Origin: Malassezia japonica | Lineage: Eukaryota > Basidiomycota > Malasseziomycetes > Malasseziales > Malasseziaceae | NCBI RefSeq assembly: GCF_029542785.1 | Contig: NC_083372.1 | Location: 682,001-746,000 of the forward strand | Direction of reading: 5' to 3' | Length of the DNA: 64,000 nt | Shown: positions 1-64,000 of the stretch, in pieces | How the letters are laid out: each line of letters opens with the position of its first letter | Numbering within the stretch: position 1 is the first letter of the stretch | The notes under the pieces: model-generated | Told to the model about the DNA's origin: nothing | The model's input: the letters and a program-made list of their open reading frames with translations, nothing else | Database searches by the model: none | Translations under genes and position numbers: made by a program

Positions 1-609
1 ACATCTGCTCGCGTTACTACCGTGCCCCTGAGCTGATCTTTGGCGCGACGAACTACACTACGAATATCGGTATGTTGCTTTCATCTAACAGTAGATATCT
101 GGTCCACTGGCTGTGTGATGGCCGAGCTGATGCAGGGTCTGCCCCTCTTCCCTGGCGAGAGCGGCATCGACCAGCTCGTTGAGATTATCAAGGTCCTGGG
201 TACGCCGTCGCGTGAACAGATCAAGACGATGAACCCGAACTACATGGAGCACAAGTTCCCCCAAATCCGCCCGCATCCCTTCTCCAAGATTTTCCGCCCG
301 CGCACTCCAGCGGATGCTATCGATCTCATCACCAACCTTTTGCAATACACCCCTCATGCACGGTTAACGGCAGTGGAGGCGCTCTGCCACCCCTTCTTTG
401 ACGAGCTGCGCGAAGAGGACGTCATCCTCTCTAATGGACGGCCCATGCCCGATCTGTTCAACTTTACCCAGGAGGAACTGTCTGTGCGGCCAGACCTGAT
501 CAAGCACCTCGTTCCGCCGCGCGCCGAGGCTGCCCTGCTTCAACGCGGGATTGATGTCAACAACTTTGAGCCGACGCCTGCCGAGGCGCTTCGGGTCACG
601 CTCGAGTAG
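1..609 (+). CDS. Glycogen synthase kinase-3 family Ser/Thr kinase (3' part only)
   Basis: The C-terminal part of a GSK-3/shaggy-type protein kinase; the gene begins upstream of the window. The first visible exon (1-69) encodes the activation-loop end [20 protein letters not shown], with the [12 protein letters not shown] stretch typical of GSK-3. An intron at 70-94 (25 nt) joins it to [12 protein letters not shown], the kinase subdomain IX, followed by the GSK-3 hallmarks [23 protein letters not shown] and the HPFFDEL end of the catalytic domain. The stop is TAG at 607-609. The family phosphorylates primed substrates in nutrient, stress and cell-cycle signalling. The acceptor is ambiguous (two AGs 3 nt apart); the TAG at 94 preserves the family spacing I-D-I-W-S, while the CAG/ACAG at 91 would add one valine. 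Confidence 0.93.
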
Positions 610-891
610 ACATTATCAGACACAGCGTAGGCTGTGCATACCTATATTTTTCGATATTATCATCTCGTACTTGGCCACGATTTCAACAGACGCGCGTCTT
701 CGATCGTGCGGCGTCACGGCGTCGCTTGCCCGCGCCGCTTGGGCCTTCCCCACCGGATGGTGCACGGGGCACCGTATGTCACTTTCGGCCGAGAGCCCAC
801 GGACCGACCCCTGGCGCATCGGCCGCCTTCTGGAGACGCATCACCTGTCCATCGCTACCGCCTTTGCTCTTGGTCCTTCAACTCTGCTACC

Positions 892-1764
892 ATGTTCATC
901 ATCAACTGGTTCTGGGTATGTACATTTACGGGGCACCTCGTAGTCTTCCATGGATGGAAATACTAACACCCAACAGGATATCCTTGCGCAGCTGGGTAGG
1001 TCTTGGCCTGTGCCATACGCAACATGATACTAACCGAGTGCAGGTCTGACGCACAAGAATGCCAAGATTCTTTTCCTTGGTCTTGACAATGCCGGAAAGA
1101 CTGTAGGTAGCCTTGATGCGTGCCCACTAACACGTAACAGACGCTGCTGCACATGCTCAAGAACGACCGTCTTGCTACGCTCCAGCCCACGCTCCACCCT
1201 AGTATGTACTATATATACTCACCGTGCAGCCTCGGAGGAGCTTGCTATTGGCCTCGTCAAGTTCACCACGTACGATCTCGGTGGTCACCAGCAGGGTACG
1301 TATCCCCACAATTGCTTACGCCAGCGCGCCGTCTCTGGAAGGACTACTTCCCCGAGGTCGACGGTATTGTGTTCCTGGTCGACACCCAGGACCAGGAGCG
1401 TTTCCCCGAAGCCCGTGCAGAGCTCGACCAGCTCCTGGCCATTGAGGAGCTGAACAAGGTGCCTTTCCTTGTGCTCGGCAACAAGATCGACGCGCCGGGT
1501 GCCGTGTCGGAGGAGGAGCTCCGGCAGGCGCTGGGTCTGTACCAGACCACTGGCAAGGTACGTATTCGCACGCGCACTTTTTCTAACACATCAGGGCAAC
1601 GTCCCTCTGAAGGACATCCGCCCCATCGAGGTGTTCATGTGCTCGGTTGTCATGCGCCAGGGCTACGGTGAGGGCTTCCGGTGGCTCTCTAGCTACGTAC
1701 GTATTGACGCTCCGCGGGGGACACGCGTACTGACCATGCTTCTGCTTCGCCCCGATAGATCTAA
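892..1764 (+). CDS. SAR1: Small COPII coat GTPase Sar1
   Basis: Sar1 is the Arf-family GTPase that starts COPII coat assembly at ER exit sites. Eight exons restore a 189-residue protein of normal Sar1 length: 892-915, 977-995, 1044-1102, 1141-1201, 1230-1295, 1325-1557, 1595-1696, 1759-1764. The protein starts with the amphipathic MFIINWFW helix, followed by the P-loop GLDNAGKT, the switch-I region around [31 protein letters not shown] (switch II, the GGH being Sar1-like), NKID for guanine recognition and a C-terminal FRWLSSYI. The last coding exon is only 6 nt (Ile plus stop). It is the most intron-dense gene of the window, and its introns (28-62 nt) are longer than those of most neighbours. 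Confidence 0.95.
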
Positions 1765-1974
1765 GCCGCGCCTTCTTCCACGCGCCTTTGTCTGTAGTCC
1801 CAACGCTGGTGATCGGGCCTATCGCTGACAAAACACTACGTAACACTTATACGGCCCGTGGCGTCGTATAGTTGCTGGGAAATAATCACGTGATATGCTA
1901 GTATTCGGCGAACCCTCCTGGGGCCGCATCTTTGTAGCGTGCTTCACGACCAACGTCTCAAGGCACATATCATC

Positions 1975-2773
1975 ATGGTCAGCTCCTCGCGTCGTGTCAA
2001 CCGTAAGGCCCACTTTGATGCCCCGGGCCACATCAGGCGCAAGATTATGTCGGCTCCCCTGAACAAGGAGCTGCGCACTGAGCACGGCGTACGTATTCTC
2101 ACAAAGGTGCCGAGAAGCTGGAAGGTGTGATGCGGATGCACGGACAAGTCAGAATGCAGTAACGATTGACATGGCGTATGAACAGGTGCAAGGGATACAT
2201 ACAGGGAGTGCGAGCATGTGTGCGGACAGAGACCAAACGAATGCACACGGCGACGGACTGTTCATGTCATGACCGGCCGGGTCTTCAGACGGTACTTGAC
2301 TATGCGTATTCCGTTCGTTGGTCATTAGCACTGTCGCCTACACGCCCTCTCCTATGCCCTCCCCTTTTGATGTTCTTGTCTGTCTTGCTTGCTTTTTGTT
2401 TCTCGACACGTATCACCTCATCCACCCCAACGACTCGGCACCCTCCCTCGAACAGGAGCTTACTCTACAGATCCGCTCGCTCCCCATCCGCAAGGACGAC
2501 GAGGTGATTGTTGTCCGCGGTGCCTCGGTCGGCTCGGAGGGCCGCGTCGTCCAGGTCTACCGCAAGAAGTGGGTCATCCACCTCGAGCGTCTCCAGCGCG
2601 AGAAGACCAACGGTGCTACTGCTGCGATCCCCATCCACCCGTCTAACGTTGTGATCACCAAGATCAAGGAGGACAAGGACCGGTATGTACTCCTGTCGTG
2701 ACAATGGCTAACCATTAGCACTGCTCTCATTGCGCGCAAGTCGGGCAAGAAGGCTGAGGAGGCCAAGGCCTAA
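1975..2773 (+). CDS. RPL26: 60S ribosomal protein L26 (uL24)
   Basis: A cytosolic large-subunit ribosomal protein located near the peptide exit tunnel. Three exons (1975-2088, 2471-2682, 2719-2773) give 126 residues, matching fungal L26. The first exon encodes [19 protein letters not shown] and the [10 protein letters not shown] segment. The second carries the KOW-type core [13 protein letters not shown] and [20 protein letters not shown]. The third ends in a basic tail, [11 protein letters not shown]. Intron 1 (2089-2470, 382 nt) is by far the longest in the window and intron 2 is 36 nt. Start and splice sites were chosen by family sequence. Long introns in ribosomal protein genes often influence expression; that role is inferred here. 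Confidence 0.95.
2089..2470 (+). other. Long intron of RPL26
   Basis: The donor GTACGT at 2089 and an acceptor ending CTACAG at 2470 bracket 382 nt. The span contains stop codons in the incoming frame and no recognisable coding sequence. I checked by eye for a convincing C/D or H/ACA snoRNA and saw none: there is a near C-box (GTGATGC) but no matching CTGA D-box on the same strand. The 3' part is pyrimidine-rich (about 2335-2400). Confidence 0.8.
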
Positions 2774-3096
2774 GTTCCTCCGTGCTCTTCCCAGTACTGT
2801 AGTATTTCCGCCTCATGGCATATGCGCTTCGCGCAGCTCCTCGCTACTTGCTGTAGTGTGAAAAAGCATTCTGCTCAAGAGACGCGTGGACAATTAGTAA
2901 TCATGTCGACAGCGATGCAGGCGTTGCGTGCGTAGTGGCGTGCCGCTCAGTTTCCCACTGCCTTGATTCCATTGCGTTCCTTGCCACTAAGGTACACGCA
3001 TTCAGAGTGGTGTGATGAACTGAGACTTTTTTTTGGCTGCACGTCCCGTTCACACGTTTCCCCCGCCCCCTTGTGTGAAGTCTGCTCTTATCGAGT
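2774..3096. other. Intergenic region between RPL26 and the Met30-like gene
   Basis: This 323-bp stretch must hold the RPL26 terminator and the promoter of the downstream F-box gene. I see a T-run near 3026-3033 and no supported gene, RNA or repeat. Confidence 0.6.
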
Positions 3097-5816
3097 ATGG
3101 TATCGCAGGAGCCGTACGAGAAACCATCCACATCGGAAGATACAATCAACCACGCATCCGTGGAAGCACATAAGCAGGCCTCTGCGGAGGCTGCCAACGA
3201 CAAAGGCAAGAGTGTCAAGAAAGATGACGCGTGCTGTGCCTCATCTAATCGTGTCGATCCTGCGTCTGCGCCCGGGACCGACGCCAACAGTGGCCCACTA
3301 AAGCTGCATGGCTACAGTGTCGGCGATGACGACTGCAGCGAGACGCGGAGCACTGCGCGCGAGAAGGACGAGTGCGGGGATGTCATGTCCCCTCTGTTGT
3401 CGCGCTCCGAGAAGCTGTGTGTCCGGCACCAGCGCATGGCCGACGAAGATACGACGGCGCGACTGCAAAAGGTGCGTACACGCTGGCGACTCCGGCAGGG
3501 GCTGCCGCAGTGGGGCGAGGCGTCTACTCTCCCTGCTGTCGGTGGCGGCCGCTTGCGGTCGAACTACCCCGTGCTAGATGAATCCAAGGAGTCGTCCAGT
3601 TTGAAGCTTTGGCCTTTCCTTAGCCGGGCCATCGCTATAGAAGTGTCGGCACATACTAACCACAGTCGATTGATACCCTCTCCCTCGCCGAGCAGACCGC
3701 TGTCAACACGGTCTGGTCGCTCTTTTCCTCCTCGCCACACTCGCGGAGGGCCATTATTCTGCGGGGCATTTTGACCATGTGCTGTTTCAGCCAACTGTCG
3801 CTCCTCTCCTCGGAGCTGGCGATGGCGATCCGGATCGACCCGTTCACCCTATTCCCCCGCGAGGTGTCGCTGCGTGTGCTGGGCTACCTCGATGCGATTA
3901 GTCTCGGACGCGCGGCGCAAGTCAGCCGTCTGTGGCGCACGCTGGCCGACAACGACCTACTGTGGCGCAACATGTGCGAGCAGCACATTGAGCGCAAGTG
4001 CGAAAAGTGCGGCTGGGGCCTACCGCTTCTCACCGAGCGCCGCGCGCGCAAGGAACAGGAGCCGCTGAGCTCGTCGGGCATTTCGCTAGCCCAAGACGAA
4101 GAGTACCGCGAGGCTGCCGCATCGTCCGGCGACGGCAGCTTGCGCCGCAGCGTCACGGCGGCTGCAAACGCAGCGGCCCTGCAGCGTCGCTCGCTCCTGA
4201 CGCCCCACGGCTCGCCGTACGGCTCGCGCTCGCAGTCGCCAGCCGACGAGCACGCCGCCAAGCGCCAGCGCCTCGACAGCGATAGTGACACGTCGGAGCG
4301 CTCGAAGCGCATCGCCGGCAAGGGACACGGCAAGACGCGGCCGTGGAAGGCCGTGTACTGCGAGCGACTCGTGATCGAGCGCAACTGGCGCCGTGGTCGG
4401 CACTCTGTGCGCCTCTTGCAAGGGCACACCGACGGTATCATGTCGCTGAGCTTCCGCGAGACAGTGAGCCGCCTGCCGTACCCTGTGCTGATTACCGGCA
4501 GCTACGACCGCACGGTGCGCGTGTGGAATCTGCGCACTGGCGAGCTTTTACGCACACTCTGCGGCCACGCGCGCGGCGTGCGCTGCCTGCAGTTTGACGA
4601 CGTCAAGCTGATTACCGGCTCGATGGACCGCACGCTCAAGATCTGGAACTGGCGTACTGGTGAGCTGTTGCGCACGCTAGAAGGACACACCGAAGGCATT
4701 GTGAGCCTCAACTTTAACGACTCTGTGCTGGCGAGCGGCAGTGCCGACAGCAACGTCCGCGTGTGGAACTTTCATACCGGCGAGTGCTACTCGCTGCGGG
4801 GCCATCGCGACTGGGTGAACGCAGTGCAGCTGTGGTCTGCGCCAGCGCCGCGCGGCCGCAAAGAGGACGGTGTGGTACCGCCCATGTTCCTCTTTTCTGC
4901 GTCAGACGACGGCACGATCCGCCTCTGGGACCTGCAAACGCGCGAGTGCATTCTGGTCTACCGCGGCCACGTCGGCCAAGTTCAGTCGCTGAAGCTGGTC
5001 ATGATGGACCATGCATCGGTGCGCAAGCTGAGCCGCGGCACAACGACGCTGCCGAGCAACGCGCCGATCGGTCCCGACGACCCCCTCGAGACGCCGCCGA
5101 CCGAAGGCGCGTCGACGCCGGGCAAGACGGAGGCGGCGCCTGCACGCTCGGCGGCCAGCTGCAGCTACACGCCGAGCAATGCGCAGGACGAGCAGATGGT
5201 GCACGCCTCGGCGCCTGCGCTCCCCGAGCGTTTCTACTACCAGCCGAACGGCGCGCCGAACGGCGAGGAGGATGCAGAATCGCGCCCCCGTCCCATCCCC
5301 TCGTCGATCGGCCTGACGCAGCGGCGCCTCGGCGCAGCAGGCCTTGTTCCCCCACTGCCCGCCTTCGCGTCGATGGACGACATCGAGGACGGGATCTTTT
5401 GCCACGACGAGCCCGATGGCGCGACGGACGCCGCAAACGCCAAAGGGCCGTGCAAGGCCAAGCGCCCGGTGCTTGTCTCGGGCTCCCTGGATAATACGCT
5501 AAAGCTATGGGACGTGCGCACTGGGCAGTGCTTCCGCACGCTCTTTGGGCACGTCGAAGGTGTGTGGAGCGTCGACGTCGATACGCTCCGCATCGTCTCT
5601 GCCTCACACGACCGCACGGTCAAGGTGTGGGACCGCGACACTGCGCAGTGCCAAAACACGCTTGTTGGCCACCGCGCCGCAGTGACGTGCATTGGACTGG
5701 GCGATGACAAGATCGTGAGCGGCAGTGACGATGGCGATGTACGAGTATGGAGCTTTGCTCCCGAACCCCTGTCCTTCCCGGATCACAAGGAGGCCGCGTG
5801 CGAGGGCAAGACATAG
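3097..5816 (+). CDS. MET30: F-box/WD40 ubiquitin ligase adaptor, Met30/SconB type
   Basis: A substrate receptor of an SCF ubiquitin ligase. In fungi Met30/SconB represses sulfur assimilation by targeting the Met4-type activator. Two exons, 3097-3471 and 3666-5816, give 841 residues. Just before the intron is CVRHQRMADEDTTARLQK, after it SIDTLSLAEQTAVNTVW and then ILTMCCFSQLSLLSSEL, a signature of this subfamily. The F-box (FPREVSLRVLGYLDAISLGR, about residues 183-228) is followed by a Cys-containing HIERKCEKCGWGL segment and then WD40 repeats over about 375-822 (SGSLDNTLKLWDV and similar blades), with a long low-complexity insertion between two blades (about 585-720). The intron (3472-3665) is set by homology; a second donor at 3643 is possible. 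Confidence 0.93.
3472..3665 (+). other. Intron of the Met30-like gene with a second possible donor
   Basis: The donor GTGCGT at 3472 and the acceptor CACAG ending at 3665, with a perfect TACTAAC branch site near 3654-3660, remove 194 nt and restore a family-like LQK-SIDTLSL junction. The 171 nt from 3472 to 3642 stay open in frame and end at a second GT donor (3643) that would leave a 23-nt intron using the same acceptor. Confidence 0.7.
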
Positions 5817-5836
5817 TGTATGATAGAGATTGCTAC

Positions 5837-6278
5837 CTACTCCTCTTTGGGCAAGAGCGACTGCAGCAGCGCAATCTCCTTGTCCTCCTTCTCGGCCAGA
5901 TCGGGGCGCGGCTCCGGCTTGGCGTTGCGGAAGACCTTGGCGGCGTCGGTGCGCTTCTTGATGCCTTTTTGCAGCATCTTGATCACAGACGGCGCTTTCT
6001 GGTTCGCCTGCGCCTTGGTCTTTTCAGCGTACTGGAGGTCCGTGAGGATACCCTGCGTGAGCATAGAGACGTACACCAAGCACCGTCGCCGTGTTGGCGT
6101 CCTTGGCGAGGCGCGCCTGCTTCCAGCGCTGCTTCAGCGCAGCAAGCGTGGGCGCATCCAGGGGGTTCGGGCCGCTCGGCGCGCGGTTCGAAGACATGCG
6201 CACCATCGCAGGCGCACGCAGAACCGGCGCGCGCAGCGCCGGCGACCGCAGGCTCGGCAGCGCAAATCGGAGCGACAT
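5837..6278 (-). CDS. AIM41: Mitochondrial GatB/YqeY-domain protein, Aim41-like, shortened
   Basis: Two exons (complement 6075-6278 and 5837-6052) joined over a 22-nt intron give 139 residues. The N-terminus is rich in Arg, Ser and Ala with almost no acidic residues, as in a mitochondrial presequence. It is followed by the YqeY-like core LKQRWKQARLAKDANTATVL, GILTDLQYAEKTKA and IKKRTDAAKVFRNAKPEPR. The reading frame stops just after LLQSLLPKEE, where full YqeY proteins continue into a second half, so the domain looks truncated. It is convergent with the F-box gene (20 bp between stops). Aim41 is a poorly understood mitochondrial protein; a role in tRNA-dependent amidation is only suggested by the fold name. 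Confidence 0.8.
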
Positions 6279-6308
6279 CGAGGAAAGACGACACCTCCAC
6301 TGTGGAGA

Positions 6309-8013
6309 CTATGGCGCTCGACGCACGAGCAGCGGGCACGCATCGGTGCGCGTGCGCACGTCGTACGGACGCGAGACGATCCAGCGCTTGGCCACGATCG
6401 GGCGGCTGTCTGACTCAAAGTGAAGGGTGTTGATGAGGATGCTAATAAATGATTTCATTTCGGCGATTGCTGCGTGAGTCGCGAAACGTACCGAATTGTC
6501 GTCCAATGCATGCACGCGGCCCCTGCAGAAACGAGAGGCCGCCGTAGGACGAGTATGTCTGCGCACCAGGCATCGGCTCGGCCCAGCGCTCGGGGCGGAA
6601 AGTGTGTGCATCTTCGCCCCAGAGCGTAGGGTCCTGCGAGATGGCGGCGAGGGGGATCATGATAATGGTATCTTTTTCCACAAGCGTGCAGCGCCCATCC
6701 TGCGCAGGGATCACGTCACGTTCAGCGGCCATGCGAGAAGTGGTGTGGATCGCACCGTGGAGCCGCAGCGACTCGCGGATGCACCAGTCAAGGTACGGCA
6801 GCGCCTCCAGCTCGTCCATCGAGAGGTCGCGATGCTCGTCGCGCGCGCCGCTCTGGCCGTGTACAGCGAGGCCGAGACGCGTGCGCGTCGCGCGGATCTC
6901 AGAGCGCAGCTTTTCCTGTACGTAAGGGTGCCTGGAAAGCATGAGCAGGAGCCATGTCATTTGCGTTGCAGTGGTTTCGTGGCCGGCAAAAATAAAGGTC
7001 GAGAGCTGCGCGACAAGCTCGTCATCTGTGAGCACTGCGCGGTCTAATATGCTCGTTTTCTCGGTTTTAGGGCGCTGGGAATTGGTATTGGCACGCAACA
7101 GAGTCGCCAAGAGGTCGGGGCGCTCTTCTTCATTCGTCGCACGGTACAGGCCCGTGTCCGGTCCGAGGATCGATGCTTTGGCTTCGCGAACAATCTGCTC
7201 CGCAACGCGAAAGAGCACGCGCGAGGCGCTCCGGAACTGGAAGGACGTGAAGCCGATCGGAAAAATCTCTAGCGCAGGAAAGATCATCGTCAACGCGTCG
7301 AACAAGTTTTTGGCGAGCGACGTGCGTGTCGCAATGTCTAGCGCGTGCTCAAACGCGGCCGTGAGGGGGTGCGTGGCGTGTGCACGCCCTTGCTTGTCAT
7401 TGCGCACACTCTCGAGCGTGCCAAACTCGATGTGAAAGGCTGCCGATCCAAGTGCGTCGAGTGCCGTGCACCCCATCAGCTTGTATATGTCGGAAAGGAC
7501 GCCCACATCGCCCGACACATGCAGCAGGTGGTCGCTGAGCGCGTGCGCGTGCCGGTCAAAGATCGGCGCGAGCTTGCGGATCGAGCGGCCCGAGAAACCA
7601 GGCTGGATCGCACGCTTTTGACGCTTATGTGCATCGCCCTCAGCGACAAGCATGCCGTCGCCCATGAGGCCGGCGAGAAGACGCTGCACAACGCGCACCT
7701 TGGGGTAGGAGTAGGCCTTGCGGCGCAGGACGTGGTCGACCGCAACAGGGTCCGTGACAAGCAGCCGCGGCTCACCAAACGTGCCCCAGATACGCACCAC
7801 ACCACCATACTCTGCGCTCCATTCCAAAAACACGGGGACAATGTCGCGGCGCAGCAGGTCGCACAGGTTGCCGTACCAGAACGACGGACACAGCGGTCCA
7901 GGCACCGTACGGAGCCACTTGCTCCAGCGCAACTGGAGCAGGAGACATTTGCATACCACGTAGCTTACAACACCTCCCAACAAGCCTACTATACTATACG
8001 CAAGGACGTCCAT
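6309..8013 (-). CDS. Membrane-anchored cytochrome P450 monooxygenase
   Basis: Two exons (complement 6492-8013 and 6309-6469; 22-nt intron) encode 560 residues. An N-terminal hydrophobic anchor (VLAYSIVGLLGGVVSYVV) and the Pro-rich hinge VPGPLCP target it to the ER. Typical P450 motifs follow: the oxygen-binding I-helix FAGHETTATQ (about 340-350), the K-helix ESLR (about 413), FRPERW (about 474) and the heme loop FLQGPRACIGR with the axial Cys (about 495-505). The second exon supplies the L-helix AIAEMKSFISILI; without splicing the protein would end soon after the heme loop. Microsomal class E type; the substrate cannot be told. It lies tandem with MON2 upstream (38 bp) and has no other biosynthetic genes nearby, which argues against a metabolite cluster. 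Confidence 0.93.
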
Positions 8014-8051
8014 GGCAAGATCCAAACCTACCCTGCCCCCTCTCCTTTGTC

Positions 8052-11000
8052 TCACTCCACATGGTCCGTGCTCACCTGCGCGAGCCACGCACTGCGCTGC
8101 TGCTGCGTCTTTTGCGCGAGTGCCATGGGCGTCGTGCGCCCGGGCGGCGTGCGTGTCGCCCGTGCCACCAGCTCCTTGGTCCCGTGCGGAAAGAGCGTGG
8201 GGCTCAGCGGCGCCAGGCTCGATCCGATCGTGGCCTGCTGAGGCAAGGCACTGGGCGACACGTGCATCGCCGCCGCCGCGTCGAGTTCCGTGTGGAGAAA
8301 GTAGAGGTGCGCGATCTGCGCGTGGCGCACGGCGTCGGGCAGCGACCAGGGTTTTGGCGGCGCCGTATAGGTCTGCAGTGCTGCATATGCCGTGCCTGGA
8401 TCGCGCGTGCGTTGCGCGATATCGAGCGTGCCTGGCGCGAGTTCCAGCGTGCTCAGCTGGTGCAGCACATAGTTGACTTCTTCCATGCGCACGCGAGGCA
8501 TCGGAATGCCGCCGCGCACTGCGCCATCTGCGACATAGGCGCGCAGCACATCGCTGCAGTGCGACAGGAGCGCAGGAAGCACGAGTACGGAAAGCAGGCG
8601 GCGGCCGACGGGCGCAGCGCCGTCCGCACGGCACAGCGCAAAGAGCAGGTCATAGGTCCAGTAGACGAATCGCTCTTTACTGCTTGCCGTAATGGGAAGC
8701 AGCGAGCCGTGATCCGGCGCGCTACGCACCCCGCGCTCGTACAAATGCGTCGCACGCACGGCCTGCGGCAGGAAGCGGCCGAGTGCCGTGTGCGCCGCAG
8801 GGTCCGCACCTGCTGCCGGCAGCACGTCGCGCTCGAGCGCAACCAAGAGCGAAAAGGCCTGCGCCTCGTACGCATCGCGCGCCGGGCGTGCGCCAGCCGG
8901 GACGCTCGCCTGAAGCACATCCTCAAAGCATGCAAACAGGCGCTCGTAGTACAGCGGCGCCTGCTTCGAAGAATACCGCGCGACGACAGACGTGCCTTGG
9001 TGTGCGATGGAATAGAGGATCTCGCGTGCGAGCGACGCAAGGCTCGGTGCGCGTTGGTCGTCGTGCTGCAGAGGATCGCGCAGCACATGCAACATCGTCA
9101 GGACCGGCACGTCGTACAGCGCAATGTCGGCCGGCTCTGCCTGGTAGGTCGCCTGCCAGTGCATGAGCAGGTCCTCGGCGAGCTGCACGCGCACGCGTGC
9201 GACGGGGCCCGGGAGCGACGGCTGTGCCGCGGCCTCGAGCGCGCAGCGCACGTACGCCGCGAGGCTCTCGAGGCGGAGCGCAGGCACATTGTCGCGGCTC
9301 GGCAGGCGCTCGAGCGCTTTACGCACGCCGCTGACAAGCGCATAGAGCTGCTTGGTAGACGTTGCGTCGCTGTGAGCGATACCGTGCGTGACGCAGCGCT
9401 CGAGCGTGCGCAAGAGCGACTGGAGCGTGTCCTGCGAGAGGTTCGCTTCGAGCGTCGCGTACAGCGGCTCGAGGAGCGCGACGATCGATACGAGGTTCGT
9501 TAGCGAGGTGTCGCTGCGCTGTGCCGCACCGATGCGTACCCACGCCTCCCACGCATCGCGCCACGCCTTGCGCAGCGCGGGCGTGGTGACAGGCGTGCGC
9601 AGCACGGCAAGAAGCGCATCGAGCGCAGTCTGTGCGACCTTGGACGAGGCGCCCGCGTAGGTCTGCTCGACACGCTCGACAAACATGGCCCAGATCTTGG
9701 GGAAGGCGGCGTCCTGCGAAAGGGCCGGGAGAATCGTCTGCAAGATACGCGCAGTGCCTTGCAGTACCAACGTCTGGCTCTCGTCCCACTCGGGGTCCTT
9801 GTGCATCGCGTCATAGAGAGGGAAGAGAATCTCGAAAAAGACACGCTCCCAGTCCTTGGCGTACAGTGAACTGTTGTACTGCACCAGCACCTGGAACAGG
9901 TTGGCAATCGCACCATTGCGCACGTCGGCACGCGGCACGTCCGCCGTGTCGCGCATGCGGTGCAGGACAAAGAGCCACAGCGCCGACATGCTCTCGTCCG
10001 AGCTCTGCGTCTGGCGGCGGTGTACATCGGCGGTGATGTCCCACAGCACGCCGTTCGCCGCCAGTGCGAGGTTCGTATCATCGGACTGCACGCAAAAGCT
10101 CGGCAGCGCCGCAATGCACAGCTCGAGCTCGGCATTGCTCAGCGGCGCGAGGTAGTCGGAGCAGATCAGCTGGACACACGCAAACGCGGCCTTGATCAGC
10201 GGCACAGGCGACGTGCCCCCTTCCTTGATCGCGCTCGCCGACTCGGCAGATGCGCGACACATGCCAAAGACCACGTCCCAGCCGGCCTGCAGCCGGTGCG
10301 CGTTCTTCTCGAGCATGCGCTGCAGGAGATCAATCGCTGCTTTGCGGATCGCAACGTCGACCGGCGCAGTGCGTCCGTCGGCGCGCGCCTGGCGGTCGAC
10401 GGCAGCGAGGATCGTGCGCTGCCGGCCATGGGCTGAGCTCGGAACGGCCCGCAGCACGCTGTACGCGATCCCATCGAGGACCGACGCGGCGCGCGTGCGC
10501 AGCGCGGCCGCGAGGTGGGTATCTTCGAGGATCGCAAAGAGCGCATCGGCGCTCGCGCGCCACGCGCCGTCAGGCAGCTGCGCGGCGATGCGGGGGGTAT
10601 TCGACAGGCCGACTTGCTCGAGTTCGGCAAGGATCACGAGCGCGGTGCCGTCCTGCGCGTCGCGGGCATGATCGGCACCGAGTGACGCGAGAACCGCGAC
10701 AAACTGCACAAAGTCCTCGTCCGAGAGCCACATGGCATGCTGAAGCACCTGGCTGAGCGTTGCACGCAGCGCAGGCCCTTCAAGGCCCTCTGGGGCGAGG
10801 TAGTGCAAAGGGTAGCCGAGCACCTCGGCAGAGAACGCGCCCGGGGGCGTCGGCAGCGCAGGCGCAGCGCCGGTCGTCGGCACGCTCTGCTGCCCACTGC
10901 CAGGCGCGAGCGCGAGCGCCTGCGCGACGGCCTGCAGTACCGACCGCCAGCGTCCCCCGAGGCTCCCTGCGAGGGCGATGGCGGTGTGCGACAAGGCGAT

Positions 11001-12842
11001 TTGGCACGCGAGGTTACGTGCGCCGAGCGTCTTGCCGCCCAGCGCGGCGCCGGGCAGGGCAAAGTCGGTGAGCGTCGCAAGGACACGGTCGCGCTCCTTC
11101 TCGAGGCCCAAGGCGCCGGTCGCCTCGGCGAGGTGGACGACGGCAAGCAGCGTCTGATCGAATAGGTAGTCCGGCCCTTGCACGGTAAGGAAGAACGACA
11201 AGGCGTCGTTCGCGGGGCGTGCATAGACCTGGAGCATGGCGACGGCACTTGCCAGCTCGTCCTTTGCCTCCATCGCAGGCGGCGCCGTCGTGGCGTTTGC
11301 GTATACTTCTGCGTAGCGGCGCAGGACAAAGAGTGCGAGCGACTGCGCGAGGAGGACATGCGACCAGAGCACGAGCAATGCGAGGTACGCATGCGGGAGG
11401 GGCGGCGTGCCGGCCTGCGGCGCCTCCGTCTTGTCGAGCTGGTCGAGGAGTTGGATCGGCGGTGCGCTTGTCGGCGTAAACGGCTCAGGGCGCGAGCTCA
11501 GCAGACCCTCTGCGGCGTTGCGCACGTTGGCCACGGCAGCGCTGGCTGCGTCGTACAGACTGTAGCTCTTGTCGAGCGACGGCGTGGTCGGCGTTTCTGG
11601 GACCTGCTGCCGTGCTGCTGCGAGTGCCGTGTCGAGGACGAGCTGCGAGCTGACCTCGCGCATCGCGGCGAGCAATGCGCCGACGACGTCGGCAAACAGC
11701 GGCGCCGGTGGCGCATTCTGTGGCCCTGCCTCGCCTGCGTCGTACCAGTGCCAGAGGCGGCGCATAAAATAGCCGTCCGCGCACAAGCTGCGCACCACCT
11801 CGAGCGCCAGGACACGGTGCCAGACCGGGGTGCCCCGCTCGCCCTGCGTCGTCTTGAGGACCATGCGAAGGAGGATCTCAATTTCCAGCACGAGCTCCTC
11901 GCTAAACTGGCGCAGTAGCAAAAGGATGAGGCGCATGACGCGCACCACTACCGGGAAGGACGACATCTCGCTGAGCGCCTTGAGCAGCAAAGGGCACGTC
12001 GCGCTGCGCAGAATGTACAGCAGCTCGGGGTGCCGCGTCGTGCTCGATGCGGCAAACAAGCGTGCGTGGTTCGTCAAGACACTCTCGAGCAGCTCCAGCA
12101 CAAACGGCTTCGAGAGTGTTGTTAGCGGTAAGAACGAGGCCGCTTCGCCGTTCGCGAGCGCGCACAGATCGCTCAACACAAAGTAGGCATCGGCAGAGTA
12201 GGGAAACAGTGTCACGGGCCCATCGGGCGTCTGCGCGGTGTGCACCGGGAGCGGCGCGGCAGCCGCGGCGTCCTCGCCGCCGTCCTTGATCTCGTCAAAA
12301 ACGCGGTCCTCGTCGTGGACCTTGTCAAAGACGGTCATGATATTCTGCCGGAGCGTCGCGGCCGCCGTCGAGCTCACGACCGTCACGCGCGAATTCTCGT
12401 ACAAGGAAAAGCACAGCATGAGCGTGCTCGACAGTTGCTTGGACGTGATGCAGGGATAGGCGGTCAGCAGCGCAGACACCGCCTGCAGGATCTTGAGTTG
12501 GACATCAACATCCGTGCGACCGACCGAGCCGAGGAGCTGGTGCAGCATGTCGATGAGCGTCGGCAGCGAGTCGTCAGGCAAGAGGTGCAGCACCACACTG
12601 CGCTGCAGCAGTGCAAGCGCAATTAGCACAACCTTGGGCGCACGCGTCTTGCACGCCAACACGATCGGCTGCACCAACGCGTGGTTCGTCCCCCGCTCGC
12701 GCTGCAGCGACGTCAGTACGCGGTCCACATCCTCCCCGTTCAGCCGCTGGAGCAGGCTATCCGCGGCGCTGCGTGCCTCGGGGTACTTGCGCCGCGTCTC
12801 TGCGACAAGCGCCTGCAGCTCCGACACGATCCGCTGCGGCAT
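8052..12842 (-). CDS. MON2: Mon2, large HEAT-repeat Golgi/endosome trafficking scaffold
   Basis: A single 1596-residue exon, close to the size of known Mon2 proteins. The N-terminus (LQALVAETRRKYPEARSAAD, then LACKTRAPKVVLIALALLQR) matches the DCB region that Mon2 shares with large Arf-GEFs but there is no Sec7 domain. The rest is alpha-helical and HEAT-like, with the conserved VRVMRLILLLLRQFSEELVLEIEILLR stretch split across helices and VRNGAIANLFQVLVQY further on. Mon2 works with Dop1 and a flippase on Golgi and endosomes. The start ATG at 12842 faces the coiled-coil gene starting at 12892, so the two share a 49-bp divergent promoter. Confidence 0.9.
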   Translation of the reverse strand: MPQRIVSELQALVAETRRKYPEARSAADSLLQRLNGEDVDRVLTSLQRERGTNHALVQPIVLACKTRAPKVVLIALALLQRSVVLHLLPDDSLPTLIDMLHQLLGSVGRTDVDVQLKILQAVSALLTAYPCITSKQLSSTLMLCFSLYENSRVTVVSSTAAATLRQNIMTVFDKVHDEDRVFDEIKDGGEDAAAAAPLPVHTAQTPDGPVTLFPYSADAYFVLSDLCALANGEAASFLPLTTLSKPFVLELLESVLTNHARLFAASSTTRHPELLYILRSATCPLLLKALSEMSSFPVVVRVMRLILLLLRQFSEELVLEIEILLRMVLKTTQGERGTPVWHRVLALEVVRSLCADGYFMRRLWHWYDAGEAGPQNAPPAPLFADVVGALLAAMREVSSQLVLDTALAAARQQVPETPTTPSLDKSYSLYDAASAAVANVRNAAEGLLSSRPEPFTPTSAPPIQLLDQLDKTEAPQAGTPPLPHAYLALLVLWSHVLLAQSLALFVLRRYAEVYANATTAPPAMEAKDELASAVAMLQVYARPANDALSFFLTVQGPDYLFDQTLLAVVHLAEATGALGLEKERDRVLATLTDFALPGAALGGKTLGARNLACQIALSHTAIALAGSLGGRWRSVLQAVAQALALAPGSGQQSVPTTGAAPALPTPPGAFSAEVLGYPLHYLAPEGLEGPALRATLSQVLQHAMWLSDEDFVQFVAVLASLGADHARDAQDGTALVILAELEQVGLSNTPRIAAQLPDGAWRASADALFAILEDTHLAAALRTRAASVLDGIAYSVLRAVPSSAHGRQRTILAAVDRQARADGRTAPVDVAIRKAAIDLLQRMLEKNAHRLQAGWDVVFGMCRASAESASAIKEGGTSPVPLIKAAFACVQLICSDYLAPLSNAELELCIAALPSFCVQSDDTNLALAANGVLWDITADVHRRQTQSSDESMSALWLFVLHRMRDTADVPRADVRNGAIANLFQVLVQYNSSLYAKDWERVFFEILFPLYDAMHKDPEWDESQTLVLQGTARILQTILPALSQDAAFPKIWAMFVERVEQTYAGASSKVAQTALDALLAVLRTPVTTPALRKAWRDAWEAWVRIGAAQRSDTSLTNLVSIVALLEPLYATLEANLSQDTLQSLLRTLERCVTHGIAHSDATSTKQLYALVSGVRKALERLPSRDNVPALRLESLAAYVRCALEAAAQPSLPGPVARVRVQLAEDLLMHWQATYQAEPADIALYDVPVLTMLHVLRDPLQHDDQRAPSLASLAREILYSIAHQGTSVVARYSSKQAPLYYERLFACFEDVLQASVPAGARPARDAYEAQAFSLLVALERDVLPAAGADPAAHTALGRFLPQAVRATHLYERGVRSAPDHGSLLPITASSKERFVYWTYDLLFALCRADGAAPVGRRLLSVLVLPALLSHCSDVLRAYVADGAVRGGIPMPRVRMEEVNYVLHQLSTLELAPGTLDIAQRTRDPGTAYAALQTYTAPPKPWSLPDAVRHAQIAHLYFLHTELDAAAAMHVSPSALPQQATIGSSLAPLSPTLFPHGTKELVARATRTPPGRTTPMALAQKTQQQRSAWLAQVSTDHVE

Positions 12843-12891
12843 CGCGAATGGAGGCGGAGCGCATGGGCCTTTTGGGATTTACGCTCCCTCC

Positions 12892-14586
12892 ATGCCCTGC
12901 GACGAGGGACTGGTGCGGCGGCTGCTCGGCCCTACGGCGCAGGCCAGTGCACTGCCCGAGGTGCTGCGTGCGTACGAAAAAGAGGTAGGCGTGCCCATGA
13001 TCCCCCCCGCGCTTGCTCCGCAGATCGAGCAGTTCTCGAAAGAGAATGCGGCGCTGGAAATTGGGTGCGATACGTTTCTCGACCTGGTCAAGTCGCTCGA
13101 CACACACGAGTCCGACTCAGACGTTGAGAATGTGCTGGACAACAGCCTTGTACAGGACCTCAGCTCGCCGGACACGACGTGGGAGTTCGAGGTGCCCGAG
13201 ACGCCTGTGAAGCACTCTAGCCCTTTTGCGCTACGCACGGCAGGCGTAACGCGCAGCGCCTTGTCGGAGCGCGACGTGCGCGCGGCCGGCGGTGACGAGC
13301 GGCGGTCAGCGCTGATTCGCAAGCTGGCGCACGTCAACGATGCCCTGGAGCGCCTCCAGGCGGAGCACGACGAGGTCGTGACACAGAAGGAGAGGCAGGA
13401 CCATGTCGTGCACACGCTCGAGCGCCAGTGTGCGTCGCTTCAGCGCGATCTGCGCGAGGCACAGGCCCAGGAGCAGATACACAATGCCAAGGCCACCGAA
13501 CTCGAGCAGCACGCCAAGCATCTCCGGGAGAAGCACCATGCCGAGACGAAAAAGGCACGGCGTGCGCAGGCGGACCTCGAGCGGAATGTCGCGCTGGCCT
13601 CGGCACTCGAAGGCGAGGCCAAGGCGCACGAGGACGAGGTTGTGCGTCTGCAGAAGCAGTGTGCGTCGTACGTGGCCAATACAAATGCTCTGCAAGAGAC
13701 CTGCGAAGCGCAGCGTGCTGCGATTGCGGGCCTCGAAGAGGCCGTCGATACGCTCGAGCAGGCACACGTCGCTGCTGAGCGGCTGCGTGTAGAGTACGAC
13801 ACGTTCCAGGCGATGCACGCGGAGCTCGAGAACGAGCTTGCGTCACTCAAGACGGGTCGATGCGAGTCGCCCATGGTGCTTGCGATGGAGCTTGCCAGTA
13901 TCGGCAGGCGGGCGCGGGCGCAGAGTGCGCCTCCCCTGCCGAAAGGCTGGGAACGTGGACCTGGCGAAGTGACGCTGGGCGACAGCGGAGCAGAGGCGCC
14001 TAGCGAGCTGGCCGACGACCACGAGCCCGAGGCGGGCGCCGCCCAGGCCAATGAGCACACCGATACCGTGCTCGAGCACGCCGACAAGGTCAACGAGCAG
14101 GCCGACATTGTGCACGAGCAGGTCGACAAGGTGCATGATCAGCTCCACAAGGCCAGCGATCAGGTCCAGAAAGCCAGCGATCACGCCAAGGCGAGCGACC
14201 ATGCGCTGGAAATTGCGCCCAGCAACGAACCCCATGATGCCCCTACCCCTAATGCGCACAATTCTGTGCTTTCCCTTACGTCGCAAGCGCCGCTTTTTTC
14301 TGCACCCCCCTCGGTGCCCTATTCTGCGCAGCACGAAAGCTTGCCTGCTTTCGGCGCGCGGTCCAAGTGGCCGTCTCCTCTCCCGGCGCATTCGTTTTCG
14401 TATGGCGTCTTTCTTGTTGTCGGCATCTGGCTGGGCATGTGGATGTACTCCCTCGCCCTGCGCCGCGCCTCGCCCCTGCATGCCTGCTGGGCCGAGGCGA
14501 ATCTGCTGCACGACCCCCTTGCCTTGCCGGGCACCCCGGGCGGCGAAGCGTCGCTCTGGTTTGATCTGTATCGTAGTGCGTTGTAA
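12892..14586 (+). CDS. Unrecognised coiled-coil protein with a C-terminal membrane anchor
   Basis: A 564-residue single exon beginning MPCDEGLVRRLLGPTAQA. I do not recognise the family. The N-terminus is acidic with a segment ending SSPDTTWEFEVPETP. Residues about 140-330 form a long coiled coil (many ERLQAEHDEV / LERQCASLQRDL-like heptads). A second region (about 388-443) is built of eight near-exact seven-residue repeats. Close to the C-terminus is one membrane span (FLVVGIWLGMWMYSL) followed by about 45 residues. This is the layout of a tethering protein or a tail-anchored organelle protein, which is inference only. It is convergent with PRO3, the stops being 5 bp apart. Confidence 0.8.
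   Translation: MPCDEGLVRRLLGPTAQASALPEVLRAYEKEVGVPMIPPALAPQIEQFSKENAALEIGCDTFLDLVKSLDTHESDSDVENVLDNSLVQDLSSPDTTWEFEVPETPVKHSSPFALRTAGVTRSALSERDVRAAGGDERRSALIRKLAHVNDALERLQAEHDEVVTQKERQDHVVHTLERQCASLQRDLREAQAQEQIHNAKATELEQHAKHLREKHHAETKKARRAQADLERNVALASALEGEAKAHEDEVVRLQKQCASYVANTNALQETCEAQRAAIAGLEEAVDTLEQAHVAAERLRVEYDTFQAMHAELENELASLKTGRCESPMVLAMELASIGRRARAQSAPPLPKGWERGPGEVTLGDSGAEAPSELADDHEPEAGAAQANEHTDTVLEHADKVNEQADIVHEQVDKVHDQLHKASDQVQKASDHAKASDHALEIAPSNEPHDAPTPNAHNSVLSLTSQAPLFSAPPSVPYSAQHESLPAFGARSKWPSPLPAHSFSYGVFLVVGIWLGMWMYSLALRRASPLHACWAEANLLHDPLALPGTPGGEASLWFDLYRSAL
14053..14220 (+). repeat. 21-bp coding minisatellite, eight heptad repeats
   Basis: Eight consecutive 21-bp units inside the coiled-coil gene encode variants of [E/D]-[H/Q]-x-D-x-V-x, such as EHADKVN, EQADIVH, EQVDKVH, DQLHKAS and DQVQKAS. 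The unit length equals one coiled-coil heptad, so any gain or loss keeps both reading frame and helix register. Confidence 0.85.
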
Positions 14587-14591
14587 TTATA

Positions 14592-15500
14592 CTATTTGTC
14601 TTTGCCGAGACCTGCAGCGTGCTCCGCAGCCGTCTGGATCGAGCGCGCGACCGTCGAGCGCAAGCGGCCGTCCTCCATCTGGAGCAGGCCGGCGATCGTG
14701 CATCCACCCGGCGTCGTGACCGAGTCCTTGATCGCGGCCGGGTGACGGCCCGTCTGCAGCACCATGCGCGCGGCGCCCTGGATCGTCTGCGCAGCGAGCT
14801 CGAGCGCCTCGGCGCGGGGCAGGCCCATCATCACACCGCCGTCGGTCATCGCCTCGAGGAAGAGCGTCGTAAAGGCAGGGCCCGAGCCGGCGAGCGCGGT
14901 GCACGCGTCAAAGTGCTTCTCGTCCATGAAGCTGCAGCGGCCCACCGCCGAAAAGATGGTGTTCAGCAGCGCACGGTCGCTCGGCGGCGAGTTCTTGGGC
15001 AGGCGCGAAACCACCGTCATACCCTCGCGGATCTTGCTCGGGGTGTTGGGCATCGCACGGACGACGCGCGCGGTCGGCGCCATCTTTTCGATCTGCGCAA
15101 TGGTAACGCCGGCCGCGATACTGATGAGGAGTTTGTCCTTGAGCGCCTCCTGCATGCCCTCCTCCTTGAGGATCACGGGGAGCATCTGGGGCTTGCAGCC
15201 GAGAAGGACGATGTCGGCACGCTGCACGGCCTCGACGTTCGATCCCTGCAGAACCTCGACGTCGTAGTTCGCCTCTTCGAACGTCTTCTTGAGGCGGCGC
15301 TGCGACTCGATGCGGTTGACCGTCGCGATGTACTTCTCCGGGAGAGGCACAATGTCCTCCTCGGTCAGCTCATCGTTCGTGGGCTTCTTGACCTCTACGT
15401 CGCCGTCCTTCTGGCTAGCGCGACAGTCAAGCACGCCGGAGAGAATGGCAGTACCCATGGTACCGCAGCCGAGCACGGCCATCGTCGATTGACCGCTCAT
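14592..15500 (-). CDS. PRO3: Pyrroline-5-carboxylate reductase
   Basis: This enzyme catalyses the last step of proline synthesis, reducing pyrroline-5-carboxylate with NAD(P)H. A single exon of 302 residues starts at MSGQSTMAVLGCGTMG, which contains the Rossmann GxGxMG nucleotide-binding motif. Later motifs are VLLGCKPQ, RAMPNTPS, ALAGSGPAF and the signature DSVTTPGGCTIAGL. A charged insertion follows the first helix (about residues 28-60), as in other fungal enzymes. I chose the ATG at 15500, 11 codons inside the longest frame, because the Rossmann fold starts only a few residues later. It is divergent from RPT3. Confidence 0.95.
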   Translation of the reverse strand: MSGQSTMAVLGCGTMGTAILSGVLDCRASQKDGDVEVKKPTNDELTEEDIVPLPEKYIATVNRIESQRRLKKTFEEANYDVEVLQGSNVEAVQRADIVLLGCKPQMLPVILKEEGMQEALKDKLLISIAAGVTIAQIEKMAPTARVVRAMPNTPSKIREGMTVVSRLPKNSPPSDRALLNTIFSAVGRCSFMDEKHFDACTALAGSGPAFTTLFLEAMTDGGVMMGLPRAEALELAAQTIQGAARMVLQTGRHPAAIKDSVTTPGGCTIAGLLQMEDGRLRSTVARSIQTAAEHAAGLGKDK

Positions 15501-15967
15501 GGTGGACGGGGAGTGGGGAAACACACAGGCCAACTTTATGACTCAGCAAGAAGATGCGGGTGGTTGCGGGGCGTTTTCAGGGCGCTCGGCGCTCGGCGAA
15601 GGATGAGCACGCGGGACGAGGGCGGCCAAGACGGCCTCGTGCACGACCTATGACGCGGCTGTATCTCGAATGGTTCTAATCCAGGCTATGCTGCTACAGG
15701 AATATGCCCTCCGGCGTACACGTACGCGACCCGCCAGGCCACGCGGCCCTTTAGGTAGTAGGAGGCAAGATTCTCGCGTCTTTCCGTAGCCCACACCAGC
15801 CATCGTCCAGCTGTAGGGAAAGTATAGACGCTTGTTCCTGACTCTGAATCCGGACCTTTATCTCTTCAGCTCGTTTTCCTATCCGCTACGGTGGTGGAGC
15901 GCAACCGATCACTCGTAGGAAATCCACCTCCATTCCCCCCGCCACGCGTCGTCCTTCCACCAGTGCG
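15501..15967. promoter_or_regulatory. Divergent promoter region between PRO3 and RPT3
   Basis: This 467-bp gap separates two divergently transcribed start codons and must carry both promoters. I see no supported gene, repeat or classical TATA box in it; there is a short pyrimidine-rich stretch around 15855-15885 just before RPT3. Confidence 0.6.
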
Positions 15968-17235
15968 ATGGAGGAGATTGGTATCCTGCCCGCGGACGCG
16001 CACGCCTCGACGTCGCAAGTGCCGAGTGGCCAGACTGGTGGCCAGCCTGCTGTGCGCTCCGGCCGCGATGCCTACCTATACTTTAAGAAGCTGCAGCAGC
16101 AGCTCGAGTTCCTGAATACGATGGAAGACTATGTGGTGCGTCGCCTTGCCTAACCCAGAAAGATGAGCAGCGCAACCTGAAGCGCGAGCTTGTGCGCGCG
16201 CAAGAGGAAGTCAAGCGTATCCAGTCCGTCCCTCTTGTCATCGGACAGTTCCTGGAGCCGATCGACCAGATGACGGGCATTGTCGGCTCGACGACCGGGT
16301 CAAACTATGTGGTGCGCATCCTTTCTACGATCGACCGTGAGCTGCTGCGTGCCGGCAGCAGTGTTGCGCTGCACCGCCACTCGAACTCGCTCGTGGAAGT
16401 CCTCCCCCCCGAGGCCGACTCGAGCATTGTGATGATGGGCCAGAACGAGCGGCCGACCGAGACCTACCAGGACATTGGTGGTCTGGACGTGCAAAAGCAA
16501 GAGATCCGCGAGGCGGTCGAGCTCCCCCTTGTGCAGTTCGACCTGTACCGCCAGATCGGTATTGACCCCCCCCGTGGCGTGCTGCTCTATGGCCCCCCCG
16601 GTACCGGTAAGACGATGCTGGTCAAGGCGGTGGCGAACGCCACCACCGCCTCCTTCATCCGTGTCGTCGGCTCCGAGTTTGTGCAGAAATACCTCGGTGA
16701 AGGCCCTCGCATGGTGCGCGACGTGTTCCGTCTGGCGCGCGAGAATGCGCCGTCGATCATCTTTATTGACGAGATCGACGCGATTGCCACGAAGCGTTTC
16801 GACGCGCAGACTGGCGCGGACCGTGAAGTGCAGCGTATTCTCCTCGAGCTGCTTACGCAAATGGACGGTTTCGACCAAGGCAGCAACGTCAAGGTGATCA
16901 TGGCGACGAACCGTGCCGACACGCTCGACCCTGCGCTGCTGCGTCCCGGCCGTCTGGACCGCAAGATCGAGTTCCCCCTGCCGAGCCGCCGCGAGAAGCG
17001 TCTCATCTTCCAGACGATCTGCAGCCGGATGAACTTGAGCCCCGACGTGGACTTGGAAGACTACGTGAACCGCCCCGACAAGCTCTCCAGCGCCGAGATC
17101 GCGGCGGTTTGCCAGGCGGCTGGATTGCAGGCGGTGCGCAAGAACCGCTACGTGGTGCTGCCCGCCGACTTTGACGAGGCGTGCAAGCAGCTCGCCAAAA
17201 AGTCGGACGACGGCCGTATGGAGTTCTACCAGTAG
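15968..17235 (+). CDS. RPT3: 26S proteasome regulatory ATPase subunit Rpt3
   Basis: One of the six AAA+ ATPases of the proteasome base, which unfold and translocate ubiquitinated substrates. Exons 15968-16135 and 16159-17235 (23-nt intron) give 414 residues. An N-terminal coiled coil ([17 protein letters not shown]) leads to the OB domain ([20 protein letters not shown]), then Walker A GPPGTGKT, Walker [11 protein letters not shown], the second region of homology [16 protein letters not shown] and the C-terminal FYQ, an HbYX-type tail that docks into the alpha ring. The [20 protein letters not shown] segment and the FYQ tail favour Rpt3 among the six paralogues. The ATG at 15968 gives the expected length. 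Confidence 0.94.
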
Positions 17236-17264
17236 ACCACGCATGGCACGGGCGCCTGCGTGCT

Positions 17265-17272
17265 TATATAAT
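17265..17272 (+). promoter_or_regulatory. Possible TATA element upstream of the SET9-like gene
   Basis: TATATAAT lies about 112 bp before the proposed ATG at 17384 in otherwise GC-rich sequence, just after the RPT3 stop. It could equally belong to the RPT3 3' end. Confidence 0.25.
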
Positions 17273-17383
17273 GTTCGACCTCCCCCGTGCGCGGCCCAAA
17301 CTACCGTCCGTGCCGAGCGAGGATGCGGGCGTCCGGACAGGCGTAAGCGAGGGTTGGATAGAACGAACGAGCTGCCGGCGTCC

Positions 17384-19890
17384 ATGATGGACGAGCTACC
17401 GGCAGACGATGATCTGCTCTCATGCATGCTGCTTGAGTACGTCGCCCCGCTGACCCAGTACGCTCGAGTTTGAGCCAGCGATCATGACCCATAAAATGAA
17501 CCCGATGCAGCGCGCGGCGCGTTTCGACCGCGATGCAATCTCACTGCTCGTACGTCAACATGTAATTTGGGAGCGTGACCTCCCTGCGGCGCTTGCCGCT
17601 TTTCTACGGTACGTCGCACATCTTATGCAGCATTCCCGTGGTGCGCAAGCATGCCCAGTCCAAATCACCCGCACAGATGCGCGTGTTTGAGTCGCATATC
17701 CAGCGCTACCTGCAGGCTTATCTTCCGGATGCGGGGTTCGAGTATGCAGTCACACATCGCTACCACACCGCACGCCTCCGCCGCCTCGAGGCGCTCGGCG
17801 GCATACACGATCGTGCGACCGGCGCAGCGGGTCTCGGCATCGGGCGCACGGATCTGTGTGTGCTGGCCATGCGCTCCTTTCAGCCCGACGATATCATCAC
17901 GCATTGCCGCGCGGCCCTCAAGGACCTCTCGCGCGAAGAGGATGAGACGCTGCGGGAAGAAGCGATCCACGCGCGCTCGGGCGACCTGCGCAACGGACAC
18001 ACACGGCCGCAGCGCGACTTTTCCATCATTCGGTCGTCGAGCAGGAAGCTGAGCCAGCTCTTGCTGGGACCCGCACGCTTCATTAATCACGACTGCCAGC
18101 CGAACGCCGAGTTCCGGCGCTCAGGCCACCAACTGACGATCCGCTGTATCCGCCCGATCCAGCGCAACGAGGAAATTACTACGTTTTACGGCGAAAACTA
18201 CTTTGAGCTGAACAACAAGGAATGCATGTGCGCGACGTGCGAACGCCTGGGACGGGGCTTCTTTTCCGCAGACAAGGAGCAGCCCGAACCGGCACCGACA
18301 GGGCAGGGCGGCGACGAACGCACGCTGCGCTCCTCGAGCTCGAGCGCCGCGCTCCCGGTGGCGCCCCCGCCGGTCGATATGATCAATTACGCGCTGGACC
18401 CCGATGCGACAGGGCCGGAATGCGAGTGCCTGACGTGCAAGACGGCATTCCGCGCGCCCGAGCGCTGGTGGACGCCGGACGAGTGCGTGCGCTGCGAGCG
18501 GCACTACAAACTGTACAAGTGCGACTGGCCCTCGCGGTCCCCGAAAGAGAACCCGGCAGAGTCGCACAGTAATGTACGCCCGCTCAAGCGCAGCGCACCG
18601 CAGAGCCAGCGGCCGCCGAAACGCCAGGCGCTCTCGCTCGACTCGCCTGCCGCGTCGGAAACCTCGTCGCCGGTCAAGCTTAGCCCCATGCGTTCGTTCG
18701 ACAGCGACGAGGAGCGGCCGGCATCGTCCGACACGCGGCATGGCCGCCGCAAGTTTGAGGTGCGCAGCGACGATAGCGACGAGGGCTTTGACGATAACCA
18801 CGTCACACTCGGGCCTAGGATCCTCGGGCACGACGCCAGTACCGACGTCCTCGCGTCGTACTGGGGCGCGCCGAGCGGCCAGCGGCGCGAGCGGCGCCCG
18901 GCCAACCTTGGCCTCGAGTCGCTCTCCGACCGCATCGCTTCGAGGCGCGTCAACGGGCACGAGCACGGCCACAGGCGCAAGGCGTCCGACATGTCGGTCA
19001 AGTCGGAGCGCGCAACACCCAGTTTCGAAAGCAAGAGCAAGAGCCGCACGCCGGCCCCGGCCCCGACCGAGGCTGTGATCAAGACGGAGCGCGCCACGCC
19101 TGTCCTCGAGAAAAAGGGGCCGGCGTCGCTGCCGCCGGATGCAGGCCGTGCGGTGTCGCTGCCGCCCGCGCCGAGCCAGCGCACGTCGAAGCACGCACGC
19201 AGCGCATCCGGCACGTACGGCCGCCCGCCCGAGCCAGCCAAGCGCGAGCAGCCTGCGTCGCCGGCGCGTGAGCGGCCTGCTTCGCGCCGCGAGCGGCCCG
19301 TGTCACCGCCAAAGCCGGCGATTGCGACCAAAGGGCCGGAACGGACCTCTGTCTCGAATCTCGCCCTGTTTTGGTCGGGCGGCGTCGAAGGGCGCACACG
19401 GCGGCGGGCGCGCGAGCAGCACAAACCCGAAGAGCGCCCGCTGCGTGGGCGTCCCTCGAGCGAGAGCCGCGAGAAGCGGGCCAAGGAGGAGGCAGCGAAC
19501 GCTCCCAAGGTCGACAAGGCCAAGGTCGAGAGGCCGCCGCCCGAGCCCGAGCGCCCCGAGCGGCAGGACAGGCCGGAGCACGACCGTCTCGACACCGAAA
19601 AGGCCGAGCGCGCGGTGCCCTCGCCGCCCTCGACCGTCTCGACACCGAACACGATCAAGTCCGAGTCGACCTCGCGTCCTACCTCGCCGCTCCCTTCCGA
19701 CGGCCCGCCACGGCAGCCTGCGCGGCGCAACCTGCGTTGGGGCAGCGGCAAGTCGAGCATCAGCCGTCCCCTGCCCGGCAACTCGGCCAGCACCGGCATT
19801 TCGCTCTTGTCTGCGCTGACAGGCCGTGCCTCGCCGACGACGCATGTGAACGGCACGCCGTCGCGTGCGCCCGACGAGCGCTCGCTGTAG
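17384..19890 (+). CDS. SET9: SET-domain histone lysine methyltransferase, Set9/Suv4-20 type
   Basis: Likely the histone H4 Lys20 methyltransferase of fungi. Exons 17384-17436, 17459-17608 and 17631-19890 (two 22-nt introns) give 820 residues. The N-terminal helices (DDLLSCMLLD, then THKMNPMQRAARFDRDAISLLV) and the block HIQRYLQAYLPDAGFEYAVT match the Set9 N-SET region. The SET core follows with GPARFINHDCQPNAEFR, ITTFYGENYFE and the post-SET CMCATCE. A second Cys-rich motif (CECLTCKTAF ... CVRCERHYKLYKC) sits at about residues 330-370. The last 400 residues are charged, Ser/Pro-rich and probably disordered. The stop is 75 bp from the convergent SPT6 stop. Confidence 0.85.
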
Positions 19891-19965
19891 ATATCCACGT
19901 CCTCGACGTATGTACACTATTCGGCGCTGCCGCACATAGTCGCACGACCGATTTATCCATGCGTT

Positions 19966-22900
19966 CTACCACCTACGCTCCGGCATTACCGGCGGGGGGC
20001 CTGGGAAGGCCGGCGGGGGGCCGGGCGGCCCGCCGTACATGGGCGGTGGCGCGCCGTAGCCCGGCGTAGCGCCGCCAAAGCGCCCTGGCGTCGCACCGCC
20101 ATAGGCCGGCGTCTGGCCGTAGTGGCCTGGCGTGCGGGAGCCATAGTGGCCCGGCGTAGCGGCGCCGTGCACGGCCGGCGTGCGTCCGCCGCGCGCCGCG
20201 GCGTTGGCCTGGGCGGCGTACTGCGTCTTGAACGCGTTGCAGAGCGCCGCCATGTCGGCGAGCTGCGTCGCGTGTCCCAGCTTGAACGCGCCAGGCAGGA
20301 CCTTGACGGGCCACGTCTGGATCGGCGCGTCCGCGTTTGCCTTGAATGCAAGGTCAAAGTAGCCCGGGCGCGTCGTGTTGAGGCCGAACGCGTACACCGA
20401 GCGCGCCGGGTTCGCGAGCGAGGTGTTGGTGAGGTAGCTGTGCAGCTCCTCCTCGTTCGCGCCCTTGTACTTTTCGTGGTTGGTCATCATCTCGACCATC
20501 ATGGCCATCGGGCGGATGTGGTTCACGATCAGGTCGTCGAGGTCCGAGTACGAGCCCATGTCGGCGACACGCAGAATGCGGCCGAGCGCGTGGTCGTTCT
20601 CCTTGTCCAGCTCGAGCACGTCAATGTGCTGGTACACGCCTTCGTCGACCTTCCACGTGGCCGCAAGGTGGTCCATGCCTCGCGAGCTCGGGCGGATCAC
20701 CACCGTGCCACGGGGCTGCGTCGCGAGGAAGTTTTGTGCCTGCACCGAGTTGAAGTTGTGGTAGTTGGGGTGGTCGATCACACGCGAGCCGATGCGGTTG
20801 CGGTTGCGGCGGCGCACGCGCTCTTCCGCCGCCTCGCTCGCCATCTGCGCACGGTCGTGGTCAAAGTACATCGTGTCGACCGGCATGGTGTTTTGCGCAG
20901 GGTTCACATGCTCAAAAGCCTCCGGGCGCAGCGAGAGCTCGGCACGCATTCCCTGCATGTCGAGCGCAATCACCACCGCGTTGAGCGTCTGGCCGGGGCG
21001 GAACATGGGCCGGAGGCGCACGTCGCGCGAGTTGTAGCCCGGCATGATATCCGGCCCCGCGATCGTTCCTTCGAGGCCCGAGTCGAGGCGCACGCGCACA
21101 AAGCCCTCCATATCGCGTCCCTCTTCCACACGCACGACGCTCACCGGGACCACGTAGCCTTCCGAGAGCGCACGGCGCGTCTCGCCGGTGAACATCGTAA
21201 AGAGCTCCTCGGTATTCGGCAGGGTCTGCGACGGCCGCCAGTCCTCAAACGGCCGGATCAGCTCCTGGCGGCAGGAGAAGAGCGTCAGGCGCTTGCGCAG
21301 ACCGCGGCGCTCATAGAGCATCGTCGCGTAGCTGTCCAGGTCGAGCGTCGCGAGCTTCTCGGCAGGGTGCGCGTCCTGCATAATCTCCTGGCACGCCAAG
21401 CTGGGGTTCTCGCCTTCGAGATCCTCCTCGTGCTTGTTCAGCGCGTCACGCGCCATCTGGCGAGGGAAGTCGTAGTCCTCGGGGTGGATACGCGTGCTGT
21501 CGAGCACGTCGGCGAGCTCGCGCGGCGCGTCCTCCATGTGCCCGTCGCGCTCCGACTCTTCCAGCAGCTTGCGCGCGGCCTCTTGCGCCAGGTCGGCATC
21601 CAGACGCAGGAACGAGCAGTAGTTGTTCCACACGCTGAACGAGAGAATCGCGTGCTGGAGCATGCTTGCGCGGCTCACGACACCGCCGGGAAGCTTGGTG
21701 CGGATCGCGTGCACGAGCGCATGCGCCTTGCGGGGGCCGAGACCGGCGACAAACGGCAGCATGTGCTGTACGTACGAGTTCGACACCGCCTCGTGCACGT
21801 CGACACCAATATCGTTCACCAGCATGACAATCGCACGCTCCAGGTGCGTACGCAGGCGGTCGCTGGGCAGCAGACGCTGCGCCGCATCGAATTGCACCGC
21901 GACGAGGTCGTCACCGAGCGCCGCAAACTCGTTCACGGGCGACTGCGCGTAGCGCGCGAGGCCGATGCAGTAACGCGCAAGCACGCTCAGCTCGGGGAAC
22001 TCGGACGCGGCACGCTTGCTGTGCTGGTACAGACGCGCGACGTCGTCAAAGACACTGATCACGTCGGCGCGCGCATGCTCGATCGCGATGCCTTGGAGGC
22101 CTTCGTCGGAGACGAGCTCGTGGTGCGCCGTCTTGGAGAGCTCTTGCACGGCCGCCCTGAGCTCGGCGGTGCGCGCACTAAAGCCGTTCACCACAATCGC
22201 GTCCGGTCGGCGGCGCTTGAGCAGTGCAAGGAAAGCGGCGCGCGCATCCTCCGGCACCGCCTCGCCCCGTTCGAGCGCCTCGGCACGCGCCTCGGCTTGG
22301 GCGTGCGTCGGGGCACGGAGCGTGTCAAAGGTCGCGTGCTCCAGGAAGCGCGACTCTTCGTCCAAAAAGACGGCCACCACCTCGCTCTTGCGGGGATCGC
22401 CGATGCCGTGTGAAACGGCAAGCACGCGGGGCACATGCTCCATCTCCTCGACGTTCGGATCGCCATTCCGCGAGATCATGCCGGCGCTCTGGTAGGGGCC
22501 GCCCTCGACGCGCTTGGTGAGCTGCTGCTCGCAGTGGCGCAAAAGAGCGTCGCGGCACTCTTCCATAAGCCACTCGCGCGTCCACAGACGGCCGAGCGGC
22601 AGGAGGAAAGAGGCACAGGCCTCCTCGACGACCGCCGCACGCTCGGCGTTCCAGCGCTGCGACGCCTCGCTCACGCCTTCGCTCACGTACTGCTCTTGCA
22701 GACGCTCCTCGAAGCGGTTCGCGACATCCGTCGGGAGACGCAGCGTAATGCGCACGAGGCGCTCCTCCTCTGCGTGCAGGATCTGGAGGAACTGCGACGC
22801 GTTTTGCAGAATCGCCGCGACAGGCTTCGCGCGCAGAAACTTGAAGTTGTAGTACGGGTGGTTCTCGTCGATGCGCGTCATACCCCGCTCGGTCGGCTCG

Positions 22901-24643
22901 ACGTCGAGCAACGCACAGGTCTTGAAAAGCTGGCGCACGTCGCGGCGCAGCAGCGGCTCCTTCCCGAGCTCGTGCGCGAGGAGCGTGCGGGCGAGGTGCA
23001 GCGCTTGCTCGGCAGACGACACGCCCCGCGACGCGTCGACGTACTCGTCGGCGATCTCGGTCGGGGGCACCGCGGCGTCCTCCGGAATGTGCGTGCGCGC
23101 ACCCGCCACGACGTTGGCGGCGAGCTGCTGCGCGTCGAGGCCGAGGCGGACGGCAAGCATTGCGACCGGTGTCGACTTTAACCGCTCGTACTCCGAGACG
23201 ATGGTGGGCTTCTTGAGCAGCGGCTTGGTGACTTCCGCCTCGGTGATCGCCGTCGCGTCGCGGAAACGCTCGCCAAAGCGCATGGCAAGCCACTCGTTAA
23301 TGTCCGACACTTCCTCAAAGCTCGCGGCATGCGTCAAGAGCTCGTCAAAGTAGGGCCGCACCGGCGCGATGGTCTCTTCGCCGAGCGCCGTGGTGAGCTG
23401 GCCAAAGGTGTGGCGCAGCGTGTCTTTTCGTGCACGCAAGAGCTTGTACTTGATACCGAGCGTGCTGAGCGTGAGGAGCTCCTGGCGCACCAGCAGCGTC
23501 GTCGTATCGTGCTTGCGGGTCGCCTCATTAAACTGCGTATGCTCCAGCTCGTCGAGGCGGTGCTGCGTAAGGAACGACACCTCGAGATAATCGTTCAGCA
23601 TGTAGCCGAGCATGGTGCGCACGCAGCGGTGCCACTCAGCACGCAGTCGGCCGTGTGCGCCGTCTTCCAGAAACTCGGCGGTGCACCGCGGCGAGATGCG
23701 CGGAGCGGCCCAGTTGGCCGCCTCGTCGAGGTCTGCCTCGCTCAGCGGCTGCTCAAGGAGACGCAAGCCCTCCTCGCCCGGAATCGCGAGCTGCAGGCGC
23801 TCTGGCATATCGACCTGCTTGATGCGGTCGTCCTCCTCGGTAAGCATGCGCTCCTGGATCTGTGCGGGCTCAAAGATCTGGGTCAGTCGTGCGACGTACA
23901 TCTTTGTACTCCATCTTGCCCTTCTTGGCCTCTTCTTCCTCTTCTTCTTCGCCGAGTGCCCACGCATAGTCCTCGCCGTTGCCAAAGATATCGTGGATCT
24001 CGTCCCAGGCTTCTGGATCGATGCCGACCTTGAGCGGGTCGACACGCGCGCCCGAGAGGCGTGCGCGACGGCGCTCTTCGCGGCGCTCACGTCGGCGCTC
24101 TTCGCGCGCCTCCTCGTCGAGACCCTGGAGCTCGTCGTCCTCGTCGTCTTCGATAAAGTCGTCGAGCTCGTCGTCGTCGTAGTCGCCGCGTGCCTGATCC
24201 ATCGAGTCGCGGATCGCACCCGCGACCGAAGGAAGCGCCTCGTCCTCCTCGTCGTCAAAGATATGAGCCAGGTCCGCCTCGCGCTCTTGTTCGCCGTCCG
24301 GACGCGCGCGTTTGTGGGGACCAACACCAGGAACCGGTCCCTGGTTTTCCTGGAGGAGCGCGAGATCGTCCTCGTCGAGCTCCTCATCGTCCGCCTCGCG
24401 CCTGCGGTGGCGGCGCTTGCGCTTATGCGACGCGTCGCCGCCCTCTTCGTCCTCGTCGACGATAAAGCCCTCGGCGACGCGGCGCTGCTCCTCCTCGTCC
24501 TCCTCGTCTTCGTCCTCGTCGCTGCTATCCATGCCGACGAGGTTGCCAGAGTCCTTCATGAGACTCTCGCCTTCCTCTTCACTCATAGGCACATCTTCTT
24601 CCGCGTCGCCGGCACGCGACGAAGCCTTCGCCTCCGCCTCCAT
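19966..24643 (-). CDS. SPT6: Transcription elongation factor and histone chaperone Spt6
   Basis: Spt6 travels with RNA polymerase II and reassembles nucleosomes. Exons complement(23900-24643) and complement(19966-23877), joined over a 22-nt intron, give 1551 residues. Exon 1 encodes the acidic N-terminus (EEDEEGGD, DELDEDDLALL), including the short conserved DEIHDIFGNGEDYAWAL motif. After the intron come IFEPAQIQERMLTEEDDRIK, the helix-turn-helix and YqgF-like core, GLGPRKAHALVHAI (HhH), an S1 domain (GLEGTIAGPDIMPGYNS) and the tandem SH2 module starting HPNYHNFNSVQAQNFL (about residue 1275 on). The C-terminus carries TPGHYG/TPAYGG-like repeats. The ATG at 24643 is the only start upstream of the acidic region. 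Confidence 0.95.
19969..20172 (-). repeat. Gly/Tyr/Thr-Pro repeats at the Spt6 C-terminus
   Basis: The last 68 codons contain six Thr-Pro motifs in Gly/Tyr-rich context (ATPGHYG, SRTPGHYG, QTPAYGG, ATPGRFGG, ATPGYG), then a Pro/Gly-only tail ending PERRW. This resembles the Thr-Pro repeat region better known from Spt5. Confidence 0.75.
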
Positions 24644-24688
24644 CCCGGGATGGAAATAGAGAAGCGACCACCGTCATTATCACGTGAT

Positions 24689-26213
24689 CTACACACGGTG
24701 GACACTGCTATGGAGCTGCGCGGCGAGGGCGGAGCAGCCCTGGTTCAGCTCGCCGACGGCGCGCATTAGGTCGCGCGGGAAGGGGTAGTGTACAGCGACA
24801 GCCTTGATCAGCGTCGAGATATGTATAATGGCCTGGATTAGTAGAGCGACGTACGCGAACAAAGTGATTCGCTTCCTCCCACAGCTGCTGGCACTCGGGC
24901 GAGGGCGGCCGTGCGCGCCACGCGTCGTCGGGCAGGGATGCGAGCGTGGCCTGTAGGCGCCGCGTCTGGTCGAGTGTGCCGGTGCACATCTCGTCGACGT
25001 CGCGCAGGCGCTTGGCGTTGGTCTCTTCCGCGGCCGAGAGCTCGGACGAGTGGGTATGAATGTGCGCGTGCAGGTCGGTCCAGACCTGCACGGCCTGTGC
25101 CGTGACCTGCTCCAAAAGCGATTGGAGTGTGACATCGATCACAGGCACTTCGCGCACGCTCGGCGACGAACGCATCTTGAGCTGAGGAAGACTCGACGAG
25201 GACGACGGCGTGCCGGTCGTGCGGGGGGACGCAAGCGCCTTGCGTGTATGTACAGGAGACGCCGGCGAGCGCATCATCGAGCTCGAGGGTTTCGTGCGTA
25301 GCGTCCGGTGCTTGGGAAGAGGCGTCGAGGTCACCGGCGAAAAGGCCGAGTCGGACGTGGTGTCCATCGTCTCGAACGACGCATCGGATGCGGGGGGGCG
25401 GCTGCGCGAGCGCGTGCGCCACGGCATGTCGCTCTCTTCGGCAGCGTCTTGCGCGAGGTACGGCGCGACCTCTTCGACGTGGGGGGCCATGATCGCAGCG
25501 CTGTTCCGCAGCTCGGCGACACTCCCGTAAAGCATCAGCAGGAGGGTGCGGGAGAAGCGCACGTCGACGCTCTCTTCGAGCTGGGGGAGCTGCGCGTGCA
25601 GCATCGAGACCGCGCGCCGAAACGTGCGCACACTCTCGCTGCACGCGTCGAGCACGCCGCGGATCACTGGCGGCTCGGGCACGCCGAGCTGCGTGGCGGT
25701 GTCGAGGCGGTCGAGTGCGCTGATGAGCATGTTCATCGAGATGCCAGCGAGGCTCAGCACACGCTGGAAATGCGCAACGAGCCGCTCGTCGTTCGACACG
25801 GAAATATGCTGCTTCAGTGCATTGTAGATCTGCGAAAGCGCAAAAAGCACGCCGCGCGCCGCGTCCATGAATTTTAAAATCGGGGGAGGCACCGGCTCCA
25901 CGTTGACCACCGGTGGCATCGCCGAGAGGCGCCTAAAGTAGCGCGTGCGCTGCGCGTCGAGCGGCTCGCTCGCATCGCCGGCAGGGCTGCTGTGCGACTC
26001 GACACGGCGCGCGGCCGCCGCCGCGTCCGCCGCGGCCTGCGTCGCGCCGACTGTCGGTAGGCTCAGCTGCCGCAGTCCGCGCCCTGATTCTGCACTCGAC
26101 GGCGTCTGAACTGGCCGCCGCAGCGGCGGCGGCGACAACAGCGCCTGCGGACCGTCCATCCCGGAGCCATGCTGCGCCGCGCCCCTTTCCTCTTTAGTCA
26201 GCTGCACGGACAT
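24689..26213 (-). CDS. SOG2: Sog2-like RAM signalling protein without leucine-rich repeats
   Basis: Two exons (complement 24855-26213 and 24689-24832; 22-nt intron) give 500 residues. The region from about residue 95, with FMDAARGVLFALSQIYNAL, FQRVLSLAGISMNMLIS and VRTFRRAVSMLHAQLP, resembles the helical RAM-pathway domain at the C-terminus of Sog2, a partner of the Cbk1/Kic1 kinase pathway controlling polarity and separation. Family members usually start with a leucine-rich repeat array; none is present here, only a Pro/Ala-rich leader. The start may be MSVQLTKEERG (26213) or MDGPQALLSPP (26159); the longer open frame begins with TTG. The splice restores ANHFVRAIIHISTLIKA at the end. The symbol is tentative. 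Confidence 0.75.
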
Positions 26214-26360
26214 GCACTGTGGAGGGAGAAAGTTGAGCGAGCGTCGACCCAACTTCTATGCGCTGCGTTCTGCAAACCGTACAAGAAGCGCGGCCGTGGG
26301 GAGGGGATGCGCTACGCCCCTCTTGAAGAACACCCCTGGCGGGTCCATTGAAAATCCCTC

Positions 26361-28007
26361 ATGTTTGACGACCACGCCTTGCCGCAATGTGCCCTGGGTA
26401 AGGGGCCGAGTGATGTGCCCCGCCGCACGCCGTCGCCGACGACCCGTGCGCGTTCCCCCCCCCTGAAGGAAAGCCGCGATGAGCGTGCGGGTCGCTGGAC
26501 CGACAAAAGCATGCGCGCGCGCGGCACCCAGCCCATGCGCGACGTCATCCTGCTGGGCCTCGACGCGGACGTCGACGCGGACAAGCTGCGCTTGCTGGTG
26601 AGCGCGCTTGCCGATGCGGCCAACGCGCGCCTCGCCGCGCCGCCGTCGGACGTGACGGTGATCCGCGACCGCAACACGGGCGCGTCGAAAGGCTTTGGCT
26701 TTGCCAAGTTTGACACGCTCGAGGACGCCAAGCGCTTTGTGAATATCCATGCCCCCTTTATCAACAACCCCGAGCAGTGGCTCGGCCTGCCGCCGGGCGG
26801 CACCGCCGAGAACAAGATGCGCCGCAAGCGCATCAAGATCGACTACAGCAGCAGCGAGCGGCCGCAGGGCGGCGTGTCCTACTACGAGCAGCACAACGCG
26901 CCAGGCTGCAAAGACCAGCAGAAGCGCCAGCGCGCGCGCCGTACGCGCGAGCACGAGCAGGCGGAGCACGACGCGCAGGTCGATGTCGGCAACGAAAATG
27001 CGGGCATGCGTGACGCCTCGGCGGTCGCGACCGAGATGCTGCTCGTGACCCAGCTCGGGGCCGAGGCCAGCGCCGCCGACGTCGGTGCTGCGCTGCAGAC
27101 GCTACCGGCCTATGCCACGAACGGCGGCCAGCAGCTCGCCGATGCGCTCGCACACCTCGAGCAGGTCATGCTCGTGCGCGACCGCGCGACGGGCGCGTCG
27201 CAGCAGCGTGCCATGGCCCTCTTCCGCAACAAGGACGCAGCGCGCATCTGCCTGGCCGCGCTGCGCAGCCAGGCGCTCTTCCCGCAAGGCGTCGCGATCG
27301 GCGCAGGTGCCGTGCGCACCTCGTTTGCGGACGCCATCGTGTTTGAAGAGGCGGACCCCTACGACCCCACGAGCGCGCCGTGGACCTATACCGATGCCGC
27401 GAACCGGACGTGGCGCTACGAGGACGAGGCGTTGGGCCTCGAGGTGTGGGAGGCTGCTGCCGTGCCCCCCACGCCCTCGGCCGTCTCTTCGCCGAGCACC
27501 TCGCCGCGCTCCTCGGTGTCGCTGCCGAGCGAGACGCTGGCGCCGATCGTTGCGAACGGCACGACCTACTTCCTCCCCGACGAGCGCCGCGCGAGCGTCG
27601 AGTACGTCACGCCGTCGCACCGCGCGCTGCGTACGCTCGACTTTAGCGACATGCAGCGCCGCATCTGCCTCCTGTGCCAGCGCCAGTTCAAGTCGCAGGA
27701 GCTGCTTGCGCGGCACGCGACCGAGTCGGCGCTCCACCGCGCGAACCTCGCGGCGGAGGAGACGTGCCGCGCAGGCGCCGCGCGCGTGCACGCCTGCCAC
27801 ACGCACCTTGCCAAGGAGAATGCGGAGCGCGCCGCGCCGCTCCCGGGCAAGGCGCAGCCTGTGCCGGAGCCGCGCCGCGCCGCGCTGCAGCCCATGGGCT
27901 GGAACGCGGCGGATATCGACGCGCTTGCCGTGGGCTATGCCGCGCCTACCTACGCTGCGCACGAGTTCGTGCCGGCCCACCACCCGATGTACCCCCCCTT
28001 TGCGTGA
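26361..28007 (+). CDS. RBM5/RBM10-like RNA-binding protein with RRM and C2H2 finger
   Basis: A single 548-residue exon. An RRM (about 58-145) carries the RNP2-like DVILLGLD and RNP1 KGFGFAKF. A second, divergent RRM-like region (about 225-320) contains QVMLVRDRATGASQQRAM. Near the C-terminus is a U1-type C2H2 finger, CLLCQRQFKSQELLARH (about 435-458), whose sequence closely resembles the RBM5/10 finger. These proteins associate with the spliceosomal A complex and influence splice-site choice. The usual G-patch is not intact; only LQPMGWNAADIDALAVGY remains in its place. It is divergent from the Sog2-like gene, with 147 bp between starts. Confidence 0.83.
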   Translation: MFDDHALPQCALGKGPSDVPRRTPSPTTRARSPPLKESRDERAGRWTDKSMRARGTQPMRDVILLGLDADVDADKLRLLVSALADAANARLAAPPSDVTVIRDRNTGASKGFGFAKFDTLEDAKRFVNIHAPFINNPEQWLGLPPGGTAENKMRRKRIKIDYSSSERPQGGVSYYEQHNAPGCKDQQKRQRARRTREHEQAEHDAQVDVGNENAGMRDASAVATEMLLVTQLGAEASAADVGAALQTLPAYATNGGQQLADALAHLEQVMLVRDRATGASQQRAMALFRNKDAARICLAALRSQALFPQGVAIGAGAVRTSFADAIVFEEADPYDPTSAPWTYTDAANRTWRYEDEALGLEVWEAAAVPPTPSAVSSPSTSPRSSVSLPSETLAPIVANGTTYFLPDERRASVEYVTPSHRALRTLDFSDMQRRICLLCQRQFKSQELLARHATESALHRANLAAEETCRAGAARVHACHTHLAKENAERAAPLPGKAQPVPEPRRAALQPMGWNAADIDALAVGYAAPTYAAHEFVPAHHPMYPPFA

Positions 28008-28068
28008 GCAACGTTGTGCATCTATACCCCTATCTATACATAGCTCCTCCTCCTTAGTGGAGGTCATC

Positions 28069-29105
28069 ATGTCGAAATACAGTGGACTGCCCGATATTGT
28101 GTGTTGCTTGAGCGTCTGACCCAGGACACGGCGCCGGACGTGTACGAATCGAATCCGGGTGCGACACGCGCAGAAGACGCGTACGAAAGCGCGTCGGACG
28201 ACGAGGTCGCGGCGCCGGGCGACGAGGTGGAGCGTGCCTCGCTCGATCCCAAGGCCGCCCAAGCGCACTTTCGGCGGGGCGCGCCGGTGGTGCACGAGGG
28301 CACCGAGACGCCCCTCGCGCGGCTGCTGCGCCTCCAGGACGAGGCGCGTGCGTTAGAAGAGGCGCTCGCTGCCGAGCCCGAGCGCAGCGAGCACCGGGGG
28401 GCGCTGCAGCTCCTCGAGCGCATCGAGCGATTGGCGCAGCAGCGCGAGGACCGCATGCCGCCGCTCGACGCGCCCGCGACCGTTGCGCTGATCCACACGC
28501 TGGGCAAGACACAGGCGCAGGGCCCGACCAAGGACGACGCCGCGCCCCCGTCCGAGCTTGCGCTGCGCCTCGCCGAGCTCGAGCAGTGCATCGGGCCGGT
28601 GGACGGTGCGGAGGATATCGTGCCGCTCACGACGACGCTTGCGCGTCTCGAGTCGCAGATCCAGCTCCTGGCCCAGCCGCGGCACCTCGACGCGATCGTG
28701 CACCGTGCCAAGCTCGCCTCGTCCGAGCTCGAGCGGCTGGCCGAGAGCCGCAAACGCATGGCGCAGCACGAGGACGTCTCGAGCGAGACGCTCGCCAAGG
28801 TAAGCGAGCTGCATGCGCTGCAGACGCGCATCGAGCCGCTGATTCCGCTGGCGCCTGCGCTGCTCGCGCGCCTCGAAGCGCTTGCGCCGCTGCACGCGTC
28901 CGCATCCGACGCCGCGTCGCGCGTCGCGAGCATCGAGCAGGCCCAAGGGTCGCAAAAGAGCCGCGTGGCCGAGCTACGTACGATGCTGTCGGAAGCCGAG
29001 GCGAGTCTCGCGGCCAATGTCGAGGTCACGCAGACGAACCTGGCCGCGCTGCAAGCGCGCCTTGCGCGGCTTGAGCAGCAGGCTACGGATACTGCTCGGC
29101 CATGA
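28069..29105 (+). CDS. Dynactin p50 subunit (dynamitin)
   Basis: Dynamitin forms the shoulder of the dynactin complex, linking cargo adaptors to dynein. A tiny first exon (28069-28098) encodes MSKYSGLPDI. After a 26-nt intron, the second exon (28125-29105) continues DTAPDVYES, together giving the conserved KYxxLPDI...DxAPDVYES N-terminus. Total length is 336 residues, mostly coiled coil (LARLESQIQLLAQ, VAELRTMLSEAEASLA). The family equals Jnm1/DCTN2. The 3' end overlaps the convergent glucosidase gene by 23 bp. Without the short exon the protein would lack its start. Confidence 0.88.
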
Positions 29106-31323
29106 TGAGGACCACCATCGAGGTCCATCCAGCAAAGGGGCGGTTGCGGCGACCGGCGCCGGTCGCCGCGTCGTACTGCTCCCAGGTATACCCCGTCCGC
29201 TTGTACTCGTTTAGGACGGTGCGGATCAAGTTTCCGCGGAGCGCAGCGTACAGCTCGCCGGATCGCGTCTGGTACGGCCCGGGAACGGCGGCGTAGGCGT
29301 GCAGTGCACGCAGCACGAGATAGTTGATCGGGATCCAGATCGCACTGCGCCAGTAGTCCTCGCCGGTGCCGTACATGGGATGCGCGGCGCTGAGGCTGCG
29401 GATGCCGTGCGGCGACCAGAGCTGCGCCTCGTCGCCGAGCATGTCGAGCGTCGCGCCGAGCGCGGGCGCGTCCGGCTCGAGGAGCTCCATGAGCAGCGGA
29501 AAGAGGCTCACGTAGCCTTGGTGGCACTCGAGGTACGGCATGTCGTCCTCGTCGACGGACGCGTCGCAGAACATCTGGCGCTCCTCGTCCCAGTGCAGGT
29601 CGTAGAGATTCGCCTGGATATCCTCGAGGTGGCGCTCGTACTCCTCGACGTCGTCGTCTATGCCGAGGTGCTGCGCAAAGCGGCGCATTGCCCGCGCAAA
29701 GCCGCCCATCCACGCGTGCAGGTCGAGGTGCAGCTCGCCGACGTGCGGCGTCGCGGCACGGGGGTAGTCGTCGAGGCCGCTCGTCAGGACATGCGTCGCA
29801 GAGCGGCCGCGCCAGCGATACGCCTCGCGCGACGTCGCGCTGCGGTCCCATTGCTTGATCTGGCCGCGCTGCGTGCGGCGGAACCAGTGGTAGTGCCTGC
29901 GCCATGGCTCGTACAGCGACGCGAGGTCGTGCGTCGTGTTGAGCGCGTACGCGGCCTGGCCGCCGACCCCCCCGACGTCCGCCGCATTGTCCAGGCGATC
30001 GAGGTAGCCCTCGAGGCCCATGATCAGCGCAGGGGGATTCGCAAACTGGGGGAACTGCACCTGGAACTCTTCCGGGACACGCGAGCGGGCTTCTGCGCCG
30101 AGAATCTGCTCGCGGCCGACCCAGCCGTCGTCGTCAATGAGCGACGTCCAGGAAGCAAAGAGGTCCATGCACAGCTCGGGGTCCCATGCGCCAATGTGCG
30201 CCTGGTGGAAGCCTTCGTCCCAGTAAAAGCCGCGGGGAAAGAAGGAGCGCGACGGCGTTGCGGTGAGCAGCTCGCGCGTCGGCTCGCGCGTCGGCTCCGC
30301 CTTGCTCGGCTCGTGCAGCACGAGGCCATTGTCGTCGAATCCGCGGCGGTCGACGAGGCTCGAGCCGGAAAAGTAGCCGATGCCGCCGACGATCTGCGCA
30401 GTGAGCTCGCGCGCAATGTCTACGTCCTCCTTTTCGAACGCATCCAGCCCAAACTTGCGCTGGAACGCGGTTTCATACGCCTCGCGGCGGTGCTGCAGCG
30501 CGACCGTGAGCGAGTCCGAGTCGAGGCGCGCGCCCTTGGGCGTTGCGTCCGACTCGAAGAAGATGTCCATCACAAAGTCGCCGCGAAAGGTGCGCTGGAG
30601 CGCATAGAGCGTCGCGCCCGCCGGCGCGCGGTCGTCCAGCTGGAAGATGTCGGCCGCGGGCAGCTCCGCCATCTTTTCGCCGCGCGACGCAAGCGCCTGG
30701 TAGCGCTCGGTAAACGCGCCCGTGAGGTGATCTTTTGCGCGCCACACTTCGTGGGTCGGCACACGCAGGCCTTCGTAGTGTGCCTCGCCGTCGCCCGTGC
30801 GCTCGCCGTGGGGTGCAGCGGTGTGCATGGCAAACGCTCCGAACGCGGGGTGCGTGCCCTTGATGATCGGCCCATCGTCGCCCTGCACCGCGCCGAGCTT
30901 GGCGTCGCCCGACTCGCGCCCTACGTAGTACAGCACCGAGAGCTCGGCGGGCTGCGTCGTGTCGAGCACCGTGCCGTTCACCCGCACGGCCCAGCTGCCC
31001 GGGTGGTCGTCATAGTCCGTCTTGACAAACGACGTCTCCAAACGATAGTTCAGTCCGTCATCCACAATCTCTTGTATACCGAATGCGCGCCCGTCGTGGT
31101 GCGTCCATCGATAGAATCGGACACCGTCGTCGTCCTCGGTCGAGTGCCGCATGCGCTGCAGCTCCGTCGCGTGACGCGTCGAAAAGTACGCAAGGCCGGT
31201 GAGCACCGAGTCTGGGAGCGTCGGCCGCAGGCCCAGGTACACCTGTGGCCGGTACGTGCCCCACGACACGTCGCCCGCCGCCGCTACCGCGGCCAGCACC
31301 AGCGCCGCTGCCGCCTTCCACAT
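29083..31323 (-). CDS. CWH41: ER glucosidase I, mannosyl-oligosaccharide glucosidase (GH63)
   Basis: This enzyme removes the outermost glucose from N-glycans in the ER, the first trimming step before calnexin-type quality control and needed for cell-wall beta-1,6-glucan in yeast. A single exon encodes 746 residues. The N-terminus (KAAAALVLAAVAAAG) is a signal peptide or anchor. Family segments follow: WGTYRPQVYLGLRPTLPDSV, FYRWTHHDGRAFGIQEI, FFPRGFYWDEGFHQAHIGAWD around the catalytic region, and the C-terminal YWRSAIWIPINYLVLRAL and EQYDAATGAGRRNRPFAGWT. Length is slightly below the yeast enzyme. It is divergent from the Smi1-like gene by 85 bp. Confidence 0.95.
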   Translation of the reverse strand: MWKAAAALVLAAVAAAGDVSWGTYRPQVYLGLRPTLPDSVLTGLAYFSTRHATELQRMRHSTEDDDGVRFYRWTHHDGRAFGIQEIVDDGLNYRLETSFVKTDYDDHPGSWAVRVNGTVLDTTQPAELSVLYYVGRESGDAKLGAVQGDDGPIIKGTHPAFGAFAMHTAAPHGERTGDGEAHYEGLRVPTHEVWRAKDHLTGAFTERYQALASRGEKMAELPAADIFQLDDRAPAGATLYALQRTFRGDFVMDIFFESDATPKGARLDSDSLTVALQHRREAYETAFQRKFGLDAFEKEDVDIARELTAQIVGGIGYFSGSSLVDRRGFDDNGLVLHEPSKAEPTREPTRELLTATPSRSFFPRGFYWDEGFHQAHIGAWDPELCMDLFASWTSLIDDDGWVGREQILGAEARSRVPEEFQVQFPQFANPPALIMGLEGYLDRLDNAADVGGVGGQAAYALNTTHDLASLYEPWRRHYHWFRRTQRGQIKQWDRSATSREAYRWRGRSATHVLTSGLDDYPRAATPHVGELHLDLHAWMGGFARAMRRFAQHLGIDDDVEEYERHLEDIQANLYDLHWDEERQMFCDASVDEDDMPYLECHQGYVSLFPLLMELLEPDAPALGATLDMLGDEAQLWSPHGIRSLSAAHPMYGTGEDYWRSAIWIPINYLVLRALHAYAAVPGPYQTRSGELYAALRGNLIRTVLNEYKRTGYTWEQYDAATGAGRRNRPFAGWTSMVVLIMAEQYP

Positions 31324-31408
31324 GATCGTCGCCCGTGCGCAGGCGGTGCTTCACGTGCCGTACCACGTGGCATCAAAACGCCGGGTTTGTTGGAACGCGA
31401 CCAAGGTG

Positions 31409-33127
31409 ATGGTGAACTCGTTCCTCGCGTCGCTGAGCGACTTCTTCGGCGGTGCGCCAGGGAGTTCGAGACACAGGCAAGATATTCAGCGCGATATGCA
31501 GCGTGAGTCTGCGTATGCGCAGCCGTACGACCGCGCCGAACCGAGCGCGCTGTCAACCATGTCACTGCCGTCGATGGTCTTTCCCCAGCGCGGCGCGGAC
31601 GCGCACTCGCTGCCGACGCACATGCGCAAAAGCGGCACGGTGATACGTGCATGGACCCAGATCCTGCGATTCTGTGATACGAGCTACGAGGAGCTGCGCG
31701 ATACCCTGAACTGGGGCGCGACCGAGCAGGAGGTCGATGCGCTCCAGGCCGGACTGGGCCAGGCGCTTCCCCTTGCGGTGCGCGAGTGGTTGTACTGCTG
31801 CAATGGCCAGGAGGTCGAGTCGACCGGCTCGTGCAGCGACGGCCTCTTTTTCGGCCTGCCGTTCCTCACCACCGATGCGATTCTGCGCGAGTGGCAGTTT
31901 TGGCGGTACGTCGACAACGATCCACAGTCCGGCGCGAACCCTGGGCTGCGCAAGCGGATGAAGAGCTGCCCCGAGCGCTGGGTGCGCCGCGAGTACTCGT
32001 GCCCCGGCTGGATCCCGCTGGTGACCGACCACATGGGCAATTACCTCGGTGTGGACCTCATGCCCGAGCCGAGCGGCGGCGGCGGTGCAGGCCAGGTGAT
32101 TGTGTTTGGCCGCGACTTTGATACCAAGGTGGTGCTGTACGGCTGCGACGGCCAGGACGGCTGGGCCAAGTTTTTGCAGCTGCTCGCCGACGAGCTCGAA
32201 GCCGGGACCTCGTTCCAGCTCGAGCGCCCCGAGGACAGCGACGGCGACGAAGATACGATTGGGTACGAAGGCTACTTTACCGGAGGAACGAGCGGCGCAA
32301 AAGGCGGCGGCACCGACCGCGCCGGCGAGCCCAGCGCGGGCTTCTTCCTGGTCGGCGAATACAAAAACTGGCCGGTGCTCGAGTGCTGGGCGGACCGTGC
32401 AACACGGCGCTGGGAGGCGGCGGGCATGGCCACCGAGCGCACCGACGCGGAGAGCAGCACGCAGCCGCTCGCTACGCCGACACGGCCAGACGCCCACGCC
32501 CCGCCGCTCGGCACGCCGTCGACGCCCAACGCGTCGCTCGACCCGCTCGACCCCCTGCATGTGACGCCGGTCGACATGCCGCTGCCGCAGCACCCGGGCG
32601 CGTCTGCCTCGTCGCCCACCGGCTCGCCGCGCCGCCGGGAGCGTCGCGAAAAGGCCGCGCGCCCACGCACGATCCCGGCGCCGCAGCCCCTGCTCGATCT
32701 GCCGACCATCGAGGAGGTGCGCGCAATCGAGGCGACCGAGCAGGCGCGCGCGGATGCCCAGCCGCCGAGCCGTATGGGCGCGCTGCGGGACATGGCCGCT
32801 TTTTCGCTTGCGCCAGCGTACCGCACCATGCCGCCACGGGGCGCCGCGCCGCAAGGCGAATCCGTCGAGCTTGCCTTTCGCTCGAGCTCCGATGCGGCGC
32901 GCGAGGGCTCGCCGGTGCCGCATCATCCGGCCGTCGTCGGCCTGCGTGGCTCGCGCAACCGCACGCTCGCCGACGCGAGCGACGAGGAAAACGCGGCGAT
33001 GCGCAGCACCGCACGCCTCATCGACGCACATCCGCCGGACCACATTGTAGATTCTCCACGCTCCACGCCGCGCACCGCGCCGAGCGAGCACATCGTCGCG
33101 ATCGACGAGGGAGTTGTTCCGGCATAG
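31409..33127 (+). CDS. KNR4: Smi1/Knr4-family cell-wall synthesis regulator
   Basis: A single 572-residue exon. The Smi1/Knr4 (SUKH) domain spans about residues 85-270: LRDTLNWGATEQEVDALQAG, LPLAVREWLYCCNGQ, GLFFGLPFLTT, and the WIPLVTDHMGNYLGVDL ... VIVFGRDFDTKVVL core. Knr4 in yeast links the protein-kinase-C wall-integrity pathway with calcineurin signalling and beta-glucan synthesis. The N-terminus and the last 300 residues are low complexity and probably disordered, with a charged RRERREKAARPRTIP patch. I chose the ATG at 31409 (MVNSFLASLSDFFGG); the open frame extends upstream into the intergenic region without homology. It lies beside glucosidase I, also a wall-related gene, probably by chance. 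Confidence 0.88.
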   Translation: MVNSFLASLSDFFGGAPGSSRHRQDIQRDMQRESAYAQPYDRAEPSALSTMSLPSMVFPQRGADAHSLPTHMRKSGTVIRAWTQILRFCDTSYEELRDTLNWGATEQEVDALQAGLGQALPLAVREWLYCCNGQEVESTGSCSDGLFFGLPFLTTDAILREWQFWRYVDNDPQSGANPGLRKRMKSCPERWVRREYSCPGWIPLVTDHMGNYLGVDLMPEPSGGGGAGQVIVFGRDFDTKVVLYGCDGQDGWAKFLQLLADELEAGTSFQLERPEDSDGDEDTIGYEGYFTGGTSGAKGGGTDRAGEPSAGFFLVGEYKNWPVLECWADRATRRWEAAGMATERTDAESSTQPLATPTRPDAHAPPLGTPSTPNASLDPLDPLHVTPVDMPLPQHPGASASSPTGSPRRRERREKAARPRTIPAPQPLLDLPTIEEVRAIEATEQARADAQPPSRMGALRDMAAFSLAPAYRTMPPRGAAPQGESVELAFRSSSDAAREGSPVPHHPAVVGLRGSRNRTLADASDEENAAMRSTARLIDAHPPDHIVDSPRSTPRTAPSEHIVAIDEGVVPA

Positions 33128-33156
33128 ACGAAACGGATGCTTTCCTCCACATTTCC

Positions 33157-35073
33157 ATGGCGCGCTCCAATGCGTCCTTGCCGGGCGCGGCGGGCCCCAG
33201 CCTGCCGGGCACGCCGGTGGGGTGGCAGGCCGATGCGCACGAGTGGGATCCGATGCTCGACGACGAGTCGAGCGACGAGGACGACGAGCTGCCGCGCCTC
33301 GACTGGCGCGAGGCGTCGCCGGTGCCGTTTCCCTCGCCGCAGCCCGAACGGAGCGAGCGCCAGACGCTCGCGGAGCGCCTGGGCTTTACGCTGGACGGGC
33401 GGTGGCCGCAGCTTTCGTCGGGCAACGTGTTCTGGGGCTTTGGGCGCCAGCGCCAGCGGCGGCGGCCGCGCACGCACGGCGAGTACGGCGCACTGGGCGG
33501 CGCGCCGCAGCCGGCGTTTAGCCCGTCGGGCGTGCGCATAGCGAGCGACCCAAATGCGCAGAATACAGGGCGCCTGACGCGTATGCACCCGGTGGGGTAC
33601 CGCAGCAATGTCGCGGCACACGATGTCGACTCGAGCGAGCACCTCGTACTGCCGGTGCCCGCGTCGCCGTCGATGCAGCCGCGGCGCATCTTGGAGCACG
33701 CGTTCCGGCCAAGCAGTGCGGCGATCGACGGGGTGCTCGGCAGCTGGGTGCGCCGCAACCTCGTGCTCATCTGGCTGCCGGTGCTCTTGGTGCTCGTGTG
33801 GTGCGGCGTGCCGTTTCCCAAGCGCGAGGCGTACGACACCGGTGACGAGACGGACGGCACGACGGGTGACCCCGACGAGGCGTGGGTGAATGCCAACTTT
33901 TGGTTCTTCTTGTTCTGGTACTTTGGGTGCTACGTGGCGGTGGCGCTAATCTTTATCACGCAGCTCTTTACGCTGTACCGCCTGAACTGGTGGCCGACGG
34001 CGCTGGGTGCCAAGACCTCGTACGCCTTCTTCTGGTCGCTAAGTCTCGTGTGCGGCTACTTGATGCACCTCTTCAACCCCCTGCGCATCCGCGTGCCAGA
34101 CGACGGCGAGGCGCAGTGGCAGCTCAAGACCGAGTGGGTGTTTCTCGCGTTTGCGACCATGGCCATGCCGGCGTGCGTCTGCTTCATCGGCCTGCGGCGC
34201 AAGGGGCGGCAGCGCTACCGCCCGATGCTCACGGATGTGCAGAAACCGTTTGCGACCAGCGACGGATGGCGCATTCCCGCGTCGTACCGCCGCTTTTGTT
34301 GGTTCATGCTGACCATGGCGCTGAACCTGCTTACGCTCCTTGCAGGCCAGGGCTATGCGATCCTGTACCTCGAGACGCTGCCGCACACCGGCCTCGACGG
34401 CACGCTCTACGTCGCGTTCTGGATGTTTACCGTGCTGGCCCTCAGCGCGGTGACGCAATGGATCATGGCGGAAAAGGTGCGCAGCCGCGCGCTCCTGTTC
34501 GTTTTCCGCTACTTTTACTTTATGGTGTACTTTATCTTTTACCGGAACTTGTTTGCGCGCCTGCGCAGCTTTGACCAGTTTGCGCTGATCCAGCTGCTCA
34601 GCTCCGCGTGGGTGTGCCTGTGGTACCCGCTGACCATGTCGCCGCTGTGGCTCAAGTTCCTCAACCGATTCAACTCGCGGCAGGTGCCGTGGGAAGAGCA
34701 TGCGGAAAAGATCAGTCTCTTTTTCTACCTGCGCAACATTGCGCAGCACACCACGATGCTCGCGTTCCTCGGCTGGCTCTCGATCCTGCACTTTGGCATC
34801 AACCAGCCCCTGTACCCGTTCTTTGCGTTCGACGACGACGATCCGTACAACTACAAACTCACAATGCTCGGCTCGCTCGTGATCTGGGCCTCGGAGTTTG
34901 CCTCGATCTGGGTCACGACGGGCATCTGCTGGCTCTTGTACGGCGTCAACATGGCGCAGGTCGGTCTCGCGGAAATGCGGCTCTACCCCGAGCTCGTGCC
35001 GACGTGCGTCTGGACCAGTCTGCACGTCCTGATGAATATGCTCTTCTTCCTCATCCAGCTCAACTTTTCGTAA
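33157..35073 (+). CDS. Unrecognised polytopic membrane protein
   Basis: A 638-residue single exon. The first 200 residues are hydrophilic and acidic (DDESSDEDDELPRLDW). The rest holds about nine to eleven membrane spans, for example LVLIWLPVLLVLVW, FFLFWYFGCYVAVALIFI, FCWFMLTMALNLLTLLAG, LYVAFWMFTVLALSAV, FVFRYFYFMVYFIFY and CVWTSLHVLMNMLFFLIQL. I see no transporter, channel or enzyme motif that I can name. It begins 29 bp after the Smi1-like stop on the same strand and is convergent with RMD5 (13 bp between stops). Probably a fungal-conserved membrane protein of unknown function. Confidence 0.85.
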   Translation: MARSNASLPGAAGPSLPGTPVGWQADAHEWDPMLDDESSDEDDELPRLDWREASPVPFPSPQPERSERQTLAERLGFTLDGRWPQLSSGNVFWGFGRQRQRRRPRTHGEYGALGGAPQPAFSPSGVRIASDPNAQNTGRLTRMHPVGYRSNVAAHDVDSSEHLVLPVPASPSMQPRRILEHAFRPSSAAIDGVLGSWVRRNLVLIWLPVLLVLVWCGVPFPKREAYDTGDETDGTTGDPDEAWVNANFWFFLFWYFGCYVAVALIFITQLFTLYRLNWWPTALGAKTSYAFFWSLSLVCGYLMHLFNPLRIRVPDDGEAQWQLKTEWVFLAFATMAMPACVCFIGLRRKGRQRYRPMLTDVQKPFATSDGWRIPASYRRFCWFMLTMALNLLTLLAGQGYAILYLETLPHTGLDGTLYVAFWMFTVLALSAVTQWIMAEKVRSRALLFVFRYFYFMVYFIFYRNLFARLRSFDQFALIQLLSSAWVCLWYPLTMSPLWLKFLNRFNSRQVPWEEHAEKISLFFYLRNIAQHTTMLAFLGWLSILHFGINQPLYPFFAFDDDDPYNYKLTMLGSLVIWASEFASIWVTTGICWLLYGVNMAQVGLAEMRLYPELVPTCVWTSLHVLMNMLFFLIQLNFS

Positions 35074-35086
35074 TGTACACTAGCTC

Positions 35087-36386
35087 CTACAGATAAAGAC
35101 GCAGCGCTTGCTTGAGATTCGACTCGGCGGGACAGTAGGGACACTTGACGCGGCTCCCACGCGCGATGTGCGTCAGACTGTCGAGACAGAGCACATGGCC
35201 ACACGGCATCATCATGGGTGGGTTCTCGTCGCTGCTCGTCTCTTTGCTCACGGGGCACAGAAAAGTGCTGTGCAGCTGCAGTTCGGGGGGGAGGGGGATC
35301 TCGATCTGGGTTAGACGATAGACGTACCGGAAGCTCGTCGGCTTGGCTCCACTCGTTGCCGCGCTCTTTCATCACTTGCCGCACCTTGTTGATGCGGCCC
35401 AGTGCATTGTTCGCGCCGACATCGACACTGGCTTGGAGGGGGCACAGCTGCCCAAGATGCGCGAGCGCACAAAAATCGGCTCGGAACTGCGCCGCAAGCT
35501 CGGGGGTGTCGATACGCAGAGCTGACAGCGTGTTCTTGTAGCGCTCGGGCACGTAGCTCAGCAGCGTCCCAGTGTCCGGCGCTTCGTCCAGGGGCACGCC
35601 CCGCGCAGAGACGGGGAACTTGGGGAGATACAAAAGCAACGCATAGAGCTGCTGGATCTCGTCGAGGTGCGTCGCAAGGTAGGGCGCAAAGTGCTTGCGG
35701 CCATACAAAAAGGCAAGGTGCACATTCGTCGTCGGCTCCGTAGCAAGGCCATGCATCGTGTCGTCACCATAGTGCACGTCGCCTTGCACGATCCCGAGGA
35801 ACTGGTTCCGCAGCAGATAGTACTCCAGCGCACTGTGGCGCGCACGCAGCGCATCGCCGTGCGCCGACGCCCACGCAAGAATGGGCTGTGTCTGCCCGGT
35901 CTCGAGCGCAGAAAAGAGGCGGCACAGCTCGGCAAGCGCCGCCTTCTGGGGCTCGGGGAGTTGCGCGCCAGTCTCTTCCGAAAAGAGCTCGGCAACCTGC
36001 GTATGGCCGGCGCGGAGCAGGTAGTCCAGTACAACCGTATCGAGCGCCTGCGTGCACTTTTCGCTGCCAAAGAGACTCGGGTTGATCATATCGTCCAGTG
36101 ATGTCGGGAATTTCTTGTCGACCGCACGCCATAGCTTGTTCAGCGCAACGTAGTAGTGCCGATTGGACTCGGTCACGTCCGCATGGGCCTGGTCGAGCCG
36201 CGTGCTGACGACTTCCAGCAGGGCGTGCAGGTCCGACGAAGGGTCTTTTTGTTGTGCATCGTGGATGCTAGCAATCAGCTTGTCGATCGCCTCGACATTG
36301 ACATTCGGCTTGACCGTATTGCCATGCGCACCGACGCGGGGGATCCGCTGCCGCACGGCATCGATCCCTTGCTGGACTGCCTCCAT
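35087..36386 (-). CDS. RMD5: GID/CTLH E3 ligase subunit Rmd5
   Basis: Rmd5 is the RING-like subunit of the GID complex that ubiquitinates gluconeogenic enzymes in yeast. Exons complement(35328-36386) and complement(35087-35305), joined over a 22-nt intron, give 425 residues. Mid-protein LisH/CTLH-type helices include VVLDYLLRAGHTQVAELF and ALRARHSALEYYLLRNQFL. Exon 2 supplies IEIPLPPELQLHSTFLCPVS, then PPMMMPCGHVLCLDSLTHI and VKCPYCPAES, the degenerate RING typical of this subunit, in place of a meaningless frame without splicing. The open frame starts at GTG; the first ATG is 36386 (MEAVQQGIDAVRQRIP). Confidence 0.92.
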
Positions 36387-36537
36387 GGCAGTGGAGGCGC
36401 TCCTGCTCACCTAAGCGTCAGGCCCGTGCGAGGCGCCACGGATCGAAATTGGCCCAATTTGTGCCTAGTGTGCGCTGGCACGAGGCGGGCGGTCAAGGGT
36501 CATGGTATACAGAACAGGGTATGTCTATGTGGATCAG

Positions 36538-37389
36538 CTAGTCCCAGTCGAGATCGTCGTCCTCTTCCTCTTGTGTACGCGCGCTGTTGCGGATGCTCTT
36601 GTGCTCGTTCTCGTCCGCCTCGGCCTGGTCGCGCTTGCTCTCCGTGCCCGGCTTCGGGGCGTCGATGGCGCCGGTCGCTGTAAGCAGCAGCTCAATGTCT
36701 GGGTCAGTCGGACGACGTACCGCCGAGCTTGGTGTTCATCCCGTCCAGCCCAATCTCGGGACGCAGTCCGACGATCTGACGGCGCAGCTCGCCGGCGCGG
36801 TAGATCAGCAGCGTAGGCAGGTTGTGGTCCGGGTAGTTCGGAATACACTGGTCGCCGACAATGCTCACAAACTTCGTCGCGGGGTGCTTCGCGGCTAGCG
36901 TGTCGAGGTAGCCCGCAAGCAGCTGGCACGTGTCCAGGCTGGGTCAGCTGCGTCGACGTACCCCGTCTTGTACAGGAAGCAAACGACACCTGTGCCTGCC
37001 GCAGCATCCGCCGCGCCCGGCAAGGGCTCCTTGCTCGCCTCAGTCACTTCGCGCGTGTAGTCCGGGCGCGAGATGGGGTAGACGCGGCCGAAGCGCGCCT
37101 GCGTGTGCATCGCACTCAGCTCCTTCATGCGCTGGGCACGCAGCTGCAGCAGAATACGCTCCTCGTCCTCGTCCGCATCCTCCAGCTCCTCGTCGAGGTC
37201 CTCGACGGTGGCCCGCTTGCGCGCCGCGTCCCTCACCTCTTCCTCGGTCGGGAGCTCGGGCGAAGGTTCGCGTGACGGCGCACGCTCAGGGATGATTCCA
37301 CGCGCGCGGAGGGCGTCATGGCTAGGTTAATCACGTCCGTGCGCGTACAATTCAGTATCTTCGTTCGGATCCACTGCAACTTGCGCCAT
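36538..37389 (-). CDS. PLP2: Phosducin-like protein 2, thioredoxin-fold chaperone cofactor
   Basis: Plp2 assists the CCT/TRiC chaperonin in folding actin and tubulin and is essential in yeast. Four exons, complement(37349-37389, 36962-37321, 36721-36938, 36538-36698), give 259 residues; the introns are 27, 23 and 22 nt. Exon 1 plus 2 restores VDPNEDTEFHDALRARGIIP, the Plp2/Plp3 N-terminal motif. Then come a coiled coil (DEDEERILLQLRAQRMKEL), FGRVYPISRPDYTREVTEAS, and the thioredoxin-like domain with VVCFLYKTG-LDTCQLL and GDQCIPNYPDHNLPTLLIYR. The acidic end EEEDDDLDWD is also typical. No single open frame covers more than half of it, so it is easily missed. Confidence 0.92.
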
Positions 37390-37644
37390 CGTCGTTGTCA
37401 CGGCCACGCGGCAGGCCCCCTTATTGGAATGATCGATCGGCCGAGCGGCCAGTCAGAGCTCGTGCGTCTCCGCCATCGGCTCCGGTGATGCGCACGTGCG
37501 TTCCCCGAGCTCAATTAGGCCTACACGTGGGCAGCTCGTTTGGCGTAGAGTTTCCCTGAGCACGGGTGGCGCGAAAAGGTTGAGAGCTCGGCAGGGAAAT
37601 AAATCTGCGGCCGCTTCAGGGGCACCCTTACCTTTTCATTCACT

Positions 37645-38488
37645 ATGTTTGCGCCCGCCAAGATCATCACCCCCGAGAACATCGGCACTATCGAGCTGTT
37701 CGGCACTGGTCTGGTACGTCTCTCTATGCAAGCCTGCTAATCCTAGTCGACCAATGTGCAGGCTGTCATGATTGCGCTCAAGGAGCTCAACATTAAGTAC
37801 ATCCACAAGGCCTCGATGCCTGAGTCGGCTGAGCTCTACGAGTTCTCGCCGTTCGGCACCATCCCCGTCCTGGTCCACGTACGTCCCTCTACTAACGCAG
37901 CGCCCCAACGCCATCTACTCGGCTCGCGACAGGATTGCGCTGTTCGAGACTCTCGCCATTGCTCGCTACCTTGACGAGATCCTCTCCTCGAAGGACGTGG
38001 AGGACCCCTCGCACCGCACCCTCTTCCCTCCTCCCATCGGCTCTCACGAGCGCAACTACGCTGATGTCGCTCTCTCGCGCGTCGAGATTGACCAGATTAG
38101 CGCCCTGATCGTGACCCGCGTCCAGCCGATCGTCGAGGACCGCTACGTGAAGCCCTTCTTTGCGCTCCGCAACAACGGCGCCAGCAAGGAGGACATCTCC
38201 GCTGCCCTCTTGGACTCGTTCCAGGCTGCTGAGGAGATCTTTGTGCTCCTCGAGCGCGTGATCGCCAACACCCAGGAGCAGCTCAAGCTCTCGAACCCCC
38301 CGTTCATCTTCGGCAACCTCAGTTGGGCTGACGTTTTCCTCTTCCCCGTCGCCCGCGACTTCAAGGCGACCAACCCCGACCTGTTCACCGCCTCGCGCCT
38401 CCCTTGGCTCTCGGGCTGGTTCAGCCGCTTCGAGCAGCGCCCCAGCGCCCAGGCCACTCTCCCCACCAGCTTTGCTGCCTCTAAGTAA
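37645..38488 (+). CDS. Glutathione S-transferase-like protein
   Basis: Exons 37645-37713, 37762-37878 and 37901-38488 (introns 48 and 22 nt) give 257 residues. The N-terminal thioredoxin-like domain has the pattern ELFGTGLAVMIALKELNIKY, ending at FSPFGTIPVLVH, in the position of the GSH-binding P-V/V loop. After it comes RPNAIYSARDRIALFETLAI, where the conserved Ser/Glu-Ser region of GSTs lies (family ESxAI, here ETLAI). The C-terminal helical domain includes FIFGNLSWADVFLFPVARDF, the N-capping motif of GSTs. Codon use looks more biased (many CTC, GAG, AAG) than in most neighbours, suggesting high expression. Substrate unknown. It is divergent from PLP2. Confidence 0.88.
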
Positions 38489-38588
38489 TCGCAAGCTCTG
38501 GCATGGGCTATCCCCGGTCGTCCTATTTTGTCTTGGTTCATGTGAATAGCTATTTTTCATTTGGCTATGCACGCAATTATATAAAATT

Positions 38589-40681
38589 TTAGGTTGACGG
38601 CGCTGACGCTGCCGCGCTGGGCGTAAGTAGATCGCGTGCACGCGCCACCACCCGGCCCACGTCCTGCTGCACCCGCGCTTCGCACTGTTCAAGGGGGATC
38701 TGCACGGCCTGCGCCAAGACTCTGCGATCGTCGCTGGTGGGGGCGAGCGACAAAATTTGAAGCAGACTGCAGGCATTGCCCACCACCTGCGGCGGCATCG
38801 ATTCGAGCACATAGACCAGCGCCTCGACACCGGACGTAAAGGGCGCGTCCTGCCCGACATCCGTAGGCACAACGACGTGCACCGTGACACATCGCAGCGC
38901 GATTTCCGCAGCGGCTTTTGAAGTGCTGCTCGCCAAGGTCAGCGCAAGGAGGCTGTCGCTGACCAGCACCGCGTATTTTCGCCCAAAACGCAGCAGATCG
39001 ACCAGCGCGGAAAAGACGGGCTCGGTTTGCAGATCCGCCCGGGCCTTTTCAAGGGCCCCAGACAGCTCCTGCTCGGACGCTTGGGCGTCGGCCGCAAGGC
39101 GCGGCACGTCGTTCGCCCGCGCGGACCACAGCGTACGGATGAGCGAGACATAGATCCGAGCAATTTCTAACCGCAGCGAAACTTGGTCGGTGCGCATGCG
39201 GAGCGCCTCGAGCGCCTCGAGGGGTGACTCGGCGCTCGGCCAGGCGCCAAGCAGGCCGAGCGCGGCGAGCGGCACAGTCACCGAATTGGCCAGGTGCTTC
39301 AGCAGGCCGACAACGCCGTGCTGCAGCGGCTGGACCATGTCGCGCTCGCGCGACAAGAGGGGAAGGAGCAGCGGCACTACGCCCGCAGCGACGATCGGCG
39401 CCTTGTTCGGCACGGGAATCGCCAGGTTTTTCAAGAGGCCGACGGCCGCGTGCGCGAGGCGGATATTGTCGGCAGCAAGGTGGCGCACCACCCCATCTAG
39501 GAGGCCAGGCGTGCTTCCAAGCGCCTCAGTGCGCGGCGCTGCGTTAGTGGGTCGACGTACCATCTCGGGCCAAGTTGCCCAGCGCAAGCATCGCACACGA
39601 GGCGGTCGGTGCCTCGGACGAGTGCACCGCCACGACCAGGGCCTCAACGAACCAGCTGGGGGCGATCGATGCACCCTGCAACGGGCACAGCTTGTCGAGG
39701 TTTGCGTCCTCGGCCGCAGCAGCGACAATGACATGCGCAGCACCGGCAGGAAGCTGCGCCAGGACCGCCTCGGTGCGCTGCAGCTCCTCCTCCTCTAGCA
39801 GCCCTTTCCAATCGGAAGGGAGGCGCGGCGGGTGCGTCACAATCTGGACGAAGGTGCGCAGCGGCTCGTCGTCCGGCGTGACGACTGCCGATGCGAACGA
39901 GGGCGCGGCGCGTTCCAGCAGCACAGCGATACTCTCGAGCATGCTCAGCTCGTTTTCAGCGAGGTCTGCGGCGGTGGCAACCGTCTCTGGGGGAATCACC
40001 GCGTCAGACGCCGCATAGACCGCCTGCAGAGGGCGCAGGAGCGCCTTGACTGCGTCGGGCATCCATTCCTGGTCTACCTGCTCGTCATCCTCCTCGAGGA
40101 TATCGTGCACCAGCCGCAGTCCCCACTCTGCGGCCGTTGCGCCGAGTGTCTGGTGCTCGACCCACGTTTCCAGGTCGCCCGACTGGCGCATCCATGCGCC
40201 GAACACATAGAGTCCCGGGCACGTCGCAAGGGTGCACACTCTTGGCGGCACATGAGCCTCGCGCATCGCTTTCTTTGCAGGCGCATAGTCCATCTGAATA
40301 TTGAGCAGCGCGCCGAGCGCCGTGAGGGCCCTTTGACGGTCGGCCTGCGTCAGCGATGCGCTGGCTGCTGGCAATGCGCCCAGCACCGCCGGGACCGCGC
40401 CCAGCTCAAGGAGATGTTTGCGATTCGCCTCTGTATTAACCAAGCGACCTACCGTGGTCAATGCACAAGTTGGCGAGCACACGCAACGCCGCCGTCGACG
40501 TCGCGTGGTCGGTCAGTACTTCGACGCAGAGCGACGCCAGCTGCGTCTTGCCTAGCTCTGTGCGAAGCCTGCTACTCCGCAATTCATCTGCAATCGCGTC
40601 CAGTGCTGCCACAGGGCTCGCCTCGCGTTCGTGCACGCCGTATTCCTGCGCAAGCGCGACAAGGTCCGACGCTCCGGCCAT
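38589..40681 (-). CDS. SmgGDS/Rap1GDS1-like armadillo-repeat protein
   Basis: Exons complement(40453-40681, 39561-40430, 38589-39538), two 22-nt introns, give 682 residues of armadillo-type helices. The junction LCIDHEANRKHLLELGAVP and the segments ALTALGALLNIQMDYAPAKK and HAAVGLLKNLAIPVPNKAPI strongly resemble Rap1 GTPase-GDP dissociation stimulator (SmgGDS), a chaperone and exchange factor for polybasic Ras/Rho GTPases. The C-terminal half continues LVSDSLLALTLASSTSKAAA and NACSLLQILSLAPTSDDRR. The open frame starts at GTG; the first ATG (40681) overlaps an ATG of the opposite strand. Function in fungi is not established by this sequence. Confidence 0.85.
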
Positions 40682-40715
40682 GGTGGCGTACGTTTTTCTC
40701 CACCTCCACAACACG

Positions 40716-41180
40716 ATGGCAGCCGCTGCGGAGCAAGAGGCGCTGAAGCGCTTTTTTCAGGCGACGCAGTATGCGGTCGTCGGCGCGAGTGCGGACCGCA
40801 GCAAGTTTGGCAACAAGGTATTCCGCTGGTACCAGAACTACAATTTGCCCGTCACGCCCGTGCACCCCAAATCGTCGAGCATTGAAGGTGTGCCCGCCGT
40901 GAAAGAGCTGGGCGAGGTGATGGACTATGCCGCGAACCCTGTCGAGGCGCGTACGTCCGTGTCGGTGATCACGCCGCCTGCAATTACGCTCGACCTCCTT
41001 AAGGGCCACATGAGCGACGAGCGCATCGTTGCGTTCTGGCTGCAGCCTGGCGCGGCCGACGGTCCGGTGGTGCAGTGGATCCGGAGCCAGCCCGAGGAGG
41101 TGCAGGGTCGCATCGTCTACTCCGGCCCCTGCATTTTGGTGAGTGGCGAGCAGCTTGGTCGGCACAACGGGCGGTTATAG
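40716..41180 (+). CDS. CoA-binding Rossmann-fold protein (YccU-like)
   Basis: A 154-residue single exon. YAVVGASADRSKFGNKVF is the glycine-rich CoA-binding loop of this family. VTPVHPKSSSIEGVPAVKEL, VISVITPP-type (here TSVSVITPP) and IVAFWLQPGAAD follow in the usual order. It lacks the long additional domains of acyl-CoA synthetase/ligases, so it is a stand-alone CoA-binding domain whose role is unknown. The start could also be the in-frame ATG at 40680, inside the divergent SmgGDS-like start codon; 40716 (MAAAAEQEALKRFF) leaves a 34-bp gap and fits family length better. Confidence 0.88.
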   Translation: MAAAAEQEALKRFFQATQYAVVGASADRSKFGNKVFRWYQNYNLPVTPVHPKSSSIEGVPAVKELGEVMDYAANPVEARTSVSVITPPAITLDLLKGHMSDERIVAFWLQPGAADGPVVQWIRSQPEEVQGRIVYSGPCILVSGEQLGRHNGRL

Positions 41181-41195
41181 TCAATTACGTACATT

Positions 41196-42425
41196 CTACG
41201 ACTCATTCGCGACCCGGAGCGTGCCATTGTTACGCCACAGCTTGTTGCTCAGCTCCTGCTCCTCTGCCGAGTCCTGCATGTTGCTCTCAGAGCGCAGGAG
41301 CGAAGGGCGCGCGGGCGCTGCGGCCGCGCCCGGCTCCGGCGCCTCCTCCTCGGTGCTCTCCGTAAAGAGCTTCCGGGGCGGCAGCCACATGTAGGCCGAC
41401 GACGGCGACTGCAGGTCGGCCGCGTTGCTGTCCTTGCGCGAGAGCGAGTCCGTGTTCAGGCGGGGCAGCGACTCGCGCGCAGGCGCATTGGCGAGGGTCT
41501 GTGTGGAAATAGCCGGCGCAGCACTCGACGGAGGCGCAGTCGCAAACGTGTCGGCATCGGCGGCGTGCTGCTGCGCGCCCGAAGTGGTATCAATCTCGCC
41601 AAGCATCTCGGTGGGTGCGGCGGCGGCGTACGCGTCACTGGACGCTACAGGCACTTGCGTCGTGGGCACAGGTTCTTCTGCATCCATGTTTTCGTAGTGC
41701 GATACATGCACAGCCGGCGCGGCCAGATTGGTGTGTGTAGAGACGTCGGCGAGTGGCGCCTCGTCCTGGAACTGGCTCATCTGGCGCGCGGCCGGGCCCG
41801 GCTGGAAATCGGGCCAGGCCACCGGGTCGTGCTGCGTCGAGTCGCGCGGCGTCTTTTGCATGCTGGGCCGCACACCCATCTCCATATCGTCGTAGTGGTG
41901 GTGCACCGGCGAGGCAAAGTAAGGGTCGCTGCCGGCGCCGCCCAGCGAGGGCTGGCCGCTGTTGGATGCGTGCATCGCCATCCCGCCCGGGCTCCACGGC
42001 TCGTCGATAGCCTGCGCAGGGCGCATGCGCGTACGGCGGTCGACGCCACCGCCGCCGATGCCCGCCTCGGCGTAGGCCGAGTCCAGGGCGCGTGTCGCGC
42101 GCTGGTTGCGCATGCGACGCAGCAAGAGATAGGCGAGCAGGACGAGCAGGAGAAGTCCGACAACACCGCCCACGACGCCACCCGCGACCGGTCCGGCCGG
42201 CGTGTGCTTCTGCTCCTCAACCGGGGGCATTGGCGTGGGCGACGGGGCCGGCGCGGTGGACGTCACCTGCTGGGTGATGACCACTTCCGAGCCCGGCCGG
42301 GACTTGGTCGTGGTCTGGCCCGCGGTCACGACCGATACTGATTGCTGGCGCCGGATGAACTGGGACGTGTTTGGCGTGGCATACGCTCTCGCAGACAACC
42401 CCTCTCTACGCGCTCTCGGCTCCAT
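41196..42425 (-). CDS. Single-pass membrane protein with Thr/Pro-rich outer part
   Basis: A single exon of 409 residues. A short Ser/Thr/Pro-rich N-terminus (VTSTAPAPSPTPMPPVEE) precedes a Gly/Val/Leu membrane span (GGVVGGVVGLLLLVLLAYLLL), then RRMRNQR as a stop-transfer signal and a long cytosolic tail with Ser-rich patches (RLNTDSLSRKDSNAADL). The layout resembles fungal wall-stress or mucin-like sensors, but no cysteine-rich head domain is present and I see no cleavable signal peptide. The open frame extends upstream from TTG; the first ATG is at 42425. It is convergent with the CoA-binding gene (15 bp between stops). Function unknown. Confidence 0.78.
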   Translation of the reverse strand: MEPRARREGLSARAYATPNTSQFIRRQQSVSVVTAGQTTTKSRPGSEVVITQQVTSTAPAPSPTPMPPVEEQKHTPAGPVAGGVVGGVVGLLLLVLLAYLLLRRMRNQRATRALDSAYAEAGIGGGGVDRRTRMRPAQAIDEPWSPGGMAMHASNSGQPSLGGAGSDPYFASPVHHHYDDMEMGVRPSMQKTPRDSTQHDPVAWPDFQPGPAARQMSQFQDEAPLADVSTHTNLAAPAVHVSHYENMDAEEPVPTTQVPVASSDAYAAAAPTEMLGEIDTTSGAQQHAADADTFATAPPSSAAPAISTQTLANAPARESLPRLNTDSLSRKDSNAADLQSPSSAYMWLPPRKLFTESTEEEAPEPGAAAAPARPSLLRSESNMQDSAEEQELSNKLWRNNGTLRVANES

Positions 42426-42609
42426 CGTGAGGGAAGACACATTGAGCGTCGGCGTGGCCCTTAATTGGCGCGTCAGCCTGCATCGCCCGATCGGCCTCGT
42501 GCGGCGAAAATCGGCAGGCGGCTTGGCAGGCAAGGAGCATGCAGCTGCGCGGAGTTGCGCCGGACAAACGGGGTTCGCGCGTCGTGGATTCGTGACAGAT
42601 CTATCGTAG

Positions 42610-43929
42610 CTACGTAGCCTTCCCTGGCGAGCTCGGAATATCTGGCAAGCTCGTCATGCTGTGGCTTTTCTGGTGGCGGCGCAAGTTGGAGTGCACGCTG
42701 AAGCACCGGCCGCATCCAGGGCGGTCACAGCGATAAGGCTTCTCTCCTGTGTGAGAGTGGATGTGTGTGCGCAGACTTGATGGGCGAGAGAAGCGTTTAC
42801 CGCACCAGCTGCATTCGAACTTGCCGCTTCCGTTGGTCGTCGCGGCGCCGGCGCCGCGGGGCTTGTTCCATTTTGGGGTGACGGGTGGGGTGGGGCCGCG
42901 GTGCCCCTCGGGGCTGGGGCCGCCCGTTATCGACTCCTTCTGCTCGGGCGACTCACTGAGCGAGTGTGCTGAGCCCATGCTGGGAAGCGACGTGCCGGGC
43001 GCGCCATCGACCAGCGGCGGCGCGTCGAGCATAGAGGCCACAGACATAGCGGAGCTAGGCTCGTCCAGACGAAGGGGAAGTTCCCCAACCTCGGGTCCGG
43101 GCGTACGGGGGCATCCTTCCGATGCTGAAATAGAGTAGGAGGAGTGGCTGCGCGACATGGGCCGCGGGGGGGGATCGCTGTGGGGATGCTCGACCGAACC
43201 ATTGAGATCGGTCGGCGGAAAATAGCCCCCCAGAGGTTCCGAGTGCGGCGCTTTCATCGCCGCGGCAGGCTCGTACCTCGAATCAATGATCCGCGACTCA
43301 CGCATATCCGCCCGCGGAAAGGTGTAAGTCGCAAATTTCGTACGTTCCGTACGCAGGGTCTTGAGCGGCATCATGCCGAGCGGCGGCTTCCCGTGCACAA
43401 AGCGATCCGCGCTTGAAGTGCGCACCATAAAGGGAGGCGGCGGCATCTCGATCTCGGTCTGCATCTCCCACGAGCGGCGCTTGCGGCGGTTCGCTGCATC
43501 TTCAAGCAGCGGCGGCTCGCCTTGCTCGTCTTCCATACGCAGGCGATGCAGGATCGCCGGTAGCGCCGCACACGCCGATCCCGGCGAGTGCGACAGGGGA
43601 GGGAGACTGATCGATTCAGAGCGGGAGACATGGCCATGGCCACCTAGACCCCGCTGGCCCCCGTGGGGCGGTGCAGCGCCGTGCGGCGACATCGCCGCCA
43701 TCGGCTCTGCGGTGATCCGCGGCGCCGACGAGGAGAGGGAATAGGGCGACGGGGAGACATCCGAGTGGTGATCTCGGGCGAGGTACGTGTCTGGAGACGA
43801 CGGAAGGATGCCTACGCCGAACAAGTCGCGGATTCCAGGGAGTTCATTACGGTGAGATGGTGTGCGTGAGTAGCGTCCGCTCGGTGAGGACGTGACCCGC
43901 CGGTGACGGGAAGCATGATCCACAGGCAT
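42610..43929 (-). CDS. C2H2 zinc-finger transcription factor
   Basis: A single exon of 439 residues. Two tandem fingers lie at the C-terminus (about 372-427): FECSWCGKRFSRPSSLRTH with HIHSH, the TGEKPY linker, then YRCDRPGCGRCFSVHSNLRR with HQKSH. The remaining 370 residues are Ser/Pro-rich with a conserved-looking patch, NELPGIRDLFGVGIL, and a central segment KRRSWEMQTEIEMPPPPFMV. It is probably a sequence-specific DNA-binding regulator; targets are unknown. The ATG at 43929 is the first in frame. Confidence 0.88.
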   Translation of the reverse strand: MPVDHASRHRRVTSSPSGRYSRTPSHRNELPGIRDLFGVGILPSSPDTYLARDHHSDVSPSPYSLSSSAPRITAEPMAAMSPHGAAPPHGGQRGLGGHGHVSRSESISLPPLSHSPGSACAALPAILHRLRMEDEQGEPPLLEDAANRRKRRSWEMQTEIEMPPPPFMVRTSSADRFVHGKPPLGMMPLKTLRTERTKFATYTFPRADMRESRIIDSRYEPAAAMKAPHSEPLGGYFPPTDLNGSVEHPHSDPPPRPMSRSHSSYSISASEGCPRTPGPEVGELPLRLDEPSSAMSVASMLDAPPLVDGAPGTSLPSMGSAHSLSESPEQKESITGGPSPEGHRGPTPPVTPKWNKPRGAGAATTNGSGKFECSWCGKRFSRPSSLRTHIHSHTGEKPYRCDRPGCGRCFSVHSNLRRHQKSHSMTSLPDIPSSPGKAT

Positions 43930-44254
43930 CTTAGTGCTGCTTCACAAACATCGCCTGTGGATGTGCGGAAAGAGATGTGCAACGCAAAATACACCGACAA
44001 TCACCCCCGCGCAGGATTCGGTGGCAAGGGCGCCACTCGCTGCACAGCACGCGGAATTATGATGCGCCGCGCCCCCCCGCGCCACAGCCCAGCGGGCGCC
44101 GCCCTAATTTGGTCCGTGCGCAAAAAACGCGCAGTGCGACTGGGTTATTTCTGGCGGGGTCCGAGGTGCATGCAGATCGGCATGCAAGGCACTATTCGAG
44201 CCAACCGGCGTTTCAAGTTTTACACAGGGAGCACAAGCCTGCGCGGAACACGAA
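43930..44254. other. Intergenic region between NAD kinase and the C2H2 gene
   Basis: This 325-bp stretch holds the 3' end of the NAD kinase gene and the promoter of the C2H2 gene, both on the minus strand. I see no supported gene, RNA or repeat. Confidence 0.6.
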
Positions 44255-46399
44255 CTACGGTGCGTCGGACTCCTCCGAGTCGTCCGTGTCGTCATGGCCG
44301 TACACCACAATCGCCTGCGGACACTGACTGTCGGAAGAATGCGTAGGGGCCATTGCCACATCGGGGGAGGGCTGCGCCTTGGTGTCCCCCGATTTTAGGG
44401 CATCCTGTAGACGGAAATCGACCGCCGCCAAATGGCGCCGGCTAAGCGGACTCGGGGCGTGAGGGGGTCCCGCGGAACCAAAACGGTCAGGCGTAAAAGC
44501 ATCCGGAGGCAGCGATGCGGGGGTTTCTGCGACTTTGCTGGTCGACGATGACATGCTCGTCATGGGCTGCACCGCCGACATGAACTCGCGCTGGATCGCG
44601 GAGTTGGACGTCGGCGTGGCGCCGGACGCCAGCGACTGATCCCACGTATTCACGCGCGATCCCGTCGTCGAGTGGTCGTCAATATCAAAATCCTCCGGCA
44701 CGTCGTTCTCGCTGTCGCTGCTGGAGGAGGGCGACGGGGACCGCCGGTCGTCTTCCTCGGCGACCGGTATGCGGTCGACGCTCTGCCGCGGCGCCGACGC
44801 CTTGTTCTCGGCACCGCGCGCTGCGGGCACGTTCTCCTCGACCATCACGAAACTCTTTTGCTTTTGACGCTGGTTCCAGTTGAGCGTGCGCGAAACCGAG
44901 TCGAACCACGGACTCGGCTGGTCCTCGGGCATGACCGTGGGGAAGGGGTAGGGCGACGCAGTGACCTTGATGTGGTCGCCGCGCTGGATCTCGATGCGCC
45001 CCCGGCCGTCGAACGACGCCCATGCGTTGCTCCGGGAGTGGTAGGGCACAGAAATACGCAGCTCCATGCTGTCCGGCAGCAGCATCGGCCGGAAGGATAG
45101 CGTGTGGGGACAGATGGGGGTGATCAGAATCGCAGGGATTTCGGGGTGGACCAACGAGCCGCCCGCAGAAAGGGAATAGGCGGTGGACCCGGTGGGTGTA
45201 GAGATACACAGACCGTCGGCCTGCGAGGTCGTGAGGTGGTTGTTGTCCGCAAACACCTCGAGCATGCTCACAAACGGACTCGGCCCACGGTCCACGACGA
45301 GGTCGTTGAGAATCTCAAACGTCTCGACCGGGCGCGTGCCAAAGCAGTGGACCACTTTGTCCTTGTGCGGCCGCGTGTTGGACGTGTCGGCCGGCCCCTC
45401 GCGCGCGGTCGGCGCGACTTCAATTGCGTGCCAGCCGTCCTCTTCAATGTTGCGCATAATAATCTCGCCCGTGTCGCGCGACTTGATCGCCTTGCGGCGG
45501 TACCGGCTCGCACCGGGGTCGCTCGGGGGGATGGCACGCTGGGTCAGTTGGGCAACGTACATAAACCGTAGCGCGGAAGCGCATACGCATATTCAGCCGC
45601 ACGCCATTCTGCACGGCGGATCCCAGCGAGGTCTTGTACTCGTCAAAGTTGAACGGCGTCAAAAAGCCCAGCGACCCGAGCGAGAAGGGGATCACGGGCG
45701 GGACGTTGGTCTGAAAGAGCCACGAACAAAAGAGAACCGTGCCGTCGCCGCCGAGCTGCATAAGTCGCACAACGTACCGTCACCACAAAGTCGAACAGGT
45801 GCGGCGCAGAGCAGCACAGGTCTGCGGTCCAGTACCGCAGCTGCCCTTCGCCGGCCATATTGCGCCCCTCGGGCATGCGCCGCTGCGGCCTAATCGGCTC
45901 AAAGATCTCGGGGTGCTCGGCCTGCATGCGTGCGACGTCGAAGCGCTTCGAGTGCCGCAGCTGCGCGTCGACATACACAATCAATCCCCGGTCGTTGTTT
46001 TCACGCGGTATCGTCATGAGCCAGATCGCCATCTCGCGCGTCAGGCTCACCAAATGGTTGTCGCGCGCTTTGGTAATGATCAATACGCTCTCGACATTCG
46101 AATGGACACGCGCACGCACTGTGTCAGAAAAACGACGTACCGAGTTGCTTGCTCATCTCGCGCACACCCACCGCCGTCTGGGCAAGCTGGTTGGTAATGC
46201 TCCGCAGGCGCCCGTCGGACGCCGCCGCTTCCTCGTCGAGCTGCTGCTCGGCGCTCGAAGCGGCGCTCTCGCCATCCTGCTGCGTGATCTCAGGCTTGCT
46301 CAAGTGGAACGACTGCCGGCTGCGTTCGTACACGCCATTCAGCGAAGGAGGCTGCTGCGGAGTGTACTCCGCATCCTCGTCCGGCTGGGCCGCCGACAT
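44255..46399 (-). CDS. NAD kinase with long disordered C-terminal extension
   Basis: NAD kinase phosphorylates NAD(H) to NADP(H). Four exons, complement(46141-46399, 45778-46118, 45561-45755, 44255-45538), with three 22-nt introns, give 692 residues. The joined sequence shows RARVHSNVESVLIITKARDN, then T-LGGDGTVLFCSWLFQ (the GGDG motif is formed across an intron, about residues 202-205), IPFSLGSLGFLTPF, and QADGLCISTPTGSTAYSLSAGG, the second catalytic signature. The final 200 residues are Ser/Asp-rich and low complexity. The first ATG is 46399; the open frame extends to a TTG upstream. It is divergent from HRD1 by 85 bp. Equivalent to the yeast Utr1/Yef1/Pos5 family. Confidence 0.93.
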
Positions 46400-46484
46400 G
46401 CTCGCACGATCGTTCGAGGAGGCCCGATGTGGGGAAATATGCAATTATGTGCGCACGAGACACCGTGTCCTAGCGATTGCCACG

Positions 46485-48482
46485 ATGCCTCGGGCGGTCC
46501 ATGCGTCGGCGCTGGTGAGCGCGCCGGTGCTTGCGTGCTATGGGACGGCAAGCACGGTTGCGCTCGCCGCTGTGCTTCTCAAGGCGGGCCTCGAGCAGCC
46601 CGACTACTTTGCCGCGGCGGCGTGGATTACGAACAGCAACGGATGCTTCCTAGTGCTGCTCAACTTTGTCGGTTTCGTGCTGCTGCTCTCTGGCCGCATC
46701 ACGCAGCTCATTCTGCTGGGGCCGCTCCGGCGGAGTGAGTCGGAGCGGTTCGCCGAGCAGCTGTGGTACCAGCTCTTTGACATGTCCTTTACCCTGACCA
46801 TGTTTCCGATCGACTTTGACCTGCGCTACGTCTTGCTGGCTGCGGTGCTCAAATTTACCCAGCTGTTCCACAACCTGTGTGGGATACGCATCGAGCACAT
46901 GGGGCAAGTGCCGGTCCTCCCGCCGGCCTTTCACACGCGCATGGTTGCCTTGCTTGCGTGGCTCGGCGCGACGGACGTCGCCCTCTGCACACTCACCCTT
47001 CTCATCACGGCGCAGCACTTTGGGCCGGGCAGCTTTATGGTGTACATGTCGTCCATCTCGGTGCTTGCGCTGATCGACTGCTGCGCGCTCGTGGCCAAGT
47101 ACGCATGCGAGTGCTACGAGCTGCGCCAGGACGAGCCGTGGCACGCCAAGAGCCGCTACCTCTTTTTTATCGACTTGTTCTCGGACCTGCTCAAGTTTAT
47201 TACCTATCCGCTGTGCTACGGCCTGTTTATCTACTTTGGCGCGAAGCGCGCCACCTTCTTCCTGCCGTTCAGCGCGGTGCGCGACTTTGGGTTCCTGGGC
47301 TTTTCGCTGTTCAAAAAGGTGCGCGAGCTGATGCGCTTCCGCGCAGCGACGCGCGACATGGAGACGCGGTACCCGACACTCTCGCAAGAAGAAGTGCAGG
47401 CACTGCAGGACCCGACGTGCATCATCTGCCGGGAGGAGCTGGTCGTCGTCGAGACGACCACCGACGACAACAATGTCCCCAAGAAGCTCGTGTGCGGACA
47501 CGCATTCCACTTCCGCTGCCTGCACTCGTGGCTCGAGCGGCAGCAGAGCTGCCCGACGTGCCGCCGAAATGTGCTCGAAGACCCGCGCGAGGAGCCGCAC
47601 GGCACGCAGGGCGAGCACGCGCACGCGGGCGCCGCTCCGGCGCAGGACGAGGGGGCAGGCGAGCCGGCAGACGCGCCGCAGCGCGGCCCAGCTACGCTGC
47701 AAGGGCTCCTGACCCGTTTTCCAGCTGCGCCAGGACCTGCGGCCGGTCAGGCGCCGAGGAACGAGGCACTGTTTGCGTCGCCCAGCGCTGCGGCGCGTGC
47801 TATGCTCGACTCGCCGCACCTGGATCCCCGGACGGTCGATGGGCACGCGCCGGCTGCCGGTCCTAGTAGGACGGTGACTGCCGAAACGGATTCGGACGGT
47901 GTGGCACCCCAAAGTGGTGCGGCTGACACAGCGGATCCATCGAGGCCTCCGGAAGACGCACGCGAGGCGGTGCGCCGTGCCACACTTGCGCGTTTTGGAA
48001 CGCTTTCCAAAAAGGATGTGGCTCCTGCGGCCGACGTGCCTACACCGAGTCGGGCCCCCGACCTTGCGGCGCCCACCGTACCTGCATGTGAACCGATCAC
48101 TTTGGATGCGTCGCACACGGCGCCTGTCGAACAGGGTCCTGCCGAGCAGGTCGATCATGGATCCGCTGCGCCCGCGGCGCCTGCTACTGCCTCCGCCGCG
48201 CCCGCGGCTGGGGCTGCCGGTGCACCCCCGGCGGCGCCGATGCTGATTCCCTTGTTCGACCCGGCAACCGTCCCCAACTTTGCTCCGACACACACGGCGC
48301 ATGCGCTTCCGGGCTGGGTAGGCACCTCCCCTCCTGCGTCTGCGTCTCACGATACCCAACTGCACGAGCAGCTGCGGCTCTTGCAAGAGTCGCAAATCCA
48401 GATGCAGCAATCCATCGCGCGGCTGGCCGATGCGCTACAGTCTTCTGACAAAGGCAAAGCACGCACTAGCGAGGAGACATAG
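46485..48482 (+). CDS. HRD1: ER-associated degradation E3 ubiquitin ligase Hrd1 (synoviolin)
   Basis: Hrd1 is the membrane RING ligase and retrotranslocation channel of ERAD. A single exon of 665 residues. The N-terminal half has several membrane spans (CFLVLLNFVGFVLLLSG, FMVYMSSISVLALIDCCALV, KFITYPLCYGLFIYFGA). A RING-H2 follows at about 312-365: DPTCIICREELVVVET, CGHAFHFRCLHSWLERQQ and CPTCRRNV. The VPKKLVCGHAFH spacing is typical of Hrd1. The C-terminal 280 residues are Ala/Pro/Asp-rich with a final helix (LQESQIQMQQSIARLADALQ) that may bind a partner. The start MPRAVHASALVSAPVL was chosen because the hydrophobic spans begin there. Confidence 0.93.
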   Translation: MPRAVHASALVSAPVLACYGTASTVALAAVLLKAGLEQPDYFAAAAWITNSNGCFLVLLNFVGFVLLLSGRITQLILLGPLRRSESERFAEQLWYQLFDMSFTLTMFPIDFDLRYVLLAAVLKFTQLFHNLCGIRIEHMGQVPVLPPAFHTRMVALLAWLGATDVALCTLTLLITAQHFGPGSFMVYMSSISVLALIDCCALVAKYACECYELRQDEPWHAKSRYLFFIDLFSDLLKFITYPLCYGLFIYFGAKRATFFLPFSAVRDFGFLGFSLFKKVRELMRFRAATRDMETRYPTLSQEEVQALQDPTCIICREELVVVETTTDDNNVPKKLVCGHAFHFRCLHSWLERQQSCPTCRRNVLEDPREEPHGTQGEHAHAGAAPAQDEGAGEPADAPQRGPATLQGLLTRFPAAPGPAAGQAPRNEALFASPSAAARAMLDSPHLDPRTVDGHAPAAGPSRTVTAETDSDGVAPQSGAADTADPSRPPEDAREAVRRATLARFGTLSKKDVAPAADVPTPSRAPDLAAPTVPACEPITLDASHTAPVEQGPAEQVDHGSAAPAAPATASAAPAAGAAGAPPAAPMLIPLFDPATVPNFAPTHTAHALPGWVGTSPPASASHDTQLHEQLRLLQESQIQMQQSIARLADALQSSDKGKARTSEET

Positions 48483-48543
48483 TACATTTTATGGAATTCC
48501 CTATTCCGCGCGGAGTTTTGGTATGGTGCGCAGCGCCGAGCGT

Positions 48544-49374
48544 CTACTTCTTCTTGGGCGTCTTGAGCTTGATCTGCTCGTCGTTAATAAAGATGCCCTT
48601 GCCCTTGTACGGTTCGGGTTTCCGGAGGTGGCGGATCTGCTGAGCAAACTGGCCCAGGAGCTCCTTGTTGGCGCTGCGCAGAATAATGGTCGTAGGCTGC
48701 GGCGTAGTCGCCTTGATCCCATACGGCACCGAGATCAATTTCGGGTCCGAGAAGCCGAGACGCAGGTGCAGGCGCTCGTTCGGACCCGAGGCCTTGACGA
48801 GGCGCTCAGCGCGCTCGATCTCTGTGCTCTTTTGGTCCGGCGCGTACCAGTGGCCACGGCCGCGCTCAAGCTCGACCTGGAGCGGATGCTTGCGGGGCAG
48901 CGGATCCGCCTCAACGCTTGCACGATAACCGACACCGACGAGGCGCAGGCGCACCTCGTGGCCTTCCTCGACGCCCTTGACGGCGTTGGCGGTGAGCGCG
49001 CGCGTCAGGCCCCAGATGCCACGCTGGACCTTGGCCTTCTCGTCCTCGATGCCAAAAGCGACCGTGCGCTCCTTGGTCTCGTCGTTCGTGGCCCACTTCA
49101 CACGAACAAAGTGGTGAAGCGGCACGATTACCTCGCCGTTCGGGCCGCTAAAGACCATCGTCTTGGCCTTGCGCAAGAGGCCCGAGAGCGGACGCGTAGG
49201 CCGAGGCTGCGGCGCAAAGTCGAGCACAGACACGGTAGTCGTCGGCGGCACCTTGACCGGCTCATTGCGAGTGTGCGCGCTGCGCACAATGTTCATCGAA
49301 TGGACCTTGGGCATGCGCGGCATCGCGCGCGCGCACGGCTGCAGCGCGGCCCACATGCTTCGCGAGACGTCCAT
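48544..49374 (-). CDS. MRPL6: Mitochondrial 54S ribosomal protein uL6m
   Basis: A single exon of 276 residues. The Arg-rich, acid-poor N-terminus suggests mitochondrial import. The L6 fold is recognisable by VFSGPNGEVIVPLHHFVRV, GLTRALTANAVKGVEEG, RLRLVGVGYRASVE, the conserved GFSDPKLISVPYGIK and the end LRSANKELLGQFAQQIRHLR followed by EPYKGKGIFINDE. It is convergent with HRD1 (61 bp) and divergent from RPL34, so a cytosolic and a mitochondrial ribosomal protein share a 277-bp promoter region. Confidence 0.93.
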   Translation of the reverse strand: MDVSRSMWAALQPCARAMPRMPKVHSMNIVRSAHTRNEPVKVPPTTTVSVLDFAPQPRPTRPLSGLLRKAKTMVFSGPNGEVIVPLHHFVRVKWATNDETKERTVAFGIEDEKAKVQRGIWGLTRALTANAVKGVEEGHEVRLRLVGVGYRASVEADPLPRKHPLQVELERGRGHWYAPDQKSTEIERAERLVKASGPNERLHLRLGFSDPKLISVPYGIKATTPQPTTIILRSANKELLGQFAQQIRHLRKPEPYKGKGIFINDEQIKLKTPKKK

Positions 49375-49535
49375 CGCGCTGGCCGAGAGGCTGCACGGCC
49401 GTTGTGCCGCGTGGCACTTGGATGACTAAATATTCAAAACTGTATGCATGCACGTGATAACAAGAAAGCCTCCTTCGGTGTCGAGCGCCTCGCTGTGGTT
49501 CTCACCAACGCTCACGTTTGTTGCTGTATACCAAG

Positions 49536-49651
49536 GTAGGTCTTTTTGCTGCCGCAGGGGGGGACGTGCTATGTACGTGCACGACATGGCATGTACACTA
49601 CCTCTTCGTGTGGCAGGCCTCTATTTTTTTTCGGACGCTAACGCACGACAG
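49536..49651 (+). other. Possible 5' untranslated intron of RPL34
   Basis: A GTAGGT donor at 49536, a CTAAC branch-like site at 49639-49643 and GACAG ending at 49651 directly before the RPL34 ATG suggest an untranslated-leader intron of about 116 nt. A second donor-like GTACGT lies downstream near 49573. The family protein begins with MAQRLTLRTR, so no coding exon is needed upstream. Confidence 0.5.
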
Positions 49652-50022
49652 ATGGCTCAGCGGCTCACTCTGCGCACGCGCAACTCCTACAACACCAAGT
49701 CGAACCGCCGACGGGTCGTCAAGACCCCCAACGGTGACATCCGTTACCTTCACATCAACAAGCTCCCCACCTCGCCCAAGTGCGGTGACTGCCACACCGC
49801 TCTCCCCGGTGTGAAGGCGGTGCGCCCCCGTGCGTACGCGACCCTGAGCAAGCGCGAGAAGACCGTCCAGCGCGCCTACGGTGGTAGCCGCTGCGCGAAC
49901 TGCGTTCGCACTCGGTACGTATTCTTTTCACACTCTTTTCTAACCGCAGCGTCATCCGCTCCTTCCTTGTCGAGGAGTCGAAGATTGTGAAGAATGTCAT
50001 CAAGGCTCAGTCCAAGCAGTAA
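49652..50022 (+). CDS. RPL34: 60S ribosomal protein L34 (eL34)
   Basis: A cytosolic large-subunit protein. Exons 49652-49914 and 49950-50022 (35-nt intron) give 111 residues: MAQRLTLRTRNSYNTKSNRR, CGDCHTALPGVKAVRPRAYA, and SRCANCVRTR joined to VIRSFLVEESKIVKNVI. The two CxxC pairs of eL34 are present. The acceptor-like CAG immediately before the ATG suggests an additional leader intron. Strong bias for C-ending codons fits high expression. Confidence 0.95.
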
Positions 50023-50797
50023 GAGAAACGACCATGTTTTCCGGCTTTGTTATGGACCTCCAAAATGATCCCTGTACTTCCTATTGTCTGCACACGCGGG
50101 AGGGCACAGCTCTGTGCATGTAGCGCTGTGTAGGGGGAATTGTGCTTGATAGCGCGAACCTATCTTTGGAACCTGTACACTTTTGTAGTTGTCGAGTGCT
50201 CGCGGTGCTATGCGCTGGACTGAGCCTCGTTCGTCAGCGTGCCGAGCCACAGCAATCGGGGCTCATGAATGTGACTCGACCGTCCCGAGCTCGTTCCTGG
50301 CCGATCAAGGGCGGATGCTGCGATCAAGGCTAGCGGATCACTCCGCGTCTGCCGTTCGTTGCCGTTTGTATGAGCATGTCCGGATCGCCTACGACTGCGC
50401 GCACGCACCGCGCGGCACTCCACGCTTGCTGTGCCTCAGCGCCCCTTGGCAAATCCGGGCCCAGTAAGCCTCTTCTGAATGGAGCCAATCAGATGCGTGT
50501 ATTTTTGGCTTACCCCGTGGTGTTGCAGTGGCGCTGGGAAAACGAGCGAACTATTCGCCAAGATACGCTAGGGGACGTGGGAAAGCTGTCCACACGCGAC
50601 GACGGTGAACACAAGAGCAGGTGATTTTTGAGCAGCGTACGCCCGTTTGTGTAACTGTGTATATCACCCCCGTGTATTTCTGCGTCGAGCACGAGGTTCT
50701 TGGGACTGGAACGGGACGACGAGCGATCCGCAACCCCACTCGTTCGAGCTAGTACTTTCTAGCGTACCGACCACCCCTCTGCTTTCAAGTACGGAAC
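50023..50797. other. Long intergenic region before the Zn2Cys6 factor
   Basis: At 775 bp this is the longest gene-free stretch of the window, holding the RPL34 3' end and the promoter/leader of the regulator gene. Several short upstream ATGs occur (for example at 50189, opening a 92-codon frame), but none shows recognisable protein sequence. I found no tRNA-like cloverleaf or repeat. The length suggests a regulated promoter with a long leader. Confidence 0.6.
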
Positions 50798-53700
50798 ATG
50801 GAGCATCATTCTGTTCCATTTGGGATGACCCAGAACTCGTCGTTCGACTCGGACAATAATAGCATGCTGTTCGACGACGGCCTGAAAAGCACGTCCGACT
50901 CGGTGCACATTGCCTCGACCTCCCCAGAGGCCGTGGAGAATGGCAGCGAGATGGCTCACAGCATGTACAATTCTACTTATACCGACCACGACGCTGCGCA
51001 CGGGACCGCCTCCAAGCGCCGCGCCGATTCACTGGACTCGAATCGCGACGGGAGCAACGGCACGCAGCGCGAGCCAAGCAAGCAGAAGTCGACGCGTGGC
51101 GCACGCGCATGCACCAACTGCCACCGCCTCAAGATGAAGTGCGAGGGCGCAGAGAACGGCGGCGCGTGCCTGCGATGCGCACGCAGCGGCCACGAGTGTG
51201 TCTTTCTCGAGAGCCACCGCGGCCGCAAGTCGGAGAAGCGCCGGAAGACGGCCGCGATGCAGCAGGCCTTTAAGAAGATGGAGAATGTGCTCTTCAGCGT
51301 GCTGCAGAACATGAACGAACCCCGTGGGGCGAATGGCATACCCGGCTCGGAAGGCGTTTCCGAGACCCAATCGCCCATGTTGGTTCCGAATGACGAGCGG
51401 GCGACCGCCTCGCTCTCGCCCATGCCCGAAATCAATCCGCAGACGCAGGAGCCGGACCCCGAATACTTTGCTGCGCGTCTGCAGCGCTTTGTCGCTGCGA
51501 ACGGGCTCGACCAAAAGTCAACTTCGATGCGTAACATTACCGAGACAGCGGTGAGCTTTATGCAAAAGATGGGCATGATGGACGACAATCTGCGCGAGCG
51601 GCTGCTTGATCCGAACGACGACCACCACCTCAAGGACCTCCTGCAGACGGTCATGATGCAGAATGCGAACTCACATCCTTCGTCGTCGCACCAGCACAAG
51701 GCGTCGCTCAGCAACGTCCCCGACTCGGCACGCACCAACTGCCTGCCCGACAATACGCTGAACCCGCTAGGCTTACTGGCCGAAGCGAGTCTGCAGAACT
51801 GGCAGCGCCAGCGCACGGCAGATCCGGCGAGCGGCAACGGCAAGGAGCGCGAGCAGGACACGGTCGCCAAGGACTATTCGCCTCCGGGCAATCCCCCGGA
51901 CTTGATGAACCGCTACGCGTCGCACGACTCGACCGGGCGGTCAGAGAAGCCGCAGTTTGGCCTTGCCAACGAAACCTACTTCCACTCGAGTTTGGACGCG
52001 AATGCGTCGCTGCATCCCGTCGCCAAGGAGTCGGATTGCCCCCCTGAGCTCCTGGCCGAAGGCCTGATTACATCGGAAGAGGCGCTCGAGCTGTTTAGCA
52101 TCTTTTTCCATCATTGCTCGCTGCATCTCTTTTTGCTCGACCCCGAGTGGCACACGCCGACGCTCGTGTGCTCGCGCTCGCCTTTCCTCTTTACCTGTGT
52201 ATGCTCGGTGGCGTCCAAGTTTTACACCAAGCGCCCCGAGCTCTACGTGCTATGCCTGCGCAAGGCGATCAAGTCGGCCTTTGACGTGATGAGCCGCGGC
52301 AGCAAGTCGCCCGAAATCGTCCAGGGCTTCTTGCTGCTTACCCTCTACAACCAGCCCGCAGAGCGCTACGAAGAGGACCGTACGTGGCTCTTTGCCGGCG
52401 TCGCGATCCGCATGGCGCAGGACCTGAATCTGCACCGCAAGTGCCCCTCGCCGCCGGGCAGCACTTTGAGCGAGGAGGAGGAGCGCGAGATCCTGAACCG
52501 CGAGCGGACGTGGTACATTTGCTTCTGTGTGGACCGCACGCTCAGTGCGCAGATGGGCAAGCCGTACAGCATTCGCGAAGACTGGATCATCCGGCACGCT
52601 TCCGAGTGGTGCAAACACAAGTACAGCCGGCCGTGGGATCTGGGCATCTGTGCACTGGTCGACCTGTTGCGTGTGCAGACGCGCCAGCTCGACTTTTTGT
52701 ACTCGTCGACGGTCACGCCGAGTGGTCTGAACCTGGACATGGACTACCCCGCGATCCTGCCCTCGTTCAACGAGCAGCTGAACGAGACGATGCAGTACTG
52801 GTACCGTCTTGGCCTCGATTCGATGATGCGCGCGTGGCGCCCGATTGTGATGGAGCACGTCAAGCCCTCTCAACAGTCGTCACCCATGAACGGCAAGGAG
52901 GGCGAGGGCGGCCGCCCCGAGTCGGACCGTGCCCCCTCGCCCCTTGCGCGGCGCCAAGGCGAGAAGGAAGGCGGAAACAAATCCATGTTTTCGTCGATGC
53001 CGCAGAACCTCATGAACCTGTCGGGCGGCATGGAGGACAAGATCCGCATTTCGATGCTGCTTGCGCTGCACGAGGCCGGCCCCCCTGGCGACGACGCGGA
53101 CATGACCACACGCTCGATGTACTACATCGCCCGCCAGGCGCCACTGCGCTACAACTATGCGGTACTTGTTTTGAACTCGTTCGGCCTGCAGTATGCGCTC
53201 GAGCGCCCGTCGGACGGTGCGTCGGTCGACAAGCCGCAGTACCTTGTGCGCTGCGTGCATGCAGCGAAAGAAATCATTGCCACGGTCAAGTACGGCATGC
53301 GCGAGATTCTGCGTTACGCGCCCGACCCCACCTTTGTCGCGGTGGCCTACGCATGTGTCTTTTTACTGAAGCTCATCCGCCCCGTCTTTGCGAACTACAT
53401 TAACGAGGACGAGGTGATTGCTCTGGTGAATTACACCATCGAGGTGCTCGAGGAGGCAGCGGTTGATCCGACGCACACGCCCGCGCTCTATGCCTCATTC
53501 CTACGCAGCCTGGTGCAGTCGCGCCACGAAGGCGGCACTGCGAAGCACGCCACCGAGGATGGCGCGCGCTCCGACGCGCAGGGCGCGGGCGACGACGAGC
53601 CACACATGGACGGCCAGACGGCGCGTCTCGCGCGCATCAAGCAGATGATGGCGGCACGTGGCGAGAACTCGGCGACGTCGTCGATGCGCGGCGCGGACAT

Positions 53701-54181
53701 GACGGTGAACCCCACTCAAGTCAACCCCGTTGCGGCGGGTCTTGCGACGAGCGACCTGCGTCCCAAACCCGGCACGGACCTCGGCGAGCTGCACCACGGC
53801 GCGATGGGCACGAGCCTGGGCATGCCGATGGACTCCCACCCCGCGCTGGACATGCACCACGACAAGGAGTCGGATATGCACGGAATGTCCAACGACAACC
53901 TCAATGCGACACTTGGCTGGGACGCGATGCAATTTGCCAAGGCGCAAGGTGTCGACGTGAACCGTGTGCTGGACAACAGCTTCTGGTCGTCGCTCCTCCC
54001 CCCCGGTTACGGCAGTGGCGGCATGAACCCCATCAGTGGTTCGTCGCTCGACCCCGCGCGCGAGAGCGACCTGTTCAAGATGCCCCCCTCGCTGAACATG
54101 GGCTTCCGCACGACACTGACGCCCGGCGCAACGCGTGCCTCGTCGCCGACGCTGGGCCTCTCGTCAACGTTCCCCCTATGA
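50798..54181 (+). CDS. Fungal Zn2Cys6 transcription factor
   Basis: A single exon of 1127 residues. The binuclear zinc cluster at about 105-134 has the six cysteines in RACTNCHRLKMKCEG and CLRCARSGHEC with spacing C-x2-C-x6-C-x8-C-x2-C-x6-C, followed by a basic HRGRKSEKRRK segment. The middle part is a fungal-specific regulatory domain (YNQPAERYEEDRTWLFAGVA, IRMAQDLNLHRKCP, RERTWYICFCVDRTLSAQMG, YSIREDWIIRHASEWC). The C-terminus is Met/Asn/Gly-rich and may activate transcription. Such proteins usually bind CGG half-sites as dimers; target pathway unknown. The start at 50798 is the first ATG in frame after a long leader. Confidence 0.92.
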   Translation: MEHHSVPFGMTQNSSFDSDNNSMLFDDGLKSTSDSVHIASTSPEAVENGSEMAHSMYNSTYTDHDAAHGTASKRRADSLDSNRDGSNGTQREPSKQKSTRGARACTNCHRLKMKCEGAENGGACLRCARSGHECVFLESHRGRKSEKRRKTAAMQQAFKKMENVLFSVLQNMNEPRGANGIPGSEGVSETQSPMLVPNDERATASLSPMPEINPQTQEPDPEYFAARLQRFVAANGLDQKSTSMRNITETAVSFMQKMGMMDDNLRERLLDPNDDHHLKDLLQTVMMQNANSHPSSSHQHKASLSNVPDSARTNCLPDNTLNPLGLLAEASLQNWQRQRTADPASGNGKEREQDTVAKDYSPPGNPPDLMNRYASHDSTGRSEKPQFGLANETYFHSSLDANASLHPVAKESDCPPELLAEGLITSEEALELFSIFFHHCSLHLFLLDPEWHTPTLVCSRSPFLFTCVCSVASKFYTKRPELYVLCLRKAIKSAFDVMSRGSKSPEIVQGFLLLTLYNQPAERYEEDRTWLFAGVAIRMAQDLNLHRKCPSPPGSTLSEEEEREILNRERTWYICFCVDRTLSAQMGKPYSIREDWIIRHASEWCKHKYSRPWDLGICALVDLLRVQTRQLDFLYSSTVTPSGLNLDMDYPAILPSFNEQLNETMQYWYRLGLDSMMRAWRPIVMEHVKPSQQSSPMNGKEGEGGRPESDRAPSPLARRQGEKEGGNKSMFSSMPQNLMNLSGGMEDKIRISMLLALHEAGPPGDDADMTTRSMYYIARQAPLRYNYAVLVLNSFGLQYALERPSDGASVDKPQYLVRCVHAAKEIIATVKYGMREILRYAPDPTFVAVAYACVFLLKLIRPVFANYINEDEVIALVNYTIEVLEEAAVDPTHTPALYASFLRSLVQSRHEGGTAKHATEDGARSDAQGAGDDEPHMDGQTARLARIKQMMAARGENSATSSMRGADMTVNPTQVNPVAAGLATSDLRPKPGTDLGELHHGAMGTSLGMPMDSHPALDMHHDKESDMHGMSNDNLNATLGWDAMQFAKAQGVDVNRVLDNSFWSSLLPPGYGSGGMNPISGSSLDPARESDLFKMPPSLNMGFRTTLTPGATRASSPTLGLSSTFPL

Positions 54182-54213
54182 GTAATGTATGTTATAGCTG
54201 CACCTTCTACGAA

Positions 54214-54952
54214 TCAGATCGGCACGACACGCTCGAGCCACTGGCCCAGGTCGCGGATCTCCTCTGGGCAGGCCGAGTGCATCATGCCCTTGTACTCGTG
54301 AAACTCGGCAAGCTTGCCGAAGCCGAGCTGGGTGCGCAGGCCCTCGTGCGTCGCCTTGCCGAACTCATAGTTGACGATCTGGTCCGCGGTGCCGTGTGCC
54401 TGGAATACCGGGAACAGCTCCTGGCTGGTGCGCATCGCCTCGATCTTGGCACGGAGGGGCATCCACGTCGAAAGCGCCACGACGCCCGCGATCGGCGACG
54501 GCGACGTAAGTCCCGCAAGCAGCGCGATCGCGCCGCCCTGCGAGAAGCCGCCGACGACGATGCGGTTGCTCGGCACGCCGTGGCCGTTGAGGCCCGGCGC
54601 GCTGCCGTCGATCTCCTGCTTGACGAGGTCGCGGATGAGGCTTGTGCTGCGCATGAGGCCTGCCTCGTCCTCGTCCTTTTCAATGTCGGTGAGCGTATAA
54701 ACTGTATTAGGATAAGGACCTACTGTCGAACCACGACGTCATCTTCATGCCCATGTTGAGCGTCACCGGCTGCAGCGGGGCGGTCGGGAGGACGAAGCGC
54801 ACATGCTGCAGCGCCTGCTGCTGGCCAAGCATGCGCGCGACGTCTACCCATCCCTGCGCCGTGTCACCGAGTCCATGGATCAGGAAAACCGTAGCACTAG
54901 GGAAGCCGCCGGCAGTCGGCGGCACAACGAGCGTCTTCAGGGCGGCGGCCAT
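54214..54952 (-). CDS. Acyl-protein thioesterase (APT1-like serine hydrolase)
   Basis: This enzyme removes palmitate from proteins, counteracting DHHC transferases. Exons complement(54724-54952) and complement(54214-54701), 22-nt intron, give 238 residues. FLIHGLGDTAQGW is the oxyanion region, VRFVLPTAPLQPVTLN follows, the splice restores WFDIYTLTDIEKDEDEAGL, and VGGFSQGGAIALL carries the nucleophile Ser (about 120). HGTADQIVNYE holds the catalytic Asp and GMMHSACPEEI the catalytic His. The open frame begins with GTG; the first ATG is at 54952. It is convergent with the Zn2Cys6 gene and lies 4 kb from a DHHC palmitoyltransferase, its functional opposite. Confidence 0.93.
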
Positions 54953-55014
54953 GAGGTAACAATACACACCTGCATTGGCCCCGCATGCACGGCCCGATCC
55001 TACCCACCGCCACC

Positions 55015-58000
55015 ATGGTCATTTCGAAGCGCGCGGGTGCGAAGAAAGCGGGCCGTGCGGGTGCGCCGGCGGCCCCCCCGTCGAACCGCGGGATCGTCAA
55101 GGCGGACTGGCGCGAAGGCTTCAAGAAGCCGCAGGCCGGCGTGTCGGACATGACACTCCTGACGCAGATCAGCAACGAGGCGATCAGCGACAACCTCCGC
55201 AAGCGTTTTGAGAATGCCGAGATCTACGTACGTGTCTCTCACTTACGCAGACGTACATTGGAAACGTGCTGATTTCCGTCAATCCTTTCCGTGACCTGGG
55301 CATCTACACGGACGAGATTCTCGCGTCGTACCGCGGCAAGAACCGTCTGGAGATGGCGCCCCACGTGTACGCCATTGCCGAAGGCGCGTACTACAACATG
55401 CTTGCGTACAAAGAGAACCAGTGCGTGATCATTTCCGGCGAGTCGGGTGCCGGAAAAACCGAGGCCGCGAAGCGTATCATGCAGTACATTGCCGCCGTCA
55501 GTGGAAACGATGGGCAGTCGGGCATCCAGGGAATCAAGGACATGGTCCTCGCGACGAATCCGCTGCTCGAGAGTTTCGGCTGTGCCAAGACGCTGCGCAA
55601 CAACAACTCGTCGCGCCACGGCAAGTACCTCGAAATCATGTTTGATGCGCACGGCACGCCGATCGGCGCCAACATTACCAACTATCTCTTGGAAAAAGGG
55701 CGCGTCGTGGGGCAGATCCGCAACGAGCGCAACTTTCACATCTTTTACCAGTTCACCAAGGCTGCTACACCGCAGCAGCGCGAAATGTTTGGCCTGCAAG
55801 GCCCGGAAGCCTATGCGTACACGGCCAACAGCCAGTGCCTCGACGTGCCTGGTATTGACGACCACGCAGACTATGCTGCGGCGCGCGATGCGATGAACAT
55901 TATTGGCCTGAGCGAGGCGGAACAGACGAGCATCTTCCGCATGCTCGCCTCCATCCTGTGGCTCGGCAACGTGACCTTTGCCGAGAACCAGCAGGGCGAC
56001 GCCGAGATCGCCAACGCCGACGTCCCCTCGTTTGTCGCGTACCTGCTCGAGGTCGATGCGGGCGCCGTGACGCGGGCGCTGACGCAGCGCATCATGGAGA
56101 CGCAGCGCGGCGGCCGCCGTGGCTCGGTGTACGAAGTGCCGCTGAACCCCACACAAGCCGCGTCGGTGCGTGACGCGCTGAGCAAGGCGATCTACAACAA
56201 CCTCTTTGAGTGGATCGTGACACGAATCAATACCTCGCTCAACGCGCGCACCCAGGCGGCGAACGTGATTGGTGTGCTGGACATTTATGGCTTCGAGATC
56301 TTTGACAATAACTCGTTCGAGCAACTGTGCATCAACTATGTCAACGAGAAGCTCCAGCAGATCTTCATTGAGCTCACGCTGAAGAAGGAGCAGGAGGAGT
56401 ACGCCCAGGAGCAGATCCAGTGGACACCGATCAAGTACTTTAACAACAAGGTCGTCTGCGATTTGATCGAGGAGCGCCGGCCGCCGGGCATCTTTTCCGC
56501 GCTGAACGACGCGATGGCGACGGCGCATGCGGACCCCGCTGCGGCGGACAACTCGTTCGTGCAGCGTACCTCGATGCTCGCGTCGAACCCGCACTTTGAG
56601 GCGCGCGGCAACAAGTTCCTTGTGCGCCACTATGCCGGCGACGTGATGTACAACGTGAGCGGCATGACGGACAAGAACAAGGATGCGCTCCTCAAGGATA
56701 TCCTGAACCTGGTCGACTCGTCCGGCAACCAGTTCCTCAAAGGCCTCTTCCCGGACCGTCCGGACCCAGACAGCAAGAAGCGCCCACCGAGTGCGGGAGA
56801 CCGCATCAAGGCGAGCGCGAACCTGCTCGTGGAGAATTTGATGCGCGCACAGCCGTCGTACATCCGCACGATCAAGCCGAACCAGAACAAGAGCCCGAGC
56901 GAGTACGACGGACAGGCGATCCTGCACCAGATCAAGTACCTCGGTTTGCAGGAGAATGTGCGTGTGCGTCGCGCCGGCTTTGCGTACCGCAACACGTTTG
57001 AAAAGATCGTGCAGCGCTTCTACCTGCTCTCTCCCGCGACGTCGTACGCAGGCGAGTACACCTGGCAAGGCGACGCACGCAGCGGCTGCGAGCGCATCTT
57101 TATCGACACCGGCATCGCCCGCGACGAGTGGCAGCTGGGTGCGACCAAGGGCTTTATCAAGAATCCCGAGACGCTCTTTGCGCTCGAGACGATGCGCGAC
57201 CGATACTGGCATAACATGGCGATGCGCATCCAGCGCGCGTTCCGTGCGTACATGCGCTACAAGCACGAGTGTGCGCGCCGCATCCAGCGCGCGTGGCGCC
57301 GCAGCCGCGAGGGCAACGACTTCTTGGTCATGCGCGACTATGGCCACCAGGTGCTGGCGGGGCGCAAGGAGCGCCGCCGCTTTAGTCTGATTAGCATGCG
57401 CCGGTTCCTCGGCGATTACCTGGACCTGAACGGGTCCTCCGCCGAGGGGCGCATGCTGCGGGCCGCGGCCAACATTCCGGCACAGGAGCCGGTCGTGTTT
57501 AGCGCACGCGCGCAGCTCCTCGTCTCGAAACTCGGCCGCTCGTCGCGCCCGAGCCCCCGCTTCCTAGTAATGACGGAGCGCACGGTGTACATCCTCGTCA
57601 CGCAGCTCGTGAACAAGGTGCCGCAGACCATGTGCGAACGCCGCATCGCCCTCTCGTCGATCCGCTCGGCAGGTCTGTCGGGCCTGCGCGACGACTGGGT
57701 CATCCTCAACACCGGCGACGAGGAGGGCGATCCACTGCTCCACCTCGACTTTAAGACGGAGTTTGTCTCGCGGATCCTGCAGCAGACGCGGGGGAGCACA
57801 CATGTAAATATCGCCAACCAACTCGAGTACGTGCGCAAGGGACGCAAGAAGGCACACGTTACCTTTAAGAAGGACGAGAGCGTCCAGCGGGGCGACGTTT
57901 ACAAGAGCTCGACCGTCTCGGTCGGCTCGGGCGAGCCGCCCAACAGTGTGTCGCGGCCACCGGCGAGGAAGAAGCCGGGCGTCGTGCGCCCGGTGACGAC

Positions 58001-59009
58001 GGGCAAGCTCTTGCGCCCGGGTGGGCCAAGCACGGATCGCCGCGCACCGGCACCTGCACCACGCGCCGTGTCAGCGCCGGCACCGCGGTCGGTGCCTGCC
58101 CCAGCACCGCGGTCGGTACCTGCCGCGCCGGCCGCATCGGCCGCACCGGCGGCGCCTGCTCCGCCTGCACGCGGCCTGCCGCCGTACCTGCAAGGCAGTG
58201 CCCCTGCGGCCCCTGCGGCCCCTGCGGCCCCTGCGGCCCCTGCGGCCCCGGCGGCCCCGGCGGCCCCGGCGGCGCCTCCTGCGCCGGCACGCACTGGTGC
58301 CGCGCCGCCCATCGCTGGCGGCCTCGGTGGGCTTGCGCCGCCCGTGACGCAGCTGGGTGCGATGGCGCCCGTCGCTGGATCACGCAGTGTGCCTTCTGCA
58401 CCGGCCGCGCCTGCTGCGCCTGCTGTGCCGGCCGCTCCGACAGCGCCGGCCGCACCTACGCCGCTTGCTTCTGCTGCACCGACGCCGTTTGCGTCTGCTG
58501 CGCCGACGCCGTTTGCTGCTGCTGCTCCTGCGGCCCCTGCTGCTCCCGCCGCGCCTGCGGCTCCTACAGCTTCGGCGGCCCCCGCCGCGTCTTCGCGTGC
58601 TCCGCCGCCGCCACCGCCGTCGCGCAGCCGCAACCCGCGCTACAAAGCCTTGTACGACTTTGCAACGGTTGAGCAAGGTGAGCTTCCGCTCCGCCAGGGC
58701 GACATTGTCGACCTGGAAGAGAAAGAAGAGAGCGGCTGGTGGCTCGTCAAGAAGGACGGCGTTTCTGGCTGGGCGCCTGCCGACTACCTCGAGCCAGTGC
58801 CCGAGGCGCCGCCGGTCAAGCCGCGGCAGCCCCCGGTCGCGCCGAAGCCGAAGCCTGCCGCGAAGCCCGCCGAGGCCCCGTCGTGGTCCGCGCCCGACAC
58901 GAACGCGGCGCCTGTTGCGGTGATGCCCGGCATGGGCGAGCCTGGCGGCTTTGCCGCGGTCCTTGCGCGCAAAAAGGCCGAGAATGCCGCGCGGGGCGCA
59001 GCCGAGTAG
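55015..59009 (+). CDS. MYO5: Class I myosin (actin-patch motor)
   Basis: The motor of cortical actin patches in endocytosis and polarised growth. Exons 55015-55227 and 55251-59009 (23-nt intron) give 1323 residues. The motor domain has the P-loop GESGAGKT (about 134-141), [10 protein letters not shown] (switch I), [16 protein letters not shown] (switch II/relay) and a phosphorylatable Ser in the TEDS position ([11 protein letters not shown], about 363). One or two IQ motifs follow ([23 protein letters not shown], about 727-757), then a TH1 lipid-binding tail, an Ala/Pro-rich region (about 960-1190) and one SH3 domain (YKALYDF to [11 protein letters not shown], about 1200-1252). The tail ends [19 protein letters not shown] with no acidic Arp2/3-binding end. 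Confidence 0.95.
58199..58280 (+). repeat. 9-bp tandem repeat encoding Ala-Ala-Pro in myosin I
   Basis: Consecutive CCTGCGGCC units, then CCGGCGGCC variants, encode a run of Ala-Pro-Ala repeats in the myosin tail. The wider region 58100-58620 continues as degenerate Ala/Pro triplet repeats. Such arrays change length easily. Confidence 0.85.
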
Positions 59010-59045
59010 CGCCATAGGGCCGTGCACTCCTTAGTCAGCAACACG

Positions 59046-60534
59046 ATGGAAGCCTCGCCGGCCGCGCGTCCAGAGGCGAGTGGGTATGTGTCCGAGAGTG
59101 AGGACGAGCACGAGGAGGTTGCGCCGCTCGAAGGCATTGAGCTTGATTATACCCCCACGCACCCTCCCCCACGCTCGCTTCTGAGCCCGAAAGAGATTCT
59201 ATGGTACGTAGTGAGGCTCATGCAGGGTGACGGGTGTCGTGTTGGTCATGGTCTTTTTGCATCTCTCGCCGCAGTTCTTTATAATGCTGCCCTACTACCG
59301 CACGACGCGCTCGTTTTCGTTTGAGCAGCTGGTGCGCGTGCTTGGGATATTCAACGTGCTTGTGGCCTACATGTACATCACCTACTACCAGGCGGTGACG
59401 AGCGACGCGGGCGGCGTGCCGCCCCGCTGGACGCCCGACGAGGCAATGGCAGAGTACGGCGTCGAGCTCTCGTCCGAGCACCGCCGATTCTGCTACAAGT
59501 GCAACGCGTTCAAACCGCCTCGAGCGCACCACTGCAAGCAGTGCAAGCGGTGCGTGCTGCGGATGGACCATCACTGCCCGTGGATCGGAAACTGCGTCGG
59601 AAACGGAAACCACGCGCACTTTATGCGCTTTATTACGGCGCTGACCATTGCAGGGACGTACCTGCTCGCGATGCTGTGCCTGCGCGTCGTCGACTGGTGG
59701 AATACCGACTGGTACTTTGCGCGCCCGTCGACGTCCGAGGTCGTGATGCTCGTGCTGAACTACCTCGTGGGCATTCCGCCGATCCTGCTCACGAGCATCA
59801 TGATGTGGTACCAGATCTACCTGCTTGCGATCAACAACACTACCATCGAGACGCACGAGCTGGATCGTGTCATGCGGCAGATCCGCCGGGGACAGATCCC
59901 GTTTACCGAGTTCCCTTTCGACGTGGGCGTCTGGCGCAATTATACCGAGATCTTTGGCTCGAATATCCTCCTGTGGCCCTGGCCGTTTTCCAAGCCGGTG
60001 CACGACGGGCTCCTGTACCCTGTCTCGGCAGACGAACGTACGTTGCAATGCTCTCACCCAGCCGAAGTGCAGTTCCTGTGGCCGCCGCCGGATCCCCGCG
60101 CGCGCCAGCGCCGCCGGCACGACCTGCCCGACTCGGCGTTTACCTATGGCGATGAACAGCTGAACCCCGCGTTGCAGCCGTCCAACGCCGCGGAGCTCGC
60201 GCGGCACGCACAGCATTCGCTCAACGGCTCGCCCGGTGCCGAGGACGAGGACGAGGAGTTTGACTTTTCGCCACGCGTGCGCGTGCGCCGCGGCAGCGAG
60301 GGCCTCGAGGTGCGCCCACCGCAGTACAGCCGCATGTTTCTCGCAGATCCCGCGCAGGAATCGTCGAGTGGCGATGCGCCGTACGGCAGCTATCTCGAGT
60401 ACGGCGCCGAGGCGCCCACGGCCCCGGAAAAGTCCTCGCCCAAGATCGTCGACGTGAGCTTTGACGAAGACGAAATTCCTCTCGGCCACCTCGTCCGGCG
60501 GCACACGCACGATACCGGCGATCCTATCTCGTAG
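59046..60534 (+). CDS. PFA4: DHHC-type protein S-palmitoyltransferase, Pfa4-like
   Basis: An integral membrane enzyme that attaches palmitate to protein cysteines. Exons 59046-59203 and 59226-60534 (22-nt intron) give 488 residues. Membrane spans VVLVMVFLHLSPQFFIM and VLGIFNVLVAYMYITYY precede a DAGGVPPRW motif. The cysteine-rich domain RFCYKCNAFKPPRAHHCKQC, CVLRMDHHCPWIGNCVG with the catalytic DHHC at about 167 follows, then two more spans. The C-terminal 170 residues are acidic and low complexity. The assignment to Pfa4 rests on the order of motifs and the short N-terminus; other DHHC members are possible. Stop 3 bp from the PEX19 stop. Confidence 0.9.
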
Positions 60535-60537
60535 CGA

Positions 60538-61516
60538 CTACATAATGCTGCAGTTGTCGTCGCCACCCTCGCCGCCTAGCATACCATTGAGCCCGGCGAG
60601 CTCAGGGGGCATTTCGCCCAGCAGCTCCTGCGGGGGCGAGCCGAGCTCTTGCATCTCGGCCACTAGGTCGCCCACCTGCTTCTTCTTGGCGGCGTCCTTA
60701 TCGCTGTAGTCCTTGGCCTCAAACAGGCCGATAATCTCGCCCATGATCGCCTCTTGCTTCTTATACCGGCTCTTTTCCTCCTCACTCAGCTTCTTGCCCG
60801 CCTCCGAGTTGAAGTAGGCAGGGAAGCGCGAGTGCATATCCTTCAGGGGCTCGTACAGCACCTCCTTGTTCATCAGCTCCTCCATCATAGAGCTCAGCAT
60901 CTGCGTCAGCTCGGGCATCTCGCCGCCGCCACCCGCGCCACCGAGCGCCTCGAGCATCTGTGCAAGGTCCGCGTTGCCGTTGAGACCGAGGCCGGCAAAC
61001 GGATTGCCGTCGCTCGACGACGCGTTGCTCGCATCGGCGCTCGACTGCCGGAGCTTCTCCATTGTCGCCTGGACCACGTCCTGGAAACTCGCATCGGATG
61101 CTGGCGCATTCGGGGCTTCCTTTTTGGTCTCTGGCTCCTTGTCGCCCGCGCCTTGCCCGGCAAGCATGCGCTCAAACTGCTTCATCATCTCGTCCTCGGC
61201 CACCGCCTGGCTGCCTTGGCCGGACTCGGCACCGGTAGGGGGGGGCTGGGTGCCCGCCTGCCCACCGAGCTGCGCCATGAACGACTCCATGTTCTTGGTC
61301 AACTCCTTGACAAATTCATCAGAGAGGGGGTCCTCCGCGTCGCCCTCGCCCGACTCGGCCTTCGGCTCGGCCTCGGTCGTGCTCGGCGCGGCACTCTCGG
61401 ACGGAGGGGCAGCGGAAGCAGGCTTCTGCTGGAAGTCGTCGAGGACATCTGAATGAGCTAGAGCACCTACCGTCCAGGTCGTCCAAATCTTCCGCCGTTG
61501 GCTTCGGTGGGGACAT
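60538..61516 (-). CDS. PEX19: Peroxin 19, peroxisomal membrane protein import receptor
   Basis: Pex19 binds peroxisomal membrane proteins in the cytosol and delivers them to Pex3. Exons complement(61471-61516) and complement(60538-61448), 22-nt intron, give 318 residues. The splice joins AEDLDDLD to DVLDDFQQK, the acidic Pex3-binding N-terminus. FVKELTKNMESFMAQLG and FQDVVQATMEKL follow, then MMEELMNKEVLYEPLKDM and FPAYFNSEAGKKLSEEEKSR of the helical cargo-binding domain. The protein ends DDNCSIM, a CaaX box with Met, which predicts farnesylation as in other Pex19 proteins. It is divergent from the SET-domain gene by 70 bp. Confidence 0.95.
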
Positions 61517-61586
61517 TGCGGTGGAGAGGGAGCCGCCGGCTTCTTCTCCAATCCACGTGGCCCCGCGTTCCCCACCTCCACCTAGG

Positions 61587-62645
61587 ATGGAAGACGCGCT
61601 GGACGCATACGTGCAAGGCGCGTCGCGCGCGCCGTGCAAGGTCGCCGTGTCGGACCGTGTGCCAGGTAGGTGGCCTTTCTGATGAAGCGGGTCGCGGGCT
61701 GGTGCTCACGGCGGACGTCGAGCCGGGGGAGCTCGTGCTCGAAGTGCCGCCGAGCGTGCTGCTGAACTGCTCGTCGATGCACAAGCGCCATGCGCTTGGC
61801 AATGCGCCGCGGAAGAATGCATTTGAGAAGCGGGGGGCCGGCGGGCCTCTGTCATCACACCAGGTTATTTCGTGTGCGCTTGCGCAGTGGCGCGCAGGCG
61901 GGCGGCCGGATACCGTGCTCGCGCCTTTTCTCGTATCGCTGCCGGACGCATTTCCCACCGCCCCGCTGACGTGGGCCGTCGAGGGCGGCATGGAAAACAC
62001 AGATATTTTAAAATCACTGTCGCATACTGCACGCAGCCGCGCAGACCAAGTAAAGAGCCGCTTTGATCGCGACTGGCACCACATCGCCGAGGTAGGTGCG
62101 CCCAGCTGACGCAGATCACGTCCCAGGCCATGTACCAGGACATTTGGGCGTCGATGGGCATGTGTGGCACAGCACCGACAATATCCCAGCACGACTTTTT
62201 ATGGGGCTGGATGTGCACCAACTCGCGCTGTGTCTACATGGACTTGGGGTATGCACAGCACCCGGACAACTTTACGCTTGCGCCGCTACTTGATATGGCG
62301 AATCACACGGCCGTGCCGTGGCTTGAATGCAAGGTGCGCTACGATGTGCGTGGTGGCCTCGAGCTCCTTGCACCGAGCCAGCCCCGGCCAGAGCGCGCTG
62401 GGCGGCAGGGCTGGCGCAAGGGCGACGAGGTCTGCATTACGTACGGCGCGCACGCGAACACGACGCTCCTTGCCGAGTACGGGTTCGTGCTCCCCGCGGA
62501 TCTGCATCCCGACGATGCGTACTATACCGGGAATCGGTACAATGACGTCCTGCTCGACGAGGCCATCATCACTCTGCTGGATACCCAAGGCGATGTGGGG
62601 CAGTGGAAGCGTGAACTGCTCGAGAGCGAGGGTTACTGGGCGTAG
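61587..62645 (+). CDS. SET-domain protein lysine methyltransferase, SETD4/RKM type
   Basis: Exons 61587-61665, 61688-62091 and 62115-62645 (introns 22 and 23 nt) give 337 residues. The first splice restores RVPAGRGLVLTADVEPGEL, the GRGL SET start motif. Then come LSSHQVISCALAQWRAGGR, WGWMCTNSRCVYM, the SAM-binding and catalytic LLDMANHTAVPWLEC, and DEVCITYGAHANTTLLAEYG. The order fits the Rubisco-LSMT/SETD3-4/RKM branch that methylates non-histone proteins. A substrate-binding C-terminal domain is short here. The ATG at 61587 is the first that connects to the restored exon 1. Confidence 0.85.
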
Positions 62646-62739
62646 GTTTTCTGGCTGACGCAGCGACTATTCCATCCATCCCTCCCCCGCACCGGCGCAT
62701 CCGTCGCACCGCCTACACACGGCGCTGCGCCTGGTCTGT

Positions 62740-63063
62740 ATGGAGATCGACGAAGCGAAACGCCAAAAGACGCCGGGCGCACGGCCCGAGTCACGTACAC
62801 GCACCGATGCCGAGCGCGTATGGCGCCTCGTCACGCGCGGGGGCCGCGAGTCGATCTCGTCTGCCAACGAAGATGCGGTGCGCAAGCAACTCAGCACGCT
62901 ATGCAATGCGCTGCACGCGTCCCATGCCCAAAAGCTAGCCATGCTTGCTTCTATACAGGGTACTGATCCCGAGGCAATACGCATCGTACAGCAGGTGCTC
63001 TATGAAGAGCAGCGCATTGCGGAGCTAGTCCGTATTTCCGCTGAAAAAGGCGACGCGTGGTAA
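62740..63063 (+). CDS. Small hypothetical helical protein
   Basis: An open frame of 107 residues that I do not recognise. A charged N-terminus (MEIDEAKRQKTPGARPES) is followed by RVWRLVTRGGRESISSANED and long predicted helices (RKQLSTLCNALHASHAQKLA, IRIVQQVLYEEQRIAELVRI). It fills the whole gap between the SET gene and the TLC gene; its stop abuts the convergent TLC stop with no base between. The long helical pattern and position support a real gene. Confidence 0.65.
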   Translation: MEIDEAKRQKTPGARPESRTRTDAERVWRLVTRGGRESISSANEDAVRKQLSTLCNALHASHAQKLAMLASIQGTDPEAIRIVQQVLYEEQRIAELVRISAEKGDAW

Positions 63064-63876
63064 TTAGGTAGCCTTTTCCTTCGGCGCGAAGCGCTTTTGC
63101 ACGGCCTTGACCATCTTGGAGAACCAATAGTAGTTGAGCGTGTTGAGCACCATAAGGCCGATCGTGTAAAAGAGCTTGTAGCTCAGCGGCACAGGATGCG
63201 CGAGGAGATGCGACGGCGTCCAGACCGAGCTGATCAGGCGATACGAGATGACCACGCCCAGCACGAGGCGTACCGAGATGTACGTACCGAGCAGGAAGAA
63301 CGCATTAATGAGCTGTGCGCGCGATCCCGTCTTGCCGAGCTTGTCAAAGAACCAGTGAATGTTGAGGAACGGCGTGCTGGCCTCCCAGATGAGGATGCCG
63401 AGGCCGTCAAACATGAGGAAGGGATGGTAGACAAAGACCGCCGCCGTCATGGCCAGCGCGCCGTGCACCACAAACTGCAGGGACTCGAAGCGCGCCGACT
63501 GGATCACGTCCCACATAAAGTAGCCGAGAGACACGGCGTACATCTCGCCGACGGTGTAGTCGTAGCCCCACACCAGGTCGGTCTTGCTCTCGTCGACGTT
63601 GAGCCAAAAGTAGAGCGCAAGCGGCGAAATGATGGACGAGTGGATCAGCGAGACAAAGTGCATGTCCCACTGCACGCGCTTGCGCGCGCTCATTGCGCGC
63701 ATCGTCTTGGGAAAGAGTATCGGCGAGACGCCGGCCGACAGCAGCTGGACAGAGTACCACAGGAGCAGCGAGCGGATCACCGTAGCCACATGGTTCGGGA
63801 AGTACGGAAGTCCGAGCTGCTCACAGTAGGGTGTCGTCCAGATGCGGAGCTTGTCCGAAAGATGGACACTATTCAT
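63064..63876 (-). CDS. TLC-domain polytopic membrane protein (TLCD/TMEM56-like)
   Basis: A single exon of 270 residues. Six or so membrane spans (IRSLLLWYSVQLLSAGV, VSLIHSSIISPLALYF, FVVHGALAMTAAVFVYH, FLLGTYISVRLVLGVVISY, LFYTIGLMVLNTLNYYWF) carry TLC-family features: RVQWDMHFVSLIHSSI, VGEMYAVSLGYFMWDVI and WEASTPFLNIHWFFDKL. The end KAVQKRFAPKEKAT is lysine-rich. TLC proteins include ceramide synthases and lipid regulators; the ceramide synthase Lag1 motif with paired His is not seen, so a lipid-binding or membrane-composition role is more likely. The ATG at 63876 is the first in frame; 124 bp of upstream sequence remain in the window. Confidence 0.88.
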   Translation of the reverse strand: MNSVHLSDKLRIWTTPYCEQLGLPYFPNHVATVIRSLLLWYSVQLLSAGVSPILFPKTMRAMSARKRVQWDMHFVSLIHSSIISPLALYFWLNVDESKTDLVWGYDYTVGEMYAVSLGYFMWDVIQSARFESLQFVVHGALAMTAAVFVYHPFLMFDGLGILIWEASTPFLNIHWFFDKLGKTGSRAQLINAFFLLGTYISVRLVLGVVISYRLISSVWTPSHLLAHPVPLSYKLFYTIGLMVLNTLNYYWFSKMVKAVQKRFAPKEKAT

Positions 63877-64000
63877 TGTCGTCTTCCGAAATGAACCCGG
63901 CGGGAACCGGCCCTAAAAAAGATCGGGCTGTCATCGGGAAAAGTCCCATGATGCGGGGTAAAGGGTTGGGTACGGTGGCGGGGTCAGGAGGAAGGGAGTG

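Follow-up and report, generated by a model that had tools for sequence, protein, structure and literature searches.

Short introns in the window

The window, the whole 64-kb stretch of Malassezia japonica DNA analysed here, carries genes for a YqeY-like protein, the proteasome ATPase RPT3, an NAD kinase, an acyl-protein thioesterase, Pex19 and a SET-domain protein, among others, that are interrupted by predicted introns of 22 or 23 nt. By our gene models the window contains 37 introns, of which 19 are 22 nt long and 4 are 23 nt long, close to the first-pass annotation (37, with 18 and 4); 14 introns lie beyond these two classes, including several doubtful calls of our own model (lengths 18, 26, 56, 66, 74 and 194). 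The 22-nt cassette consists of a GTACGT or GTAGGT donor (positions 1–6), a 7-nt linker, a CTNAY branch motif with its A at +17, two further nucleotides and AG at positions 21–22. The introns of both classes are as follows (coordinates, strand, length, gene and evidence; 'template' denotes an exact match to GTASGT-N7-YTNAY-NN-AG).

6053..6074 (-), 22 nt, YqeY-like protein gene 5837-6278; template, joined gene model; Pfam YqeY match (residues 47-137) spans junction residue 69
6470..6491 (-), 22 nt, gene 6309-8013; template, gene model
16136..16158 (+), 23 nt, RPT3 (proteasome ATPase) gene 15968-17235; gene model; human RPT3 alignment ungapped at junction residue 57
17437..17458 (+), 22 nt, gene 17384-19890; template, gene model
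17609..17630 (+), 22 nt, gene 17384-19890; template, gene model
23878..23899 (-), 22 nt, gene 19966-24643; template, gene model
24833..24854 (-), 22 nt, gene 24689-26159; template, gene model
35306..35327 (-), 22 nt, CTLH/RING protein gene 35087-36386; template, gene model; junction residue 354 between Pfam CTLH (153-324) and RING (370-409)
36699..36720 (-), 22 nt, phosducin-like gene 36538-37389; template, gene model; junction residue 207 shortly after Phosducin match (49-199)
36939..36961 (-), 23 nt, same phosducin-like gene 36538-37389; gene model; junction residue 134 inside Pfam Phosducin (49-199)
37879..37900 (+), 22 nt, glutathione S-transferase-like gene 37768-38488; template; junction residue 38 inside Pfam GST_N_2 (2-63)
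39539..39560 (-), 22 nt, gene 38589-40681; template, gene model
40431..40452 (-), 22 nt, gene 38589-40681; template, gene model
45539..45560 (-), 22 nt, intron 3 of NAD kinase gene 44255-46399; junction residue 266 ungapped in two Malassezia NAD kinase alignments
45756..45777 (-), 22 nt, intron 2 of the NAD kinase gene; junction residue 201 ungapped in the same two alignments
46119..46140 (-), 22 nt, intron 1 of the NAD kinase gene; junction residue 87 ungapped in the same two alignments
54702..54723 (-), 22 nt, acyl-protein thioesterase gene 54214-54952; human acyl-protein thioesterase 2 alignment continuous at junction residue 77, nearest gap ~6 residues downstream
55228..55250 (+), 23 nt, gene 54985-59009 (called MYO5 in the first-pass annotation); gene model
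59204..59225 (+), 22 nt, gene 59046-60534; template, gene model
61449..61470 (-), 22 nt, Pex19 gene 60538-61516; template, gene model; junction residue 16 precedes Pex19 match (58-318)
61666..61687 (+), 22 nt, intron 1 of SET-domain gene 61587-63063; template, gene model
62092..62114 (+), 23 nt, intron 2 of the SET-domain gene; gene model; junction residue 162 inside a SET match (28-272) just under its cut-off
62642..62663 (+), 22 nt, intron 3 of the SET-domain gene; template; junction residue 337 inside Rubis-subs-bind match (324-455)

Removal of the introns restored conserved reading frames, as judged by comparison of nine joined proteins: the NAD kinase is ungapped at its three junctions when aligned with those of Malassezia sp. 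CBS 17886 and M. yamatoensis, and alignments to the human proteins continue unbroken across the 22-nt thioesterase and 23-nt RPT3 junctions. The five introns originally given as examples (those starting at 6053, 23878, 35306, 45756 and 61449) are all 22-nt GT..AG stretches carrying the template, all on the minus strand.

The intron template

Exact template matches number 19 in the window against 0.02 expected from shuffles, and the gene models call all 19 as introns on the strand of the gene. The 8.43-Mb genome contains 2605 matches (7 for the reversed pattern), and over 264 kb, 74 of 76 exact matches were called introns on the coding strand of the gene model. The previously observed 22-nt GT..AG class of predicted introns is confirmed as real, although its description as 'invariant' was overstated: in the 264 kb the template fits 74 of the 90 22-nt introns exactly, and the other 16 carry GTGCGT (6), GTATGT (4) or rarer donors. 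When donor preferences alone were learned, the branch A still fell at +17 in 65 of 66 22-nt introns. The proposal that 23-nt introns merely lengthen the N7 spacer holds for the four in the window, where the added base precedes the branch motif and the 3′ block is kept, but not beyond it: of the 20 introns of 23 nt in the donor-only list for the 264 kb, 11 have a longer spacer, 8 have a branch motif 3 nt away from AG, and 1 lacks a recognizable branch motif.

GT..AG ends, a U2-type donor and the YTNAY branch motif assign the introns to the U2 type. U12-type introns have the long donor RTATCCTT and the branch motif TCCTTAAC; the GTACGT/GTAGGT donors and CTNAY branch rule out this type. The 22-nt class holds 24.5 bits per intron, about twice the 12.4 bits needed to find such introns genome-wide without help from exons, which is consistent with intron definition.

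Length distribution and spacing

An unsupervised gene model that used only coding potential and GT..AG ends, with a flat length prior and no motif prior, peaked at 22 nt, the length of 35 of its 148 introns; when the same model was given decoy signal pairs, seven in all, only 2–6 fell at this length. Given that the decoys yielded 128–142 pseudo-introns against 148 for GT..AG, much of the non-22-nt tail of the unsupervised list is unreliable. The distance from branch motif to AG is short and fixed: among 168 called introns it is 2 nt in 92 cases and 3 nt in 20. In a table of both spacings, the cell that combines a +17 branch A with a 2-nt gap between branch motif and AG contains 79 introns (control, 2), and all cells with an earlier branch A together contain 11 (control, 9). 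Both the donor-to-branch and the branch-to-AG spacing stop abruptly at a minimum, and the most frequent intron has the minimum of each. On the sequence evidence, 22 nt marks both the mode and the lower edge of a longer-tailed distribution, not a single fixed length; of the near-fixed length claimed at first, the peak stands, having been recovered with no length prior, and the longer tail qualifies the rest. Genome-wide matches of 15–21 nt are at chance level (31; control, 31), although the edge may leak below 22 nt: three of these 31 are intron-like 21-nt stretches with GTAGGT, CTAAC and a CAG end, and METTL16 has a further candidate 21-nt intron, in which a single nucleotide separates the branch motif from AG. 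As for mutational processes, deletion bias alone could produce a mode, but hardly so sharp a lower edge.

Selection on retention, rather than spliceosome geometry, might also favour 22 nt, as a length that is not a multiple of three exposes unspliced transcripts to decay. Lengths of 22 and 23 nt do shift the frame, and multiples of three make up 11 of 60 called introns of 23–60 nt (introns that our method detects poorly); we nevertheless regard this explanation as improbable, because it accounts neither for the chance-level counts at 19 and 20 nt, which shift the frame too, nor for the separate minima of the two spacings. Slightly less probable still is that the class comprises recent copies (introner-like elements) that share their length by descent from one insertion and not through a physical floor. 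One dominant length and a strong consensus fit such copying, as does a slight excess of spacer pairs alike at six of seven positions (26, shuffle mean 18.4; reached by 14 of 300 shuffles) and at five of seven (150 versus 124; 9 of 300). Identical spacers, by contrast, number 2 against 1.2 expected (102 of 300 shuffles reach this), spacer positions 7–13 hold just 0.08–0.45 bits each, and introns of 23, 24 and 25 nt form a gradual series on either side of the branch motif, with lengths stopping one-sidedly at 22. A coding or regulatory repeat that breaks frames by chance, or a sequencing artefact, is very improbable: a binding site could in principle take the form of a 22-mer with constant end blocks, but nearly all exact matches (74/76) are called as coding-strand introns, their removal gives conserved proteins and similar cassettes interrupt U1-70K and SNRNP27K.

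Spliceosomal components

The genome encodes parts of the major spliceosome, namely U6, U1-70K, U2AF65, SNRNP27K and METTL16; by eye, SNRNP27K, U1-70K and METTL16 read through once candidate 22- or 23-nt cassettes are removed. No polypyrimidine tract fits into the 22-nt introns—only 2 nt separate the branch motif from AG—so the 3′ end would be recognized through the branch motif and AG. The first-pass annotation had proposed an inspection of U2AF: U2AF65 is present, and the RNP2 aromatic residue of its RRM1, found in each of 19 other named fungi, is lost in all five named Malassezia. Among the 17 top U2AF65 homologues (the five named Malassezia and 12 further sequences), four keep this residue, all of them among the 12; it is absent in 1 of 38 other homologues. 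The second RNP1 phenylalanine of RRM1 is absent also in 10 of these 38. RRM1 of U2AF65 appears eroded in Malassezia, in correlation with the loss of the tract.

Donor position +4 is C or G, and seldom A. METTL16 and SNRNP27K are both encoded, so that loss of either is rejected as the cause; SNRNP27K also keeps the methionine preceding NRKGGFNRPL, which we take to be M141 of the human protein. Compensation in U6 is likewise ruled out, as its ACAGAGA is intact. The METTL16/SNRNP27K model, as outlined in PMC10581693, leaves the +4 preference of M. japonica unexplained.

A search of the whole genome with the Rfam U1 model gave no matches at E ≤ 10, and the assembly nowhere contains ATACTTACCTG, with which U1 usually begins. 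None of the 17 genomic places of ATACNTACCTG (none with T) matched U1 on examination; five are antisense introns by pattern, and the others, by eye, antisense donors, coding or unassigned. All 15 ACTTACCTG sites were examined and none was recognizable as U1 (best score with our own U1 model, 13.9 bits): six are antisense introns by pattern, most others lie in open frames, and L060, L064, L066 and L072 are neither, with L060 and L064 the hardest to assign. TACCTG with a loop motif occurs at a single, coding place; TACC with a loop motif occurs at 12, and of the seven examined, six lie in open frames and one (L077) outside, none matching U1. A U1 5′-end model found no match over 264 kb. Given that U1-70K is encoded and that, by eye, its RNA-binding domain seems well conserved, a U1 RNA is probably present in the genome and was overlooked.

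Interpretation

We consider it likely that these are spliceosomal introns of the U2 type, shortened to roughly the minimum length that the M. japonica spliceosome accepts. The minimum donor-to-branch spacing would be the shortest linker that lets U6 and U2 engage donor and branch site, and the minimum branch-to-AG spacing the closest approach of AG to the branch that permits exon ligation. With the 3′ end read without a polypyrimidine tract, U2AF65 may persist chiefly as a protein bridge whose RNA-reading face has decayed. A compact genome under deletion pressure would hold introns at this floor, and strong internal signals would permit splicing by intron definition. Of the earlier view of a minimal-intron spliceosome working by pure intron definition, the minimal U2-type introns and the information content agree with the first part and with intron definition; that it is pure is inferred. 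More tentatively, and less probably than not, the Malassezia spliceosome might have been re-tooled, measuring a 17 + 5 nt cassette with no polypyrimidine reading (U2AF65 keeping protein contacts, RRM1 lacking an RNA-stacking face) and with the 5′ splice site re-set to GUACGU, possibly matched by a putative change in the U1 5′ arm.

In human complex A, the U1 and U2 particles cover ~79–125 nt of RNA, and how they assemble when the intron is very short has, by the published account, yet to be explained (PMC11913375). The skin yeast M. japonica offers thousands of 22-nt substrates of one design, a natural test of the minimal splicing unit, and their sharp lower edge makes the minimum donor–branch and branch–AG spacings measurable. 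Loss of the pyrimidine tract can also be linked, by correlation, to a specific decay of U2AF65. Many genes would be mis-built by annotation tools whose intron minimum exceeds 22 nt.

Comparison with known systems

Short introns as such are already known in Malassezia: a review describes very short introns in the genus (PMC7426719), M. restricta introns have an average/median of 37.2/30.0 nt with an annotation minimum of 15–20 (PMC9241646, PMC6473144), and the M. globosa average is 76–79 nt (PMC4634964). These accounts, in the parts available, make no mention of a 22-nt mode, a spacing floor or a U2AF65 change. A 22-nt mode in Malassezia was likewise not found in titles and abstract openings of the Malassezia and short-intron literature, a coverage that excludes most subscription papers.

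As supposed at first, 22 nt is near the published lower limits. Ultra-short introns are known from Paramecium (mode 25), Stentor (15 nt) and nucleomorphs (18–20 nt) (PMC5014332, PMC6679479), and M. japonica resembles ciliates and nucleomorphs in having a narrow peak of lengths close to the lower limit. Donors are limited mostly to GT(A) in the Bigelowiella nucleomorph and Paramecium tetraurelia, with no branch signature (PMC2483917), whereas M. japonica, a GC-rich yeast whose intron lengths stop sharply at 22 nt, has a strong donor, branch and acceptor; the 24.5 bits per intron and strong branch motif rule out the degenerate ultra-short type. M. japonica contradicts the published contrast by which very short introns come with degenerate sites and a strong consensus is found where introns are few (PMC2483917).

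Yarrowia lipolytica, Trichomonas and Giardia also lack a polypyrimidine tract and keep the branch point at a set distance from AG, 2 nt (Yarrowia) or 4 nt (PMC2483917), much like the short fixed distance in M. japonica. Those species are intron-poor (719 introns tabulated for Yarrowia, apparently with a median of 204 and mean of 269 nt; PMC2483917), unlike M. japonica, which has thousands of introns, to judge from its exact template matches, and in which the donor–branch spacing is minimal too. SPF45-dependent human short introns have a tract too short for U2AF65 and use a replacement protein (PMC8363638); they and the M. japonica introns both lack an adequate U2AF65 tract, although the human model intron is longer (56 versus 22 nt).

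Introns of 22 nt predominate

The 264 kb analysed (the window and C1:1–200000) was fitted with a two-strand gene model whose codon-based score for coding sequence had been trained on long open reading frames. With introns defined only by a GT start and an AG end, and a flat length prior of 10–150 nt, the model called 148 introns, for which the modal length was 22 nt (35 introns, followed by 17 of 23 nt) and the commonest donor was GTACGT (48). Seven decoy signal pairs still yielded 128–142 pseudo-introns, so many of the raw calls at other lengths are noise; given that only 2–6 decoy introns were of 22 nt (2–5 of 23 nt), the 22-nt peak is genuine. A second model, in which donor preferences and nothing else were learned, called 168 introns, including 66 of 22 nt. 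Of these 66, 65 had the branch A at +17 and a gap of 2 nt separating the branch motif from the AG. The final model also scored the 3′ block; its 189 gene models (at least 150 nt each) contain 169 introns, 90 of 22 nt and 21 of 23 nt.

Shuffling predicts 0.02 copies of the exact template (GTASGT-N7-YTNAY-NN-AG) in the window, where we count 19, and the five examples singled out in the first-pass annotation are each a 22-nt intron on the minus strand. Across the genome (8,433,779 bases in nine contigs, with the window at C3:682001–746000), we counted 2605 matches (1327 + 1278) versus 7 for the reversed pattern. Gene models place 74 of the 76 exact matches in the 264 kb as introns on the coding strand, and scaling the genome-wide count by 90/76 suggests roughly 3,000 22-nt introns.

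Protein homology across junctions

We infer splicing from the DNA together with protein comparison, including at these features:

44255–46399, minus strand: NAD kinase gene model, four exons and three 22-nt introns (junctions at residues 87, 201 and 266)
54702–54723: junction spanned by the alignment with human acyl-protein thioesterase 2 (nearest gap about 6 residues downstream)
16136–16158: 23-nt junction across which human RPT3 aligns

In comparisons with five Malassezia homologues the joined NAD kinase scored 674–876 bits; its alignments with M. yamatoensis (63%) and Malassezia sp. CBS 17886 (61%) are gap-free at all three junctions. A search with one NAD kinase exon gave other Malassezia as its best named matches. 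Seven joined proteins, NAD kinase included, carry Pfam families (phosducin, GST, NAD kinase, Pex19, CTLH/RING and YqeY; the joined SET protein has SET, slightly below the cut-off, and a Rubis-subs-bind domain). The CBS 17886 NAD kinase (P0008) has an 11-residue insertion relative to that of M. japonica, which looks like a putative retained 33-nt intron left by annotation and may be a sign that public Malassezia gene models miss short introns.

Information content and linker

The information content of the 22-nt introns is 24.5 bits (n = 90, corrected for small sample size; the sum includes GT and AG, which the model imposes by construction). This is about double the 12.4 bits that would suffice to locate some 3,000 sites in the genome, and fits the expectation for recognition of the intron alone. 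The exon contribution is small (G at −1 in 34 of 66, and little else). The linker between donor and branch motif is non-random, with A rare at position 8 and G rare at position 9 (2 of 66 each) and a purine at position 13 in 55 of 66; a pyrimidine at position 9 might base-pair with the U6 sequence immediately before ACAGAGA. At position 16, before the branch A, A, C and G are nearly equal (23, 18 and 20 of 66), and CTCAC is common. Origin of the 22-nt introns in a burst of copies is disfavoured, as identical spacer pairs among the 90 introns are about as frequent as in shuffles (2 versus 1.2), and near-identical pairs only slightly more so.

A floor set by two spacings

When branch-A position was tabulated against gap, 79 hits (2 in the control) fell at (17, 2), with 12 (versus 2) at (18, 2) and 9 (versus 0) at (17, 3). 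All cells with the branch A before +17 summed to 11 versus 9 in the control, and gaps of 0 or 1 nt showed no excess over chance. Genome-wide, template lengths of 15–21 nt gave 31 matches versus 31 in the control, compared with 2605 versus 7 at 22 nt. The first-pass annotation had 23-nt introns adding their extra base to the linker, which holds for 11 of 20; 8 lengthen the gap instead, and one has no branch motif. Longer introns gain bases on either side of the branch motif. Given the edges at +17 and at a gap of 2 nt, and growth on both sides, 22 nt is the meeting point of two minima, donor-to-branch and branch-to-AG. This lower edge may leak slightly: three of the 31 shorter strings, each of 21 nt with GTAGGT, CTAAC and CAG (C1:532423–532443, C1:1494591–1494611 and C2:1291149–1291169), look like possible rare introns one base under the floor. 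The METTL16 gene (L030, on C8) has a candidate 21-nt intron with a 1-nt gap, and its protein is plausible with or without removal.

Donor position +4 and U1

Called introns of 20–60 nt carry C at +4 in 107 cases, G in 26, T in 16 and A in 2. GTAAGT combined with the 22-nt 3′ block was absent from the 264 kb; a few GTAAGT introns seem to occur elsewhere in the genome. In Saccharomycotina, as outlined in PMC10581693, switching between A and U at +4 tracks METTL16 and SNRNP27K, and neither U1 ACUUACC nor the U6 ACAGA box varies. Because M. japonica encodes both proteins (SNRNP27K with its methionine kept) and U6 ACAGAGA is present, this model fails to account for the +4 preference. Donors in basidiomycetes often show a relaxed +4 position, and the C seen there may be partly a trait of lineage or base composition. 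No U1 RNA was found in the assembly, although U1-70K is encoded: the usual start ATACTTACCTG is absent, and none of the 15 genomic ACTTACCTG sites is recognisable as U1 (loci L060 and L064 being the hardest to assign). The splicing-factor genes SNRNP27K (L033, C3:170621–170704) and U1-70K (L082, C2:254625–254942) each have candidate 22- and 23-nt cassettes.

The 3′ end and U2AF65

According to PMC8363638, U2AF65 contacts eight or nine pyrimidines, which a 2-nt gap cannot supply. The genome nevertheless encodes a U2AF65 that resembles the human protein over RRM1 and RRM2; over 87% of the query it matches a M. japonica protein at 100% identity. We aligned these domains from all 56 homologues found plus human (an earlier alignment took 26). 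At the RNP2 aromatic site of RRM1 (human tyrosine 152), the five named Malassezia have D, L, V, R or Q, and all 19 other fungi named by organism have Y or F. Among the top 17 homologues (those five plus 12 further proteins) 4 keep the aromatic, versus 37 of the 38 others covering RRM1 (one further row lacks RRM1). Of these 17 and 38 proteins, 2 and 28 respectively retain the second phenylalanine of RNP1, which is also lost in some ascomycetes and missing in 6 of the 19 named fungi. We read the RRM1 changes as a probable relaxation of the RNA-reading face of U2AF65 that would have followed loss of the polypyrimidine tract.

Comparison with known systems

Ciliates and nucleomorphs are already known to have ultra-short introns, and in Yarrowia, Trichomonas and Giardia the branch-to-AG distance is fixed. 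Very short introns have likewise been reported in the genus Malassezia, so the additions made here are the sharp lower edge at 22 nt, the coincidence of two spacing minima, the base preference at +4 and the altered U2AF65. PMC2483917 concludes that signals are degenerate in lineages with very short introns, and that strong signals accompany very few introns. The M. japonica genome unites the two kinds, having very large numbers of introns that are both very short and very regular.
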